NCBI RefSeq assembly: GCF_000626635.1
Contig: NZ_CP007451.1
Coordinates: forward strand, 4,446,501-4,510,500
DNA from: Draconibacterium orientale
GTDB lineage: Bacteria; Bacteroidota; Bacteroidia; Bacteroidales; Prolixibacteraceae
Length of the DNA stretch: 64,000 bases
Direction of reading: 5' to 3'
The notes below the pieces were generated by a model. It did no database searches. It was given only the letters and a program-made list of their open reading frames with translations, and was not told where the DNA came from. Each line of letters starts with the position of its first letter. Position 1 is the first letter of the stretch. This document shows positions 1 through 64,000 of this stretch, piece after piece. The position numbers and the translations under genes are program-made.

Positions 1-1
1 T

Positions 2-556
2 CAGGTTGAAATAGAACCCTGGAATAAAATAAGTATTACTGTTTCCGAAAAAATACATTATTCACCTAAGCGCACAACACTCGATTTAAAATATGGTGAA
101 ATTTTAGTCGGACACCAGGTTTTAAATTGGATGGAATATGGTGTAGGTTCCAGGTTAAGCTATACAAATCTTCAGGTTGGTGAGTGGTTGCCGGAAAACC
201 GTCCGATGCTTTTTGTGAACCTGGGAAAAGACATTGGCAAGTTTGAATTTGATTTTTACAACCGTCTCGAATACCGAACTTACAAAGAATTAAATAATTA
301 CTTCAGATACCGACAGTCGTTACGTATGAAATTTCCGGCGATTACCGAGTGGGGATTGCAATTTTATGTGCAGAACGAATCGTTTATTAAACTAAATGGC
401 GAGGGCACACATTTAGCTCGGTTTTATGCGGGATTTACAGCTTTTGAAAAGGAGCACCTGGAAATAAAAATTTACTATGCACTGCAGAAACAAGAACTGC
501 AGAATCATTGGTTAACGGCTGATATTCTTGGCTTAAATTTGAGCTTCGATATTTAA
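2..556 (+). CDS. DUF2490-like outer-membrane protein, 5' end missing
   Basis: The reading frame is open from base 2, so the gene starts left of the window and the first internal ATG (131) is not the real start. The visible 184 residues have alternating hydrophobic and aromatic residues typical of beta strands (for example YNRLEYRTY and FRYRQSLRMKF) and end in an aromatic-containing strand, LGLNLSFDI, as outer-membrane barrels do. The pattern resembles DUF2490 proteins of Bacteroidota. No enzymatic motif is visible and the substrate is unknown. The family call is by general resemblance only. Confidence 0.55.
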   Translation, partial: QVEIEPWNKISITVSEKIHYSPKRTTLDLKYGEILVGHQVLNWMEYGVGSRLSYTNLQVGEWLPENRPMLFVNLGKDIGKFEFDFYNRLEYRTYKELNNYFRYRQSLRMKFPAITEWGLQFYVQNESFIKLNGEGTHLARFYAGFTAFEKEHLEIKIYYALQKQELQNHWLTADILGLNLSFDI

Positions 557-634
557 TACCGAGCTCCTGACGATTAAACTAAACCCTTAAGGTGCAGTCT
601 AATCTGTTGATTTTTAGAATTAAAAACAGATAGC

Positions 635-1027
635 ATGAAAAGATTAGCATTTTTATTGGTAGCAGTTCTGATAGGAACTACTGTGGCAATGGCCCAAAAC
701 AGGGGAGGGCAACGTCAGTTCGACCCTGAGGAAATGGCAAAAAGACAAACGGAACAATTTAAAACAGAGTTGGAATTAAATGATACGCAGGCCGAAAAAA
801 TGGAAAAGGTTCTGCTGAAGTCCTACAACGAAATGACAACTTTGCGCCAGGAAATGACCGGAGAAGAAGACCGCACAAAAATGCGGGAAAAAATGACAGA
901 ATGGAGAGCCAATCAACAGAAAGAGTTAAAGAAGATTCTAACCGATGAGCAATTCGCAAAATATGAAAAACTGATGGAAGAAAGAAGAGCCAACAGAAGA
1001 GGAAGACCTGGTGGTGGAAGACAATAA
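635..1027 (+). CDS. small exported Spy/CpxP-like helical protein
   Basis: This 130-aa protein has a clear signal peptide (basic MKR, hydrophobic core, cleavage after TVAMA). The mature part is charged and helical, with a segment near residues 45-60 (LELNDTQAEKMEKVLLKS) typical of periplasmic proteins built like Spy/CpxP, and an R/G-rich tail. Such proteins are periplasmic chaperones or stress sensors, so a role in envelope stress is plausible but unproven. It lies 79 bp after the barrel gene, possibly in the same transcript. Confidence 0.6.
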   Translation: MKRLAFLLVAVLIGTTVAMAQNRGGQRQFDPEEMAKRQTEQFKTELELNDTQAEKMEKVLLKSYNEMTTLRQEMTGEEDRTKMREKMTEWRANQQKELKKILTDEQFAKYEKLMEERRANRRGRPGGGRQ

Positions 1028-1089
1028 AGTTGAGAAGAATACACAAAAGGGATTGGCGTAATGTTGATCCTTTTTTTTGCCCCAAACTA

Positions 1090-1115
1090 ATACCAATTTG
1101 TGGTCAATTTGGTAT
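1090..1115. repeat. imperfect palindrome with ATACCAA arms
   Basis: ATACCAA (1090-1096) faces TTGGTAT (1109-1115), and the inner bases also pair partly. Related TATACC(A/G)ATT ends flank the element at 10381-10506, so this may be a minimal relative of that repeat. It lies between the small exported protein and tRNA-Pro. The rest of 1028-1290 shows no gene; a weak poly-T hairpin near 1041-1075 may end the upstream transcript. Confidence 0.4.
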
Positions 1116-1293
1116 AAATCCCATTTTTTATGGCGTATTTTATGAATCATTTTTATCGGATAAATGACCGGATTTATTTTTACAATGAATCAAAAAAGGG
1201 TAGAAGCTTATAGCCAAAAGCCTTGTTCATTTTATGCACTGCGCTTTTTGCTTTCCAATTTCGCATAAAACAGACTGCTGTTTCATTGCAAAC

Positions 1294-1325
1294 AAAAAAG
1301 CCCTCCGCTATTGCGAAAGGCTTTT
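1294..1325 (-). terminator. intrinsic terminator of tRNA-Pro
   Basis: Read on the minus strand just after the tRNA, this is a 13-bp hairpin (AAAAGCCTTTCGC, loop AATA, then GCGGAGGGCTTTT with two G-T pairs) followed by T residues. It lies 7 bp from the tRNA 3' end. Confidence 0.8.
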
Positions 1326-1332
1326 GTCTCTG

Positions 1333-1406
1333 TCGGGATGACAGGATTTGAACCTGCGACCCCGTCGTCCCGAACGACGTACGCTACCGGACTGCGCTAC
1401 ATCCCG
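1333..1406 (-). tRNA. tRNA-Pro (anticodon CGG)
   Basis: The minus strand folds into a full cloverleaf: acceptor CGGGATG/CATCCCG, D arm with GCGC and GCGT, anticodon stem CGTCG/CGACG with loop TTCGGGA, and T arm GCAGG-TTCAAAT-CCTGT. Loop positions 34-36 read CGG, which decodes proline CCG codons. The discriminator is A, and the following bases are CA, not a full CCA, so CCA is probably added after transcription. Confidence 0.95.
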
Positions 1407-1526
1407 AATTGAGCCCGCTAATTTAAGTAAATTTTAAAAAATATGTTACTAAATTTCTTGTAAAATTTCAGGAATGTTGTTTCGTAAAAATCTACTATAT
1501 TGAGCATAAATTCAATACCCTGAAAA

Positions 1527-2021
1527 ATGAAAGATTTGGAGAAGGTAGAACTAAAGATAATCGGTACGATTTCCACACCACATAAAACCATTGCCAACAT
1601 TCCAATCCAGTCGGTTGGGGCAGCAGCGTACACCGGCATCATTGAACTGGTACCACATTTAACAGCGGGATTGGAAGGACTGAAGGGCTTTTCGGATTTA
1701 ATTTTACTTTATCATCTTCATCGTGTTGATGGCTATAAACTAAAAGTAAAACCTTTTATGGACGACAAAGAGCATGGTGTTTTTGCCACACGATCGCCCA
1801 AACGACCGTCGCCAATTGGTATCTCAACCGTTGAGTTACTCAAAATTGAAGGGAACAAAATCTGGTTTTCAGGTGCCGATATGCTGGACGGAACACCGCT
1901 GATCGATATCAAACCCTTTTTCAGGCAAGTGGATAACCGCCCCAATGCAATTTGTGGTTGGCTGGATTCGAAAGATGATGATTTTCCCGCCAAACAACGT
2001 TCAGATAATCGTTTTGCTTAG
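1527..2021 (+). CDS. trmO: tRNA (t6A37) methyltransferase, TsaA/TrmO family
   Basis: The 164-aa protein has the TsaA-like (UPF0066) domain over nearly its whole length. Known members use S-adenosylmethionine to methylate N6 of threonylcarbamoyladenosine at position 37 of ANN-decoding tRNAs. Visible family blocks are IGTISTPH at the N-terminus, HGVFATRSPKRPSPIGIS in the middle and LDGTPLIDIKP near the C-terminus. Length is within the normal range. It ends 5 bp from the stop of the convergent PBP gene, with no terminator between them. Confidence 0.92.
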   Translation: MKDLEKVELKIIGTISTPHKTIANIPIQSVGAAAYTGIIELVPHLTAGLEGLKGFSDLILLYHLHRVDGYKLKVKPFMDDKEHGVFATRSPKRPSPIGISTVELLKIEGNKIWFSGADMLDGTPLIDIKPFFRQVDNRPNAICGWLDSKDDDFPAKQRSDNRFA

Positions 2022-2025
2022 TTTT

Positions 2026-4404
2026 CTATTTATCTTTTTTACTAAAAATACCTTTAATTTTTTTCCAAAGCTGACCCTTTTCTTTCTCCTCAGCTTTAGC
2101 TTCAGGCCGGTCTTTCAGGTTTTCTGTCTCTTTCTTTCCAAAAATGCTGGCAAAATTAAAGCCGTGTTTTTCAATATCCAGCACTTCTTTGTATTCCGGC
2201 TCGTTTAGCATGGCCAGTAATTCCGGCTCCGGATCGGGGAAAGTGCTGTATTGCAGGTGCTCAAATTTTTTATCGTGATAAGTTTTATAAAAGAACTTCC
2301 CAACAATTGGCAAAGCCATGTATGCGCCTTGCCCATAGGTTGTTGTTCGGAAATGTACACGCGGATCGTCGGCACCTACCCAGCAACCCGTTACCAGCTC
2401 GGGTGTAAGACCGATAAACCAGCCATCCGAGTTATTTTGTGTTGTACCTGTTTTTCCGGCAAACTCGCCCGGGATTTTATAAACGGTACGGATTCCCCGT
2501 CCGGTTCCGCCGTCAACCACGGCTTCCATCATATTTATTACCGCCCTGCAATTTTCGGGTGAAACTACCGGCTCATAAGGTAAATCGTAATTAAAGGTTT
2601 CAAGCACTTTCCCGTTCTTGTCGGCAATTTGCAACAGGTAATTGGCTTTTACGGGTTTTCCATCGTTTACAATGCCGGCAAAAGCTTCCACCATTTCTTT
2701 TAACGATACCGAAGCCACTCCCAAAGCCAGAGAAGGATAGTCGGGCAGATCAGCCGAAATGCCCAGATCGCGCGCAATATCGATAGTTTCATCAATTCCG
2801 GCTTCCAACAACACATCAACCGAAACGGTGTTTAACGATTTTGCCAAAGCACCTTTCATCGAGTAGTAGCCGCCATATTCGTTGTGCGAGTTCCGCGGTG
2901 CCCAGTCTTTATATTCTTCGTAAACCTTGTATTGATTTACAAAATAAGTATCGGCCGAAATATCTTCTTCCAACGCTGCCAGATAGACAAACGGTTTAAA
3001 TGTTGATCCGGTTTGTCGCGGCGCTGTAACGTGGTCGTATTTAAAAAAGCGGTAATCGATTCCTCCAACCCAGGCTTTTAAATGCGAGGAGTGCGGATCG
3101 ATTGCAATAAATCCGGCATTCAGCATTTTCAGGTAGTGTTTTAATGAATCGAGGCGCGAAACCTCCATACTTTCAACACCATCCCAGGTAAATAATGAAG
3201 CATGCGTTTTTGCCGAATATTTTTTCAGTTCATCAGCGTAACTGTCTCCGCTGGTATTCAGATTCTGAATCGCACTTTTTAATACCTCCGGATTCTCTCG
3301 GAAAATATCTCTCGATTTCCAGTGGTTGTCGAATACCTTTTGAAGGTTTTTCATGTACTCTTTAACCGACTGCTGTGCGTAGCGCTGAAGATTGTAATCA
3401 ATACTTGTGGTAATCTTCAATCCATCGGTATAAAGGTTATATGGTTGGCCGTTTTCATTCACATTGTCAGCGCACCATTCCAATAATTCGGGCTTTAAAC
3501 GCTCCAGAAAATAGGGGGCGGGTCCCTGATTATACGAAATCAAACGATAATGCAATCCCAAAGGTTTTTCCTTGTATTTCTCTGCATCAGCTGCATTCAG
3601 GTAATTATTTTTCACCATCAGATCGATCACCACATTTCGCCGGCCTACGGCACGATCAGGATGCGTTCGCGGATTGTAATAATTATTGGCTTTTAGCATC
3701 CCAACAATCACTGCGGCTTCATGCACATCCAAACTTTTTGGCGATTTGGAAAAGAATCGCTCTGCAGCTACTTCAATTCCAAATATATTTTCAGCAAATG
3801 AAACCGTGTTCAGGTACAATGCCAGAATCTCCTGTTTATTATAAATACGCTCTAAACGATAAGCAATAATTGCTTCGCGCAGTTTATTTACCGGCATCGA
3901 AAATGGCCCGTAATCCACGCGCGGAAACAGGTTTTTCGCAATTTGCTGACTAATGGTGCTTCCACCGCCGGCAGCATCGTTGCGCAAAATAATGGACTTA
4001 AAAAGCACCCTCGCCAGGGCAATTTCATCAATACCGCGATGCTCGTAAAAGCGGGCATCTTCAGTGGCAACCAGGGCATTTATTACATTGGGCGAAATTT
4101 CGTCGAATGTGGCATAACTTCGGTTCTCAACATAATACCGGCCCAGTATTTTTCCATCGACAGAATATACTTCCGAGGCCAGCGGGTTATTAATCTGTTG
4201 TAACTGTGTTTTAGAAGGAACCGGGCCCAGAACGCCCAGAAAAACCAGGATAAAAAACAAACATCCGAGTAAGAATAATACTACGCCTGCTTTAAAAATA
4301 AAGCTTAGGAATGGATATTTTTTACCTGTTTTCTTCGATTTGCCTTTCTTTCTGCTCGCCGGCTTTTTGGTCCGGGAAGTTGTAATTGTTTTCTTTTTTG
4401 CCAC
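2026..4404 (-). CDS. class A penicillin-binding protein (PBP1A type)
   Basis: This 792-aa bifunctional peptidoglycan synthase is anchored by one N-terminal membrane segment (residues 38-60) after a lysine-rich cytoplasmic tail. The glycosyltransferase domain shows ATEDARFYEHRG (catalytic E115) and GGSTISQQIAKN. The transpeptidase domain has the STFK active-site motif with Ser467, a later SLN motif, and KTGT with the downstream GWFIGLTP. It polymerises and cross-links lipid II on the outer face of the inner membrane. All catalytic residues are present. The lysine/serine-rich extremes at both ends are usual in this family. Confidence 0.93.
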   Translation of the reverse strand: MAKKKTITTSRTKKPASRKKGKSKKTGKKYPFLSFIFKAGVVLFLLGCLFFILVFLGVLGPVPSKTQLQQINNPLASEVYSVDGKILGRYYVENRSYATFDEISPNVINALVATEDARFYEHRGIDEIALARVLFKSIILRNDAAGGGSTISQQIAKNLFPRVDYGPFSMPVNKLREAIIAYRLERIYNKQEILALYLNTVSFAENIFGIEVAAERFFSKSPKSLDVHEAAVIVGMLKANNYYNPRTHPDRAVGRRNVVIDLMVKNNYLNAADAEKYKEKPLGLHYRLISYNQGPAPYFLERLKPELLEWCADNVNENGQPYNLYTDGLKITTSIDYNLQRYAQQSVKEYMKNLQKVFDNHWKSRDIFRENPEVLKSAIQNLNTSGDSYADELKKYSAKTHASLFTWDGVESMEVSRLDSLKHYLKMLNAGFIAIDPHSSHLKAWVGGIDYRFFKYDHVTAPRQTGSTFKPFVYLAALEEDISADTYFVNQYKVYEEYKDWAPRNSHNEYGGYYSMKGALAKSLNTVSVDVLLEAGIDETIDIARDLGISADLPDYPSLALGVASVSLKEMVEAFAGIVNDGKPVKANYLLQIADKNGKVLETFNYDLPYEPVVSPENCRAVINMMEAVVDGGTGRGIRTVYKIPGEFAGKTGTTQNNSDGWFIGLTPELVTGCWVGADDPRVHFRTTTYGQGAYMALPIVGKFFYKTYHDKKFEHLQYSTFPDPEPELLAMLNEPEYKEVLDIEKHGFNFASIFGKKETENLKDRPEAKAEEKEKGQLWKKIKGIFSKKDK

Positions 4405-4496
4405 GCAACAAAAGTATTATAAAAACTATGTCCTTCTTAATCAAACTTAATTGATTTGAAAATATTATAAACGAGGTTTTGTTTATATTCTAATTG

Positions 4497-4976
4497 TTAA
4501 ACAATCATTTCTTTAACGAAATACCAGGTCATCATACCCGATGCAATAAGTTTTAGTAATGTCCCGGCTAAAAATCCCATAAACGATCCGAAGCCTGATT
4601 TTAAGGCGGCTCCCGAGTCTTTGCCAACGGTAAGTTCACCAACTACAGCTCCAACAAACGGACCGATTATTATGCCAAAAGGAGGGAAGAAGAACATGCC
4701 TATTACCAGGCCGATAATACTGCCCCAAACCCCACGTTTACTTCCTCCGAATTTTTTGGTTCCCCATGCCGGAATAAGGTAATCCAGTGCATAAACTACC
4801 ACCGTAATTACAGCCCAAATAATCAGAAATTTTGAAGAGAACTGATAACGTTCGGTGAAATGCAGCAACAATAGGCCTATATAACTTAAGGGAGGTCCGG
4901 GAATGATGGGTAAAACGCAACCTAAAACTCCGCTGATAATAAAAAGTGCTCCTAAAACGATTAATAGAATGTCCAT
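4497..4976 (-). CDS. DUF456 family membrane protein
   Basis: The 159-aa protein is almost entirely hydrophobic, with four or five predicted membrane segments and glycine-rich stretches (GVLGCVLPIIPGPPLSYIG, then IIGPFVGAVVGEL). This is the layout of DUF456 proteins, whose function is unknown. It lies 92 bp upstream of the PBP gene on the same strand. Confidence 0.85.
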   Translation of the reverse strand: MDILLIVLGALFIISGVLGCVLPIIPGPPLSYIGLLLLHFTERYQFSSKFLIIWAVITVVVYALDYLIPAWGTKKFGGSKRGVWGSIIGLVIGMFFFPPFGIIIGPFVGAVVGELTVGKDSGAALKSGFGSFMGFLAGTLLKLIASGMMTWYFVKEMIV

Positions 4977-5050
4977 ATTTTAAAATTAATTACGGGCGTA
5001 AAAATAGTGTTTCCTTTTTTTCGGGTTGAATATTTTCGGTAAACAAGCGC

Positions 5051-5869
5051 TTATCGCCGGCGTTTGCCAAACCACGGAATGCTTGTGAAATACATTAACA
5101 CAATAGAAAGTGCCATAACAAGCGCACTCAGCAGCAACAGGTTATTACGCTCTAAAAGATAGATGGAATGTTCGCGAATTTGTTGCCAGTAGGTTACAGT
5201 TAGCAGCACCATTGCATTATTTATAGAGTGACCAATAATAGCAACAAAAATATTATTGGTGCGCAACATTAGCCAGCCCAGTAGCAGCCCCAGCAGAAAC
5301 GTTGCCGGCATTTGCCACGGATTTAAATGAAACAGGGAGAACAAGAGTGCCGACATAAACACAGCAACAAAACCATTGTAATTCTTACGGAAGCCATTAA
5401 ATATCAAGCCTCTGAAGATGAGTTCTTCTATAACAGGAGCAACAACGGCCACTTTCAGGAAAGCCCCCATAAAACCATAGTCGCCCTCGAAAATACGATC
5501 GAAAAGTTCCCAAAACCAGGGTGGGGCAGGCAGCAGCTTCTCAACCCATATATTAACATCCTCAAGAATATTATGTGCCCCCCAAAGAAATGTTACAACG
5601 GGAATAAAAACCAAAGGATTAAAAAGTTTAATGGGAAAGATCTCCAAAACCGGAGCTTTTGCCTTGCGAATGCCGTATAGCAGGATAAACACTACAGAAC
5701 CGACTCCAAGTGCAATTTTTTTAACGGGATTATACAGGTATTCGGTGCCTTTGTAATAATCGATTACCGCCAACGGAAAATCAACAACGGTTTGAATAAA
5801 TATGTAAAGGATCACCAGGTGAATGCCCTGTAAAATGGTTGGATAATATTTAACGCGGTACTCTTCCAT
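5051..5869 (-). CDS. CPBP family intramembrane glutamic protease
   Basis: This 272-aa multi-spanning protein carries the three CPBP (Abi/CAAX-protease-like) motifs: EELIFRG near residue 147, FSLFHLNPWQ with a conserved His, and GHSINNA near the C-terminus. Family members are membrane-embedded endopeptidases related to Rce1; in bacteria they often process peptides or have unknown substrates. All catalytic residues appear intact. It forms a minus-strand run with the flanking membrane-protein genes. Confidence 0.88.
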   Translation of the reverse strand: MEEYRVKYYPTILQGIHLVILYIFIQTVVDFPLAVIDYYKGTEYLYNPVKKIALGVGSVVFILLYGIRKAKAPVLEIFPIKLFNPLVFIPVVTFLWGAHNILEDVNIWVEKLLPAPPWFWELFDRIFEGDYGFMGAFLKVAVVAPVIEELIFRGLIFNGFRKNYNGFVAVFMSALLFSLFHLNPWQMPATFLLGLLLGWLMLRTNNIFVAIIGHSINNAMVLLTVTYWQQIREHSIYLLERNNLLLLSALVMALSIVLMYFTSIPWFGKRRR

Positions 5870-5923
5870 ACGGCTAATAAATATAGTACAATTGGTAAAA
5901 CAAATGTTAACCAGAGTGAATTT

Positions 5924-6445
5924 TTACGAACGATTTCGGGCGGCAAGTAGTTTTTTCCCCGTTTTAAAGGTAAAATAACGCTGAGCAACGTAGCTGTAAA
6001 GAATTACCAGCACGGTAGTTATTGCTTTCGAAAGCGTGGCGTACAGGCCACAGTATTCAACAAAGAATTTCAGAAAAATATAATTCAGCAGTATCGATCC
6101 GCCAACGGTAAGCAAATACCTGAACAGTTGAATGCGTCCTTTTAATACCGATGACGTAAAAGTTACATATTTTGCCAAAAAGAAACCGCTTGTGAAGGTT
6201 ATCGGAAAAACAAAAAGAAAAGCAGCAATGTGCGGACTTATGGCGATAAAGCCGAGATCGACGATCTGCATTTTTAGTACAAAACGGTAAAAAATGAAAT
6301 ACAAACCAATGTCGAGCAGCGTGTTTGCGCCACCGGTGGCGGCATAGCGAAAGATTTCGCGCGGAAGAAATTGCAGGAATGGAAAATAAAACCAGTCAAC
6401 AACGTTGATGATCATCTTTCCTATTTTCTCCAGTATGTTTCGCAT
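5924..6445 (-). CDS. GtrA family membrane protein
   Basis: The 173-aa protein has about four membrane helices and matches the GtrA/DPMS-like pattern (start of the domain at FRYAATGGANTLLDIGLYF, with FFLAKYVTF in the middle and YVAQRYFTFK at the end). GtrA proteins are thought to help move polyprenyl-linked sugars across the inner membrane. It lies 54 bp upstream of the CPBP gene on the same strand. The sugar cannot be told from the sequence. Confidence 0.85.
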   Translation of the reverse strand: MRNILEKIGKMIINVVDWFYFPFLQFLPREIFRYAATGGANTLLDIGLYFIFYRFVLKMQIVDLGFIAISPHIAAFLFVFPITFTSGFFLAKYVTFTSSVLKGRIQLFRYLLTVGGSILLNYIFLKFFVEYCGLYATLSKAITTVLVILYSYVAQRYFTFKTGKKLLAARNRS

Positions 6446-6692
6446 GCTTTATTTTCAGATTTGAGCTGCAAAGAAACAAAAAATACTTTTATACCCACAA
6501 AACACATTTGAGGAAGCATCGATCAAAAAGAAAAGCAAGTGGTGAAATTAAATGCAAAATGACGCGGCAATTGCCGGATTTTGATTCGCAATTTTTTGCT
6601 TACAGATGTATTCGTCAATGGCTGTAAACCCTTTCTCAGTGCCAGCGAACAATATCACCATTTAACAGTTTTACAATTTATCAGTTCCAGAA

Positions 6693-7109
6693 TTACAAAT
6701 CAGGCCGTTGGCGCAACTGTTTTTTTGTCGATTGTTGTTTTTTCTTCTCCAGTCGTTTTAATTTCGACGAAATGGTAGGTTTTGTTTTCACTCTTCGCTT
6801 AACCGGAGTTAATGCCTTCTCTATCAGCTCCACAAGTTTTGCGATGGCTTGCTGTTTGTTTTTCAACTGACTGCGTTCGCTGCTTTCAAAAAGCACAATT
6901 ACACCATCAGAATTAATCCGGTTCTTTAATTTAATGCCAAGCCTTTGTTTTTGTGTTTCGCTAAAAACAGCGGAGTCGTTCAGATTAAAACGCAGCTCTA
7001 TTTTTGTATTTACCTTATTTACGTTTTGTCCGCCGGGGCCGCTGCTGCGAATGGCCGAAATCTTTAATTCGTTTATAATTTGGTCTTTTTGAGTTTCCGA
7101 AAGTCTCAT
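6693..7109 (-). CDS. arfB: alternative ribosome-rescue factor ArfB
   Basis: This is a 138-aa peptidyl-tRNA hydrolase of the ArfB/YaeJ family, which frees ribosomes stalled on mRNA without a stop codon. The catalytic GGQ loop is at residues 26-28 (RSSGPGGQNVNK), and the lysine/arginine-rich tail that enters the empty mRNA channel is present from about residue 95 on. I chose the ATG at 7109; an in-frame TTG 18 bp upstream is less likely. The 246 bp between this gene and GtrA show no gene. Confidence 0.92.
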   Translation of the reverse strand: MRLSETQKDQIINELKISAIRSSGPGGQNVNKVNTKIELRFNLNDSAVFSETQKQRLGIKLKNRINSDGVIVLFESSERSQLKNKQQAIAKLVELIEKALTPVKRRVKTKPTISSKLKRLEKKKQQSTKKQLRQRPDL

Positions 7110-7225
7110 ATTAAGTGTACCATGCAATAATCTCTATGCCACAAAAGAACATGGATTTTTTTAATTATCAAATCATTATATCGATTAAAACAGATTACAA
7201 ATTATAATACCGAGCCATGTAGCCT

Positions 7226-7279
7226 ACTGTAACAGTCGGGCAAACTGTAACCTTTACAGTGTTTAAATGGTATATACCA
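7226..7279. promoter_or_regulatory. operator-like inverted repeats upstream of the FAD oxidoreductase
   Basis: The arfB/oxidoreductase divergent region holds ACTGTAAC at 7226-7233 and again as an inverted pair ACTGTAA-CCT-TTACAGT at 7244-7260. A perfect 12-bp palindrome TGGTATATACCA follows at 7268-7279. This density of symmetry suggests regulator binding sites. The regulator is unknown. Confidence 0.45.
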
Positions 7280-7400
7280 CATAAAAATACCGGACTCCGG
7301 TTCATTGGCAGTTCAAACTATTAACCATTTTTACTCCAGTACTTTTTTAGAAAGCTTTTCCCTTACACTTATTTTTGGTGTTAAACTAAACCTGGCGAAA

Positions 7401-8753
7401 GTGAATAAAAACAAAAACTTTAATATTGGTAATGGTTCTAAAATAGCTGTTATTGGCGGTGGTCCGGCCGGAAGTTTTTTTGCTTACTTCGCACTTGGTT
7501 TTGCCGAACAAAGAGGAATCAACATACACATTGACATTTACGAAGCAAAGAATTTTCATGTAGCCGGCCCTGCAGGTTGCAACCGTTGTGGCGGAATCGT
7601 TTCTGAATCGTTGATTCAGGCCTTATCCACCGACGGAATTGTTCTGCCGGCAAATGTTGTTCGGCGTGGAATCGAATCGTACAAACTTCATATGGAGCAA
7701 GGTGCAACCTTAATTGAAACGCCATTAAAAGACCAAAAAATAGCCTCCATATTCAGGGGATTTGGCCCCCTGGGTAGCGACAACATCGACTCGGTTAGTT
7801 TCGATAATTATTTATTGGAACTGTGCCAAAAGAAAGGAGTTCATACCATTTATGAAAAGGTAATCGGTTTGGAACGAAATGATTCCGGAATTACTGTTCA
7901 AACAAAAACAAATTCAGCAAATTACGAGCTTGTTATTGGCTCGGTAGGATTAAATCCACGGTCATTTTCGTTGTTCAAAAAAGTTGCCGCGGCCTATATT
8001 CCTCCTGAAACAACAAGAACATATATCTGCGAATTTAAACTGGGGAATGAGCTGATCAATCAATATTTTGGGAATTCGATGCACGTGTTTCTGCTCAACC
8101 TTAAAAACATAAAATTCGGGGCACTCATTCCAAAAGGCCAATACGTTACCCTGGTTTTGTTGGGAAAGCAAATTACCGGAGAAATAGTTGACAGCTTTTT
8201 AAGCAGCGAGGCCGTTCAGCGATGTTTCCCCAAAGGGCTGGATATCGACCAAATTGCGCCCTGTCAGTGTTTTCCGGGTATTAATATTAAAAATGCGCAT
8301 TATGCCTATTCTGACCGGGTGGTGTTGATTGGCGACTCCGCATCATCAAAATTATATAAGAACGGAATTGGTGCGGCTTATATAACCGCCAAAGCAGCGG
8401 CCAAAACAGCAATATTCAACGGCGTATCGCAAGCTGATTTCAAAAAGCACTATCAACCGGAATGTACGCGACTAAACAGAGACAATGCCATTGGCAAATT
8501 TATTTTTGGGGTTACAACAATTATTCAAAAATCTTCGGTGCTGAAAAAAGGCATATTTCGTATGGTAGTTAACGAACAGAAGAAGGTAAACGACAAACGA
8601 AGAATGAGCTCGGTTTTATGGGATACGTTTACCGGAAGTGCGCCGTACACCAATATTTTAAGGCGCGTATTGCATCCGGCAACAATACTGCTATTACTGG
8701 CAAATACGGTAAATGAACTATTTTACATGCCTAAGAAAGGGATTAAAAAGTAA
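7401..8753 (+). CDS. NAD(P)/FAD-dependent oxidoreductase, geranylgeranyl-reductase-like
   Basis: The protein has an N-terminal Rossmann FAD-binding motif (AVIGGGPAGSFFAY), a cysteine motif typical of geranylgeranyl-reductase-like flavoproteins (GCNRCGGIVSES), and a second FAD motif VVLIGDSA near the middle. Family members reduce isoprenoid chains or related hydrophobic substrates. No ATG fits the N-terminus: the frame is open from a TTG at 7305, but the GTG at 7401 starts closer to the Rossmann fold and gives 450 residues, so I prefer it. The C-terminus is hydrophobic and may touch the membrane. Confidence 0.75.
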   Translation: MNKNKNFNIGNGSKIAVIGGGPAGSFFAYFALGFAEQRGINIHIDIYEAKNFHVAGPAGCNRCGGIVSESLIQALSTDGIVLPANVVRRGIESYKLHMEQGATLIETPLKDQKIASIFRGFGPLGSDNIDSVSFDNYLLELCQKKGVHTIYEKVIGLERNDSGITVQTKTNSANYELVIGSVGLNPRSFSLFKKVAAAYIPPETTRTYICEFKLGNELINQYFGNSMHVFLLNLKNIKFGALIPKGQYVTLVLLGKQITGEIVDSFLSSEAVQRCFPKGLDIDQIAPCQCFPGINIKNAHYAYSDRVVLIGDSASSKLYKNGIGAAYITAKAAAKTAIFNGVSQADFKKHYQPECTRLNRDNAIGKFIFGVTTIIQKSSVLKKGIFRMVVNEQKKVNDKRRMSSVLWDTFTGSAPYTNILRRVLHPATILLLLANTVNELFYMPKKGIKK

Positions 8754-8783
8754 GTTGTTGAGAACAAATTCAAAATAACTCAG

Positions 8784-9536
8784 TTATAAATATTCCATAT
8801 CATTGGCCATTTTTTCCAATCGCCATTCGCTCAGTTGCTTTACCCGGTTTAAAACGTTTGAAGTAACCCGGTTATGTACACTTTCCCAAATTTTATTTAC
8901 CAACCTGTTGGCCTCTTTTTCTTTTCCGTAAAAATTAAAACTCACGGCAAAAATTAACTGCGATTGGGCAATTTCGCCCATCTCTTCAATCGGCGAACGC
9001 ACGTACATAACGAAAATGCCAATGGGGTATCCTCCGGTGCAATCATATAATAAATAACGGGCATTGTCGAAATCAAAAGCGTCGGGGGTATTTTTAATGC
9101 GAATTGAATGCAACTTGAACAACGGAATTAAGTTCATACCCAGGAAGCTTTTTTTTAAGCCAAAAGGATACTTTTTAAGGCCAAACGGAAGAATCTCAAT
9201 ATTCTCAATGTCATCATCAATACGTTCAACTTTTGCTACGTGGTTGGGCCAGCAGGTTGAATCGCCATTCCAATTCAGTAATTCATTAAATATGTAGCTA
9301 ACCGGCGCATTCACTCCAATTTTATGAACGTTTAAAATAAAGTTCTTATTCACATCGATACCCACACGCTGCAGCACCCGGCGGTTGTATTCTTTTCGGT
9401 TTTCTTCCGATTCAAATTTTATTAATGTCGATTTTTGGGGTTTATTTATTAAGAAATTCCTGATGTCGGAAAATACATTTTTACTCCTTGATGGTGGATT
9501 TAGATTAATCGGTGAAGATTTCTGATAACTTGCCAT
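8784..9536 (-). CDS. conserved hypothetical protein, possibly SRPBCC-like
   Basis: I do not recognise this 250-aa soluble protein with confidence. After a charged 50-residue N-terminus, residues 65-225 alternate strands and helices (ILNVHKIGVNAPVSYIFNELL, then LLYDCTGGYPIGIFVMYV) and end in a long helix, as in the START/polyketide-cyclase (SRPBCC) fold. It converges with the FAD oxidoreductase (31 bp apart). No catalytic motif is evident. Confidence 0.5.
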   Translation of the reverse strand: MASYQKSSPINLNPPSRSKNVFSDIRNFLINKPQKSTLIKFESEENRKEYNRRVLQRVGIDVNKNFILNVHKIGVNAPVSYIFNELLNWNGDSTCWPNHVAKVERIDDDIENIEILPFGLKKYPFGLKKSFLGMNLIPLFKLHSIRIKNTPDAFDFDNARYLLYDCTGGYPIGIFVMYVRSPIEEMGEIAQSQLIFAVSFNFYGKEKEANRLVNKIWESVHNRVTSNVLNRVKQLSEWRLEKMANDMEYL

Positions 9537-9686
9537 TTACGAGTAAAAGTATTGAATGATTTCGAATAAAAATGAATCTGACAACTATGCCTTTCGTTAC
9601 GCTATAATTTGATTTTTAAAGTACAAAATAACCGCTTGAAAAACAATGAAGCGTTGAGATAATATCAATTACTTAATCATTTAATA

Positions 9687-10328
9687 TTAGCCGTTTTTGC
9701 TGATATTCAGCAATTGAGCAGCATCGTCAATTATAATGTTTTTGCCGTTAAGCGAAATAATGTTTTCCTTCTCAAACTCTTTCAGAAACTTAATGGCACT
9801 TTCTGCCGAAATAGATGCAAAGTCAGCAATATCCTGGCGGGTAAGAAACTCGAAAATGTTCTTCTTCAGAAATTCTTCCTGGCTTAGGTAGAGCAGGGCA
9901 GAAGCCAGTTTTCCGCGCATTTGTTTGTACGAAATGTTTTTGATCACCTCAAACAAATGTCGTTCGTTACGGTAGTTTTGCGAGGTAATTTGCAAGGCAA
10001 ATTCAGGGTTTTCCAACAGAATCTTTTTCAGGCTTTCTTTTTCGATCATACAAATTTCGGTGTTGCTGATTGCCTGTGCCGAATAAGTATGAACCGGCTC
10101 GCCAAACACCGACGAAAACGCCAGAAATTCGCCTTCGGCAGCCACACTGATACTCGTGTTTTTATCAATACCGGTTTGCAGATATACTTTTACCAGCCCC
10201 TCAACAACATACATTACATAAGGAGCAAACGCCCCTTGCTTAAAAATCGTTTCGCCTTTTAGGTACTGAACGCGGGTTTTGTAGGCATTCAGGTTGTCTA
10301 AGTTTTTTATGTTGTCTGTTAAATCCAA
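9687..10328 (-). CDS. Crp/Fnr family transcriptional regulator
   Basis: The 213-aa protein has an N-terminal cyclic-nucleotide-binding-like barrel (residues 20-130, with VVEGLVKVYLQTG) and a C-terminal winged helix (residues 150-200, with LTRQDIADFASISAESAIKFLKEFEKENII). No cysteine cluster for an Fe-S sensor is visible, so it is not a classic Fnr. The only suitable start is a TTG; no in-frame ATG precedes it. It is divergent from the thioredoxin/OsmC operon and probably controls it, inferred from position. Confidence 0.87.
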   Translation of the reverse strand: MDLTDNIKNLDNLNAYKTRVQYLKGETIFKQGAFAPYVMYVVEGLVKVYLQTGIDKNTSISVAAEGEFLAFSSVFGEPVHTYSAQAISNTEICMIEKESLKKILLENPEFALQITSQNYRNERHLFEVIKNISYKQMRGKLASALLYLSQEEFLKKNIFEFLTRQDIADFASISAESAIKFLKEFEKENIISLNGKNIIIDDAAQLLNISKNG

Positions 10329-10380
10329 TGCTGAATCTGATATTTCTCCAAATTTACATAAGAAATGTGATTAACCAAGC

Positions 10381-10506
10381 TATACCAATTGTATTTCAAA
10401 GTGAGGCTTGGCGAAACTTTGAGATTACAATGGTTAGTGCCGATAGAAAATTAAAGAGACTTTTGGAGTTTTCGACAAAAGGCTCATTTTAATTTCTAAT
10501 CGGTAT
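10381..10506. repeat. MITE/REP-like element of two hairpins
   Basis: The element has short terminal inverted repeats (TATACCAATT at 10381-10390, facing the complement of TATACCGATT at 10497-10506). Hairpin one pairs 10385-10402 with 10416-10433. Hairpin two pairs CCGATAGAAA (10440 on) with TTTCTAATCGG (ending 10503), and a nested GAGNCTTTT/AAAAGNCTC pair lies inside. It is non-coding. It sits in the divergent crp/nifX-like promoter region. Confidence 0.5.
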
Positions 10507-10611
10507 AAAACTATCAAACGACAGGAATGAAACTGTCAAATTTTAGTTTACGAACCGACAGACTTCAGTGCCATTTTTACGCACGGTGTTTTCCAACGAT
10601 TTATCTTTGTA

Positions 10612-10619
10612 ATATTGAT
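10612..10619 (+). promoter_or_regulatory. possible Bacteroidota -7 box for the redox operon
   Basis: TATCTTTG matches the Bacteroidota TAnnTTTG -7 element and lies about 95 bp upstream of the first gene of the 10715-12285 operon. The upstream T-rich stretch near 10588 is only a weak match for a -33 element. Confidence 0.35.
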
Positions 10620-10714
10620 TTTTCATAATGATATTGATTTAAGAATGTTGGGATAGAGGAAAGATAAAACAGAGTTGCCCGACTATTCAGGCGCTCTGTT
10701 TTTTTACCGAAAAG

Positions 10715-11062
10715 ATGATGAAGAAAGTAGCCATACCTATAGCGAACAAAAAAATTAGCGAGTATCTGTGCGGATGTTCGCACTTTGCCTATTATGATAT
10801 GGAATCAAAAAACACGACCATTTCTGAAAGCGCTGTTATCGACTTCACAAATGCTGATGAAATTCGCTTATGGATTAAAAACAACGGCATCACCGACATT
10901 ATTCTGCATCGCATAAGGAAAGAATTGATTGGCATTTTTACTTCAGAGAAAATTAATTTGTTTGTTGGTGTACCCATGGTTTCTGCCGGACAAATTATTG
11001 AGGCCTATCGTTGTGGAAAACTGGAATCGGATAAAAACATTATTACTGAAATAATAAATTAA
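10715..11062 (+). CDS. NifB/NifX-like iron-molybdenum cofactor-binding domain protein
   Basis: The 115-aa protein matches the Nitro_FeMo-Co fold: AIPIANKKISEYLCGCSHF at the start and an AGQIIEAYRCG-like region at the end. Members bind metal clusters; outside nitrogen fixers their role is unknown. There are no nif genes in the window. It begins a four-gene redox operon with gaps of 4-14 bp, so it may handle Fe-S or Mo clusters under redox stress. Two adjacent ATGs start it. Confidence 0.75.
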   Translation: MMKKVAIPIANKKISEYLCGCSHFAYYDMESKNTTISESAVIDFTNADEIRLWIKNNGITDIILHRIRKELIGIFTSEKINLFVGVPMVSAGQIIEAYRCGKLESDKNIITEIIN

Positions 11063-11073
11063 AACGAACAAAT

Positions 11074-11424
11074 ATGAAGCTTTTAAGAACAGGATTACCC
11101 GAAATAGAATCGGCAGCAGAATTGGAAAAAGTGCTGGCCGAAAACGAGAATGTTATGGTATGTTGTGGCCGCATGGGCCCCATGTGTTTCCCGGTGTACA
11201 ATGTTATGGAACGCCTGGAGAAAGAGCGTAGCAACGTAAAATTTATGGTTATGTCTTTTGATAATCCCGAGGCTGCACCAATTCGTAATGCGCCTGAGTG
11301 CAGTGGTTTCATGGGGCTTCCGTTCACTATGTATTACAAAAACGGGAAAGTGGCCAAAGCAACTACCAGTATTCAAACTCACGAGCAGGTTACAGCAATT
11401 CTCGACGAGCAGTTTGGTAACTAA
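11074..11424 (+). CDS. thioredoxin-like protein with CGRMGPMC motif
   Basis: The 116-aa protein has a thioredoxin-type fold: a beta strand leading to C31-G-R-M-G-P-M-C38, then NVKFMVMSFD and a GLPFTMYYKNGK segment that includes the usual cis-proline site. The two cysteines are separated by six residues, not the usual two, and Cys30 precedes them, so chemistry may differ from classical thioredoxin. It lies 11 bp after the NifX-like gene and 14 bp before osmC. Confidence 0.65.
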   Translation: MKLLRTGLPEIESAAELEKVLAENENVMVCCGRMGPMCFPVYNVMERLEKERSNVKFMVMSFDNPEAAPIRNAPECSGFMGLPFTMYYKNGKVAKATTSIQTHEQVTAILDEQFGN

Positions 11425-11438
11425 AAATCGATTCAATT

Positions 11439-11858
11439 ATGGCAAAACAAGAAGTAAAAGTTAGCTGGAAAGATAAAATGGCCTTTGAGGCCGAAGTAAA
11501 CGGACACAAAATAATGCTCGATGCGGCCGAAGCAGTTGGTGGCGAAGACCTTGGCCCGCGCCCAAAACCACTTATGCTTACGGCACTTGCCGGTTGCACG
11601 GGAATGGATGTTATATCTATTCTGAAAAAAATGCGCGTTGAAGTGGAAGATTTTGATGTAACCGTTGAAGGCGATTTAACCGACGAGCATCCGAAACAGT
11701 ATTATAAAATGAATGTTATCTATACGTTTAAAGGTAAAGATCTTCCTTTGGAGAAACTAAAAAAAGCAGTTAGTTTGTCGGAAGAAAGATATTGTGGAGT
11801 AAGTGCGCTTTACCGAAAAGTAATCGAAGTTACTTCTGAAATTAAAATTATAGATTAA
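11439..11858 (+). CDS. OsmC family peroxiredoxin-like protein
   Basis: The 139-aa protein has both redox cysteines of the OsmC/Ohr superfamily: Cys53 (LAGCTGMDVIS) and Cys119 (EERYCGVSALY). Such proteins reduce organic peroxides using lipoylated or thiol partners. The length fits the YhfA-like OsmC branch. The next gene, 4 bp away, is a membrane-tethered thioredoxin and could supply electrons. Confidence 0.88.
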   Translation: MAKQEVKVSWKDKMAFEAEVNGHKIMLDAAEAVGGEDLGPRPKPLMLTALAGCTGMDVISILKKMRVEVEDFDVTVEGDLTDEHPKQYYKMNVIYTFKGKDLPLEKLKKAVSLSEERYCGVSALYRKVIEVTSEIKIID

Positions 11859-11862
11859 AGTT

Positions 11863-12285
11863 ATGTCAACTACACTAATTGTTATTGCTGTTGTTCTTGT
11901 CGCTTTGGTGGCACTTATTGCAGTAAACTATTTTCGAATGAAGAATGCCAAACCGGTGGCAAACAGCAAACGAATTAAAGTGCTGAATAATAAAAACTTT
12001 AAGGCTGCAACAAAACGCGGCGTTGTACTGCTCGATTTTTGGGCTCCCTGGTGCGGCCCCTGCAAAATTATTGCGCCTACATTAAACGAAATTGCCGACA
12101 GCCAAACCGATTTTATGGTAGCAAAAGTTAATGTTGACCACAACCAGCAACTGGCACAAAAATTTAAGGTGCGCAATATTCCAACCATGCTGATTTTAAA
12201 AGACGGAAAAGAAGCCGGCCGTATTGTTGGAGTAAAAACCAAACGTACCATTATGAAAGAGGTTGATGCAGTGATGGCCGGATAA
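11863..12285 (+). CDS. membrane-anchored thioredoxin
   Basis: The 140-aa protein begins with a membrane segment (residues 5-22) followed by a normal thioredoxin domain with WAPWCGPCK (Cys64, Cys67) and a cis-proline at NIPTMLI. The anchor has no cleavage site, and the positively charged residues after it suggest a cytoplasmic catalytic domain, though a periplasmic one cannot be excluded. It is the last gene of the operon. Confidence 0.85.
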   Translation: MSTTLIVIAVVLVALVALIAVNYFRMKNAKPVANSKRIKVLNNKNFKAATKRGVVLLDFWAPWCGPCKIIAPTLNEIADSQTDFMVAKVNVDHNQQLAQKFKVRNIPTMLILKDGKEAGRIVGVKTKRTIMKEVDAVMAG

Positions 12286-12312
12286 ACGGAAAAATAAAAA
12301 ACCACATATACA

Positions 12313-12354
12313 GAAAGCCGCTTATCGATTTCAGATAAGTGGCTTTCGTTTTTT
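12313..12354 (+). terminator. intrinsic terminator of the redox operon
   Basis: A 14-bp stem, GAAAGCCGCTTATC (12313-12326) with GATAAGTGGCTTTC (12334-12347) and one G-T pair, is followed by T residues. It starts 28 bp after the thioredoxin stop codon. Confidence 0.88.
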
Positions 12355-12541
12355 GGCACCTTACTCACACACGGTTCAGAAATGCTGATAGCTGCTAAGG
12401 ATTTTTACCAACGATTTCAAACCTTTTAATAGCTGGATTTAAGGACATTTTTTTCCGTCAACTGCGGCACATGGGCTATTTTTGAATCGTAATTAAGAAC
12501 ACAAAACAAATCAGAAATAAAGTCGCTTTCGACTAATTTAC

Positions 12542-12566
12542 AAGCCTGAAGTTTTTCAGGCTTTTT
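12542..12566 (+). terminator. intrinsic terminator with no obvious gene before it
   Basis: AAGCCTGAA pairs with TTCAGGCTT and runs into a poly-T tract. No ORF precedes it between 12360 and 12540, so a short non-coding RNA may end here. Confidence 0.55.
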
Positions 12567-12838
12567 ATGAAAGTCACTTTGGTAAAACAAAAAAGTTCAA
12601 GCAGAGTAGATCACTAAGTTTTCGCAAAGCACGCAAAACAGACTCTATACCTTTGCTAATTTTGCGCTTCTTCTTCTCTTTGCGTGAAACAATATTGATG
12701 TCCTTTCATCCCTGTTGGTGATTTCCGGGAATCATGAATGTTTTATTGTAAGAAGTCAGTAAATAATGGCTTATTGGGAGAGTGTACTCTTTTTCGTAGG
12801 CAAATGCGCTTAGCGGTTTCAAATCGCTTGTAATAAAG

Positions 12839-12880
12839 GGATCCGATCCTTATCAGTTTAAAATAATAAGGATCGGATCC
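12839..12880. repeat. perfect 15-bp inverted repeat
   Basis: GGATCCGATCCTTAT (12839-12853) and its exact complement (12866-12880) are separated by 12 bp. No T tract follows, so it is not a standard terminator. It lies just before the 42-bp tandem array in a 1.2 kb region without a convincing gene. Confidence 0.6.
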
Positions 12881-12922
12881 TTAAGTCTCCATCATTCTTA
12901 TCTGAAATGCTCATTTTGTAAC

Positions 12923-13216
12923 TTTCGTACAGCTACGACACCACTAAATAGTTCTATTTGAAGCTTTCGTACGGCTACGACACCACTAAATAGTTCTATT
13001 TGAAGCTTTCGTACGGCTACGACACCATTAAATAGTTCTATTTGTAGCTTTCGTACGGCTACGATACCATTAAATAGTTCTATTTGTAGCTTTCGTACAG
13101 CTACGACACCACCAAATAGTTCTATTTGTAGCTTTCGTACAGCTACGACACCACCAAATAGTTCTATTTGTAGCTTTCGTACGGCTACGACAGCACCAAA
13201 TAGTTCTATTTGTAGC
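12923..13216. repeat. 42-bp tandem repeat, seven full units
   Basis: Seven head-to-tail 42-bp units start with TTTCGTAC(A/G)GCTACGA and contain two small inverted repeats (CGTA-cNGC-TACG and AAATAG-tt-CTATTT). Partial units flank them. Differences are point changes such as A/G at unit position 9. Because 42 is a multiple of three, the minus strand stays open for 117 codons (12898-13251) and would encode a 14-residue repeat (VRKLQIELFGGVVA), but there is no independent sign that it is translated. There are no spacers, so it is not a CRISPR array. Confidence 0.85.
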
Positions 13217-13460
13217 TTTCTTCGCCTTACAGAAGCACTTTTTTTACCCATTCACAACAGTCGTACAGCTGCAATAATGTGTTATTACCTCCTGTAATCC
13301 TGTCAGAAACTGTTTTTTAAAATTGTAAAAATATTTTTAATGCCTTCCGCCTTTGTCTTTACCACATCAAAAAAAGATATTTATATTGCGGCTCATAAAC
13401 AAACCAATTAAATTTCAGACACAGGATACAAAAAAGCCTTATTATTAGTATTTTAGAAAA

Positions 13461-14843
13461 ATGGATTCAAGTAAAATTATTATTGGTAGCGAAGAGTGGT
13501 GCGGTTTACCACAATTAAATATTCCGGGAGTAAAAGCCCGGATCGATTCAGGAGCAAAAACTTCAGCACTGCATGCGGTAAATATTAATCAGTTTAAAAA
13601 GAATGGCCAGCCGTGGATTAGTTTTGATGTGCATCCGTTGCAGAAAGACGGAAAAACAACCATCCATTGCGAAGCACCATTGTTAGACAAACGAAAAGTA
13701 AAAAGCTCGAGTGGCAGCAGCGAAGTCCGCTACGTAATAAAAACAGTTTTGTCGATCGCAGGCGAAGCGTGGGAAATTGAGGTTACACTCACCAACCGCG
13801 ACTCGATGGGTTACCGAATGCTGTTGGGCCGACAAGCTATGTCGGGAAAAATATTGGTCGATCCGGAAGAATCGTTTCATTTGGGCGAGCTTTCCAAAGA
13901 ACGTATCGCATCATTTTACTTTACAAATATTACTCGCCCTACGGGTTTAAAAATTGGGCTGCTGGCCAGTAATCCTGATTTGTACAGCAACACGCGAATT
14001 ATGGAAGCAGGGCAGGAGCATGGCCACGAAATGGAGTTTCTGAACCTGAAAGACTGTTACATTAAGCTGGACGGTAAAAATCCGGAAATGCATTATCGTG
14101 GTGGTCGTGTTTTGAATGAATTTGATGCCATTATTCCGCGAATCAGGCCAAGTGCCACCTTTTATGGTTGTGCACTTACGCGGCATTTCGAAGCCATGGG
14201 AGTTTATACGCTCAATACCGCGTCAGCAATTACCCAATCGCGCGATAAATTATATGCTTTGCAGTTGCTCATCAATAATGGGCTGCCCATTCCTACAACC
14301 GGATTTGCCAATTCTCCGCTTGATACCAACGAACTGATACAGATGGTTGGCGGAGCTCCGTTAATTGTAAAACTGTTGGAAGGAACACAAGGAAAAGGAG
14401 TTGTGTTGGCCGAAACCAAAAAAGCTGCCGAGAGTTTGATTAACGCCTTTAAAAGCCTTCGTGCCAATATTTTGGTACAGGAGTTTGTAAAAGAGGCCGA
14501 TGGTAAGGATATCCGTTGTTTTGTGGTGAACGGGAAAGTGGTGGCCAGCATTATGCGTACAGCCGCTCCGGGCGAGTTCCGTGCAAATATTCACATGGGA
14601 GGAACAGCGTCGATTACTAAAATTACTGCTGAAGAACGACGTATTGCAATTCTTGCATCAAAAACTTTAAACCTGAAAGTTGCAGGTGTTGATATCATCC
14701 GTGGAAAAAACGGGCCGTTGTTGCTGGAAGTAAATTCATCGCCGGGCCTTGAAGGGGTAGAAGGAGCTTCGAATAAAGATATAGCCGGCAAAATGATTGA
14801 AGCTATTGAGCGGGACTTAAAATACCACAAGAGAGGCGTTTAA
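13461..14843 (+). CDS. rimK: RimB-like protease domain fused to RimK-type glutamate ligase
   Basis: The 460-aa protein has two parts. Residues 1-155 are a retropepsin-like RimB (DUF785) domain with the DSG motif at residues 28-30 (RIDSGAKTSALHA) and a later MLLGRQAM. Residues 165-455 are an ATP-grasp RimK domain (RPSATFYG, EGTQGKGV, EFVKEADGKDIRCFVV, LLEVNSSPGLEG). RimK adds glutamates to the tail of ribosomal protein S6, and RimB trims them in bacteria where they are separate. Writer and eraser are here in one chain. It is a single-gene unit with its own terminator. Confidence 0.88.
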   Translation: MDSSKIIIGSEEWCGLPQLNIPGVKARIDSGAKTSALHAVNINQFKKNGQPWISFDVHPLQKDGKTTIHCEAPLLDKRKVKSSSGSSEVRYVIKTVLSIAGEAWEIEVTLTNRDSMGYRMLLGRQAMSGKILVDPEESFHLGELSKERIASFYFTNITRPTGLKIGLLASNPDLYSNTRIMEAGQEHGHEMEFLNLKDCYIKLDGKNPEMHYRGGRVLNEFDAIIPRIRPSATFYGCALTRHFEAMGVYTLNTASAITQSRDKLYALQLLINNGLPIPTTGFANSPLDTNELIQMVGGAPLIVKLLEGTQGKGVVLAETKKAAESLINAFKSLRANILVQEFVKEADGKDIRCFVVNGKVVASIMRTAAPGEFRANIHMGGTASITKITAEERRIAILASKTLNLKVAGVDIIRGKNGPLLLEVNSSPGLEGVEGASNKDIAGKMIEAIERDLKYHKRGV

Positions 14844-14861
14844 ACGGCTTCAGGTGGAAAC

Positions 14862-14900
14862 AAAAATGGCAGGAAAGGAAAACCTAACCTGCCATTTTTT
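14862..14900. terminator. bidirectional terminator between rimK and proX
   Basis: AAAAATGGCAGG (14862-14873) pairs with CCTGCCATTTTT (ending about 14899), with A and T tracts on both outer sides, so it can end transcripts from both convergent genes. Confidence 0.85.
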
Positions 14901-14927
14901 ATGATAAAATTGTGCAATCGAACCGGT

Positions 14928-15803
14928 TTAGTTAAACCAGGCGTCGATCATTGCTTTATTAGCATCGTAAAATTGTTGTGCACCGGCTTCTTCTCCCGAG
15001 TCTGAAATTTTACCCATCAAATCGTAAAGCTGAGCTTCTTCCAGGTTAAAGTTTTTAAAGAAAGTACCTGCTTTTGGCATCTCTTCAGCAAATCCTCTGC
15101 GCGAAATAATTGCACAAACATCTTTCGGATAAATTCCTTTGGGATCTTCCAAATATTTCAAATCGTTTTTAGCCCATTTAAAATGTGGTTTCCATCCGGT
15201 AATCACAATCCATTCGTTGTTTTTAATCGCTTTCTCGAGACTGGCAACCATTGCCGGCCCGCTTGAAGTAATCTGCTCGAAATCCAAACCATATTCTTCA
15301 ATTACCTTTTCAGTGCTGGCATGAATACCTGCACCACTACCAATGCCGATGATTTCGCCGTCGAACTTGTCTTTGTTAGCATTCAGCTCTTCAATAGAAT
15401 TGATGGTTACGTACGATGGAACAACCAATCCGGTAGTACCGTTACTAAACGATTCGCCAAGTTTTACCAGTTTGTCGCCATAATCGGCCCAATAATCTTT
15501 GTGGGTATTGGGTAACCATGCGTCCATAAAAACATCGCCTTTTGAGTCATCTTTCGACAATTCGCCATAGATCAATCCCGGTTCAAGGTTGGTTAATTCA
15601 ACCTCAAAACCATTGGCTTCAAGTGCAATTTTTGCCAGGTGTGTAAAGGCAATACCTTCGGCCCAGTTTGGATATAAAATGTTAACTTCTTTTTTCTCTA
15701 CTTCAGCAGATTTATTTTTCGATCCGCTGTTTGAACACGATGTAATTGCAAACAACAAAGTTGCAGCTACAAACAGAGTTCCTAATTTTTTTACGTTCAG
15801 CAT
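14928..15803 (-). CDS. proX: glycine betaine/proline-betaine ABC transporter, substrate-binding lipoprotein
   Basis: The 291-aa protein starts with a lipoprotein signal (hydrophobic core, then AITSC lipobox) and continues as an OpuAC-type binding domain: NWAEGIAFTHLAKIALEANGF at the start and a conserved WIVITGWKPHFKW block. It captures quaternary-amine osmolytes in the periplasm. It is last in the operon, after the permease. Conserved tryptophans of the betaine cage appear to be present. Confidence 0.9.
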   Translation of the reverse strand: MLNVKKLGTLFVAATLLFAITSCSNSGSKNKSAEVEKKEVNILYPNWAEGIAFTHLAKIALEANGFEVELTNLEPGLIYGELSKDDSKGDVFMDAWLPNTHKDYWADYGDKLVKLGESFSNGTTGLVVPSYVTINSIEELNANKDKFDGEIIGIGSGAGIHASTEKVIEEYGLDFEQITSSGPAMVASLEKAIKNNEWIVITGWKPHFKWAKNDLKYLEDPKGIYPKDVCAIISRRGFAEEMPKAGTFFKNFNLEEAQLYDLMGKISDSGEEAGAQQFYDANKAMIDAWFN

Positions 15804-15828
15804 AATATTACTTTTTAAGATTTATAAT

Positions 15829-16689
15829 TTATTTTTTAGCAACAGCCTGGGTTATACGGTCGAGTATAATGGCCAGCACAACAATTCCAAGTCCCGATTC
15901 GAAACCTTTGGCAATGTCGTTTTGCTGAATACCCTGGTAAACGATGGCCCCCAATCCTTTTGCACCAACCATTGATGCAATAACAACCATCGACAGGGCC
16001 AGCAGAATTACCTGGTTTATACCGGCCAGAATTGTTGTTTTTGCCAGTGGCAATTGTATTTTAAACAGAATTTGTTTGTCGGTTGCTCCGAAAGCATGAC
16101 CGGCCTCAATAACATCTTCAGGCACGTTCCGGATTCCCAGACTTGTTAAACGCACAGCCGGTGGCAACGAGAAGATTACGGTTGCAATAACACCCGGCGT
16201 ATTCCCAACACTAAAGAAGAAAATAGCGGGAATAAGGTAAACGAATGCCGGCATGGTTTGCATTAAGTCGAGAATTGGCCGGATAATGGCATTGGCTGTG
16301 TTGCTGCGCGCCGCCCAAATTCCCAGCGGAATACCAAACAAAAGCGCTATAATGGTAGCCACAATAACAAGTGTTGTTGTTTGAATGGCTTCTTTCCAGT
16401 AGCCCATTGCCCAAATCAGCAACAAACCGAGCACAACAAAAAGAGCCAGGCTTACACCTTTTTTTATACCTTCTTTTTTAAAGGCCTTTTTACCAGCGTT
16501 GGCATAGTAGGCACCAAAAGTAACAAGGGCAATAATTACAATAAAAGGAATAGCCAGAAACGTGTCGTTTAAGAATTCTACTGTCCATGAAATAACATCA
16601 TCGATAGCTCCCCAAAGACCGGAAAGGCTTTCTTCCAGTACATTAATTCCCTGTTCTATATATTTTCCGAGGTCTATTAATTTATCCAT
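15829..16689 (-). CDS. proW: glycine betaine/proline-betaine ABC transporter, permease
   Basis: The 286-aa inner-membrane protein has about six membrane segments and the binding-protein-dependent permease core (IPLGIWAARSN, then DLMQTMPAFVYLIPAIFFF, then the EAA-type loop AGHAFGATDKQILFKIQLP). The N-terminal amphipathic part (LWGAIDDVISWTVEFLND) is usual for ProW. It is 1 bp from proV and 25 bp from proX. Confidence 0.92.
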   Translation of the reverse strand: MDKLIDLGKYIEQGINVLEESLSGLWGAIDDVISWTVEFLNDTFLAIPFIVIIALVTFGAYYANAGKKAFKKEGIKKGVSLALFVVLGLLLIWAMGYWKEAIQTTTLVIVATIIALLFGIPLGIWAARSNTANAIIRPILDLMQTMPAFVYLIPAIFFFSVGNTPGVIATVIFSLPPAVRLTSLGIRNVPEDVIEAGHAFGATDKQILFKIQLPLAKTTILAGINQVILLALSMVVIASMVGAKGLGAIVYQGIQQNDIAKGFESGLGIVVLAIILDRITQAVAKK

Positions 16690-16690
16690 A

Positions 16691-17935
16691 CTATAATTCG
16701 TTAGCTTGTTCTTTTAATTTAATCACTTCTTTTTTCTCGAAGCGTGTAGCCTCAATAATCAACGAGGTTTGTGTAACCAGGCCGAGGAATTTCCCTGTTT
16801 CTTCTTCAATTACCGCAAGCGGGTGCCTTATACCGGTAATCAGTGGTAGCATTTCTTCAACAGTATAGTGTTTGTAAACACTTGGAACGTTGGTGTTTAT
16901 TACTTTTTCTAACGATTTTCCCTGCTCTTTTTCCAGTTCAAGAACATCCTGCAACCAAACGTGGCCAAGGAATTTTTTGTGTTCATCAACAACGGGCAAT
17001 TGGTCAACAGCGATAGAACGCATTTTACGAACCGCACCTTTAGGCCCGTCTTTATGAACTTCCAGAGCTGTATGCTTTTTAAACATTAAAGTTTCGGCAG
17101 TAATAATCGTTTTGCGGTCCACTTTTTCCACAAAAGCCTCCACATATTCGCTGGCGGGATTTGTAAGAATATCCTCGGCAGTACCAATTTGTTCCACCAC
17201 ACCATCTTTCATAATGGCAATGCGGTCGCCAATTTTAATGGCCTCGTCGAGGTCGTGCGTAATAAACACAATTGTTTTGTGCAGTTTGTCCTGAATTTCA
17301 AGCAGCTCGTCCTGCATATCTGATTTTATAAGCGGGTCGAGTGCCGAAAATGCTTCGTCCATTAGCAGAACTTCCGGATCGTTGGCAAGCGCACGGGCTA
17401 AACCAACACGCTGTTGCATACCTCCCGACAATTCGGCCGGATATTGCGCTTCGTAACCTTTCAAACCAACGGTTTCGAGCGCTGTTTTCGCTCTTTCGTC
17501 GCGCGCTGCTTTTTCTTCACCGCGAAGTTCTAAACCAAAACCTGCATTTTCCAGAATGGTACGGTGGGGAAGTAGTCCAAATTTTTGGAAAACCATACTC
17601 ATTTCTGTTCTCCGTGTTTCCAGTAATTCTTTATTGGTTTCGCGGGTAATGTCGTGATCATCGAAAATTACTTTCCCTGCCGTTGGCTCATTCAAGCGGT
17701 TTAAGCAGCGAATTAAAGTCGATTTTCCACTTCCTGAAAGTCCCATGATCACAAAAACTTCCCCTTCTTTTATTTCGAAACTAGCCCGATTTACACCAAC
17801 GGTGCATTTCGTCTTTTTCAGGATCTCTTCCTTTGAAACACCTTGTTCCAGCATCTTGAGTGCCTCTTGTTTGCGTTTGCCGAAGATCAGTGTCAGGTCT
17901 TCAACCTTAATTTTTGTTTTTCTATTATCCGACAT
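16691..17935 (-). CDS. proV: glycine betaine/proline-betaine ABC transporter, ATPase with CBS domains
   Basis: The 414-aa ATPase has Walker A GLSGSGKS (65-72), signature LSGGMQQR, Walker B VLLMDEAFSALDP and two C-terminal CBS domains (residues 285-405) that in OpuA-type transporters sense ionic strength or cyclic di-AMP. It drives osmolyte uptake through ProW. It is preceded by a porin gene 11 bp upstream, so all four are probably one transcript. Confidence 0.93.
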   Translation of the reverse strand: MSDNRKTKIKVEDLTLIFGKRKQEALKMLEQGVSKEEILKKTKCTVGVNRASFEIKEGEVFVIMGLSGSGKSTLIRCLNRLNEPTAGKVIFDDHDITRETNKELLETRRTEMSMVFQKFGLLPHRTILENAGFGLELRGEEKAARDERAKTALETVGLKGYEAQYPAELSGGMQQRVGLARALANDPEVLLMDEAFSALDPLIKSDMQDELLEIQDKLHKTIVFITHDLDEAIKIGDRIAIMKDGVVEQIGTAEDILTNPASEYVEAFVEKVDRKTIITAETLMFKKHTALEVHKDGPKGAVRKMRSIAVDQLPVVDEHKKFLGHVWLQDVLELEKEQGKSLEKVINTNVPSVYKHYTVEEMLPLITGIRHPLAVIEEETGKFLGLVTQTSLIIEATRFEKKEVIKLKEQANEL

Positions 17936-17946
17936 AATTGAATCAA

Positions 17947-19095
17947 TTAAAAATAGTATCCAATGTTAATATTGAAACGGGTTTCCCATTCAGCATCAGG
18001 TGTTCCGGCTGCCAGACCATTTGTCCAAGCCGGCCCAACCCACGGGTGATCTTTTCCCTGCGCCAAATCAACGTAGGTATAAACGTTTCCGGCAGTTACC
18101 AAAACTCCGGTAGTATTCATAAAACTGTCTTCATACATATCATTGGCCTTATTCATGTAGCCAAAATCGTTATAAAACTGAAGGTTTGAAATTGGCCCCC
18201 ATTCAACCGGAACAGAGTACGCTGGCCCAATGGTGTAAGTTGTAGCTTCAGATGCCACAAGGTAAGGCGCTCCGTAGGCTGTCATAGCAAGGCCTTCGCT
18301 ATCCTGATCGGCAGGATTTTCAGGATTCATTTTATATTTGGTAGCCTGAACTTTCAGATTGAAGTTTCCGGCATTTAACTCGTAATGCGCTGCAATTGCG
18401 TAGCTATCGCCAGTTTTCTCGGTGTCGAGGTTGTAAAGCCCGCCATATTGTGCCGACACGCCCAACATGTGCTTACTGTTACCCGACGCGAATTTTCTGG
18501 CCACTTTCAGGTTTACCTGGTTTACTTCTTTATTTCGGTATAAACCATCGGCAGATGAACTTACATCGTACGAGTAGCGACTGTCTGAAACATCGGAAGC
18601 ACTACCAAAACGGAGTTCTTCGGCATTTTTAAAAAATGCAATGGCATACATCCAGTTCTCGTCGTTGTGGGTGTATTTTATCCCCATGTCGTGGTCGTCT
18701 TCTAAGCCAACATAGTAGTTAATACCAAAAAACCAGTTGTGCGAGTTGTATTGGGTAATTCCAAAAGGCACCTGTGTTAAACCGATCTGGAGGTTATTTT
18801 CAGGGCTGAAATCGTAACCAACCCAACCTTGTTTTAACATACCGCCGCCAAAACCTTCGGAATAAAGCCGGTATTCAGCATTTAGTTTTACGCCTTTGTA
18901 TTTTGCTTTGGCATTTACTCTGAAAACGTCGTAGCCAAAATCGCCGCCACGGGTTTTCTGACCTTCTTTCCACGAAGAAAGGTTGTAATTAAAACGAAGT
19001 GCTCCACCAATTTGAACCTCAGGTTTTTCCTGTGCAAACAAATTAGTTGTAAAAAATAGAATAATTAAAATTAATGAACTAAATTTTCGTAACAT
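17947..19095 (-). CDS. outer-membrane porin linked to betaine uptake
   Basis: The 382-aa protein has a signal peptide (cleavage after TNLFAQ) and many amphipathic strands with aromatic girdles, ending in INIGYYF, the C-terminal aromatic seen in barrels sorted by the BAM complex. It resembles OprO/OprP-type or other substrate-specific porins in length. It is the first gene of the operon with proVWX, which suggests it lets betaine or proline through the outer membrane; this is inferred from context. Confidence 0.75.
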   Translation of the reverse strand: MLRKFSSLILIILFFTTNLFAQEKPEVQIGGALRFNYNLSSWKEGQKTRGGDFGYDVFRVNAKAKYKGVKLNAEYRLYSEGFGGGMLKQGWVGYDFSPENNLQIGLTQVPFGITQYNSHNWFFGINYYVGLEDDHDMGIKYTHNDENWMYAIAFFKNAEELRFGSASDVSDSRYSYDVSSSADGLYRNKEVNQVNLKVARKFASGNSKHMLGVSAQYGGLYNLDTEKTGDSYAIAAHYELNAGNFNLKVQATKYKMNPENPADQDSEGLAMTAYGAPYLVASEATTYTIGPAYSVPVEWGPISNLQFYNDFGYMNKANDMYEDSFMNTTGVLVTAGNVYTYVDLAQGKDHPWVGPAWTNGLAAGTPDAEWETRFNINIGYYF

Positions 19096-19163
19096 ATAAA
19101 TTAATTTAGTGAAAAAAATCGGTAATACAAGTGAGGGGGGAAGAGAAAAATTAGAGTAGAGCT

Positions 19164-19182
19164 ACAGGTGGTACAAACCTGT
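19164..19182 (-). promoter_or_regulatory. leader hairpin upstream of the porin-pro operon
   Basis: ACAGGT (19164-19169) pairs with ACCTGT (19177-19182) about 70 bp before the porin start, within a leader that may begin near a TACTTTTG -7 box (19275-19282, minus strand). It may be a leader structure; no known riboswitch consensus is recognisable. Confidence 0.3.
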
Positions 19183-19909
19183 CGGACCGCATTTTATAAG
19201 CCATTTTAATAGCCATAAATGCCCGCTGATTATTTTGTTTGTATGTTTTAATACGCCTTTTAATCATGCGCGGCAAAAGTAATACGATCAATTGTAATAG
19301 CTTGCATTTTATAACCGATCACTTATTTATATAATGTATTGTTAACATCATTTCTATACGAACATTTATTTAAAAATGATGCACTCGAATGATACTCACA
19401 TGTAATTTCGTCGTGTTGTAACAGATTTATAATTCCGTAATAATAATATATTTAGATACTTATCAATGCATCAGCCATATTTTACTTGCTGAAATTATGT
19501 ATTAGCGAACTCAAATAAGTTTCTACAGAAATAAACAGCTAAAGATGTTATTTGTTTCGTGGTAACTTTTCCGGCAGCAGCTAATTGCTTGCTGAATGAA
19601 AACTAACAACGTAGTTGATGGAATTGAATGCGGGAAATAAATATTAATACAGAATTTAAAGAGCTATTTCCTAAAGTAAAAATTTTAATGCACTGAGAAT
19701 CGCATGAAATAATTTCTGTGTATAAATGTTCAGTTTAGCAAATTCTCAGCGATTGTGGTTTTATATAGAATTATAAGGCAAAACATCTAAAAGAATTCGT
19801 GAATTAAAAAAACATTGATTGCGACGTTTTATCTACTTAAGTGGATTGGTGTAAACAAGCATTAAAAGTTTCGGGAGAGCTCATAAATAATTTTGAATTA
19901 CAGGGAAAA

Positions 19910-20211
19910 CATTTGCCAGGAGCATCAGTATAAACTTTTGCATAAAATCTTTGCCGTTATCGGACTTAGCCGTCACGATAATTGATTTTATATAAACCAG
20001 CAGAGCTGGACGTAATCATGCCAGTTATTCCGAAATATGATATAAATATGTTTGCCTTATCATTTGCCAGAAGCATCAGTATAAACTTTTACATAAAATC
20101 TTTGACGTTATCGGACTTAGCCGTCACGATAACTGATTTTATATAAACCAGCAGAGCTGGACGTAATCATGCCAGTTATTCCAAAATATGAAATAAATGC
20201 ATTTGTCTTAT
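19910..20211. repeat. two tandem copies of a 151-bp structured element
   Basis: Copy one spans 19910-20060 and copy two 20061-20211, differing at a handful of positions. Each can fold: ATAAAATC with GATTTTAT as outer stem, GTTATCG with CGATAA(T/C) as inner stem, then CCAGC-aga-GCTGG. The inner stem reads GTTATCG/CGATAAT in copy one and GTTATCG/CGATAAC in copy two; both pair (G-T, then G-C). It is non-coding. The rest of 19183-19909 shows no gene. Confidence 0.7.
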
Positions 20212-20240
20212 AATTGATATTATGTTGTTTAAATAGATAT

Positions 20241-20271
20241 AAAAAAAGGAGAGAATTTCCCTCCTTTTTTT
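20241..20271. terminator. terminator after the TPR gene
   Basis: GGAG pairs with CTCC inside a run of seven A and seven T residues, with inner loop AGAATTTCC. It lies 9 bp beyond the TPR stop codon on the minus strand and could act both ways. Confidence 0.75.
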
Positions 20272-20279
20272 ACCTATAC

Positions 20280-21428
20280 TTATTGTCCTAACTTTTCAAG
20301 AACTTCGTTGTACTTGTCCATATTTTTCATACGGTAGTACAAGTTTTTAAGCGATTCTAATGTCATTTCATCTTCAGGATTCAACTCATGACATTTTTCC
20401 ATGAATGGCAGAGCTTTCTCAAACCAAACATCAGCTTTTTTCAATTCAGCTTCGTATTTTTCGTTTTCGTTAGCCGGAACTGCGTTAGCAACTTCAATTT
20501 GTTTTACTCCTTTATTGTAGTAAAGTGCACCTAAATTGTAATAGGCATTAAAGAATGTCGGATCAATTTCAGATGCCTTTTGATACGCTGCTACTGCATT
20601 TTCTTCCTCACCAAATTTTTCGTACAAGGCACCTTTGGCAAAATAATATGTTACATTGTTTGGATCTTGCTCAATGGCCATGTCCAGGTATTTCAATGCT
20701 TCTTCGTTTTTACCAATTTTCATGTAAAGGTCAATCATACTTGTTAATACACCGTTGTCTTCAGGATACTTTTCGAATCCTTCCTGCACAGCTTTTAATG
20801 CATTAACAGTATCCTGCATCTGAATGTACGATTCAGAAATTAAAGAGTATGTTCTGGCACCGTTATAACCGTATTTTGCTGCTTCGCCGTAATATTTTAC
20901 AGCTTTCTCAAAATTCTGTGCATTGAATGCCGCCAATCCCGAGTTAAATAAAATTACAGTATCAACTGCTTCAGGGTTATCTTCTTTCACTACCGGAATA
21001 TCCTGAATGTCAAGAATTTGCTCGAACGATTTCAACGCCAGCTCGTAGTCGTTATTCTGAAAAGCTTCAACGGCCTGGTTGGTAAGGTCGTTAGTTAACA
21101 GCGTTAACTTAATTTTTACACTTTTCGAGAACTTGTCTTTATCATCCAGTTCAAGTGCCTTTTTGTACGATTCCAAGGCTACTGTTAACGGATCATCACT
21201 AAGAGCTTTTACGTTTTGATCCTGACTGGCAAAAATTGCCTGAAAGATCTCTCCTTTTACTTCCCATGTTTTTGGCCATGGAAGTGATTTTTCAGCCTTA
21301 TCGTTTGACGGATCAGTTGCTTCATTAATCGCTTCCAACGCTTTATCTAATTTTCCTGTGTCTTTAAGGTTCTGAGCACTGGTAACTTTTCCTTTCTGTG
21401 CAAATACTGCAGAAACAGAAAATACCAA
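20280..21428 (-). CDS. exported TPR-repeat protein (5' end affected by an indel)
   Basis: The 382-aa readable frame is made of several tetratricopeptide repeats (for example NEEALKYLDMAIEQDPNNVTYYFAKGALYEKFG), which act in protein binding. The readable start, TTG at 21428, cuts into what is clearly a signal peptide ending VFSVSAVFAQ. An ATG with a normal signal peptide is at 21454, but the A run at 21446-21451 has 6 A where 7 would keep the frame (391 aa then). This looks like a one-base sequencing error. Partners are not apparent. Confidence 0.85.
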   Translation of the reverse strand: MVFSVSAVFAQKGKVTSAQNLKDTGKLDKALEAINEATDPSNDKAEKSLPWPKTWEVKGEIFQAIFASQDQNVKALSDDPLTVALESYKKALELDDKDKFSKSVKIKLTLLTNDLTNQAVEAFQNNDYELALKSFEQILDIQDIPVVKEDNPEAVDTVILFNSGLAAFNAQNFEKAVKYYGEAAKYGYNGARTYSLISESYIQMQDTVNALKAVQEGFEKYPEDNGVLTSMIDLYMKIGKNEEALKYLDMAIEQDPNNVTYYFAKGALYEKFGEEENAVAAYQKASEIDPTFFNAYYNLGALYYNKGVKQIEVANAVPANENEKYEAELKKADVWFEKALPFMEKCHELNPEDEMTLESLKNLYYRMKNMDKYNEVLEKLGQ

Positions 21429-21563
21429 AGCTAGAAGAATGATTGTTTTTTCATTTTTATACTTTTTAAAATTTTAAAATTATCGTTTAATAGGCCCTCT
21501 TACAAGCCACAAAAATATATCTTTTCAAATTTTATCAAAATAACAGTACGAAGAATCAATAAT

Positions 21564-24077
21564 TTATTCTTGTTCTAAGTTATTATCTTCATTATCAATA
21601 TCTTCAACATTATCGTCAGTTACATCTTCTGTAGCAGCTTCTTCAACCGCAATTCGGGCAACCGACGCAATTCTGTCGTCTTCTCGTAAGTTGATAACCC
21701 GTACTCCCTGAGTAGCTCTTCCGAGTACCGAAATGGTATTAACCGCTAAACGAATCGTAATTCCTTTCTGAGTAATAATCATCAGGTCATTATCGTCCGA
21801 AACACTTTTTATGGCAACCAATTCGCCGGTTTTTTCGGTTATATTCAGTGTTTTTACACCTTTTCCACCGCGGTTGGTAATACGGTAATCATCAATTTTA
21901 GAACGTTTTCCATATCCTTTTTCGGCCACAACCAGAATATCTTCGTTCTCATCCATCACACAAACCATACCAATTACTTCATCATTTTCATGACCAAGTG
22001 TAATTCCACGTACTCCTGACGCTGTTCTACCAATTGCCCGAACAATACTTTCGTTGAAGCGAATTGCTTTACCAGAGCGCACAGCAAGCATTACCTCGCT
22101 TTTGCCATTTGTTAAACGGGCTTCCAGTAACTGGTCGCCTTCTTTAATGGTAATTGCGTTAACTCCGTTTTGGCGTGGACGCGAATAAGCTTCTAAGGTT
22201 GTTTTCTTGATAATACCTTTTTTGGTAGCAAGAATAATGTAGTTGTTGTTGATGAATTCCTGATCGGCCAGTGTTTTCACTTTAATAAAGGCCAACACCT
22301 GATCGTCCGGCTCAATATTCAGCATGTTTTGAATTGCACGGCCTTTCGATGCTCTTGTTCCTTCAGGAATTTCGTAAACTTTTAGCCAGTAACACTTTCC
22401 TTTTTCGGTAAATAGTAAAAGGGTGTTATGCATTGATGCAATAATAATATGCTCCAGGAAATCTTCATCGCGGGTGGTACTTCCTTTCGAACCTACTCCC
22501 CCTCTACCCTGTGTTCTGAACTCGGTAAGTGGCGTACGTTTTATATAACCTAAATGCGAAATAGTAATTACCATTTCTTCGTCGGCATAAAAATCTTCAG
22601 GATTAAATTCTTCGGCGTTAGGAACAATCTCAGTACGACGCTCATCGCCATACTTGTTTTTCACCTCCTGCAATTCTTCTTTAATGATTTCCATTCGCAA
22701 ATTAACGTCGGCAAGAATGGCCTTGTATTCTTCAATTTGCGCCATAATTTCATCGTATTCCTTACGAAGTTTGTCTTGCTCAAGACCGGTTAACTGACGT
22801 AAACGCATTTCAACAATTGCGCGCGATTGAACATCGCTTAATTCAAATCGTTCAATCAGTCTGTTTCGTGCTTCTTCAGGAGTTGATGAACCACGGATAA
22901 TAGCAATTACTTCGTCGATATTATCGCTGGCAATAATAAGTCCTTCCAGGATGTGAGCACGTTTTTCGGCTTGTTCCAGTTCGTACTGTGTACGGCGCGT
23001 AACCACTTCGTGACGGTGATCAACAAAGTGTCTGATCAGGTCTTTCAGGTTTAAAATTTTAGGGCGACCATGTACCAGTGCAATACTGTTAACACTAAAC
23101 GAAGTTTGCAGTTGGGTATATTTGTATAGTTTATTTAAAACTACGTTGCTCATTGCATCGCGTTTCAAATCATAAACAACACGCATACCTTCGCGGTCCG
23201 ACTCGTCGTTCACGTTCGAAATTCCTTCAATTTTCTTTTCGTTAACCAGGTCGGCAGTTTTTTGGATCATCTCTGCACGGTTAACCATGTATGGAATTTC
23301 GGTTACAACAATTTTCTCGCGGCCGCCTTCATTTTCAATATGGGCTTTACCCCTGATAACAATACGTCCCCTACCCGTTTCATAAGCGTCTTTTACGCCC
23401 TGGTAACCGTAAATAATACCACCGGTTGGGAAATCGGGAGCCTTAACGATATCGATCAACTCTTCCATTTCAATATCGTTGTTATCAACGTATGCAATGG
23501 TAGCATCAATAACATCGCTGAGGTTGTGTGGCGGCATATTTGTAGCCATACCTACTGCAATTCCCGAAGCACCGTTAACCAGCAACTGTGGTATTTTGGT
23601 TGGTAACACTGTAGGCTCACCTAACGATTCATCGAAATTGGGCTGGAAGTCAACAGTATTTTTGTCCAGGTCGGCCAACGTTTCTTCCGAAATCTTCGAC
23701 ATACGAGCCTCGGTATAACGCATTGCTGCAGGACTATCACCATCAACAGATCCAAAGTTACCCTGGCCATCAACCATCGGGTAACGCAACGACCAGTGTT
23801 GCGCCATACGCACCATAGTAAAATAAACTGATGAGTCGCCATGCGGGTGATACTTACCAAGTACCTCACCAACAATCCTTGCCGACTTTTTATACGAACG
23901 ATTGGAAAATATTCCAAGCTCGTGCATACCAAATAAAACCCGGCGGTGTACCGGTTTAAAACCATCGCGTACATCGGGTAATGCACGCGAAACAATTACC
24001 GACATTGAATAATCAATATAGGCAGATTTCATCTGCTCCTCAATGTTTATTCTGATAATCTTTTCACCTTCTGTCAT
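21564..24077 (-). CDS. gyrA: DNA gyrase subunit A
   Basis: The 837-aa protein is GyrA: N-terminal winged helix with catalytic Tyr121 ([10 protein letters not shown]), [15 protein letters not shown] coiled-coil arm, and C-terminal pinwheel with repeats, including the GyrA-box-like [10 protein letters not shown]. It cuts and rejoins DNA to introduce negative supercoils together with GyrB. I chose ATG 24077 (not TTG 24092) because a strong AAAGGAGATATA ribosome-binding site is just upstream. The quinolone pocket has Ser82 at the E. coli Ser83 position but Phe86 at the Asp87 position. Confidence 0.96.
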
Positions 24078-24119
24078 TATATCTCCTTTCAAAATAAATT
24101 ATCACTGTTTAAAGTCCCA

Positions 24120-24127
24120 CAAAAATA
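24120..24127 (-). promoter_or_regulatory. possible -7 box of gyrA
   Basis: On the minus strand, TATTTTTG matches the TAnnTTTG consensus about 45 bp upstream of the gyrA start. A clear -33 TTTG is not seen at the expected distance. Confidence 0.35.
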
Positions 24128-24343
24128 GTAAAATCATTCGTGTAACACGCATATCTAGTAGTGTTTTACATACTTTTGACAAGAAGATATTAACATATCA
24201 ACTGACAATTATGCATGATGTTTAGGTTACCTTTGATAACTTCTGCCATTTCGATACTTCCCAGCTACAAATTTTATTTATTTTAGTTTTTCAACCTTTT
24301 AGGAATAGTATTTGTTAAACCAGAGATAAAAAAGAGACTATAT

Positions 24344-26870
24344 ATGGATTCACAATTTTCACCAAGAATTAAAGACATTATCGGATACAGCCGGGAGGAG
24401 GCAATTCGTTTGGGGAATGATTATATAGGCCAGGAGCATCTTTTTTTTGGGAATTTTGAGAGAAGGCGAAGGTACTGCTACTGATATTCTTGAAAAACTG
24501 GGTGTTGACCTGGTTGAAGTAAAACAACTAATCGAAAGCAAGGTACGTACAGATAAAGATATAAATCAGAAAGCTGATTTGATTATGCTGAAATCAACCG
24601 AAAAGACGTTGAAGTTGATTTACCTTGAAGCCCGGTCGTTTAAAAGTGCAACGGCCAACAGCGGCCACCTTTTGCTGGCTATATTGAAGGACAACGACAG
24701 TTTAATAACTCAACTGCTTGTTGAGTTGGGTATTAATTACTACATGGTTAAGTCGCAATTGCAAGACTACCAGCAGCCTGAAGCAAAATCTGATTTTCCG
24801 GAAAGCGATGACGATGAGCCGGGCGAAGGTTTTGGCAAAGGCCCCTCGGGCGGACAAAGTTCGAAAAAAGCTGCCGGTGCAAAATCGGATACTCCTGTGC
24901 TCGATAATTTTGGTATTGATATTACCAAACTGGCTGAAGAAAACAGTCTTGACCCAATTGTTGGGCGCGAGAAAGAAATTGAACGACTGGCGCAGATACT
25001 TAGTCGTCGTAAAAAGAACAATCCAATTTTGATTGGAGAACCTGGCGTTGGTAAATCAGCAATTGCCGAAGGTTTGGCGCTTCGTATTATAGGCAAAAAA
25101 GTATCAAGAATATTATTCGACAAGCGTGTTGTAAGTCTTGATATTGCTTCGATTGTGGCGGGTACAAAATACCGCGGGCAATTTGAGGAGCGTATGAAAG
25201 CGATTTTAAATGAGCTGTCGAAAGTGAATAACGTTATTTTGTTTATCGACGAGATTCACACCATTGTAGGCGCCGGTGGGGCTACCGGATCGCTGGATGC
25301 GGCCAACATGTTAAAACCTGCTCTGGCGCGTGGCGATATTCAATGTATTGGTGCTACAACACTGGACGAATACCGTCAGCAAATTGAAAAAGACGGTGCT
25401 TTGGAACGTCGTTTCCAGAAAGTAATGGTTGATCCTACTTCGGTTGACGAAACCATTGAAATTCTGAATAACATTAAAGAACGGTACGAAGATCATCACA
25501 ATGTAATTTTTACGCCTAAAGCGATTGAAAGCTGCGTAAAATTAACGGCTCGCTACATTACCGATCGATACTTACCGGACAAAGCCATTGATGCCCTTGA
25601 CGAAGCCGGTTCGCGTGTACACATTTCAAACATCAATGTTCCGGACAACATTGTTAAGCTGGAAGAAAAGATAGAAAAAACCAAAGAGGATAAAATTGCT
25701 GCGGTTAAAAGTCAGAATTTTGAGCTGGCAGCCAATTACCGCGATAAAGAAAAAAACCTGCTCACTCTTTTGGAAGATGCAAAAGAACAGTGGGAAAAAG
25801 ATTTATTGAATCATCGGGAAACGGTTGATGAGCACAAGGTAGCTGAAGTGGTGGCCATGATGTCGGGAATTCCGGTACAGCGTATTGCTCAGGCCGAAGG
25901 AAAGCGTTTGATGAATATGGGCAACGACCTGAAAGGAAAAGTTATTGGACAAGACGAGGCCATTGCCAAAATTGTTAAGGCCATTCAGCGTAACCGTGCA
26001 GGACTGAAAGATCCAAACCGCCCGATCGGATCATTTATTTTTCTGGGACCAACTGGTGTTGGAAAAACCCAGCTGGCAAAAGTTTTAACCACCTATTTGT
26101 TCGACAACCTGGATTCGCTGATACGTATTGATATGAGTGAATACATGGAAAAATTTGCGGTATCGCGATTGGTTGGAGCGCCTCCGGGATACGTAGGTTA
26201 CGAAGAAGGCGGACAATTGACGGAGAAAGTGAGACGCAAACCGTACTCTGTTGTGTTACTCGACGAAATTGAGAAAGCTCATCCTGATGTTTTTAATATC
26301 TTACTTCAGCTGATGGACGAAGGACGTTTGACCGATAGTTTGGGACGAAATGTTGATTTTAAAAATACGATAATCATTATGACCTCAAATATTGGTTCTC
26401 GTCAGTTAAAAGACTTCGGACGTGGCGTTGGTTTTGCAACGGCGAAAACACCTGAAGAGGAAAACGAGCATACAAAATACATCATTCAGAAAGCGCTGAA
26501 AAAGGCATTTGCTCCTGAGTTTCTGAACCGTATCGATGATGTTGTAATGTTCAACCAACTGGAGAAAAAACATATTCACAGCATTATTGATATTGAAATT
26601 GAAGGTTTGTACAAACGAGTTGAATCATTGAATTACAAATTGAAAATTTCTCCGGCAGCTAAAGATTTTATTGCCGAAAAAGGATATGATCCTCAGTTTG
26701 GTGCCCGACCATTAAAACGTGCGATCCAGAAATATCTGGAAGATGAAATGGCCGAAATTATAATAAAGGCATCGATATCTGAAGGAGATACCATTTCGGT
26801 TGGTTTTGACAAGAAAAATGAAAAACTTCAGATGCGTATTTTATCCAATAAAAAAGCGCTGAAAGAATAA
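24344..26870 (+). CDS. clpC: ATP-dependent Clp protease ATPase subunit ClpC (one apparent frameshift)
   Basis: This is a ClpC-type AAA+ unfoldase that feeds proteins into ClpP. The gene begins at ATG 24344 (MDSQFSPRIKDII), but after QEHLF the frame is lost at a run of eight T (24441-24448); with seven T it reads on as LGILREGEG into the long frame, giving 841 aa in total, the usual ClpC size. Motifs: Walker A GEPGVGKS and GPTGVGKT, two DEIHTI/DEIEKAH-type Walker B boxes, and a UVR-like segment in the middle. A one-base assembly error is much more likely than a real lesion. Confidence 0.93.
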
Positions 26871-26893
26871 GAAACGAAATACTGATTAAATTG

Positions 26894-26921
26894 AAAAAGG
26901 AGGTGCTTACCTCCTTTTTTT
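26894..26921. terminator. bidirectional terminator between clpC and the SpoIIE gene
   Basis: AAAAAGGAGGT, loop GCTT, then ACCTCCTTTTT is a perfect hairpin with A and T tracts on both sides. Both convergent genes can end here; it overlaps the stop codon of the SpoIIE gene. Confidence 0.88.
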
Positions 26922-28830
26922 ATACCTGGTAATTAAATATTAACATGGTAATATCGTCGGTTTGCTGGGCGTGCCCCTTATACAGTTTAAAACTCTTTTC
27001 CAAACGTTCAATCATTTCTTTTGGGCTTTGTCCGGCCAGTGTTTTAATATTCTCAACAAGTTGATGATTACCGTACTGAATATTGTTTTCGTTTAGCATT
27101 TCGGTAACTCCATCGGTATATAAAACAAGCGTATCTTCCTTGTTCAGTTGAATTTTGGCCGAACTATACGATTTGTCGGGGTACAGTCCTAACGGCAGTC
27201 CATGCGACTGGGCCAGTTCTTTAACCTTCGCGTTTTTCGTTAAAACATATCCCGGAGTATGAGCGGCATTACAGTATTCCAAAATGCCGGTTTTTAAATC
27301 CAGAACACCTAAAAACAAGGTTAAAAAGAACTGATGCTGGTTGTTTGTACACAACTCTTTATTTACTTTTTCAACAATTTTATTTGCTTTTGGCACCAAA
27401 GCATTTGTTTTAATGGTTGTTTGAGCAACACTCATAAAAAATGCCGCCGGAACTCCTTTCCCCGAAACATCACCCATGGTTAAAACCAGGTGGTCATCAT
27501 CAATAAAAAAATAGTCGAAAAGGTCGCCACTTACTCCTTTTGCCGGTTGGTAAGTCGAATACAAATCAATATCAGTGCGGCCCGGAAAAGCCGGATAAAT
27601 TGTTTTAATAAAACTTTGCTGAATTTCGGAAGCCTGATTCATGTCTTCCTGTCGTTGCTGTTTTTTCTTTTGTTCATCAGATTGTGTTTGCAGGTATTTT
27701 TCGTACCACGATTTCATGTAATTCAAACTCTCAGCAACCTGATCAATTTCATTTTCAGGAATATCTTTATACGGGCCGGTTAAATTACTAAAACGTTTTA
27801 ATTGTTTGGTGACCAAACTTAGAGGTTTTATCTGCAGGTTGATAATGTAGGTAACAGTTAAATAAATAATAAGAATTCCCAAAACAGAAAAGAACAACAT
27901 CTGAAGTACAGGCAGATATAAAGGCTCAAATAACTCTTTATAGGGTAAAACCGATACCAAAACCCAACCATTTTGCCGAATTGGCACATAGTAAACCAGG
28001 GCTTTCTCGAAATTAAATAATTCGGGATAAGCGATTAATGTTCCCGGCTTTGTATCGGCCAGTACATTATCTGTAGTGCTAACAACATCCTCTTTTAAAA
28101 CCTTCTCATTAACCTCGTAAATACTCCGGTTGAGAATCCATTCCGTAACAGGATGTGTAATATAAATGCCATCTCTCGACATCAGAAAAGCAAATCCTCC
28201 TTTTCCTATTTTCATACTATTCACCTGCCTGTTTAATTCATTTAACGACAACTCGCAAATTACTTCCCCAACTCGTATTTTTTGCCCTGAAGGTGTTTCA
28301 ACCAGAATAGGAGAACAGTAAGCTGCAACAACGATGTTGTTACGATCGCACAGATAGGGCTCCGACCAACCTGTTTCATTCTGTTTAATCAGTTTCTTAA
28401 ACTGTGCCTGCTCATTCGTACACGATGAAATATTACCACTTCCCCGTTGTATAACCGTGGAATCACCATCCCGGTAGGTAAAATAACTCCAATAAGGTAA
28501 ATTGGCAACAGTTGAGTCAATATCTACATAAATAGCATTAATAAAAGGATATTTAATAACCAGGCTTTGAATAAACAAATCGGCATGGTCTTGATGACCA
28601 TAAAAGATAACCTGATCAGAAATATTGCCGGCAACCTCAGCGGTAGTAATAATGTAACGCTGTACCTGGCTGGTTACATGTGTACTTTGAGACATTGCCT
28701 TGCTCTTTACACTTTCTTTTATTAGTGTTTGATTGAACAGAAAAAATATACCAATAAAAGCAATAAACACCCCTATTACAGCAAGGGAGATGTAAACACT
28801 CAATCGATATGCAATTGATTTATTTAACAT
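26920..28830 (-). CDS. membrane sensor PP2C phosphatase (Cache-HAMP-SpoIIE)
   Basis: The 636-aa protein has a first membrane helix (residues 12-30), a periplasmic Cache-like sensing domain (about 35-300, with GKGGFAFLMSRDGIYITHP), a second helix (about 302-328), a HAMP linker and a C-terminal SpoIIE/PP2C phosphatase (residues 405-632, with VSGDLFDYFFIDDDHLVLTMGDVSGKG and TDGVTEM). Such proteins remove phosphate from anti-sigma-antagonist proteins in response to outside signals. No partner-switch genes are adjacent. Confidence 0.9.
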   Translation of the reverse strand: MLNKSIAYRLSVYISLAVIGVFIAFIGIFFLFNQTLIKESVKSKAMSQSTHVTSQVQRYIITTAEVAGNISDQVIFYGHQDHADLFIQSLVIKYPFINAIYVDIDSTVANLPYWSYFTYRDGDSTVIQRGSGNISSCTNEQAQFKKLIKQNETGWSEPYLCDRNNIVVAAYCSPILVETPSGQKIRVGEVICELSLNELNRQVNSMKIGKGGFAFLMSRDGIYITHPVTEWILNRSIYEVNEKVLKEDVVSTTDNVLADTKPGTLIAYPELFNFEKALVYYVPIRQNGWVLVSVLPYKELFEPLYLPVLQMLFFSVLGILIIYLTVTYIINLQIKPLSLVTKQLKRFSNLTGPYKDIPENEIDQVAESLNYMKSWYEKYLQTQSDEQKKKQQRQEDMNQASEIQQSFIKTIYPAFPGRTDIDLYSTYQPAKGVSGDLFDYFFIDDDHLVLTMGDVSGKGVPAAFFMSVAQTTIKTNALVPKANKIVEKVNKELCTNNQHQFFLTLFLGVLDLKTGILEYCNAAHTPGYVLTKNAKVKELAQSHGLPLGLYPDKSYSSAKIQLNKEDTLVLYTDGVTEMLNENNIQYGNHQLVENIKTLAGQSPKEMIERLEKSFKLYKGHAQQTDDITMLIFNYQV

Positions 28831-28881
28831 TATTCTTTTATTGTTTCTGAATAAAACAATTTACGGATTATTTTTCAGATG

Positions 28882-29751
28882 TCAGGTATTATGGTTAAAA
28901 TTTAACCATTTTCGTGTTCCTTCAAAGCTGCAGGTAAACGATGCCAAGAAAGCTGCATTCTGTAAAGCTTTTTCGAAATCAGTGTTTTCAAGAAGATAAT
29001 AGCAAAAGGCACCATGTAAAAAATCTCCGGCACCAAGCGTATCCATAACCTTTACTTCCGGCACCTTTACGCTCCCTTTTTTTTCTTTTGATAAAAATTC
29101 AATTTCAGCTCCACCTTTTGAAATGGCCACCGAATGTATGTTTTTTGCCGTCATAAAATCAAAAAGGTCTTCCCGGGTTTCACAATCCGGCGGCATAAAG
29201 TCGGCCGAACATATGGCAATATCAACATCGTTTAAAAGATCGGCAAACTGGGGCTTCCAGCTTCCACAATCAGCAACAACAGGTATTTGCTGCTCTCTGC
29301 AAATTCGCACACATTCAATACTGAATTCAGGATAAAAACCATCAATAAGAACAACCTGCGGCTTTACCAAATCGATCAGTTTTTGTGGCGAAATCGTACT
29401 CTTAACTTCTTTCGGATTATGAGTAACAATGGTTCGGTCGCCATTTTTCGAGGTTAACACAGTGGCCAGAATGGTTTCAAATTCCTGTCCATAAGCCAGA
29501 TCAAAATGATCAACTCCAACACGGTTCAAATCCTGATCGATAAATGAGGAAAATGCATTAAGACCGGCCGGACTGGCGAGCGTTGCTGTTTTATTCAAAT
29601 ACGCAAACGCAACGGCTGCATTGGTTGCCGGGCCACCAACTAAAATATCAGGGTTACCGGTTTTTATTTTGGTATTTACAACCGGTATGTCATCTATAAA
29701 ATACTGAATATCAATGGTAGTTAGTCCTACGAATAAGGCCTTGTGTTTCAT
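28882..29751 (-). CDS. PfkB family carbohydrate kinase
   Basis: The 289-aa protein is a ribokinase-fold (PfkB) kinase: GGPATNAAVAFAYL at the sugar site and DTLGAGDFLHGAF, whose Asp is the catalytic base. It phosphorylates a sugar or nucleoside; the exact substrate is not clear from the sequence. ATG 29751 is preferred to a TTG three codons upstream. It follows fabG with a terminator between them. Confidence 0.87.
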   Translation of the reverse strand: MKHKALFVGLTTIDIQYFIDDIPVVNTKIKTGNPDILVGGPATNAAVAFAYLNKTATLASPAGLNAFSSFIDQDLNRVGVDHFDLAYGQEFETILATVLTSKNGDRTIVTHNPKEVKSTISPQKLIDLVKPQVVLIDGFYPEFSIECVRICREQQIPVVADCGSWKPQFADLLNDVDIAICSADFMPPDCETREDLFDFMTAKNIHSVAISKGGAEIEFLSKEKKGSVKVPEVKVMDTLGAGDFLHGAFCYYLLENTDFEKALQNAAFLASFTCSFEGTRKWLNFNHNT

Positions 29752-29767
29752 TAAAAGCAAAGAAACA

Positions 29768-29795
29768 AAAAAAGCTGCCTTTTCAGACAGCTTTT
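29768..29795 (-). terminator. intrinsic terminator after fabG
   Basis: On the minus strand AAAAGCTG pairs with CAGCTTTT, followed by a T tract that runs toward pfkB. It begins 21 bp after the fabG stop codon. Confidence 0.75.
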
Positions 29796-29815
29796 CCTTA
29801 TCATGTTAACGTTTT

Positions 29816-30562
29816 TTAAGTATTCATTGCACCGCAAACAGTAATAACCTGTCCGCTAACATACGACGAAAGGTCGGAGGCAAGGAATGTAGCAACTCCG
29901 GCAACTTCTTCCGGTGTTCCACCTCTTTTTAACGGAATTGAAGCTTCCCAGGCTTTACGTGCCTCTTCCGGAATTTTACCTGTCATTTCAGTAATGATAA
30001 ACCCGGGAGCAATGGCATTTGAACGAACGCCACGAGAACCCAGTTCGCGTGCTATCGACTTGGTAAAACCAATAATACCTGCTTTTGATGCCGAGTAGTT
30101 TGCCTGACCTGCATTTCCGCTAACACCAACAACCGAACTCAGGTTGATAATTGAACCAGAGCGCTGTTTTAACATGGTGCGCTGAGCAGCTTTTGTAAAA
30201 TTAAAAACCGATTTCAGGTTAACATTTATTACAGCATCCCACTGGTCTTCAGTCATGCGCATTAATAACGTATCTTTTGTTATTCCAGCGTTATTTACCA
30301 ATACATCAATACGGCCAAATTCTTTAACAATTTCGTTTACTACCCGGTCAGTATCTTCAAAATTACTTGCATCAGAAGCATATCCTTTGGCTTTTACACC
30401 GTAGGTCTTTAATTCTTCTTCCGTGGCTTTCATATTGTCATCTTCAAAAAGATCGGTAAAGGCAACATCGCACCCTTCCTGTGCATACTTTACAGCAATT
30501 GCTTTACCAATACCGCGAGATGCGCCGGTAATTATCGCTGTTTTTCCTTCAAGTAATTTCAT
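29816..30562 (-). CDS. fabG: 3-oxoacyl-[acyl-carrier-protein] reductase
   Basis: The 248-aa short-chain dehydrogenase has the NADPH motif TGASRGIG (12-19), NNAG, and the catalytic triad Ser143, Tyr156 and Lys160 (NYSASKAG). The C-terminal block SSYVSGQVITVCGAMNT is typical of FabG. It performs the first reduction in each cycle of fatty-acid synthesis in the cytoplasm. It is a lone gene here, not in a fab cluster. The 200 bp upstream show no gene. Confidence 0.93.
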   Translation of the reverse strand: MKLLEGKTAIITGASRGIGKAIAVKYAQEGCDVAFTDLFEDDNMKATEEELKTYGVKAKGYASDASNFEDTDRVVNEIVKEFGRIDVLVNNAGITKDTLLMRMTEDQWDAVINVNLKSVFNFTKAAQRTMLKQRSGSIINLSSVVGVSGNAGQANYSASKAGIIGFTKSIARELGSRGVRSNAIAPGFIITEMTGKIPEEARKAWEASIPLKRGGTPEEVAGVATFLASDLSSYVSGQVITVCGAMNT

Positions 30563-30759
30563 TTGTTTATAATTTTAATTTAAATGGCAGATTTGGGTAA
30601 AGCACATTACAACTTGCAAAACCCGTTACCATCGTATTTGTTTTCGTGCGCAAATATAAATTTTCTTCAAGTTATACGGAAAATGAACTGGAGATTAATC
30701 ATTTTCCGGGCAAAGTATCTCCACTTTAACAATAAACTTCAACCATTTGGTTGAAAAGT

Positions 30760-31507
30760 TCAAAATAACAATTCGCCCAACTGATTTAAAACTTCGGTGG
30801 CTTTTCCTTTTAAATGAATATCGGTAATTGCCGATGTAAAAATGGTTTTCTCCGGATTGATTTCTATAATTGTAGCCCCGGCTTGTTTTGCCGTACGCGG
30901 CACATACGATGCCGGCGTTACTTCTCCCGTAGAGCCTACAATAATGCACACTTCAGCTTTTTCAGCTGCTGCGAACGAATCGGCATAGGCATCGGGTGGT
31001 ATTCCTTCGCCAAAGAAAATAAAATCGGGTTTTAACACTTCTCCATCATTAATGCATTTTGGCGGAATGTTTTCAAAATCAATATCGCGGGCATCATAAA
31101 CATGTCCGCATTTTAAACACTTTTAGCTTTTTTGAATTCCCATGAAACTCATAAACCGTCTCACTTCCGGCCTGGTAATGTAAATTATCGATATTCTGGG
31201 TAACAACAGCATTTAAAAGCTTGCTACTTTCCATTTTCGCCAGCATCCGGTGTGCATCGTTGGGCTTTGCATCTGCGAAAAAATCATAAAATATCCCACG
31301 GATATAGATCCAGCAGTGTGCCGGGTTATTCAAAAAATAGCCCAAATCCAGCACCTGCTGATTGTATTTGTTCCAAAGTCCGTGTTCTCCACGAAACGGA
31401 GGAATTCCACTTTCAACTGAAATTCCGGCACCGGTAAATGCCATTGTGAATTTCGATTGTTTCAAGATATCTGCTGTTTTTGTTAACGAATCTGCTAAAT
31501 TTGTCAT
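30760..31507 (-). CDS. SIR2-family NAD-dependent protein deacylase (one apparent frameshift)
   Basis: Two frames together form a 248-aa sirtuin. The first (from ATG 31507) has GAGISVESGIPPFRG, TQNIDNLHYQAG and the catalytic His of EFHGN. The frame is lost at a run of four A near 31128 where three would continue as KCLKCGHVYDARD. The second frame carries GSTGEVTPASYVPR and AGATIIEINPE. The zinc site is incomplete: Cys-x-x-Cys is followed by only one more Cys (PPKCINDG), with Asp at the usual fourth position. It removes acyl groups from lysines using NAD+. The indel looks like a sequencing error. Confidence 0.88.
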
Positions 31508-31569
31508 CTTATTGTTTTCTTTCAAATGTAGAAAAAGAAAAACTAAACTTTATTTAAAATAATAACAAG

Positions 31570-32677
31570 ATGTATGATATCCTAATTGTTGGAGCCGGTC
31601 CATATGGATCAACAGTAGCTTATGAGGCAAAAAAGAGAGGATTAAAATGTTTAGTTGTGGAAAAAAGAGACCATATTGGAGGGAATATTTATACTAAAAA
31701 TATAAATGGTATAAATGTACACTATTATGGTGCCCATATTTTTCATACCAGCAACAAAGAAATATGGAACTATGTAAATCAGTTCGCCGAATTTAATCAC
31801 TACATAAATTCCCCCCCTGGCTAATTACAAAAATAAGTTGTACAACCTCCCGTTTAACATGAATACATTCTATCAGATGTGGGGGACAAAAACGCCTGCA
31901 GAAGCACTCGCCAAAATAGAAGAACAAAAAAGAAAACACAATTACACCAATCCATCGAACCTTGAAGAACAGGCTCTAATGCTTGTTGGAGAAGATATTT
32001 ACTTCAAACTGATTAAAGGTTATACTGAAAAACAATGGGGATTACAAGCCACTGAAATACCTGCATTTATTATCCGAAGAATCCCGGTTCGTTTGCGCTA
32101 CGACAATAATTATTTTAACGATCCATACCAGGGAATTCCGATTGGAGGTTATACCGCCATAATCGAAAAAATGTTGGAAGGGATCGAAATTCAATTAAAT
32201 ACTGATTTTTTAAGTGACAAAAACAGGTTTGAAAGTATGGCTAAAAAAATTGTGTACACCGGTGAAATTGACAGATACTTCGATTATAAATATGGTCAGC
32301 TTGACTACCGCAGTTTACGCTTCGAGCATCAAGTGTTGGAGAACACTGACAATTTTCAAGGAAACGCAGTTGTGAACTACACCGAACGCGAAGTACCATA
32401 CACAAGAATAATCGAACACAAACACTTTGAGTTTGGTGAACAAAAAACTACGGTCATTTCGAAAGAATATTCGGAAGAATACAAAGATGGTACAGATCCG
32501 TACTACCCCATAAACGACGAAAGGAACAATAAGTTATATGCCAGGTATAAAAAGCTGGCCGACAATAAAAAAAATATTCACTTTGGTGGCAGACTAGGCG
32601 AATATAAATACTACGACATGGACAAAGTTATCGCATCAGCCTTAAGTAGTTGTGAATCAATATTTAATAATTTATGA
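31570..32677 (+). CDS. glf: UDP-galactopyranose mutase (one apparent frameshift)
   Basis: This FAD enzyme turns UDP-galactopyranose into UDP-galactofuranose for surface polysaccharides. The Rossmann motif GAGPYGSTVAYEA is at the start and the UGM block YNLPFNMNTFYQMWG follows. The frame breaks at 31811-31817, where seven C stand and six would read HYINSPLANYKNKLYNLP and give 368 aa, the normal size. The break is most likely a sequencing error. Its end overlaps the next glycosyltransferase by 4 bp (ATGA), so the two are one operon. Confidence 0.92.
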
Positions 32678-33462
32678 GTATTTACGTAGTTTTCCACAAA
32701 GAACATCCGCTTTTAACTGATGATTCAGCTTATGAACCAATTCAAGTTGGGAAAGCACTTTCTAAATTAGATTTGGGTTTTAAAACTGATGATACCGGTG
32801 AACATATTTCTGAAAAAAACCAAAATTATTCAGAACTGACCGGACTGTATTGGGTATGGAAGAACACAACATCGGAATATGTTGGCTTATCGCATTATCG
32901 CCGATTTTTCATGGGACATAAGGCTTCTTTATTGATGCGATTAAAAAAAATCGGTGAATATTTTATTCTTCAGGGACGTAAACGATTTGGGGTTCACTAT
33001 TCTTCAAAGCTTCAGGCAAAAGAACTTATTCTTACAGGTGTACAAGTTGATAATTATTTACGGCAATACGATGCCATTGTCCCAATAAAACGAAAATTAC
33101 GTTATACCGTATTAGAGCAATACAAACGAAAGCACAGAATCGAAGACTTAAATACTACACTAAATATTATTTCTGACTTGTATCCTGATTACCTTGATGC
33201 TTTTAACGAATGTATGCAACAATCTGAAATAATGCATTGCAATATGTTTGTGTTAAAGAGGTCACATTTTAATGCCTATATGGAGTGGTTATTCACTATT
33301 CTTTTTGAATTGGAAAGAAGAACGGACATATCAAATTACGACAACTATCAAAAACGCCTCTATGGCTTCATATCTGAACGTTTATTTGATGTCTGGCTTA
33401 TAAAGAATCAATTAAAATATAAGGTACTACCGATTTTGTATTTTAAAAATTTAAAAATCTAA
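32674..33462 (+). CDS. DUF4422 glycosyltransferase
   Basis: The 262-aa protein matches DUF4422 over its length: PIQVGKALSK, GLYWVWKN, VGLSHYRRFF and a C-terminal YGFISERLFDVWLIKN block. DUF4422 enzymes are putative surface-sugar transferases in Bacteroidota. With glf directly upstream it may add galactofuranose, though this is inferred. It converges with the next gene, 1 bp away. Confidence 0.87.
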   Translation: MSIYVVFHKEHPLLTDDSAYEPIQVGKALSKLDLGFKTDDTGEHISEKNQNYSELTGLYWVWKNTTSEYVGLSHYRRFFMGHKASLLMRLKKIGEYFILQGRKRFGVHYSSKLQAKELILTGVQVDNYLRQYDAIVPIKRKLRYTVLEQYKRKHRIEDLNTTLNIISDLYPDYLDAFNECMQQSEIMHCNMFVLKRSHFNAYMEWLFTILFELERRTDISNYDNYQKRLYGFISERLFDVWLIKNQLKYKVLPILYFKNLKI

Positions 33463-33463
33463 T

Positions 33464-34537
33464 TTACCATTTTCGAAAATACCTGTAACGTGCATAGTTT
33501 TTAAATTTTCGGATAGTTGTTACCAACTTTTTTTGACTGCTTTTAATGCGATATTCCTGCTGTCTTAATCGCTCTTCGATAAAATTAGTTTTGCAGGAAG
33601 CAGAATTGTCCCAAAGGAGCACTAACTGGTCGTTGGCAAAATTACGAAATGTTTCATAAGCTCTATCCAGTATTGATTTATTAGATAAACGCTGGTTATA
33701 AAAGAATAAATGTACCATTGGAACATTTAAGGCTGCATAATTATGCATGTTATTATCCTTGGAGTAAATGTGCCACATTTTTTCATCAGTCTTTGATCCG
33801 TTGTATACTTTTGCCCAGCTAGATTTCCGAAAAAGCACACAACCAATTGAATACCGAAGGTGATTATCTATTTCCTTAGACTCCAAACCTTTAGTCGCAT
33901 TTATAAACTCTTCAGGGCGAAAAGTTGTTTTCTCGTGTATCCAACGAGCTAAATGTGGATATTGCCAAACCGTTCCGAAGCCGCCTCGTCCAATTTCGGG
34001 GTAAATTATTTGTTCTTGCTTCATATAACCTTTCATATTCTTTCCTGCAATAGTTACTTTCGGAACTAACATTTTATACTCATCCTGCAAATTCATCAAT
34101 GATACGAGTTCTGCAAATCCCCATGGATTATTATTGATTAATCCGGTAACATATCCCAATTTATCGTTTTCGTGTTTTTCGAAACATTTTGCCAGTTCCT
34201 CAATCCAGTCTGAAGTAATCGGAAAAACATCATCATCTATTTTACAGATATAATCATATTTTTCCAATTGCTCAGAGTAAATCAAATCACCGAGTGCCTG
34301 ATAAGGAAAACTCGGAGTAACCCAATTCACATAAATTACCCGATTGGGATACAGATTACTATAAAACATACCAATTTCCCTTACCTTATCCGAATCAAAA
34401 TTATCAGTTATGTTATTAGGAAGAAAATAAATAGGTATATTCTCAGGAGTGTATTTTAGAAGATTAGCAACTGTTAACTGAGTACTTTCATAATCATTAC
34501 AAGCCAATAGTACAATACAAGTTTTGTCTAATATCAT
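33464..34537 (-). CDS. GT-A-fold glycosyltransferase
   Basis: The 357-aa protein shows a GT2-like pattern: IVLLACNDYESTQLTVANLL at the start, a metal-binding DDD motif (ICKIDDDVFP), and a basic C-terminal tail. It probably takes a nucleotide sugar and adds it to a surface glycan. It faces the glf/DUF4422 pair and may serve the same glycan. ATG 34537 is preferred over the TTG two codons earlier. Confidence 0.7.
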   Translation of the reverse strand: MILDKTCIVLLACNDYESTQLTVANLLKYTPENIPIYFLPNNITDNFDSDKVREIGMFYSNLYPNRVIYVNWVTPSFPYQALGDLIYSEQLEKYDYICKIDDDVFPITSDWIEELAKCFEKHENDKLGYVTGLINNNPWGFAELVSLMNLQDEYKMLVPKVTIAGKNMKGYMKQEQIIYPEIGRGGFGTVWQYPHLARWIHEKTTFRPEEFINATKGLESKEIDNHLRYSIGCVLFRKSSWAKVYNGSKTDEKMWHIYSKDNNMHNYAALNVPMVHLFFYNQRLSNKSILDRAYETFRNFANDQLVLLWDNSASCKTNFIEERLRQQEYRIKSSQKKLVTTIRKFKNYARYRYFRKW

Positions 34538-35049
34538 GTCCAAATTTTAAGGGCACGAAGATAGTGCTCTAATTAATTGCATCCTATAGCTTCAGAAAGA
34601 AAAATTATTTGACATGTCAATTAACTGGAATTTTTAATCTGAAAGAAAACAATCTGAAAAACTGTTTGCTCAATTTTGCACCACCCCATGTTATTGAAGC
34701 AAGTTTATTTGTTGTATTCATAGATTCAAGACATAATTATTCACTTACACCCAATCTCCAGAACAGGAAATATACAGCAACAAACCATGTAGGCTGGAAT
34801 CAGATATTACCTCCACAAGAACTACCTAGTGTTGAGATATAAAACTAAGGAAGAATCTGAGTTTTTATACAATATTCAAAAATTAGCTTCATCGCTTAAC
34901 TGAGCGTCCAACTTTTTGTTGCTTATTCATTTTTAAATTAGAAGAATTTATAGTTATTAAACATCACTAAACAAAAGAGTATATCTTTGTCCTGAAGATA
35001 AATGTAAAAAAACGAGAACTTTTTAAACCAATTCTACATCCACAAGAAT
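34538..35049. promoter_or_regulatory. mnmE upstream region with palindrome and possible -7 box
   Basis: This 512-bp stretch holds no convincing gene; a 77-codon TTG frame at 34609-34842 has no recognisable features. A perfect palindrome TTGACATGTCAA lies at 34609-34620, 72 bp upstream of the glycosyltransferase gene. TATCTTTG at 34982-34989 matches the -7 consensus 60 bp upstream of mnmE. Confidence 0.45.
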
Positions 35050-36447
35050 ATGCTCGATCAATCAACAATATGTGCTATATCAACATCGCCCGGTGTTGGA
35101 GCGATTGCCGTTATTCGTCTTTCGGGTAGCGATGCCATTACAATTGCCGACAGGGTTTACGAAAGTCCTAAGACTGGCAAATCACTTGCCGATCAGGCAG
35201 CTAACACCCTTCATTTTGGGAAAATCGTGTCAGCCGACGAAACCATCGACGAAGTGGTAATTGCTTTGTTTCGTGCGCCACATTCGTTTACCGGCGAAGA
35301 TATTATTGAGATTTCATGCCATGGTTCGGTATATATTCAGCAGCGTATTTTAAATGTTTTGGTTGAAAACGGAGCACGCCTTGCATTGCCCGGAGAATTT
35401 ACACAACGTGCATTTTTAAACGGAAAGATGGACCTTTCGCAAGCCGAGGCAGTTGCCGATGTAATTGCATCGGCCAATGCGGCAGCCCATAAACTGGCCA
35501 TGAACCAGATGCGCGGCGGATTCTCGAAAGAGATTGGTGCATTGCGCGATCAGTTGTTACATTTTACTGCAATGGTAGAATTGGAACTGGATTTTAGCGA
35601 AGAAGATGTGGAATTTGCCGACCGAACTGCCTTACGCAAATTAACCGAACAAATTGAAGAGTTGCTGCGAAAACTAAAAGATTCGTTTCAGCTGGGGAAC
35701 GCCATTAAAAATGGGATTCCGGTAGCCATTGTTGGCGAAACCAATGTGGGGAAATCTACCCTGTTAAATGCACTGCTGAATGAAGACCGTGCCATAGTTT
35801 CTGATATTCATGGAACTACCCGCGATGTAATTGAGGATGTGGTAAATATTCACGGTACTGCTTTTCGTTTTTTTGATACGGCCGGTATTCGTGAAACGGA
35901 AGACCAGATTGAAACCCTGGGAATTGAACGCAGCTACAGCAAATTAGAACAGGCAACAGTAGTTTTGTTAGTGGTCGATACCAATAACCCCTACCCGCTT
36001 GTGGAAAGCCGCATTCAGAATATTCGCGAACGGATTGCCCCGCATCAAACATTAATAATTGTTGCCAACAAAATAGACTCAGGCCTGCGCGATACCATTC
36101 AGCAAATAGAAGTAATGGAACTTACCGACAATGAAAAAGCGGTGTTTATTGCAGCCAAACAAAAGGAAAATCTGGAGGAACTGATCGATTATATGAGCCA
36201 TTCCATAAATATGGAGGAAGCTGAACAACAGGATATAATTGTTACCAATGCCCGCCATTACGAAATATTGAAAAATGCACACGAAGCTATTCTGCGGGTA
36301 TTAAACGGTTTGGACATGCAAATAACAGGTGATTTTCTGGCTCAGGATATTCGCGAATGTTTACATTACTTGGCAGAAATTACCGGAGAAGTTGGCACAG
36401 AAGAGGTTTTGGGTCATATTTTTAAAAATTTCTGTATCGGAAAGTAA
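35050..36447 (+). CDS. mnmE: tRNA modification GTPase MnmE
   Basis: The 465-aa protein has the MnmE N-terminal tetrahydrofolate-binding domain (ATISTSPGVGAIAVIRLSG-like), a helical part, an inserted GTPase (GETNVGKS, DIHGTTRDVIED, DTAGIRETED, NKID) and the conserved C-terminal FCIGK with its key cysteine. With MnmG it makes the 5-carboxymethylaminomethyl group of wobble uridine in tRNA. Its last 18 bp are also the left attachment site of the island, which begins right here and leaves the protein intact. Confidence 0.97.
   Translation: MLDQSTICAISTSPGVGAIAVIRLSGSDAITIADRVYESPKTGKSLADQAANTLHFGKIVSADETIDEVVIALFRAPHSFTGEDIIEISCHGSVYIQQRILNVLVENGARLALPGEFTQRAFLNGKMDLSQAEAVADVIASANAAAHKLAMNQMRGGFSKEIGALRDQLLHFTAMVELELDFSEEDVEFADRTALRKLTEQIEELLRKLKDSFQLGNAIKNGIPVAIVGETNVGKSTLLNALLNEDRAIVSDIHGTTRDVIEDVVNIHGTAFRFFDTAGIRETEDQIETLGIERSYSKLEQATVVLLVVDTNNPYPLVESRIQNIRERIAPHQTLIIVANKIDSGLRDTIQQIEVMELTDNEKAVFIAAKQKENLEELIDYMSHSINMEEAEQQDIIVTNARHYEILKNAHEAILRVLNGLDMQITGDFLAQDIRECLHYLAEITGEVGTEEVLGHIFKNFCIGK
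36430..36447 (+). other. left attachment site (att) in the 3' end of mnmE
   Basis: TTCTGTATCGGAAAGTAA (Phe-Cys-Ile-Gly-Lys-stop) closely resembles the 18-bp core that SGI1-type tyrosine integrases use in trmE/mnmE. A tyrosine integrase gene lies 579 bp downstream and all genes after it are foreign in character. No second copy was found to the right, so the other end is outside the window. The match to SGI1 is from memory and by eye. Confidence 0.75.
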
Positions 36448-36513
36448 ATACCTTTCTTTTATTTGTTAACACACCTCATTTACTGATATTTACATATTTT
36501 TATTTTCTCTTTT

Positions 36514-36585
36514 TTGTTGCCCATTTGCACTTTTTTGATTACTTTAGTTGTGTATTTGTTGCCCTGCCAACAAATTTTGTTGCCC
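36514..36585 (+). other. probable integrase arm-type sites (TTGTTGCCC repeats)
   Basis: TTGTTGCCC occurs three times in the same direction (36514-36522, 36556-36564, 36577-36585) and a near-complement TGCCAACAA sits at 36565-36573. They lie between the att site and the integrase gene, as arm-binding sites for tyrosine integrases do. Nothing else is seen in this 213-bp gap. Confidence 0.55.
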
Positions 36586-36660
36586 GGAAACAAAGCGGCG
36601 AAAAGATGACAGTCACTGACATTTCTCGGCAGTTAAGGACCACAACCGACACTAATTGAC

Positions 36661-37029
36661 ATGAGTAGCAAAATTGAAATCCAGAAAATATGTGAGTACT
36701 GTGGCAAGGAGTTTACTGCTAAAACTACAGTAACCCGGTTCTGCGGTCACACATGTGCAGCTCGCTCTTACAAGCAACGCGAGAAGGATGATAAAATTGG
36801 TTTGTCCAATCAACACACCAATAATCAGAAATTATTCTCGTTGACCGAATTAGACCAGGAATTAATCAAACAAAAGGACTTTCTATCTATCAAAGAAACT
36901 TCAAGTTTAATTGGAGTCAGTGAAAGAACAATATTCCGACTACTCAAAAATGGCACTCTTCAGGCTACCAAAATAGGCAGCCGTTCAATCATTCATCGTT
37001 CTGAAATCAATAAACTATTCGCACTATGA
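36661..37029 (+). CDS. zinc-finger/helix-turn-helix excisionase-like protein
   Basis: The 122-aa protein has a Cys-rich N-terminus (CEYCGKEF and a later CGHTC, a probable zinc ribbon) and a MerR/excisionase-type HTH from residue 80 ([34 protein letters not shown]). Its stop codon overlaps the integrase start by 4 bp (ATGA), which suggests that it works with the integrase, for example in excision. Function is inferred from context. Confidence 0.7.
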
Positions 37030-38114
37030 AAGTGACTCTTCGCCAACGGAAAAAGAATGGAAAAATAAGTTTGTACCTTGATTTTTACCACCAGGGAAAA
37101 CGCAAATTCGAGTATTTAAAGCTCTACCTTATTGAGAAACCTAAGAAAAAGGAAGACAAAACCCTGAATAAAAAAACATTGCAGTTAGCCGAAAGTATCC
37201 GGGCAAAAAGACAATTAGAAATACAGAACGGTTATTATGGTTTTAATGATGCCGAGAAAATTAATTCAAGCTTTCTGCTCTATTTTAAAGCCCTTGCAGA
37301 GAAACGCAGAGAAAGTGAAGGAAACTACGGCAACTGGTTAAGCTCATACAAACATTTAGAAAAGTGGCCCAAATCAGATGTTCGTTTTGCTGATATTGAC
37401 ACCGAATGGTTGGAAAACTTAAAGTATTACCTGGTGCATGAAGCTAAAACGAAGGACAAAAGAAACCTTTCAAAAAATTCGTGTTCCTCATATTTCAATA
37501 AAGTACGGGCTGCCTTAAAGCAGGCAGTAAAAGATGGAATTATTATTCGCAATCCGGCAGAAGATATTGGCGGAATAAAAGAAGCGGAAACCAAACGCGA
37601 ATTTTTAACACTCGAAGAACTAAGAACCGTTGTCGATACATACTGCGCAGTTGATGTACTAAAAAACGCATTCATTTTTAGTGCTTTTACCGGATTACGC
37701 TTTTCCGATATTCAAAAGTTAACTTGGTCGGAAATTCAACATTCAGAAGAAAACGGATATTATATACGTTTTAAGCAGAAAAAAACAGACGGACAGGAAA
37801 CCCTCCCCTTTTCAGAAGACGCATTAAGATTTACGGGAGAACCTAAAGAACGCGACCAATTAGTATTTAAGGACTTAACCTATAGCGATGCGAATAACTC
37901 AAAGCTCCGCGAATGGATGATTCGTGCAGGAATAGAAAAGCACATCACATTTCACAGTGCCAGGCACACATTTGCAACTTTGCAACTCACTTTAGGAACC
38001 GACATTTACACGGTTTCAAAGCTACTTGGACACAAAAGCCTGAAAACAACAGAAGTGTACGCAAAAATTATAGACCAGAAGAAAAAAGAAGCAGCTAACC
38101 GTATCAAACTATAA
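37026..38114 (+). CDS. int: tyrosine site-specific integrase
   Basis: The 362-aa recombinase has an N-terminal arm-binding domain, a SAM-like core-binding domain, and a catalytic domain with Arg225 (TGLRFSDI), His310 and Arg313 (HSARHTF), His336 (LGHKS) and nucleophile Tyr345 (TEVYAKI). The full catalytic set is present, so it should be active. It is the island integrase and its probable target is the adjacent mnmE 3' end. Its family is typical of Bacteroidota mobile elements. Confidence 0.92.
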
Positions 38115-38118
38115 ACTA

Positions 38119-39129
38119 ATGAAAAATCAATTCACTACGCTTGATCAGATCCTTTACAAAGGAATGAGACCTTGGCTACCTGCAAATAATCCTGATGAAA
38201 AATTTGCCTCACTAATTTCTGGCATCCATCAGGTTGAACCTAACTACTCTCCCGGTTTTGAAATAAAGTTTGAGCGACCTTTCAACAACAAAACAAAATA
38301 CTATGCAAAATTCATTCAGAATGAATCGATAAAAACGATAAACGGCTTACTGGATAGTCTGCAGGAAGATGACACTCCACAACTAATTAAATACCGTTTA
38401 AACGATACTTTAAACAAAAAACTTAAAACGAAGCTCAAGGACATTGGCAACATTATCAAAGAGCAACAGTTTGAACTTTCTTATATAAATCCAAGGAAAA
38501 CAACCTTCGATATTGACCAGGAACACAAAACAAACACTTTCGTGTTTCAGCTACTAAAAACAACATTAATTCATATCTACCTGGAAATACAGAATGTGCT
38601 TAAAGATTGGGTAAAAGATGAATTAATAATTGAAGACTTTTACTCTCAGTTACTTTTCGAGCCAATTCCTGATAAAACATACATTCAGGAAATCAAAACA
38701 ATTGAAATAGAACCTGCAAAAATTCAGAAGCAACCGGATAAGGGAGATATGGAGGTATCACTAAAATCTTTCACTTATAAGGATTTTCATAAAAACAGTG
38801 ATAAGCTAAACGACCTGTGCGATAGCTTAAAGAAATCTGGTTTTATTGACAGTACAACCACTGCAGCAAACTTCAAAAAAATCTTTTCTGGAAGAGAATT
38901 TACGATTCCTATTATATGGACCGGCAATCGTTCAGAGTTTTCTTACTTCATCAAACTCATTCACAACAACCATGAATTAGTGGTTAACCTAAAGCAAGAC
39001 CAATGGAAAGTTGCAGTAAATTGTTTTATAAAAGCAGACGGTTCCAAATTTCATACTAGCGACCGAAAACAGCAACGGCCATCCAAAACCGGTGATTTAT
39101 TAGACAAAGCTGTGGCCTTACTTTTTTAG
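38119..39129 (+). CDS. hypothetical protein of the island core
   Basis: I do not recognise this 336-aa protein. It starts 4 bp after the integrase, so it shares its transcript. It is rich in Lys, Asp and Asn, with a helical middle and a more strand-like C-terminal part near residues 260-300 (EFTIPIIWTGNRSEFSYFI). Proteins of this kind often accompany integrases in Bacteroidota elements. The 230 bp that follow (39130-39359) hold no gene. Confidence 0.7.
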   Translation: MKNQFTTLDQILYKGMRPWLPANNPDEKFASLISGIHQVEPNYSPGFEIKFERPFNNKTKYYAKFIQNESIKTINGLLDSLQEDDTPQLIKYRLNDTLNKKLKTKLKDIGNIIKEQQFELSYINPRKTTFDIDQEHKTNTFVFQLLKTTLIHIYLEIQNVLKDWVKDELIIEDFYSQLLFEPIPDKTYIQEIKTIEIEPAKIQKQPDKGDMEVSLKSFTYKDFHKNSDKLNDLCDSLKKSGFIDSTTTAANFKKIFSGREFTIPIIWTGNRSEFSYFIKLIHNNHELVVNLKQDQWKVAVNCFIKADGSKFHTSDRKQQRPSKTGDLLDKAVALLF

Positions 39130-39359
39130 CACTCGCCACTTTACACTCCTTTCCGTTTTCTTCCTTTTTTTACTATTCACTGAATTGCAAAAACGGCGAA
39201 TAGTAGTATTAATGCGCCCACTCGCCACTTGCCACTTTCCACGCCACCTCTCCAAAACGTTCATATTGCGCTCGTTTTCAGGATAATTTAGCCAATGTCT
39301 TTGAAAACCAAAGATGACTTTTGGCCAGAAGTCCATGTTTTATTCAAATCCGTAATATC

Positions 39360-39662
39360 ATGGACGAGATTATTTTGACAAAACTTAACAGCATTGAGAA
39401 GATGCTGATGGAGCAGAATATGCTCAAAAAAGAAGTTCTAACATTTAACGAAGCTGCCATTTATTTAGAGGTATCGCACTCACACCTCTACAAAATGACC
39501 AGTACCGGCGTTGTTCCATCGTACAAGCCTAACGGCAAAAAATTGTACTTCAATCGCAAGGAGTTAGACAACTGGCTGTTGTCGAACAGACAAAGTTCAT
39601 TGGAAGAGATTGACCAGCAGGCCGCTGACTACCTCATCAAAAAAGGGAGGGTAAAGCTATGA
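39360..39662 (+). CDS. helix-turn-helix (excisionase/MerR-like) protein
   Basis: The 100-aa protein has a helix-turn-helix of the excisionase class (LTFNEAAIYLEVSHSHLYKMTSTGVVPSYKPNGKKLYFNRKEL). Such proteins bend DNA or regulate element genes. I start it at ATG 39360 and not at a TTG 39 bp upstream. It overlaps the next gene by 4 bp. Confidence 0.8.
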   Translation: MDEIILTKLNSIEKMLMEQNMLKKEVLTFNEAAIYLEVSHSHLYKMTSTGVVPSYKPNGKKLYFNRKELDNWLLSNRQSSLEEIDQQAADYLIKKGRVKL

Positions 39663-39952
39663 TGGAGATAACGCAATTGCTACTGGAACTTTCCAGCGCT
39701 ATTAAAGAAATCAAAGCGCATTTGCTGGTACTAAAACAAACCAGAACGGAGAAGTTCAAACAAGCCTGGATCGACGGGCAGGAAGTTATGCTGGCTCTCA
39801 GTATAAGTAAACGAACGTTACAGTCCCTGCGGGATGCCGGAACTCTTCCCTACTCACGGATTAATGGCAAGTTCTATTACAAGGTTGCTGACCTCGAAAA
39901 GCTCCTGGAAAGCAACTATTCCCAAAACCTTAAAAATGAAAGCCATGATTAA
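39659..39952 (+). CDS. second small helix-turn-helix protein
   Basis: The 97-aa protein has an N-terminal helix and a winged HTH from residue 40 (MLALSISKRTLQSLRDAGTLPYSRINGKFYYKVADLEKLL). It follows the first HTH gene in an overlapping ATGATG arrangement. Paired HTH genes like these are common ahead of the VirE-N gene in Bacteroidota integrative elements. Confidence 0.8.
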   Translation: MMEITQLLLELSSAIKEIKAHLLVLKQTRTEKFKQAWIDGQEVMLALSISKRTLQSLRDAGTLPYSRINGKFYYKVADLEKLLESNYSQNLKNESHD

Positions 39953-40892
39953 GGAAAAGGACATTTTAGACTTGACACATTACGGGCTAAATATTTATGC
40001 GCACATACTGCGGGAATATTACCCCGGAGAAACAGTGATTCAGCTTTCCGGCAAAGAATGTAAACCGGCTAAGAATCCTTTTAACGATGATAAGCACACC
40101 TTAAAGCTAATCAACCAGGAGTGGGTATTTAATTATAATGATACAGAGCTACCCGATTTTTCGGGTACTCCTTTCGACTTTGCCGAACTGCATTACAAGC
40201 TTTCAGGCGGCGAACTCCGGGAGAAACTGAATAAGGAATTAAATCTTCGCATCGACGAAAAGCACTTTTACAGCAATCGTAGTTTGCCGGACCAGGCAAA
40301 AACAACTGAAGTAAAATCGGAGGTGCAAATTCCCATATTCAGCTATTTCAATGCTCCGGTAAAGAATATTAACCCCAAGAAAAACCTAAGATTAATTGAC
40401 GTTTACTACCTGATTAAATCTACCGAATATAGTTCTATAACAGATCAGCTAAGAGCTATTCCGGGCAAAGGTGAAGCACGAAAATTCAAGGCATCAAAAT
40501 TTGACTATGTCACATTCTCCGGGACATTTTCCAAAAGGAGCGACAAAGCCTTGGTTAATCATTCAGGTTTGCTGACAATCGATTTTGATCATATTTCCAA
40601 TCTACAGCAGTTGAAAGAGCAACTACTGGAAGATGAATACTTCGAAACGGAACTACTCTTTGTCTCCCCTTCCGGCGATGGTTTAAAGTGGATTATACCT
40701 ATTGATATAACCGAAGCTACACACCAAAACTTCTTTCAGGCTATTGCTAACTATATCAGGGAAGCTTACCAACTGGAAGTGGACAAATCGGGTAAAGATG
40801 TTTCCCGTGCTTGCTTTCTGCCTCATGATCCGGAGGCATACATAAATCCGAAATATTTAAACCCTAAAATTAAAAAAGATGAAACAAAATAA
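39936..40892 (+). CDS. VirE N-terminal/BT4734-like domain protein
   Basis: The protein (about 318 aa) matches the VirE-N/BT4734-like domain common to Bacteroidota integrative elements: FSGTFSKRSDKALVNHSGLLTIDFD and SPSGDGLKWIIPID, resembling primase-polymerase (AEP-like) folds. It may prime element DNA replication. I start it at ATG 39936 (ATG 39945 also possible), overlapping the HTH gene; the long open frame from 39834 gives a spurious extension. Confidence 0.75.
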   Translation: MKAMIKEKDILDLTHYGLNIYAHILREYYPGETVIQLSGKECKPAKNPFNDDKHTLKLINQEWVFNYNDTELPDFSGTPFDFAELHYKLSGGELREKLNKELNLRIDEKHFYSNRSLPDQAKTTEVKSEVQIPIFSYFNAPVKNINPKKNLRLIDVYYLIKSTEYSSITDQLRAIPGKGEARKFKASKFDYVTFSGTFSKRSDKALVNHSGLLTIDFDHISNLQQLKEQLLEDEYFETELLFVSPSGDGLKWIIPIDITEATHQNFFQAIANYIREAYQLEVDKSGKDVSRACFLPHDPEAYINPKYLNPKIKKDETK

Positions 40893-41031
40893 ATTTCTCG
40901 CACTATTAAAAACAATGCTTCAAAAAGCACCGTCAGTACTCCATCCGCTGTGGTGGGTAGTAATTCCATTTCTACTCTACTATGTTATCGAAATGTTCAA
41001 GTATTCAATGTTCACACCAATAATATTGTAA
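40879..41031 (+). CDS. 50-aa small membrane protein
   Basis: A short ORF starts 14 bp before the stop of the VirE-N gene and ends 2 bp before the next start. The encoded peptide has a basic N-terminus (MKQNKFLALLKTMLQK) and one membrane segment (residues 24-37, LWWVVIPFLLYYVI). The tight packing supports that it is real. Function unknown; it could be a small toxin, a holin-like peptide or a helper of element maintenance. Confidence 0.5.
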   Translation: MKQNKFLALLKTMLQKAPSVLHPLWWVVIPFLLYYVIEMFKYSMFTPIIL

Positions 41032-41033
41032 CG

Positions 41034-42866
41034 ATGAAAAAGAAATTCGATATACAACATTGGATGCAACAATCCGAACCGGAACAAAACCTGCCAGGGT
41101 CTAAAAGACCCGGCAGCGTTTCCAAGTCCCTTTCAGAGCCTGTCCAGAACTTAATTCGGAAGGATTTAGGGGTAACCGACGTTGAAACCATTATTCAACG
41201 CCTCGAATCTGCTCATACCGATATTACCGCCAGTTATCCCGACTGGCGGGATATTGGTTTCGCCTTTGCCGATAAATTTGGCAAAGCTGGCCGCGAATAT
41301 TTTCACCGTGTCAGCCGTTACTATCCGGGCTATTCGCAAAGTGATTGCAACAAACAATACGACAAATGCCTAAAATCCTCCGGCCACGGAGTAACCATTA
41401 AAAGCTTTTTCCACCTGGCCCAACAAGCCGGAATTAGTTTGGTGACCACTCAGCAAAGAACAAATCCGTCAGCGTCTATAAAACCTGACGGCGTTTCCAA
41501 GTCCCCTTCAGAGCATGTCCCGAAATTGATTCGGGAGGATTTAGGGGTAAATGAAGAGCCAATCTTCAACACACCAAGAATACCATCCGAAGTTTATTCT
41601 CAGCTACCCGAAATTCTTCGGGATAGCTGCGAAATGTTCGCCGATGCTATCGAAAAGGACGTATTCCTTATTGGTGCAATTGCCGTAATCAGCGGAAGTC
41701 TGCCCAACATTGAAGGCATTTATTTCGACGAGCCACATTCAGCACATCTTTATTCATTCATAACGGCTCCTGCTGGCTCCGGGAAAGGGAAACTAAAATG
41801 GGCTAAATTCTTTGGATTAAGAATCCATAAAACCATGGTCGAGCAATCTATTCGGGAGAAAGAAGACTATGAACAGGAAATGGAGAACTACAACAACCTA
41901 AACAAAAACCAGCGACAGGGAGTGGAGCGGCCAAGAGAACCAAAACGGAAGATGTTTTATATCCCGGCCAACAGTAGTGCATCAGCTTTTATCCAGGCAC
42001 TGTCCGACAACAATTTCAAAGGCATAATCTTCGAGACCGAAGCAGACACTTTAGCCGGAACATTAAAACAGGATTGGGGAAACTTTAGCGATGTACTGCG
42101 TAAAGCATTCCATCACGAAAGCACCAATATGTTTCGCCGTAAAGACAATGAACACATTGAGGTGGAAGATCCGCACCTGGCAATCGTACTTTCCGGTACA
42201 CCAAAGCAAGTGCATAACATGATGCCCGATGTCGAAAACGGCTTATTCAGCCGCTTTCTCTACTATGCGTTCGAGGATTACAGCGACTTTAAAAATCCCT
42301 TTATTTCCCATCAAAAGGTTAACTACACCGATTTTTTTGAAGCAAAGGGAGAACAAATGTACGATCTCTATCAAACCCTGGCGGACCAACCCTCCCCTTT
42401 TGAATTTCGATTTACAGCCGAACAAGGCGAAGTTTTCACAGAAGAATTCAACGCGCTGTATAAACGAAATAGAATGCTTCTGGGAAACGATTTCAACGCG
42501 AATAGCCGACGGTTGGGATTGATAACTTTTCGTATCGCAATGGTGCTTCGCACCCTTCGCATACTTGAAGACGGCGACTATTCCAATCCGCTTATTTGCA
42601 ATGAGACTGATTTTCAAACAGCCATCCAAATAGCCTTCACACTGGAAAAACATGCAATCGCTGTTTTCCAGAATCTGCCTAACAACAATTTGAAAGGCGT
42701 TAAATTGAAATTCTACAACGCCCTGCCCGATAATTTCAACCGGCAGGATTATTTGTCTGTAGCAAAAGACCTCAACATTAAAGAAAAGACCGCAGAAAAA
42801 TACATCGGTCAATTCAAAGGAAATGACCTGTTGGATCATGAGCATAATCACTATAAGAAGAAATAA
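41034..42866 (+). CDS. DUF3987/PriCT-2-like protein of the element
   Basis: The 610-aa protein has an N-terminal part with WRDIGFAFADKFGKAGREYFHRVSRYYPGY, typical of PriCT-2, and a large DUF3987 helicase-like domain with a Walker-like APAGSGKGK. It is thought to serve in element replication. ATG 41034 fits; the frame extends 84 bp upstream without reason. Two similar segments, VSKSLSEPVQNLIRKDLGV and VSKSPSEHVPKLIREDLGV, lie at residues 24-42 and 156-174 and look like a repeat inserted in frame. Confidence 0.75.
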   Translation: MKKKFDIQHWMQQSEPEQNLPGSKRPGSVSKSLSEPVQNLIRKDLGVTDVETIIQRLESAHTDITASYPDWRDIGFAFADKFGKAGREYFHRVSRYYPGYSQSDCNKQYDKCLKSSGHGVTIKSFFHLAQQAGISLVTTQQRTNPSASIKPDGVSKSPSEHVPKLIREDLGVNEEPIFNTPRIPSEVYSQLPEILRDSCEMFADAIEKDVFLIGAIAVISGSLPNIEGIYFDEPHSAHLYSFITAPAGSGKGKLKWAKFFGLRIHKTMVEQSIREKEDYEQEMENYNNLNKNQRQGVERPREPKRKMFYIPANSSASAFIQALSDNNFKGIIFETEADTLAGTLKQDWGNFSDVLRKAFHHESTNMFRRKDNEHIEVEDPHLAIVLSGTPKQVHNMMPDVENGLFSRFLYYAFEDYSDFKNPFISHQKVNYTDFFEAKGEQMYDLYQTLADQPSPFEFRFTAEQGEVFTEEFNALYKRNRMLLGNDFNANSRRLGLITFRIAMVLRTLRILEDGDYSNPLICNETDFQTAIQIAFTLEKHAIAVFQNLPNNNLKGVKLKFYNALPDNFNRQDYLSVAKDLNIKEKTAEKYIGQFKGNDLLDHEHNHYKKK

Positions 42867-42960
42867 AGGTAAAATGAGACAAATAATATTTTGAATTAAC
42901 ATCGTATAAAATTATCTTCATCGATTAATGCTCAACATGCTAATTTTATTAAACAATATT

Positions 42961-43300
42961 GCGGTGAAGGGCTGAAATGTACGTTTTAGGGTAGATTCGT
43001 TCTTGCGTAGCTTTAAAAGCGGCTACGGTAGAGGTATTTTACAAATCCAAATCCAGTAGGTTGAAATATTACCTATGGACATTGGAACTAGTGAAAACAC
43101 CACCTGTACAATGTATAGGAGTTTCTCTAAAGTCATTATTTGAGTTGATTTCATGTTGTTGAGATTAATACATAAATATACGACAAATATTAACCCAGCT
43201 TGAATTGAGGCGTCGCGATTCTTCCGAATAAGAATCCGTCGAAAAGAGCATGTACATTTCTTTAGCACTGCCTCGTAGCTGTCCTTCACCGCTCTTTTTT
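42961..43300 (+). ncRNA. structured RNA preceding the reverse transcriptase
   Basis: The ends of this 340-bp region pair: GCGGTGAAGG (42961-42970) with CCTTCACCGC (43283-43292), and GAAATGTAC (42974-42982) with GTACATTTC (43252-43260), both perfect. Inside are CGTAGC/GCTACG (43006-43027), CCTAT-ACATTG/CAATGTATAGG (43071-43120 area) and GATTCTT/AAGAATC (43217-43236). AAAAGAGC (43242-43249) can instead pair with GCTCTTTT (43291-43298) to form a terminator. This layout (closing stem, internal hairpins, terminator, RT just after) is as for RT-linked RNAs of defence systems. It is not a protein gene; an ATG at 43250 falls inside it. Confidence 0.7.
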
Positions 43301-43304
43301 ACCT

Positions 43305-44851
43305 ATGGCCGCAACAAAAAAAAGGATTGGTTCAAACTAAAAGGATACCCCCATATTGGATACCCTTTAAATTACTCCGACCGTTATAAATGGATTCAAC
43401 GGTATATTACTGATCCTGAAAAAATCGCCAGCCATTCTTTTCTCCCTTTCATTCATAAAACATCAAAAGTCAGACGATTTAGAAAAGAATACAATGAAGA
43501 TACTGGTGAATTAATTACGAAAATCGTAAATGGCAAACACCAAAACCGTGATAACTCAACAAAACCACGAGAATTATATTGTGCCTCACATATCGACTCA
43601 TTAATATACAGTTATTATGCTTTCAAATTAGGGAAGTATTACGAGGAAAAGGTTATCGAATTAGATATTCCCGATGTAGCAACGGCTTATCGTACAATTC
43701 CATGCACCAAAGAAACACAGCTTGGGAAGAATAAATGTAACATCGATTTTGCCAACGATGTGTTCGAATTTATCAGCAATTTTCCACAACAAGAATTTGT
43801 TACAATAACCTTCGACATTAAGGGCTTCTTCGATGAACTTAACCATAAAAAGTTAAGAGAAAATTGGATAGAAGTTTTGAACGACCATCAACTTCCTCCA
43901 GACCATTTCAATCTGTATAAAAACATAACCCGTTTTGCATATGTTGATCTTATTGATCTTTTCGAAGCTTTTAAAAACCAAATAATTACTCAAAAAAGAA
44001 CGAAGGATGGATTTTATGGGCCTATCAAAAAGAAAAGGGTATCAAAGATCCGGTTCTTAAGAAATCAAAATGCCATAGCTTTTTGCTCCAAAGAAGATTT
44101 TTTGCAGAGAAAAGGGAAACTGGTAAAAAATAAGCGATATGTAAAAAAAGATGGAAAGACAATCACTCGTAACTATGGTATCCCACAAGGTTCTCCCATT
44201 AGCTCAGTTCTTGCAAATATCTACATGATAAATTTCGATAAAAAGATTAATGATTTTGTTAAATCTGTCAATGGACTATACAATCGTTACTCTGACGATA
44301 TGGTTGTAGTTGTTCCTAAAGCTCACAAAACTAGAGTTATCCAATTAATGAAAATCGCCATAGATGAAAGCGATCTCCAAATTCAGGATGAAAAAACACA
44401 GATATTTCATTTTAAAAGGGAAAAGAATCGATTGGTTTGTGGGCAGGAGTTTAATAAAGTTATCAATTGGCATAAAAACTTAATTTACCTGGGATTTGAA
44501 TTTGATGGAGAAACCGTTCTTTTAAAATCGGCTAGCCTTTCTGGCTACTATCGAAAAATGAAAAGAAATATCAATCGTTCAAATTTCTATGTAAAACACA
44601 TCCGAAATAATACGAGAGGAATACTTTTTAAAAGTCGAATATTGAAGAAGTTTTCATATGTGGGAGCCAAACGACGTAGAATATGGAAATACAATCCAAA
44701 TACAAATCAATATACTAAATCTGATAGATATGATTGGGGAAACTTTCTTTCCTATGCTTATAAGGCCTCTCGGGTTATGATGAATAACAAAATTAAGAAA
44801 CAAACAGCAGGTCACTGGAACAAAATACATAACCTAATCAAAGACATCTAA
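43305..44851 (+). CDS. defence-type reverse transcriptase (one apparent indel at start)
   Basis: The protein has the RT palm motifs: TFDIKGFFDELNHKKL (motif A), GIPQGSPISSVLANIYM (motif B), YSDD (motif C), then LGFEFDGETVLLKSASLSGYYRKMKR (thumb). Length near 515 aa, an N-terminal extension with LKGYPHIGYP and SHIDSLIYSYYA, and a structured RNA just upstream suggest an ncRNA-dependent DRT-class defence RT rather than a group II intron (no maturase or endonuclease domain) or a typical retron (too long). The ATG at 43305 lies just beyond the terminator but is out of frame by one; eight A (43316-43323) instead of nine explains it. Otherwise the frame opens at ATG 43250 inside the RNA. Confidence 0.82.
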
Positions 44852-45089
44852 CACATAGGAGTATAAAATCTATTAAGCTGCAACCAGTGAATATCTTATC
44901 ACATTTTAATGAAGCAGGAAATAGAAAACAGCGGATTCATAGGAAATAAATGCTGAGCGTAGTCGAAGTATCCTATGTTTCCTACACTTCCCCTCTCCGA
45001 TGTTAATAACTCTCTTTCTTTTTCTTGTTTATATTTAGCTTTCATTTAGTACATTAGCCAAAAACTGACAAGTCAAGAACCATTTTATT
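44852..45089. promoter_or_regulatory. gap upstream of the defence operon with a small operator
   Basis: This 238-bp gap has no gene. It contains the sequence TGAGCGTAGTCGAAG (44954-44968), a motif typical of dispersed Bacteroidota palindromic repeats. TGAC-AA-GTCA (45066-45075) is an inverted repeat 15 bp before the XRE start that resembles a controller-protein site. No clear TAnnTTTG box is seen; TATATTTA at 45033-45040 is the nearest. Confidence 0.4.
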
Positions 45090-45374
45090 ATGTTTTTAGG
45101 CAAACGCATTAAAGAACTCCGGGAAGAGAGGCAACTACTTCAACGCCAATTGGCTGCCGATTTGGAGATTGATACTCCTATGTACAGCAAAATTGAACGT
45201 GGCGAAAGGAATGCCAAACGCGAACAAGTTCTAAAATTAGCCAAACTGCTTAATGCCAATAAAGACGAGTTATTGACATTGTGGCTGGCGGGTCAGGTTA
45301 ATAATATTATAAAAGATGAAGATTTAGGCATGAATGCCCTTGAATTTTTAATTCGTTCAAAAACAACAAAATAG
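45090..45374 (+). CDS. XRE-family regulator, controller-protein-like
   Basis: The 94-aa protein has an XRE helix-turn-helix (LGKRIKELREERQLLQRQLAADLEIDTPMYSKIERGERNAKREQVLKLAKLL) and a short C-terminal part. In Bacteroidota such proteins head restriction-modification loci and control their own transcription. It lies 11 bp before the helicase gene and is the first gene of the 18.9 kb run, so it probably regulates the whole operon. Confidence 0.85.
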   Translation: MFLGKRIKELREERQLLQRQLAADLEIDTPMYSKIERGERNAKREQVLKLAKLLNANKDELLTLWLAGQVNNIIKDEDLGMNALEFLIRSKTTK

Positions 45375-45385
45375 TAAGAATACTA

Positions 45386-48221
45386 ATGAATCTCCACTCC
45401 GGTCAGATAATAGAAATGCGCAACCGCCTTTGGCGTGTTGACGAATTTTCAGAAACCGAATTATTCGCAACACCAATCAATGGTGATTATAACGACAAAA
45501 GAGTTTTTCTGCGAGATATTGAGCAGATTAAACCTGCAGAATTGGATAAAATCTCCAAAGATCTAGTTGGCGACTTTCAGGCACAACGTATGTTGCTGCA
45601 TGCCTACCAATTCGATTTAATGCATGGCTCTGCCCCTTTCCTCAGCCTCCAACGTTCAGCTGTAATCCCTTATAACTATCAGTTAGTTCCATTGGTATTG
45701 GCGCTGGAAAAATCCAAAGCCCGTATTTTAATTGCCGATGATGTTGGTTTGGGTAAAACCATTGAAGCGGGCCTTATTATTTCAGAATTAATGCAACGTG
45801 GTAAAGTAAAACGTATTCTTATTTTAACTCCGGCCAACCTGAAAGAACAGTGGCAGGAGGCAATGGAATACTTCTTCCACATTGAATCCAAAATAATTTC
45901 ATCACTTTCCCGAAAAGAATACGAAAAGCAGCTTCCGGCCGGAGCAAACCCCTGGCAATATTTTCAGGTGGTTATAGCATCAATTGATTACGCGAAGGCC
46001 CCGGAAGTAAAACACTTAATACAGGAACAGCAATGGGATTTACTATTGGTTGATGAGGTACACCTTTGTGCCCGGCCGCATGCAACCTTCCGCGCTTCCA
46101 AACAAATGAAACGCTATGAGTTGGTTCGCGATCTTGGAAAACATATTCCCAACGTATTATTTTTAACAGCGACGCCGCACAACGGTTATACCGATTCATT
46201 TGCCAGTATTTTAGAAATCCTGAATGATAAGATTGTAACCACAACTTCAGGAAATACCTTCTTGAATAAGCCTGCAGCCAAGTACAATGTTTGCCAGCGA
46301 AACAGAAAGAAATTGGAGAATTGGTATAAGAAACAAGGCATAGCAAGTCCTTTTCCAAAGAGGAAAGCCGAAGAAGTCTTTGTGGATGTATACGAAAGCA
46401 AAAAACTGGCAAACTGCTTTAACGAAGTGTTGGAATACGGTGATCGGTTATTGGTCAACGCTCAGGGGGCTGGGCGTAAATACAATATTGCTACCTGGGT
46501 AGCCTTCCACTTACAGAAACGTGCCATCAGTTCCCCATACGCTTTGGTGAAATCCATTGAGAACAGATTGGCGACCGTTGAAAACAAGTTAGAGTTTGAA
46601 GAAACGGAAGAAGAAGTACTGAGTGGTTCAGTTCAGGACCTGTTTTTTGAAGACCGCATGACTGACGAAATGGCTTCAAGTAAATTGGACAAAGAACTTT
46701 TAAATGAAGCAGATAAAGAAGAACTTAAAAGTTTGCTACATACGGCAAAAGCGGTTAAGCCAGCGGATGACGTAAAGCTTCAGGAACTGAAGAATAAAAC
46801 GATTCCGGAGCTTCACGCAATCGACAAAAAGATTATTGTATTTACCAAATACAAGGACACGCTCGAATACCTCGAAAGCAACCTTGCCGGAAATGACTAC
46901 GATATTTTCACTATGCATGGTGATTTAAGTTTGACCAAGCGTCAGGAGATTTTCCTTCATTTTGAAAATACAAAAAAAGCAATCTTAATTGCCACCGATG
47001 TAATCTCAGAAGGTCTGAACCTGCAGCGTCTCTCTTCCTGCATCGTTCATTACGAATTACCGTGGAATCCGAACCGGCTGGAACAACGTAACGGTCGTGT
47101 TGACCGTATCGGGCAGTTAAAGGAAAAAGTACATATCAGAACCTTTGTACTGGATAAAACACTCGATAAAGATATTCTCGACTTGTTGATTACAAAAGCG
47201 AACAACATCCGTGAAGACCGGGGCTATAGTGCTGCTTACTTTGGCGACGAAGAATACATCAAAGCAGTACTACAGGAAGCTACCAAACGGAACAGAAAGC
47301 GCCGTAAGAAGAACGTACAGGAAGGACCTACCCTGTTCGATGCCATTGGACAGGACAAGGTAAAAGAAGCCGTCAAAAAAATCTATCTCAAAGGAAGAGG
47401 AAGATCAGCGTTTGCAAAAAATCGACGAGGAAAGTTTTTACGACAGTCTGAACATCGACCTGCCGGAAATCGATAAACGTATCTCCGAAACACAAGCCAT
47501 TGTCGGCTCAAAATCCGATGTGGAACAATTCGTAAAAGCAACCGCAACCTTCTTTAAATCTGTTCTGGTGGATCGCAAAGACGGTTTTCAGGACATAAAA
47601 ATCAATGATCCGCGACTCGAACTTCCACAATACGGTGACAGGCTTTCCAAAATTACTTTCGACCCCGAAATCGGGCTGACACATCCCGATGCAACCGTAT
47701 TGGAAATAGGACATCCTTTTGTTCGTCGTTTAATCGAGATTGTCAAGTCCGAATTTTTCGGCAAAAACGGAGTGTATGGACGAAATGCATGGTACTACTC
47801 CAATGAGGTGAGTTCGGTTTGCTTGTTATACAATGTTTTGGTGAGATATACCGTGGGGTTAACAGAAAAACGGGTTATTGAAGAGATGCTAACCTTTGGC
47901 TTCGATGGTTTTTCACAGAAGGAACTGGATGAAACTTTCATTCGTAAAATCATGCCCGGAAATACAACAGATGAACTAAGTGAAGCCGATTTTAAAGAAT
48001 ACATGGAAGAAGCGATCAGCTTTCCCGACTTCACAAAAATCATGAATAAAAAGATTGAAGATCGTAGACTCAAACTCATCTCCGAGCGACAGGAACTCTA
48101 CAAAAAAATCATCAAGGAAACCGATTCTACCGATGAAGCTTCGTGGATTGATGATGAAATATACATCGATAAAGCCGGTGCCGACCTGCTAACCATCACA
48201 GTTGTTTTACCCTTAAATTAA
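45386..48221 (+). CDS. DrmD-like SNF2-family helicase (one apparent frameshift)
   Basis: Two overlapping frames form one 944-aa protein: the frame breaks at 47393-47394, where GG stands and single G would read LKEEEDQRLQKIDEESF. The helicase core has Walker A ADDVGLGKT (residue 116 on), DEVH at 222, LTATPHNG, and motif VI QRNGRVDRIGQ around 569. A C-terminal helical domain follows. Size and motif order match the DISARM helicase DrmD, and it is followed by a DrmMI-like methylase. The missing DrmA-DrmB-DrmC set is replaced by a different helicase. The frameshift is likely a sequencing error. Confidence 0.85.
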
Positions 48222-48228
48222 TTCAGGC

Positions 48229-51200
48229 ATGGCATTAAGTTTTATCAATACAAGCGGAAACATTATTTCGGAAGACTTTTGCAGCCAGCTGCTAATCGAA
48301 AGCAAAGCCGAATATGTAAAGAGTAAATCGTTTGGCGACGATGTAAAGAAAGTAGATGAAGACATCGCCACCTCTTTTGAGTTATTACGCGAACGTTGGG
48401 AAGAGATCCGCTCAAAGCTACTGGAAGACGAGTTCGACACCACCCAGTTAAGGGACCGATGGATTAAGCAATTCCTGAGCATGCTGGGTTTCGTACCAAT
48501 GTACAATCCGCACAACCTGAAGAACGATGCGGGGCTGGAATATAACATTCCTTACCGGGGCTGGGACGATGACGAAGCTCCCCTCATTCACATGGTTCAC
48601 TCCTCGGCCGATTTCGACTCGCGCGACAAACACAACCGGACGCACGCCAATAAAAGTCCGCACGATATGCTGCAGCAGTTTCTGAATACCTCGCAGCACT
48701 CCTGGGCTATCTTGATCAATGGACGGAAAGTGCGCATTCTGCGCGACTTCTTCCACTCCATAACGAAAGGTTTTATCGAGTTCGACATTGAAGGCATTTT
48801 TGAAACCGCCAACACCGAACAGTTCCGTATTCTTTACAGAATGATGCACAGTAGCCGCTTTGTGGGCCAGTTCGAGAAACATGCCGAAGATGAAGAAAAA
48901 CTAACCTGCTGGCTGGAGAAATTCCATAGCCAGTCGCGCGAAACCGGTGTTAAGGTTGGCGACAACCTCCGCAAACAGGTTCGTTTAGCCATAGAAACAC
49001 TGGGGAATGGTTTTGCAGAAAACCTTAATCCCGACGAGTTCGACGAAGCCAAAGTAAAGAAGTTCTACAGCGAAACCTTAAATATCATTTACCGCCTGCT
49101 CTTCCTGCTCTTTGCCGAGCAAAAAGGTTGGCTCCCGGTAAAAAATGACATTTATGCCCGTACCTATAGCATTAATGCCCTACGCGAAAGAGCTGAAAAG
49201 GCAGACTATTCGCACGATAATAACGAAGATCTTTGGGAAGGATTAAAAGTTACCTTCCGTTTGGTAACCAAAGGCTACACTTTTCCCAACAAGGATAGCA
49301 TCAACGCGTTTGGAGGCCAGCTGTTTTCCGACGAGCGGATTTTCCACATCAAATCGCCGTTAAAAAACAAACATTTGTTAAAGGCGGTTGATGCCCTTTG
49401 TTTCTTTACCGAGAATAAGCTTAAAAACAAAATCAATTACGCCACGCTGGCCATTGATGAATTGGGTTCGGTGTACGAAAGCTTACTCGATTACGAACCT
49501 CGTTTATTACGTGAGAACACCGAAATAAACAGCAGAACCTGCAAACGAGGTGAATTTGTATTGGACGACCGTTCTACCGAACGCAAAACAACCGGTTCGT
49601 ATTACACCGACAGCCGCCTGGTAGCACAGTTAATCGATTCTGCATTAGTACCGGTAATTGAAAATGCACTGAAAGACAAAACCACCGATGACGAAAAACG
49701 CTTAGCCCTACTCGATCTCAAAGTGGCTGATATTGCTTGCGGCTCCGGTGCATTTCTTATTGCAGCCCTCGAAAAATTGGGTGAATACCTTTCGTTAATT
49801 GGCAAAGAAGAAGGTGAAAAACCAACCGAACAGGAACTCCGCCACGCCAAACGCGAGGTGCTCCAGAATTGTATTTACGGGGTAGACTTAAACCCGATGG
49901 CTTTGGAACTCGCGAAATTTTCGCTGTGGATAACAGCTTCTATGCCCAATTTTCCATTAAGTTTCCTCGACCACCGCTTAAAATGCGGAAACTCACTGGT
50001 TGGCGCAACGCCCGAACTCATTGAAAAAGGTATTCCCGTGGAAGCCTTTAATCCGGTAACACTCGATGATAAAAAGGTGTGCACCGAATTAAAAAAGAAG
50101 GTTAGAAAAGAACTCCAGGTTTTTAAAACAAAGGACACATATACAGGAGTACAACAGGGCTTTGAATTTAAGGTAACAGAAATCAGTACCGAATACGAAG
50201 CTGAACAATACCTGCAAATTCTCCATTCGCAGCAGGAAGATGCAGAGGAAGTGGAGAATATGGCGCATGAATACCAGGAGATTTATAAAACCCTGCGCGA
50301 AAATGGCGAATGGAAACTGGCCGATACCTGGACGGCAGCCTTCTTTATTCAGAAAGACGATCTGGATAAATCCTACCCTACTAATACGACCCTGCAGGCC
50401 ATAAAACAGGGCCATGCCATTAACAAAGAACTGGAACTTGAGGTGCTGGACTTAGCTCGAAAATACCGCTTCTTTCACTGGCATTTGGAGTTTCCTGAAG
50501 TATTTGAGAATGGTGGGTTTGATTGTATATTAGGGAATCCTCCTTGGGAAAGAATAAAATTACAAGAAAAAGAATTTTTTAAAGGCAAAGATGATCTTAT
50601 AGCTAAGGCAGCAAAAGCAAAACGAGATAAATTGATAAATGAACTGGAGTCGACTAATCCTAGGCTTTATCAATTATATTCTAATCAAAAGGCTATATCA
50701 GAAAAGTCTACTCTTTTCATCACGGCATCTTGTTGCTATCCCCTTCTTGGAAAGGGTGATATAAACCTTTATAGCATCTTTACGGAAAAAGCCTATAATT
50801 CAATACGTAAGCATGGTCAGTTAGGTATAATAATCCCAACTGACATTGCAACGGGTGATTCAAACAAGAACTTTTTTGCCGAAATTGTTGAAAATCGAAA
50901 ATTGAAATCTTTGTACGATTTTGTAAACAAGAATAAACAGTATTTTAGCAATGTACATGCAAGTGAGAAATTCTGTTTATTAACAATTGTAGGAGATTCA
51001 AATGACAAGGATTTTGATTTCGTTTTCTATATTGAAGAACTAAATGAATTGTTTGATGAAAACAGACATTTTTCACTCAGTTTAGACAATTTTACAGCCA
51101 TCAATCCAAACACAAAAACATGCCCTATTTTCAAAAGTAAATATGATGCAAACATTATCAAAAAAATTCATAAAGCTTGTCCGGTATTAATAAATGAAGA

Positions 51201-52155
51201 TTCAGGAAAAAATCCATTTAAAATCACATTTCTTAAAACTTTAGACGCAGCAAATGCTACAGATGCCAAATTACTGATTGAAGACTCAGCACTTGAGTAT
51301 AGAAAAAGAAAGTATAATGACTTCTATTTTAAACTTGATAATTCAATTTATTACCCAGTATATGAGGGTAAAATGATAGACCACTTTAATCATCGTGCAT
51401 CATCTGTTGAGGTTAATCCGGACAATCCAATTAGAAAAGCGATAAGTGCTCCAAGTTCAATATCACAATTGAAGGATAGTAACTGGTATCCAAATCCACA
51501 ATATTGGATTGACGAAAGCGATTTAGCAAAGAAAATTTATACTGAAGACATACAATGGTCTATAGGTATAAGGAAAAATACTGCTGTTACAAACTCGAGA
51601 ACATTCATTTGTACAATTTTACCAAAAGTAGCAATGCTATACTCATTCAATACTATTTGTTCAAATACTAATAAAAATGGTCTTGTTATACTAAGTTGTA
51701 ATTTAAGCACATTGGCTTTTGATTATATTGTTCGAAATAAGTTAGGAAGTGAGAATATTGCAAAATTTGTAATAAAACAACTACCCGTTATCAGCGAAGA
51801 ACACCTTACCGCTAAAATTTTCGATTTTATCCAATCTAAAGCATTGAGACTTTATTATGTTAGCAATGATTTAAAGCCTGTTGCCAATGACTTAAATTAT
51901 CAAGGAGAACCCTTCACATGGGACGAAGAAGAACGCTTCCAGTTAAAATGTGAATTGGATGCCATTTACGGGCATTTATATGGTTTAACCCGTGAGGAGT
52001 TTGATTACATATTAGAAACCTTCCCTATCGTTAAGCGCAAAGACATCGAAAAATACGGCACTTACCGCACGAAAGACACCATTTTAAAACTTTATGATGA
52101 AATGGATTGGGTAAAGGAGGAAATGGAGAAAACAAAAACTGAAAAACCAAACTAA
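48229..52155 (+). CDS. DrmMI-like N6-adenine DNA methyltransferase
   Basis: The 1308-aa protein is an N6-adenine methyltransferase: SAM-binding DIACGSGAF (residues 501-509) and catalytic NPPWER (around 770). The long N-terminus (1-450) resembles Eco57I- or PglX-type enzymes that read DNA sequence. In DISARM, DrmMI marks host DNA so that the helicases ignore it. The part coding for residues about 765-1185 (50520-51780) is visibly more AT-rich than the rest and probably is a swapped target-recognition region. Confidence 0.85.
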   Translation: MALSFINTSGNIISEDFCSQLLIESKAEYVKSKSFGDDVKKVDEDIATSFELLRERWEEIRSKLLEDEFDTTQLRDRWIKQFLSMLGFVPMYNPHNLKNDAGLEYNIPYRGWDDDEAPLIHMVHSSADFDSRDKHNRTHANKSPHDMLQQFLNTSQHSWAILINGRKVRILRDFFHSITKGFIEFDIEGIFETANTEQFRILYRMMHSSRFVGQFEKHAEDEEKLTCWLEKFHSQSRETGVKVGDNLRKQVRLAIETLGNGFAENLNPDEFDEAKVKKFYSETLNIIYRLLFLLFAEQKGWLPVKNDIYARTYSINALRERAEKADYSHDNNEDLWEGLKVTFRLVTKGYTFPNKDSINAFGGQLFSDERIFHIKSPLKNKHLLKAVDALCFFTENKLKNKINYATLAIDELGSVYESLLDYEPRLLRENTEINSRTCKRGEFVLDDRSTERKTTGSYYTDSRLVAQLIDSALVPVIENALKDKTTDDEKRLALLDLKVADIACGSGAFLIAALEKLGEYLSLIGKEEGEKPTEQELRHAKREVLQNCIYGVDLNPMALELAKFSLWITASMPNFPLSFLDHRLKCGNSLVGATPELIEKGIPVEAFNPVTLDDKKVCTELKKKVRKELQVFKTKDTYTGVQQGFEFKVTEISTEYEAEQYLQILHSQQEDAEEVENMAHEYQEIYKTLRENGEWKLADTWTAAFFIQKDDLDKSYPTNTTLQAIKQGHAINKELELEVLDLARKYRFFHWHLEFPEVFENGGFDCILGNPPWERIKLQEKEFFKGKDDLIAKAAKAKRDKLINELESTNPRLYQLYSNQKAISEKSTLFITASCCYPLLGKGDINLYSIFTEKAYNSIRKHGQLGIIIPTDIATGDSNKNFFAEIVENRKLKSLYDFVNKNKQYFSNVHASEKFCLLTIVGDSNDKDFDFVFYIEELNELFDENRHFSLSLDNFTAINPNTKTCPIFKSKYDANIIKKIHKACPVLINEDSGKNPFKITFLKTLDAANATDAKLLIEDSALEYRKRKYNDFYFKLDNSIYYPVYEGKMIDHFNHRASSVEVNPDNPIRKAISAPSSISQLKDSNWYPNPQYWIDESDLAKKIYTEDIQWSIGIRKNTAVTNSRTFICTILPKVAMLYSFNTICSNTNKNGLVILSCNLSTLAFDYIVRNKLGSENIAKFVIKQLPVISEEHLTAKIFDFIQSKALRLYYVSNDLKPVANDLNYQGEPFTWDEEERFQLKCELDAIYGHLYGLTREEFDYILETFPIVKRKDIEKYGTYRTKDTILKLYDEMDWVKEEMEKTKTEKPN

Positions 52156-52158
52156 GGC

Positions 52159-53166
52159 ATGGACGAGAAACGCAATATCATTATTTACAACACAGCCGAT
52201 GGCAAAGCGAAAGTAGCGCTGTACGCCAAAGACGGAATGGTGTGGATGAACCAAAACCAACTGGCAGAACTTTTTGCCACCTCGAAACAAAACATCAGCC
52301 AACACATCATTAATATACTGAAAGAAGGAGAGTTACAGGAAAATTCAGTTGTAAATAATTACTTGACAACTGCCGAAGATGGCAAAGAATACAACGTAAC
52401 CTTCTACTCGCTCGAAATGATTTTGGCAGTCGGTTTCCGGGTACGCAGCAGGCGTGGCACCCAGTTCCGTATTTGGGCAAATAAAAACCTGAGCGAATAC
52501 ATGGTAAAAGGTTTTGTGATGGACGATGAGCGCCTGAAAAACCCGGATGGTCGTCCTGACTATTTCGATGAATTGTTGGAACGCATACGCGATATTCGCG
52601 CATCCGAAAAACGCTTTTACCAGAAAGTACGCGACCTATTTGCATTGTGTAGCGATTACGACCCGACAGACAAAGCTACCCAAATGTTTTTTGCCGAAAC
52701 CCAGAATAAACTACTTTTTGCCGTATCCGGCAAAACGGCCGCAGAAATTGTAATGAGCCGGGCCGATGCAACAAAGCCCAATATGGCGCTAACATCGTGG
52801 AAAGGAAGCATTGTGCGCAAGGGAGACATCTTTACCGCTAAAAACTACCTCACATCCGACGAAATCGACACCCTGAACCGGTTGGTAGTTATTTTCCTCG
52901 AAACAGCTGAACTACGGGCTAAAAACCGCATCGACATCACCATGGATTTTTGGCGCGACAACGTGGATAAGATTCTCCAACTCAACGACAAATTAGTCCT
53001 GCAAAACAAAGGTTCCATCAGCAACGCCCTAATGGAAAAGCAAGTCCGCGAGATTTATGAGGAGTTTGATACCCGGCGGAAAGCCTATGATGCGCAACAA
53101 GCGGATGAAGAGGAAATAGAGGAATTGAAGAAACTGGAAGAAAATATTAAGAAAACCAAGAAATAA
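52159..53166 (+). CDS. RhuM family protein
   Basis: The 335-aa protein has a RhuM/Bro-N-like N-terminus ([22 protein letters not shown]) and the family hallmarks [16 protein letters not shown] and [11 protein letters not shown]. RhuM proteins occur inside many type I restriction loci with no clear role; DNA binding is likely. It starts 3 bp after the methylase stop codon and 10 bp before the large helicase. It ends in a coiled, acidic-lysine tail. Confidence 0.87.
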
Positions 53167-53176
53167 AACTGATACT

Positions 53177-56100
53177 ATGAACCCGTTTAAAGTATTTCAG
53201 GAGGTAAAGCACCAATATAAAGCATACATTCAAACCTTTCAGGTTTTTAAAAACAAGCAGATTGAAGCCTATGTGCACGACCAGATGGATAATGGCAAAC
53301 TGCTTTGGCAGGAACCGATCATCCAAATTTCAAAACGATTTAAGGCTGGGAAAAGCATTCCCCAATTAATTGACGAAGGAGTGCTGCATCAGGCCACCCG
53401 AGATGTTTTCAACCTCACAAATACACGAACGGGCGAACGGTTTCTGATTCATCCACACCTCCACCAGGAGCAAGCCATTGAAATATGCAGTAGGAAGCAG
53501 GAAAATCTGGTCGTAACCACTGGTACGGGGTCCGGGAAATCGCTCTGTTTCGAGATTCCGATTGTAGACCACTGTTTAAAAGCTAAAGATGAAGGAAAGC
53601 AGGGAATTAAAGCCATCATCATCTACCCGATGAATGCCTTGGCCAACTCACAGTATCAGGAGCTGGCTTCGAAAATGGCAGGCAGTGGTTTATCCATTGG
53701 GCTTTACACCGGTGATACCGACGTTGCCCAGGACAGCGCCATTGAACGATACAAAGAGATATTCGGTGACGATGCTGAACCAAATGACAGCGAAAGAATT
53801 TCCCGAACGGAGATGAAACAAAATCCACCGGATATTTTGCTTACCAACTATGTCCAGTTAGAGTTGCTGCTAACTCGGTTGGAAGACAAACCGCTGTTTA
53901 GAGATGCATTCAAAGAAAACCTTCGTTTTCTGGTTCTCGACGAATTGCACACCTACTCTGGCAAACAAGGTGCCGATGTGGCTTTTCTGGTGCGCCGCTT
54001 AAAACAACGCACCAATACCATCGGTAAATTGATTTGTATCGGAACATCAGCAACCATGGTATCCGATAAGAACGATGAAAATTCATCGCAAGCCATTGCC
54101 GATTTTGCATCAAAAATGTTTGGTGAAGAATTTAAGCCGGAAAATGTGGTGGTTGAAACCGAAGACAAAGCCTTAGAGTTTTCAGGCACCAAAATTTCCG
54201 ATTCGTTCCAATTAGAGGAATCCGACGTTGAAAACCTCGACCACGAAAATCCGTTAACAGCAGCGCCTTTATATAAAGCGCTAATGGGTGAAGATTTCAC
54301 CGGGTCTTCCAACCTCGAACTGGGTGAAGCCCTGAAAGACTCTCTCCTCTTAGGTTTTCTGGAAAAGGAACTGAAAGAAGTGAAAAGCTTTGGAGACCTT
54401 GCAGCAAACTACCAAAATCAAATTCGCAAAGATTTTACACCGGAGCAATGCAAGGCCGAATTAATGGCTGGCCTGCTTTTGGGAATTACAGGAACGTTGC
54501 AAACCGATACAGGTAAAGAAGTTCCGCGCTTTATCCCTAAAATTCATGCTTTCTACAATCAGGGAGGTGAATTACGCGGGTGTCTCGTCCCTGAATGCAA
54601 TTATTTGAGTCATACCGGTGAAACCACTTGCCCTCAATGCGAACAGGAAGGCAGAGGTATTAAAACTTTGTATCCGCTCCATTTCTGCAGGGTATGTGGT
54701 CAGGAATACTATGGCATGATTAAAGATGACAGCAGCGGCCAAACAATGCCCTGGACCTTTATGGACTATGAAACCGAAGGCGACACCGGTTATTACTCAC
54801 CTGCCATAACTTGTAAAGACGACGATCTTCCACAAAACTGGTTCACCCCGAAAAAACATGAACGAGCAAAAAAACATGCACATAAATTTCCAACCAATGG
54901 TGTACTCGATACTGAGAATAACACATTTACAAGATATTATGAAGGCGAAGACCTGAATGGTGTATTCATCCCTTCCCCGCTTCCGATCTGTTTAAATTGC
55001 GGAACCGAACACGGTGGTAACACATCGGAATACGGTAAGATGTTTTTGCTTAACTCAGTTGGTCGGGCAACGGGTACCGATGTAATCACAACAGCGGCCA
55101 TCAATGCTTCACCAATGGACGAGAAGAAGCTGATAGGATTCTCCGATAACCGACAGGACACTGCTTTTCAGGCTGGACACCTGAACCACTGGTATTCGCA
55201 AATTTACTTTAGGCGGATATTAAATAAGGTATTACAGGAAATTGGTTCCGATATTTTTGTGAAAGATTTACCGGCCAAACTCTTCCCGCATTTGGTTGAT
55301 GAGAAGAAATTTGTACCCCGAATGCGCAGATTGGTGAGGCAGAACCTCGAAACCTATTTGGAAACTTATTTATTCGTTGAAATTCGCGGAACAAAGAAAT
55401 TTACCTCGGTAAACCTCGAAGATGTAGGATTACTGTCAGTAGAATATGATTCATTGGACGAATCAATCGAAGAAGGAATTGACGATAAATATCCTGTTTT
55501 AAAAGGTCTAAGTGCTGATTTACAGTACGACTTAATAAAAGGTTTCTTTGAGATATTCCGACGCGAAGTAGCAGTAGCTCATCCCAATCTGATTGAAAAA
55601 GCAAACCTGCGAACCAACCTGAATTTCATCGAAGAACACACTCCGGATCAACGAGTATTCGAGGCCGTAGAAGAAACACAGGTAAGTATCTACACAAATG
55701 GCTCACAAGAACATTTCCGCAAGACTAGCTTTACACATCACGGATTAAACGGTTCTTATACCATAAAAAGCTGGATTCGTAAGTGTGCCCCCTACTTCGA
55801 TGCCGATATGATCAATAGCTGTATCAATGAAATGGTAGCTTTTGGAGTAGAAAACTTCTACATCCAAAAAGAAAAGCTCAACGGGCAAGACTACTTCATG
55901 CTACAGCCGGATGCAATCATGGTGAAACCATTGAAGGATGGCTTCGAACAGGAATGTCCGCAATGCCACAGCCAATATAGTTGGCTTACGGTTAATGCCT
56001 GTTTGAAAAACAGCTGTAAAAACGGCTTGGTAAAAGCAACAATTCACGAAGACTTTTATTACAAACAATATACTTTGGATACGGAAGGCAGCGAGATTAT

Positions 56101-58870
56101 TGTTGCCGACGATCACTCTGCACAGGTACCGGGACAAGAGCGAAAAATCAAGGAGAACAAGTTTAAGAAAACACCTCCCGAAATACAAGTGCTCTTTGCT
56201 ACACCAACTATGGAACTCGGTATTGATATTGGTACGCTTTCATCGGTGTACATGCGCAACATGCCCCCCAACCCAAGTAATTATGCACAGCGCGCCGGTC
56301 GTGCCGGTCGTAGCGGTCAGGGGTCAATTATACAAACATTTTGCGGCTCAGGTCCCGGAAGAGGTGCCCACGATCAGTACTTCTACAACCACCCTACCGA
56401 AATCGTTGCAGGTAAAATTGCAGTTCCCCGCTTCAACCTCGATAATGAATCCTTGTTTCTAAGTCATATTAACGCATTGATTCTACAAACCATTGATATT
56501 AAGTTTCCACACGCAGCAAAGGATTTAATTGACTTTGCTGATTTAAACCTCGACATGTTCACGTCAAGGGTAGATGAATTTACCAATGCAGTATCAAAAA
56601 ACCACACTTCCATTCTGGCAAATATTGAAAATGCCTTTAAAGAAGAAATGGAGGAAGCTACCACAATTGAACGACAAGCGATCCAAAAACAAGTTGACAA
56701 TTTCACCTTCAACCTGAATGAAGCACTGGAACTGCTTCGGGAAGACTACAAGGAATCAAAATCAGAGATCAATTACCTGACAAAAAGAATACAGGAAGAA
56801 GGCCAGGCACATAACTTCTATCTGACAAGTCGCCGGGAAGCCCTGGAAAAAAGGAATGAAGATTTGCGCGAAGGAAATGGTGTTTTTTACATGTATCGTT
56901 ACCTGAGCCAGGTGGGCTTTTTACCCAATTATGCTTTCCCTACAAAAATCAAATCGGTTAAGTTCCAATACAAGAAAGAAGAAAAAGAATTGGTACGCGA
57001 TCAGGTAATTGCCTTACGCGAATTTAGCCCCTACAATACGCTCTATTATAGTGGTCAGAAATTTGTTGTTGAGCGTGTAAGCAAAGAATCAGATATTAAT
57101 ACACGCTATAGCCTGATTATTTGCGACCACTGCGAGCATATTGAAGAAATAATCGATGGCAAGCAGCGTCCTACAAATTGTAAATCCTGTGGTAACGTGT
57201 ATTCTCATCCAAACTATGTCCAGGCAATTCAGTTTCCACGTATGCATGCTCAACGCCGGATGCGTATCACCGCTGAAGAGGAAGAAAGAGCAAAAGGCGG
57301 GTATAAAACAATTAGCAGCTACAACAAAAGTAAGAATGCAATCAGTAAAAAGCTGACCGCACAAAACCAAACCTTAGCCAAACTAACTTTTGAGCGAACC
57401 GCTAAATTCCGGCACATAAACCTGGGTGCTCAACGCGATTATAAAGAGGGTAACATTGGTTTTAATCTCGATGTAATTAACCGCGAGTGGGTAAGTAAAA
57501 ACCAGGGCAAACTTGAGCGACACATTGAAGATCGTAAAATCGATGCAGGAGAAGTGGCACGCGGTTTATCGTTGATTACAGACTCGATGAATGATGTAAT
57601 TACCCTGGAAACAGCAAAGGCAATCAGAGATGATGCAGAAGCCTTTGGTGTGACTTTATTGAACGTACTACTTCAATCCATTTGCAACGTCCTAAACCTC
57701 GATGAATCAGAAATAAGAGGTTTTTATCAACCCATACGCAATCAAAATGGTCGCCTCGTTATTTTTGAAACTTCTGAAGGAGGAACAGGCACACTCTCTT
57801 CCATCGTAAAAAGTGAAAGTTTAATTCGTAAAGTAGCACTTAAAGCGCTCGATATTCTTCACTTTAATGCAGATGGCACTGACAAACCGGATGCTTGTGC
57901 GCATGCTTGCTACAATTGTATATGTAACTTCTATAATCAGCGATACCATCAGGATTTCGACCGTAATTTAGTAAAGGATTTCCTGCTCGACCTTTCAAAG
58001 TTCCAGGCTTTTGAAAACGATCAGGACGATGCTATCCTGTATGAAGAATACCTCGGCAGCGATAAAACAACCTCTCTGGAAGAAGAAGTGTTGACACGTC
58101 TTTATAACAGAGGTTTTCCAATGCCAAACGAGCTGCACAAAATAATTAGCTACGACAAAGAACCAATTGCCGAAGCCGATTTGTTCTACGAGCCACGTCT
58201 GTGTGTTTTTATTGATGGCCCTGATCACGATAAAGAGCACGTAAAACGAAACGACGAGGTCAAGAGAAGAAAGCTGAAAATGCTGAATTTTAAATACGTG
58301 GTAATCCATCATTCAAAAATCAACGAAGGCATCAGTAGCCTGATTTCGGAATTAGGCATCAGCGTTGAAGAATTGAATAAGAAAGAGTATTCCGGCCACA
58401 TTTATCTCGATACAAATAACAAAGAGATTGCTGAGCAGGTTTACGCTTCCTATAAACGATTAATCGAATCCTTCGGTTTTGAATTTACAAATGATGGAGA
58501 AATAATAAACGGCTCGTGGATCCAACAAAAAATTAGCTACGCTTTTAGCTGGTTAGGAAATTTCATTTCACCTGATGAAGTTGCACGGAAAACGAAGTAT
58601 GCAATCGAGCTCGCAAAAATTCAAAAAGTTCAATCCGAAGTAAATCGTAACAACTTTGAGGGTGCGGCAGCATTCATAACATCAATTCAACATCTTGACA
58701 ATGCAATGACACTTATGGGGTCGTTAGCTATTGTAAAGTTACATGGAACTGAACTTCAAATCTTTGAGTTAACTACTGAACAAATGATATTTCTGGAAAA
58801 TAATCCTCAGTTGCGAAATAATCCAGTCCTTTTTATGGAGGAATACAATAGAATGAATAAACTCAATTAG
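53177..58870 (+). CDS. giant DEAD-family helicase with DUF1998/MZB and C-terminal nuclease
   Basis: The 1897-aa protein has Walker A TGTGSGKS (around 119), Walker B DELH (around 255) and SAT (about 291), zinc ribbons near 470-515 and 927-950 ([12 protein letters not shown]), motif [15 protein letters not shown] (1008-1019) and [12 protein letters not shown] (1038-1049). An MZB/DUF1998 region follows with GGTG (around 1535) and [14 protein letters not shown] (1573-1586). Residues 1640-1730 look like a PD-(D/E)XK nuclease: [20 protein letters not shown] with the later [15 protein letters not shown]. DrmA and DrmB of DISARM are separate proteins, so this one may replace both; DruE of Druantia is also similar in layout. 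Confidence 0.85.
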
Positions 58871-58878
58871 TTTAAAAT

Positions 58879-59727
58879 ATGAAAAAAGACACTTCCGTAA
58901 AGCGCTGGCTTAAAAACAATTACTTTATTATCCTTGGCGTTATAGGCACAATTTATTTCATTGTCGTTACTTTTCTATTCATCCAAGCTTATTATGATAG
59001 CTTAAATTTATCATCGCTTATTGACACAAAAGCGTTTGCCGAATATGGTTCTCATTTAGCGGGTATAGGAGCAATTTTAGCTTTCTTTTTTGCTTTTGCC
59101 ACTTTCCTAAAAGTTGAATCTGCCAACAGAAAGAAGGATTTTGAAACCACCTTTTTTAACATGCTTACCCACTTTGATAGCATTATTGCCCAGATTAAAG
59201 TCACCAAGGAAAATAGGATTGAACATCTAAATCCTAAAAATAATTTTGAAAAGGAATATGCTGGTCGGTCTGCTTTAAATGTGCTTTTAGCAGACTATCT
59301 CGCATTTGCAAGAGAATTAATAAACATAGATGAACTCGGCGATGATGATTTAGAAACAGAAGAATTACGAATTCCTTATCGATGGAGACAGGTGTATAAT
59401 CACAACCTGGAGTCTTTACCTCATTATTTCCGCTATTATTACACATTGGTCAAATTCATAATGACGTCAGATAAAAGAATTGACAGGAGCTTGTATGCCA
59501 ATCTTTTACAGGCTAAAATGTCGAGCAGTGAAATGGGCCTTATATTTTATAATACATTTTACAATAGCAAAATTAGTCAACAAAGAGGTGCTAAGGAATT
59601 TCAGACATGGCTAAATGACCCGGATATAAATCTGTTTGAAAATATCGATGCAAAAAGTGTATTATCCACGGCCGATTTAAAAGCTAAATGCCCAAAAATT
59701 AAATTCAAGTTTGAACAAAACAAATAA
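58879..59727 (+). CDS. putAbiC-like membrane protein, candidate effector
   Basis: The 282-aa protein has two N-terminal membrane helices (residues 14-38 and 58-80) and a cytoplasmic domain like putAbiC, with FETTFFNMLTHFDSII and a later YYYTLVKFIMTS and LLQAKMSSSEMGLIFYNTFYN. Abortive-infection proteins of this class are thought to disturb the membrane. It lies two genes before an inactive Argonaute; long-B Argonautes often have a nearby membrane effector, so this may be one. It is more AT-rich than the neighbouring helicase. Confidence 0.75.
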   Translation: MKKDTSVKRWLKNNYFIILGVIGTIYFIVVTFLFIQAYYDSLNLSSLIDTKAFAEYGSHLAGIGAILAFFFAFATFLKVESANRKKDFETTFFNMLTHFDSIIAQIKVTKENRIEHLNPKNNFEKEYAGRSALNVLLADYLAFARELINIDELGDDDLETEELRIPYRWRQVYNHNLESLPHYFRYYYTLVKFIMTSDKRIDRSLYANLLQAKMSSSEMGLIFYNTFYNSKISQQRGAKEFQTWLNDPDINLFENIDAKSVLSTADLKAKCPKIKFKFEQNK

Positions 59728-59737
59728 AACAAAATCA

Positions 59738-60019
59738 ATGAACACTAAAATTACAATGGGAAACGACGAGTATATTCTTTACATCAGAAAAACCACGTCA
59801 ACCTGCAGTATTACGAATGACGACCTGGGCAAATACATCTGGATTTGGCTACGCGACAGAGGGGCCGATAAGATAAAAGAAGATGTTCCATGCCTTTGGG
59901 GCAAGACTGCCCAAAAACTCGATGCTTTAAAACTGCCCAAAACAGCCGCTCAATTTGAATTTAACCGCAATTTATTGCCTGAATTATATGACTACTTAGA
60001 TGTATTAGCCGCAAAATAA
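59738..60019 (+). CDS. small unknown protein before Argonaute
   Basis: I do not recognise this 93-aa protein. It starts at ATG 59738 (a TTG at 59711 would overlap the previous gene) and ends 12 bp before the Argonaute gene. It is mixed in charge and has two clear tryptophans in GKYIWIWLRDRGADK, which suggests a compact DNA- or protein-binding fold. It may be a helper of the effector or of the Argonaute. Confidence 0.65.
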   Translation: MNTKITMGNDEYILYIRKTTSTCSITNDDLGKYIWIWLRDRGADKIKEDVPCLWGKTAQKLDALKLPKTAAQFEFNRNLLPELYDYLDVLAAK

Positions 60020-60031
60020 AACCAGACTACT

Positions 60032-62146
60032 ATGTCAAACCCAAAACTTACATTCAACCTTTTAACGTTCACGCATCCGCAAAAAAGTTTAACCTTTTGG
60101 TTTACCAACCAGGAACAAGACGGTCTTTGCCGTATTTTTCATACATTGGTTCCCGATGAGGTCAGGAATAAATTTGGGGAACAGGACCATTTTTACACAT
60201 CTTTCGAGGAAGAACATGAAGGATTTTTTGCCGTTACAAAAAATACCACTCCTGATTTTGAATATTCCACCGACGAAGACGGTGAAGAATACCGAAAAAT
60301 GGTTAAAAATTCAGCCTATACCCGATCCGTTCTACGTAGGTATTATAACCAGCAAATCTATCAGTATTTTAAAGGATTAGGCTATCTGGTTAAACCGAAT
60401 TTCATAGATGATATTGAAGTCTGGTTCCCCAAAAAGAAAGATGACATTCATTACAACTATGTTGAGAAATTTACCCTGAAAGTACAATTAGCAAGAATAA
60501 CCGATAAGCCGGAATTGGTAATTACTTCGGCTGGAATTTCAAGAATTTTCAAGAATAGCGTACTCGACTTGCTGGATATGGTCGCTCCCGACTGCTTTAA
60601 TTGGGTAATTTACGAACAGCAACTATATCGCTATGATGAACTTCCAGATAAACCAAAGATGGAGCTTGATAAAGTCTTCCCGGTGTGGAACTTCGATATT
60701 CGCGATGCGCTTCAATTACCTACTGAAGCCCCCGACCGATCAAATAAATACCTCAGATTCAAGTCAAATATTGATACTTTTTATAAGCACTTCATTAGTA
60801 AAAATGGTTTCACCGAAATTATACCAGTAGACTCAAAGTCTTTTGTTCCGGTTAAGGAAGTCAAAATCAATTCAGTAAAAGAAAAAAGTAATGAGTTACT
60901 CTTTTTCGATGATACCCCCGACATCGTGCCTTTTAACGGAATGAAAAAAGGCCCTTACAAAGGAAGTGACTACGGCAACATACAGTTCTTTTATATATTC
61001 CATGAGGAACATCGAGAGATTGCAGACAACCTGCACAATTACTTTACAAATGGGCTTTATTCATTCAAAGGATTATATCGGTTTGCAAAGGTCCCCTATC
61101 ACACGCAGCGAAATTTTAGTATTGTTTTTTCAAACAAAGACAATCCGCTGGAAGAGATCGAAAGAGAATTAATCAAACGCGATTTCAAGCCCGAAACACA
61201 TTATTTTGCGATATACCTGAGTCCACATAGCAAGCACCATCCAAGCAAGGAAATAAAATCTGTTTATTACCGTGTTAAAGAGCTTTTATTAAAACGGGAT
61301 ATAACCTCACAGGCAATAGATGCCGAAAAAGTAAGAACTACTTTAGCCGATGAAGGATCTCGATATGATTACAGCCTGAATAATATTGCGATCGCAATTT
61401 TAGCTAAACTCGACGGTATTCCCTGGCAATTAAACGCTAAGCTTAAAAACGAATTAATTGTTGGTGTCGGAGCCTTCCGGCATGTGGATACCGATGTGCA
61501 ATATCTGGGAAGTGCTTTTAGCTTTTCTAACAACGGAAAATTTAAACGCTTTGAGTGCTTCCAAAAAGACCAGACCGACGAATTAGCGGGATCGATTCTC
61601 GACCAGATAAAAGAATATGTGTCAGTAAACAGCAACATTAACCGGCTGATAATCCACTTCTACAAAAACATGAGTAGGAAGGAACTGGAGCCAATTGAAA
61701 AAGGCCTACATAATCTCGATTTGGATATTCCTGTCTTCATTGTTTCAATAAATAAAACTGAATCACACGATATTGTTGCTTTCGACAACAACTCCAAAGA
61801 ATTGATGCCACTTAGCGGCACCTACATAAATGTTGGCTTCAACCAATACCTGTTATTCAATAATGTCAGGTACAATACTGACAGCAGAATAGGTGCAATC
61901 GACGGCTACCCCTTCCCCATCAAACTTTCAGTTCGTTGTACGCACGAGGAAGAAGCCAAAGACCAAAAAGTAGTAAGAGAATTAATAAACCAGGTATATC
62001 AGTTTAGCCGGATGTATTGGAAATCTGTACGTCAGCAAAACTTACCGGTAACAATCAAATACCCGGAAATGGTGGCTGAAATATTCCCCCATTTCTCCGG
62101 CAATGAAATCCCCGAGTTCGGAAAAGATAATTTGTGGTTTTTATAA
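60032..62146 (+). CDS. catalytically inactive Argonaute (long pAgo)
   Basis: The 704-aa protein is a prokaryotic Argonaute. The MID domain keeps the 5'-phosphate pocket with Tyr412, Lys416, Gln427 and Lys459 (YYRVKELLLKRDITSQAID, then LAKLDGIPW), so guide binding is likely. In the PIWI domain the first catalytic Asp is Gly480 (IVGVGAFR), and the HRDG-type motif is replaced by HFYKNMS (about 542-548), so slicing is unlikely. The N-terminal 390 residues hold the N, L1 and a short PAZ-like part. These features fit the long-B class, which acts by turning on an associated effector. The nearest candidate is the putAbiC protein. Confidence 0.85.
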   Translation: MSNPKLTFNLLTFTHPQKSLTFWFTNQEQDGLCRIFHTLVPDEVRNKFGEQDHFYTSFEEEHEGFFAVTKNTTPDFEYSTDEDGEEYRKMVKNSAYTRSVLRRYYNQQIYQYFKGLGYLVKPNFIDDIEVWFPKKKDDIHYNYVEKFTLKVQLARITDKPELVITSAGISRIFKNSVLDLLDMVAPDCFNWVIYEQQLYRYDELPDKPKMELDKVFPVWNFDIRDALQLPTEAPDRSNKYLRFKSNIDTFYKHFISKNGFTEIIPVDSKSFVPVKEVKINSVKEKSNELLFFDDTPDIVPFNGMKKGPYKGSDYGNIQFFYIFHEEHREIADNLHNYFTNGLYSFKGLYRFAKVPYHTQRNFSIVFSNKDNPLEEIERELIKRDFKPETHYFAIYLSPHSKHHPSKEIKSVYYRVKELLLKRDITSQAIDAEKVRTTLADEGSRYDYSLNNIAIAILAKLDGIPWQLNAKLKNELIVGVGAFRHVDTDVQYLGSAFSFSNNGKFKRFECFQKDQTDELAGSILDQIKEYVSVNSNINRLIIHFYKNMSRKELEPIEKGLHNLDLDIPVFIVSINKTESHDIVAFDNNSKELMPLSGTYINVGFNQYLLFNNVRYNTDSRIGAIDGYPFPIKLSVRCTHEEEAKDQKVVRELINQVYQFSRMYWKSVRQQNLPVTIKYPEMVAEIFPHFSGNEIPEFGKDNLWFL

Positions 62147-62189
62147 AAAAAGAAACAGCAAAAATACACAACTATTAAAACGTAATTAA

Positions 62190-63686
62190 ATGGAACAAGT
62201 TAAGACTTCGCAGTTTGAACAAATTTGTAAGAATATAGATGTATGGTCACAGTGGAGAGATCAATACAAGATCTATGTTCCTCTGTTCATTGAAGAAGCT
62301 AAGCAAAACAAACACTGGTCGCTTTGGGAGAAAGATTTGTTTTTTGAATTTTTTGAAAAATCAAACGATCAATGTGTTTCCTCTCTTCGTCAAGGATACT
62401 TTACGAACAAAGAGAAACAAGATATTAAAGATCATTGGGATGAGTTGTCTCCTCTGTTTGCACAAATAGCAGAAAACCAAGATATACCTCAATGGGAAGC
62501 TTATGATGCATTGAAAAAGACAATCCGAAAATATACAAAGGTTGACAGACGTGCCGCTACTAATAGACTGGTAGCCTCTTTGCAACCTCGATTGCTTTCT
62601 ACTATCGTCAATGAGGATAACCTTTCCGAGCTTTATTGGTTTCTCCAACATAAAACAGACGAGCAAATTCCTCCATATGTTGGCGGTAATTGGTTTCAAA
62701 ACAGTTATAACATTCTGCAATTCTTTAAACAGAAACTTACCGATCTGGATTACTACGATATAATAACATACCCATGGCAGGTCAGGGATTCATTTTTACA
62801 TGCAAAAAGTAAGAACGAACAAGTAACAAAAAAGCAAAATATGGAAATCGATTTCTTGAAAAAAGTAAAAAACGTGATATATACCGGTGCGCCAGGCACA
62901 GGAAAAACTTACAAAGCAAAACAGTTAGCGAAAACTATAACCAATTATAACGAGGATCAGGATGACGGTCGTATAGCTTTTGTTCAGTTTCACCCATCTT
63001 ATGATTATACTGATTTTGTGGAAGGTCTGAGACCAGTAAAGTCTGCCGAACAAAAAGAAGTTTCGTTTGAATTGCGAGATGGAATATTCAGAAGTTTCTG
63101 CGAACGAGCTAAAAATGACGAGGAAAACGATTATGTATTAGTAATTGATGAAATAAATCGTGGTGAGATTTCCAAGATATTTGGAGAGCTATTTTTCTCA
63201 ATTGACCCAGGTTACAGAGGCCGTAAAGGAAGTGTATTAACACAATATGCTAATCTTAGGAAGAAGGAAGACCAATACTTCTACGTGCCGGATAACGTCT
63301 ATATCATTGGCACAATGAATGATATCGACAGAAGTGTTGAAAGTTTTGATTTTGCAATGCGTCGTCGTTTCGCTTGGCGCGAAATTAAAGCCAGCGAACA
63401 AACAGATATGTGGCTTGGAAAAATTGATGCCTGGATAGACGAAGCACAAGATAGAATGGAAAGGCTCAACAAAGCCATCGAGAAAACTGAGGGACTAAGT
63501 TCTGCTTATCACATTGGGCCAGCTTACTTTTTAGTTCTAAAAGACCATGATGGAGATTTTAGTAAACTGTGGAACTACCACATTGAACCACTATTGACTG
63601 AATACTTGCGTGGTTTCCCAAACCCGTCAGAAACACTTAAAAAACTTCAATGGAGATACGATGGCTCAGATATCCAGAACAACTGA
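62190..63686 (+). CDS. mcrB: McrB-like AAA+ GTPase
   Basis: The 498-aa protein has an N-terminal DNA-reading part (1-220, with WDAYDALKKT-like helices) and a McrB-type AAA+ domain: Walker A GAPGTGKT (about 233-240), IDEINRGEISKIFGELF (about 318-334) and GTMNDIDRSVESFDFAMRRRF (about 374-394). McrB uses GTP to translocate on DNA, and with McrC cuts DNA carrying modified cytosine. No methyl-cytosine-binding family can be named for the N-terminal part. It overlaps the next gene by 26 bp. Confidence 0.88.
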   Translation: MEQVKTSQFEQICKNIDVWSQWRDQYKIYVPLFIEEAKQNKHWSLWEKDLFFEFFEKSNDQCVSSLRQGYFTNKEKQDIKDHWDELSPLFAQIAENQDIPQWEAYDALKKTIRKYTKVDRRAATNRLVASLQPRLLSTIVNEDNLSELYWFLQHKTDEQIPPYVGGNWFQNSYNILQFFKQKLTDLDYYDIITYPWQVRDSFLHAKSKNEQVTKKQNMEIDFLKKVKNVIYTGAPGTGKTYKAKQLAKTITNYNEDQDDGRIAFVQFHPSYDYTDFVEGLRPVKSAEQKEVSFELRDGIFRSFCERAKNDEENDYVLVIDEINRGEISKIFGELFFSIDPGYRGRKGSVLTQYANLRKKEDQYFYVPDNVYIIGTMNDIDRSVESFDFAMRRRFAWREIKASEQTDMWLGKIDAWIDEAQDRMERLNKAIEKTEGLSSAYHIGPAYFLVLKDHDGDFSKLWNYHIEPLLTEYLRGFPNPSETLKKLQWRYDGSDIQNN

Positions 63687-64000
63687 TAACAATCAGGGAA
63701 AAAAGATAACCGACATTTTTAAAGGATCAGATCACACGAAATGTGCATCTGATCTGGCTCTAATTGCCGGAATTCCGGTCTCAACTTTGGTTGAAAAGAA
63801 TGACAGTTTACTTGTGTTTCCGGCTGTTGTTAATGAGTATGGTGATGATATAGGAAACTCCTCTGTTTTTTCTTTGTCAGCAGACAAACTCACCACTTAC
63901 AATTTAATGGGATTTATCGGATGTAATCAAACAGAGTTGACGATCGCTTCCCGATTTTACTCGAAAGGGAATGATTACTTTTTGCACTATATGCTGCAAA
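63661..64000 (+). CDS. mcrC: McrC/LlaJI-type restriction subunit, 3' end missing
   Basis: The gene starts at ATG 63661 inside the mcrB end and runs past the right edge; 113 residues are seen. The pattern VVNEYGDD and ELTIASRFYSKGNDYFLHYMLQ is typical of McrC/LlaJI-type proteins, which supply the nuclease of the McrBC complex. The catalytic part lies beyond the window. The overlap with mcrB suggests translational coupling. Confidence 0.8.
   Translation, partial: MAQISRTTDNNQGKKITDIFKGSDHTKCASDLALIAGIPVSTLVEKNDSLLVFPAVVNEYGDDIGNSSVFSLSADKLTTYNLMGFIGCNQTELTIASRFYSKGNDYFLHYMLQ

Follow-up and report, generated by a model that had tools for sequence, protein, structure and literature searches.

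Does the compact row of defence genes that begins at position 45090 of the window, the 64,000 nucleotides of the Draconibacterium orientale chromosome analysed here, encode a single three-layer machine, as the earlier note had proposed, or is it something else? We consider it probable that an integrative element at the mnmE 3' end in Bacteroidota has an exchangeable restriction slot, that the row is one of the fillings of this slot, and that the function is as proposed below. The element and the slot themselves are very likely; the functional part of the explanation, comprising co-expression, a sensor role for Argonaute and a DUF6617 partner, is predicted from sequence and is doubtful, if possible. 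What is new here is the element, together with the exchangeable slot in front of the Argonaute gene; both lay outside the view of the earlier note.

The gene row and the ends of the element

All genes from XRE (45090) to McrC are encoded on the + strand and either overlap or are separated by 3-43 bp, so that the one-strand, tightly packed row described earlier stands, and the co-directional, close-set genes support an operon-like arrangement headed by the XRE gene. Every gene listed in the earlier note is present, but what had been listed as a single DrmD-like gene consists of two ORFs in different frames (Table 1).

Table 1. Features of the element and its surroundings, in window coordinates unless marked as extended.
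Feature	Position	Strand	Remarks
mnmE (tRNA-modification GTPase), integration target	35050-36447	+	MnmE_helical 3e-53, TrmE_N 3e-42
Left direct repeat (attL core), 19 bp	36429-36447	+	last 19 bp of mnmE
122-aa HTH_17 protein, backbone	36661-37029	+	
Tyrosine integrase	37026-38114	+	Arm-DNA-bind_5, Phage_int_SAM_5, Phage_integrase
DUF6617-like protein, backbone	38119-39129	+	
BT4734-like primase, backbone	39834-40892	+	
PriCT_2-DUF3987 putative replicative helicase, backbone	40950-42866	+	
DRT2-type reverse transcriptase, extra cargo between helicase and XRE	43250-44851	+	PADLOC Drt2 3e-139
XRE-type regulator	45090-45374	+	left edge of slot; profile matches
ArmA/DrmD-like helicase, part 1	45386-47476	+	DrmD and BrxHI/II matches (RapA-like)
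ArmA/DrmD-like helicase, part 2, other frame	47412-48221	+	
ArmB/DrmMI/PglX-like N6-adenine methylase	48229-52155	+	Eco57I and DrmMI matches; NPPW at residue 770
RhuM-family protein, accessory cargo	52159-53166	+	PADLOC candidate PDC-S05
ArmC, 1897-aa YprA/DruE-like helicase with MZB	53177-58870	+	domain and PADLOC matches
putAbiC/AbiP-like protein, accessory cargo	58879-59727	+	
102-aa ORF from TTG (93 aa from ATG)	59711-60019	+	without family match
Long inactive-type prokaryotic Argonaute	60032-62146	+	right edge of slot
McrB-like AAA+ protein, cargo 3' of Argonaute	62190-63686	+	AAA_5 3e-14
McrC	~63661 to extended coordinate 65031 (L003:3531)	+	PF10117 4e-53; PD...DAK nuclease motif

The row belongs to an integrative element of 37.3 kb that is inserted at the mnmE 3' end and extends from 36429 to extended coordinate 73795, and an identical right copy of the 19-bp repeat is situated at extended coordinate 73777-73795 (L003:12277-12295). 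As the gene to the right of the element is not conserved in kin, it was rejected as an empty-site test and mnmE flanks were used for the search instead. In G344, a genome of the same genus without the insert, the stretch beginning about 85 bp past the mnmE stop aligns at 88% with extended coordinates 78886-80297; the three hallmarks of an mnmE integrative element, namely an integrase, direct repeats, and an empty site, are thus all present. The last 15 bp of a locus's own mnmE are copied with no more than one mismatch 3' of Argonaute in 10 of 49 mnmE loci (0 of 20 shuffles each), or in 13 of 49 if two mismatches are allowed, many downstream flanks ending at 10 kb. Five loci (G131, G133, G099, L071, and L100) carry another integrase, and mnmE was not found in their available flank. 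The element reaches 5' of the gene row first noted and, in the 3' direction, past the end of the window.

SGI1-type islands insert at trmE/mnmE and share with the present element this target gene, a site-specific integrase, direct repeats, and defence cargo. The last three features are also common to the defence islands described on satellite-like elements at tRNA genes (PMC12458937). The element differs from both kinds of island in its backbone of DUF6617, BT4734 primase, DUF3987 helicase, and Argonaute, and in possessing a slot whose right edge is the start of a gene. Among the open-licence papers listed by literature searches, no title or abstract opening gives an earlier description of it.

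The slot and its frame

Loci were sampled for the resemblance of their Argonaute to the present one (best 80 of 266); altogether 90 loci were considered, of which 56 were testable for context. Upstream of Argonaute, the helicase of the element is encoded in all 56, integrase and DUF6617 in 53 each, mnmE in 49, and XRE in 44, and not one testable locus deviates from the order mnmE-integrase-DUF6617-helicase-XRE-Argonaute or from its strand, although 56 of 56 is not an unbiased figure because the loci were picked by similarity to this Argonaute. In 12 of the 56 loci, L106 included, tblastn did not detect XRE. A second sample, taken by integrase and not by Argonaute, comprised 20 elements, 13 of them informative: Argonaute is present in 11, absent from 2 (G075 and G563) and split over contigs in 1 (G138), the remaining 6 lying on truncated contigs.

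The slot between XRE and Argonaute ranges from a 4-bp overlap to 14.7 kb. It is empty in 8 elements, and in others it contains type I, II, or III restriction genes or other defence genes. The co-direction of slot genes exceeds chance, as in the slots of related loci, some of which are near-duplicates, 187 of 187 ORFs with 100 aa or more, and 188 of 189 with 60 aa or more, are on the + strand. Argonautes that are 96-99% identical are preceded by differing slots in the pairs L083/G200, L049/L066, and L077/L078 as well as in the group L056, L059, L060, L061, L062, and G060. Of 16 pairs compared, 7, including L049/L066, regain DNA homology no more than 3 bp from the Argonaute start, and 2 others do so 3-39 bp into the Argonaute gene; in the other 7 pairs homology begins in shared cargo or 18-26 bp before Argonaute. 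The left edge of the slot is ragged, and XRE itself aligns at about 80% in some pairs. In the converse case, restriction genes that are 85-91% identical precede Argonautes that are only 40% identical. These comparisons show that the filling is swapped and that, in most closely related pairs that differ, the right junction is at or beside the Argonaute start codon.

Argonaute might alternatively be ordinary cargo that by chance stands last in a defence island, without any tie to the element. Such a reading would agree with the 2 of 13 informative elements lacking Argonaute and with a published survey in which Argonautes are statistically associated with restriction and abortive-infection genes and show no significant link to mobile genes (p 0.63; PMC2743648), a result that counts against the element in the passages cited. 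We nevertheless regard it as improbable: Argonaute is retained in the 8 loci with an empty slot, its place and strand are constant in the 56 testable loci, and its divergence follows that of the helicase (0.60) and of DUF6617 (0.78) but not that of the host MnmE (0.145, p 0.075). Divergence of the integrase does follow host MnmE (0.40), and transfer between distant hosts is therefore not the sole history of these elements. Argonaute on phages or plasmids was also considered and rejected, as phage records gave no match to this Argonaute and, of the 12 plasmid records that did match, each of the 10 listed is below 28% identity and none covers 80%.

The ARMADA-like core and McrBC

By sequence, the DISARM-like core and the giant helicase match the published ARMADA system and appear type I-like. 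Identity to the Natrinema proteins amounts to 44% over 652 residues for part 1 of ArmA, 26% for part 2, 37% for ArmB, and 36% for ArmC. The latter is a single YprA-like, Druantia-like helicase with DEAD, Helicase_C, and MZB (DUF1998/MZB) domains, and its PADLOC matches include DruE1 (1e-111) and DruE3 (4e-109). Among the matches listed for the genes from XRE to McrC there is no UvrD/GajB match, and hence no GajB/RelE-type ArmD, which is a type II feature. The passages cited from PMC12458937 report the gene order A-B-C for many archaea and cyanobacteria, and we found the genes arranged likewise in a Natrinema and a Dolichospermum plasmid. With ARMADA type I as described there, the locus has in common a BrxHII/RapA-like helicase, a PglX-like methylase, one YprA/DruE-like helicase, and this order; it differs in that RhuM separates ArmB from ArmC, ArmC has an additional domain at its C-terminus, ArmA is broken, and the system occupies the slot of an element with an Argonaute. 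The main text of that source contains none of the words Argonaute, pAgo, and RhuM.

The view that the whole set constitutes one undescribed system is not supported, as its core fits ARMADA (PMC12458937, in the passages cited), and since the core corresponds to an already named array, the outcome that the earlier note had itself set against its claim, the novelty of the core is lost. Profile and PADLOC searches did confirm a DISARM-related core without DrmA/B/C. DISARM class 1 was rejected as its name, separate DrmA, DrmB, and DrmC genes being absent, and so was Druantia, as DruE occurs without other Dru genes among the PADLOC matches of its neighbours (best 25 per protein).

The extra domain of ArmC comprises about residues 1740-1897. 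The C-terminal region carries an EAD...DGPDHD pattern, which may mark a Vsr-like nuclease, within model residues 31-130 (block pLDDT 71-84); the model of the C-terminus (mean pLDDT 63.1) has no PDB match at E<=0.001, the best being TnsA at 0.15. The domain was also considered as a slot-specific adaptor and rejected, since it occurs as well in G145 and G101, where an Argonaute match is absent.

In this assembly, ArmA contains a frame shift at about 47364-47380 (break near 47.37 kb), and its homologues are each encoded by one uninterrupted ORF in L106 (946 aa) and G350 (943 aa). The break might therefore signify a decaying island in which ARMADA is dead and little is functional. This seems unlikely to us, as the frames of ArmB, ArmC, RhuM, Argonaute, McrB, and McrC are open, both 19-bp repeats are identical, and the break in ArmA could stem from misassembly of an A-rich stretch.

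Downstream of Argonaute, the McrBC named in the earlier note is borne out, as a type IV system, by an AAA+ motor protein with an AAA_5 match, McrB, and a nuclease, McrC, with a PF10117 match and the PD...DAK motif; the match of McrB to NF008457 (4e-46) is below the cut-off of that model. An association of McrBC with DISARM-like systems is already in print (PMC11090510), and as in the case described there McrBC lies close to an ARMADA-like cassette, from which here, in contrast to that case, it is separated by Argonaute. Two elements of the same genus that were examined in full contain no McrBC match.

A whole ARMADA system is present in 2 elements, and ArmA alone in G350, on a truncated contig but in the same backbone; in L106, ARMADA precedes a related Argonaute and is accompanied by other accessory genes. 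A search for the same gene order did not recover the ten-gene combination in the loci examined. A dedicated three-layer machine of ARMADA, Argonaute, and McrBC under a single XRE controller would be consistent with the co-directional, tightly packed genes, with L106 and G350 and with the published McrBC association, but it is highly improbable given that in other elements the slot contains different restriction systems or lacks them, that XRE was found neither in L106 nor in G350, that the ORFs 3' of Argonaute in L106, G342, and G341 are unlike McrBC (judged by their start sequence), and that ArmA is frame-broken here. Because related elements hold other genes or none, the row of ten genes appears to be one of the slot's fillings and not a fixed machine.

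The Argonaute and its candidate partner

That the Argonaute looks inactive was confirmed: at the places where we expect the catalytic Asp residues, G[VI]GAF and IHFYK are found in 12 of 12 aligned members. A Piwi domain without catalytic residues, as in long-B inactive Argonautes, is thus indicated by an alignment consisting of these 12 members. The nearest solved relatives are AF1318 and EcAgo, followed by further chains that we take to be RsAgo. The family PF08800 used to carry the name VirE N-terminal domain. In the og_54 or VirE-N long-B clade, an inactive long Argonaute is preceded, at a distance of 2 to 8 genes, by a VirE-N-domain gene (PMC10620215); similarly, the BT4734-like primase is encoded upstream here, and a primase or primase-helicase in relatives. 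By description, this clade is probably the present Argonaute family, and we propose that its VirE-N gene is the primase of the element and that the intervening genes correspond to the exchangeable slot. BPAN, BPAS, and BPAM likewise have an inactive long Argonaute in an operon (PMC10620215); membership in them was rejected, as none of their effectors directly follows Argonaute, the gene there being McrB, 43 bp downstream. Argonaute-operon families including HsdS, type III restriction, AlbA_2, and lambda-repressor-like genes have been described (PMC6299218), with which the locus shares restriction genes beside Argonaute; the main text of that source does not mention an integrase, and its passages cited describe neither a mobile element nor an exchangeable slot.

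With 8 slots empty and cargo variable, a partner of Argonaute among the slot genes is ruled out as a general rule. XRE was rejected as an inherited partner, for its divergence does not follow that of Argonaute (0.098, p 0.125). From the correlation given above, DUF6617, encoded beside the integrase, is the best candidate partner. The helicase retains a weaker partial correlation with Argonaute (0.27 and 0.35), and L063/L048, with DUF6617 97% and Argonautes 69% identical, is a counter-example to co-divergence. The DUF6617 model (mean pLDDT 80.5) has no PDB match at E<=0.001.

The backbone begins with a small HTH protein, after which come tyrosine integrase, DUF6617, one or two proteins of only about 98 aa, primase, and helicase, followed by XRE, slot, and Argonaute; the present filling is a type I-like ARMADA with frame-broken ArmA, RhuM, an AbiC-like protein, and a small protein, with McrBC 3' of Argonaute. 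In the proposed scheme, an XRE-controlled promoter would drive the slot through to Argonaute, and such transcription would entail co-expression of the resident restriction system with Argonaute. Incoming DNA would be attacked by that system, and Argonaute, devoid of cleavage residues, might serve as a guide-loaded sensor, retained when its restriction arm is exchanged, its likeliest direct partner being the co-evolving DUF6617 protein and not any single slot gene. A more far-reaching form of this proposal, split two-component immunity in which DUF6617 and an inactive Argonaute, about 21 kb apart in this window, form a mobile sensor and the restriction arm exchanged at the Argonaute start codon an interchangeable nuclease, is unlikely.

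The function of the og_54 or VirE-N clade was left to future studies (PMC10620215). If, as we infer, the inactive long Argonautes without assigned role discussed there are this family, they would belong to one family of integrative elements, and their neighbour would be a slot that swaps restriction types I, II, and III, ARMADA, and others. The role of Argonaute would thereby become directly testable by comparing empty- and filled-slot elements with 96-99% identical Argonautes, and the slot would offer a concrete means for entire restriction systems to move among distant Bacteroidota.

An integrative element behind mnmE

The last 19 bp of mnmE, a gene identified by Pfam, recur exactly to the right of the window (see table), and between these repeats lie genes for an integrase, a DUF6617 protein, a BT4734-like primase, a DUF3987 helicase and a DRT2 reverse transcriptase, the whole row of defence genes discussed below and, toward the right end, genes for WYL, NOV_C and DUF6266 proteins. 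The same-genus genome G344 lacks the insert, as its sequence from about 85 bp past the mnmE stop corresponds, at 88% identity, to extended positions 78886-80297; the roughly 5 kb that separate the right repeat from this matching sequence are an additional insertion, which carries an IS1595-type transposase. Among 18 other mnmE loci of the genus, one without downstream sequence, three have mnmE directly followed by an integrase with 67% identity or more, and six more carry integrases of 35-46%. Two of these three, the elements G342 (about 30.5 kb) and G341 (about 26.4 kb), are flanked on each side by the same repeat and contain the Argonaute together with a type I restriction system and an XRE gene. 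By eye, G342, G341, and G388 also have ORFs downstream of the Argonaute whose start resembles that of the DUF6266 protein.

Coordinates of features of the element (positions past 64000 are extended coordinates; L003 is the right-hand extension of the window)
Feature	Position	Remark
mnmE end, left repeat	36429-36447	19 bp
Integrase	37026-38114	within repeats
DRT2-type reverse transcriptase	43250-44851	second cargo position, between helicase and XRE gene
XRE gene	45090-45374	left of slot
ArmA, whole span	45386-48221	DrmD-like, split over two frames
ArmA, first ORF	45386-47476	DrmD model positions 3-679
ArmA, frame shift	~47364-47380	
ArmC, extra C-terminal domain	~58394-58867	residues 1740-1897
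Argonaute	60032-62146	right of slot
McrC	~63661-65031	ends past the window
DUF6266 protein	L003:9935-10585	near right repeat
Right repeat	73777-73795	19 bp, exact
Further insertion	L003:12296-17386 (73796-78886)	IS1595-type transposase

Argonaute matches occur in 16 of 295 class genomes, including the window's own, and the 11 of the 15 others with near full-length matches were examined. A contig scan gave 266 Argonaute relatives, and the best 80, minus four duplicates of class genomes, together with these 11, the window and two same-genus elements, make up 90 loci, of which 34 were excluded for having neither 12 kb upstream nor a detected mnmE. The helicase is present in all 56 remaining loci, the integrase and DUF6617 in 53 each, mnmE in 49 and XRE in 44, and none of the 56 deviates from the order mnmE-integrase-DUF6617-helicase-XRE-Argonaute. 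XRE went undetected in 12 of them, L106 included, and another integrase type occurs in some loci, both of which speak against a simple story. In locus L072 the Argonaute match falls in two separate pieces and the gene is therefore probably interrupted in that record.

Searches with the integrase in 295 class genomes (identity at least 59%, 10 genomes including the own), 295 order genomes (E ≤ 1e-120, 8 including the own) and the genus (3) yielded 20 distinct elements. The Argonaute is present in eleven (the own, G004, G267, G158, G200, G060, G194, G388, G365, G342, and G341), it is missing from G075 and G563, six lie on contigs that end early (G038, G452, G424, G465, G425, and G350), and G138 extends over two contigs, one running from integrase to HsdM and the other from a restriction-like gene to the Argonaute. 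G388 agrees with L067 in length and genes and appears to be its contig. DUF6617 was found by tblastn in 10 of the 11 Argonaute-bearing elements, G194 having an unmatched 331-aa gene at that place, and no match was obtained in either Argonaute-less element. In G075 (loci L183 and L185) DUF6617, XRE, and Argonaute all went undetected on the same backbone, which holds a pair of proteins of about 1125 aa in their stead.

An ARMADA system as one filling of the slot

The earlier note had proposed a new ten-gene defence operon joining a DISARM-like core, an Argonaute and McrBC. Every gene named was found on the + strand, spaced by 3-43 bp or overlapping, and this operon is real, yet it represents one set of contents for the exchangeable slot between the XRE and Argonaute genes. 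Neither its core nor the McrBC link is new. A RapA/BrxHII-like helicase (ArmA), a PglX-like methylase (ArmB) and a Druantia-like YprA helicase (ArmC) are together called ARMADA in PMC12458937, which describes type I as arranged A-B-C in many archaea and cyanobacteria; McrBC adjoining DISARM-like systems is mentioned in PMC11090510. The fourth gene, almost always present in type II according to the same account (PMC12458937), was not found among the genes from XRE to McrC.

The 1897-aa ArmC scores best with DruE models (DruE1 1e-111, DruE3 4e-109); its match to DrmA is weak, no better than 3e-15. Genes for helicase, methylase and DEAD/DEAH helicase stand in A-B-C order on two plasmids, directly adjacent in a haloarchaeon and with small genes in between in a cyanobacterium; identities of the Natrinema proteins to those of the window are 44% and 26% (first and second part of ArmA), 37% (ArmB), and 36% (ArmC). 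A complete ARMADA occurs in two elements, that of the window and L106, with identities of 74% and 62% (two parts of ArmA), 59% (ArmB), and 65% (ArmC). L106 has a 211-aa gene at the place of RhuM and six further genes ahead of the Argonaute; one slot protein (L106:8164-9663) combines a cytidine-deaminase domain with a RecG-C-terminal-like domain. In G350, the third same-genus locus with the closer integrase behind mnmE, integrase, primase and helicase are followed by ArmA alone before the contig ends. Among the matches listed from 295 genomes of the class (E ≤ 1e-40) and 295 of the order (E ≤ 1e-60), other ArmC relatives show 27-44% identity, exceeding 35% only in N-terminal segments of up to about 330 residues.

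The second ORF of the window's ArmA aligns to DrmD model positions 763-899, and the frame shift was located by alignment to the homologues in G350 (943 aa, 85%) and L106 (946 aa, 74%), each of which is a single ORF; the break is either a mutation or an assembly error. ArmC of the window and L106 continues for about 160 residues past the part aligning with Natrinema ArmC (to 1710). Similar sequence ends the HsdR proteins of the two type I systems that fill such slots in G060 and L053, and was found in 4 of 295 class genomes; G101 and G145 also have it.

Exchange of slot contents

Across the 51 loci with XRE, the end of XRE and the start of the Argonaute gene overlap by 4 bp in the tightest case and lie 14657 bp apart in the widest, which is the window; eight slots are empty (L046, L048, L049, L063, L078, L083, L100, and L120). 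Slot ORFs of the named loci are co-directional (187/187 of at least 100 aa, 188/189 of at least 60 aa). The Pfam tally covers 83 of 166 listed slot proteins, and the 25 families listed, of 98, include type I, type III, and MmeI-like restriction, D12 methylases, GmrSD, Schlafen AlbA_2, RhuM, and Abi_2. An AlwI-type enzyme occupies the slot of L059 and a BsuBI/PstI-type enzyme that of L047.

Elements whose Argonautes are nearly identical differ in their slots. Argonaute, integrase and MnmE identities are 97, 98, and 54% for L083 (empty) and G200 (6.4 kb), 98, 99, and 63% for L049 (empty) and L066 (9.1 kb), and 97, 99, and 54% for L078 (empty) and L077 (RhuM). In L056, L059, L060, L061, L062, and G060, with Argonautes 96-99% identical, integrases 98-99% identical (but 86-87% for four pairs with L056) and MnmE at 53-59% in seven pairs and 88% in three, six slots hold six different gene sets. 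Conversely, type III enzymes 90-91% identical (L074/L075 versus G278) and HsdRs 85% identical (L082 versus G004) precede Argonautes of 40% identity.

Among 16 compared pairs, DNA homology resumes no more than 3 bp from the Argonaute start in seven (L049/L066, L048/L047, and L061 with G060, L062, L060, L056, or L059), restarts within the Argonaute gene in two (L078/L077 at +6/+3, L083/G200 at +39/+9), begins 18-26 bp ahead of it in two (L055/L057, L044/L050) and extends into shared cargo in five (L104/G194, G158/G267, L075/L076, L043/L045, L061/L065). The left edge is ragged, falling at points from about 0.4 kb ahead of XRE to within it; most of XRE aligns at about 80% in L083/G200, L104/G194, and L044/L050, and its divergence does not track that of the Argonaute (0.098, p 0.125). 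At the level of sequence comparison, these data demonstrate the element, its slot and the exchange of slot contents.

The Argonaute and a candidate partner

The Argonaute matches a PADLOC model over almost its full length (4e-278). The sites where we take the catalytic aspartates to be expected read G[VI]GAF and IHFYK in 12 of 12 aligned members, in an alignment that contains no active Argonaute. PMC10620215 describes a subclade of long-B Argonautes in which a gene with a VirE-N domain lies two to eight genes upstream, and leaves the function of the subclade open; judged by description, this subclade is probably the family of the window's Argonaute, and the VirE-N gene is probably the primase of the element.

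Pairwise identities of Argonaute and DUF6617 correlate at 0.775 (n=60), above those of Argonaute with helicase (0.604, n=68), integrase (0.448, n=58), and host MnmE (0.145, p 0.075, n=49); integrase and MnmE correlate at 0.402. With helicase and integrase held constant, the Argonaute-DUF6617 value is 0.604 (n=54), 0.489 with one member per 85% Argonaute cluster (n=31, p 0.002) and 0.641 in elements with the mnmE-type integrase (n=26, p 0.002). In these last two sets 0.273 and 0.346 are left for Argonaute and helicase, and DUF6617 does not track the adjacent integrase (-0.014 and -0.151). L096 and L111 have a DUF6617-like gene immediately ahead of the Argonaute. DUF6617 is matched by Pfam in 14 of 15 aligned DUF6617-like proteins, and AlpA/HTH_17 in two of the 15. 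Against such a pairing, L063 and L048 share DUF6617 at 97% and Argonautes at 69%, identities near 20% are noisy, and a search for a known fold of DUF6617 found none.

Among the open-licence papers listed, our searches found no earlier account of a family of elements whose restriction slot ends at an inactive Argonaute. The slot genes would be co-expressed with the Argonaute, the slot system would restrict incoming DNA, and the Argonaute, possibly with DUF6617 as its partner, would serve as a guide-dependent sensor without cleavage of its own.
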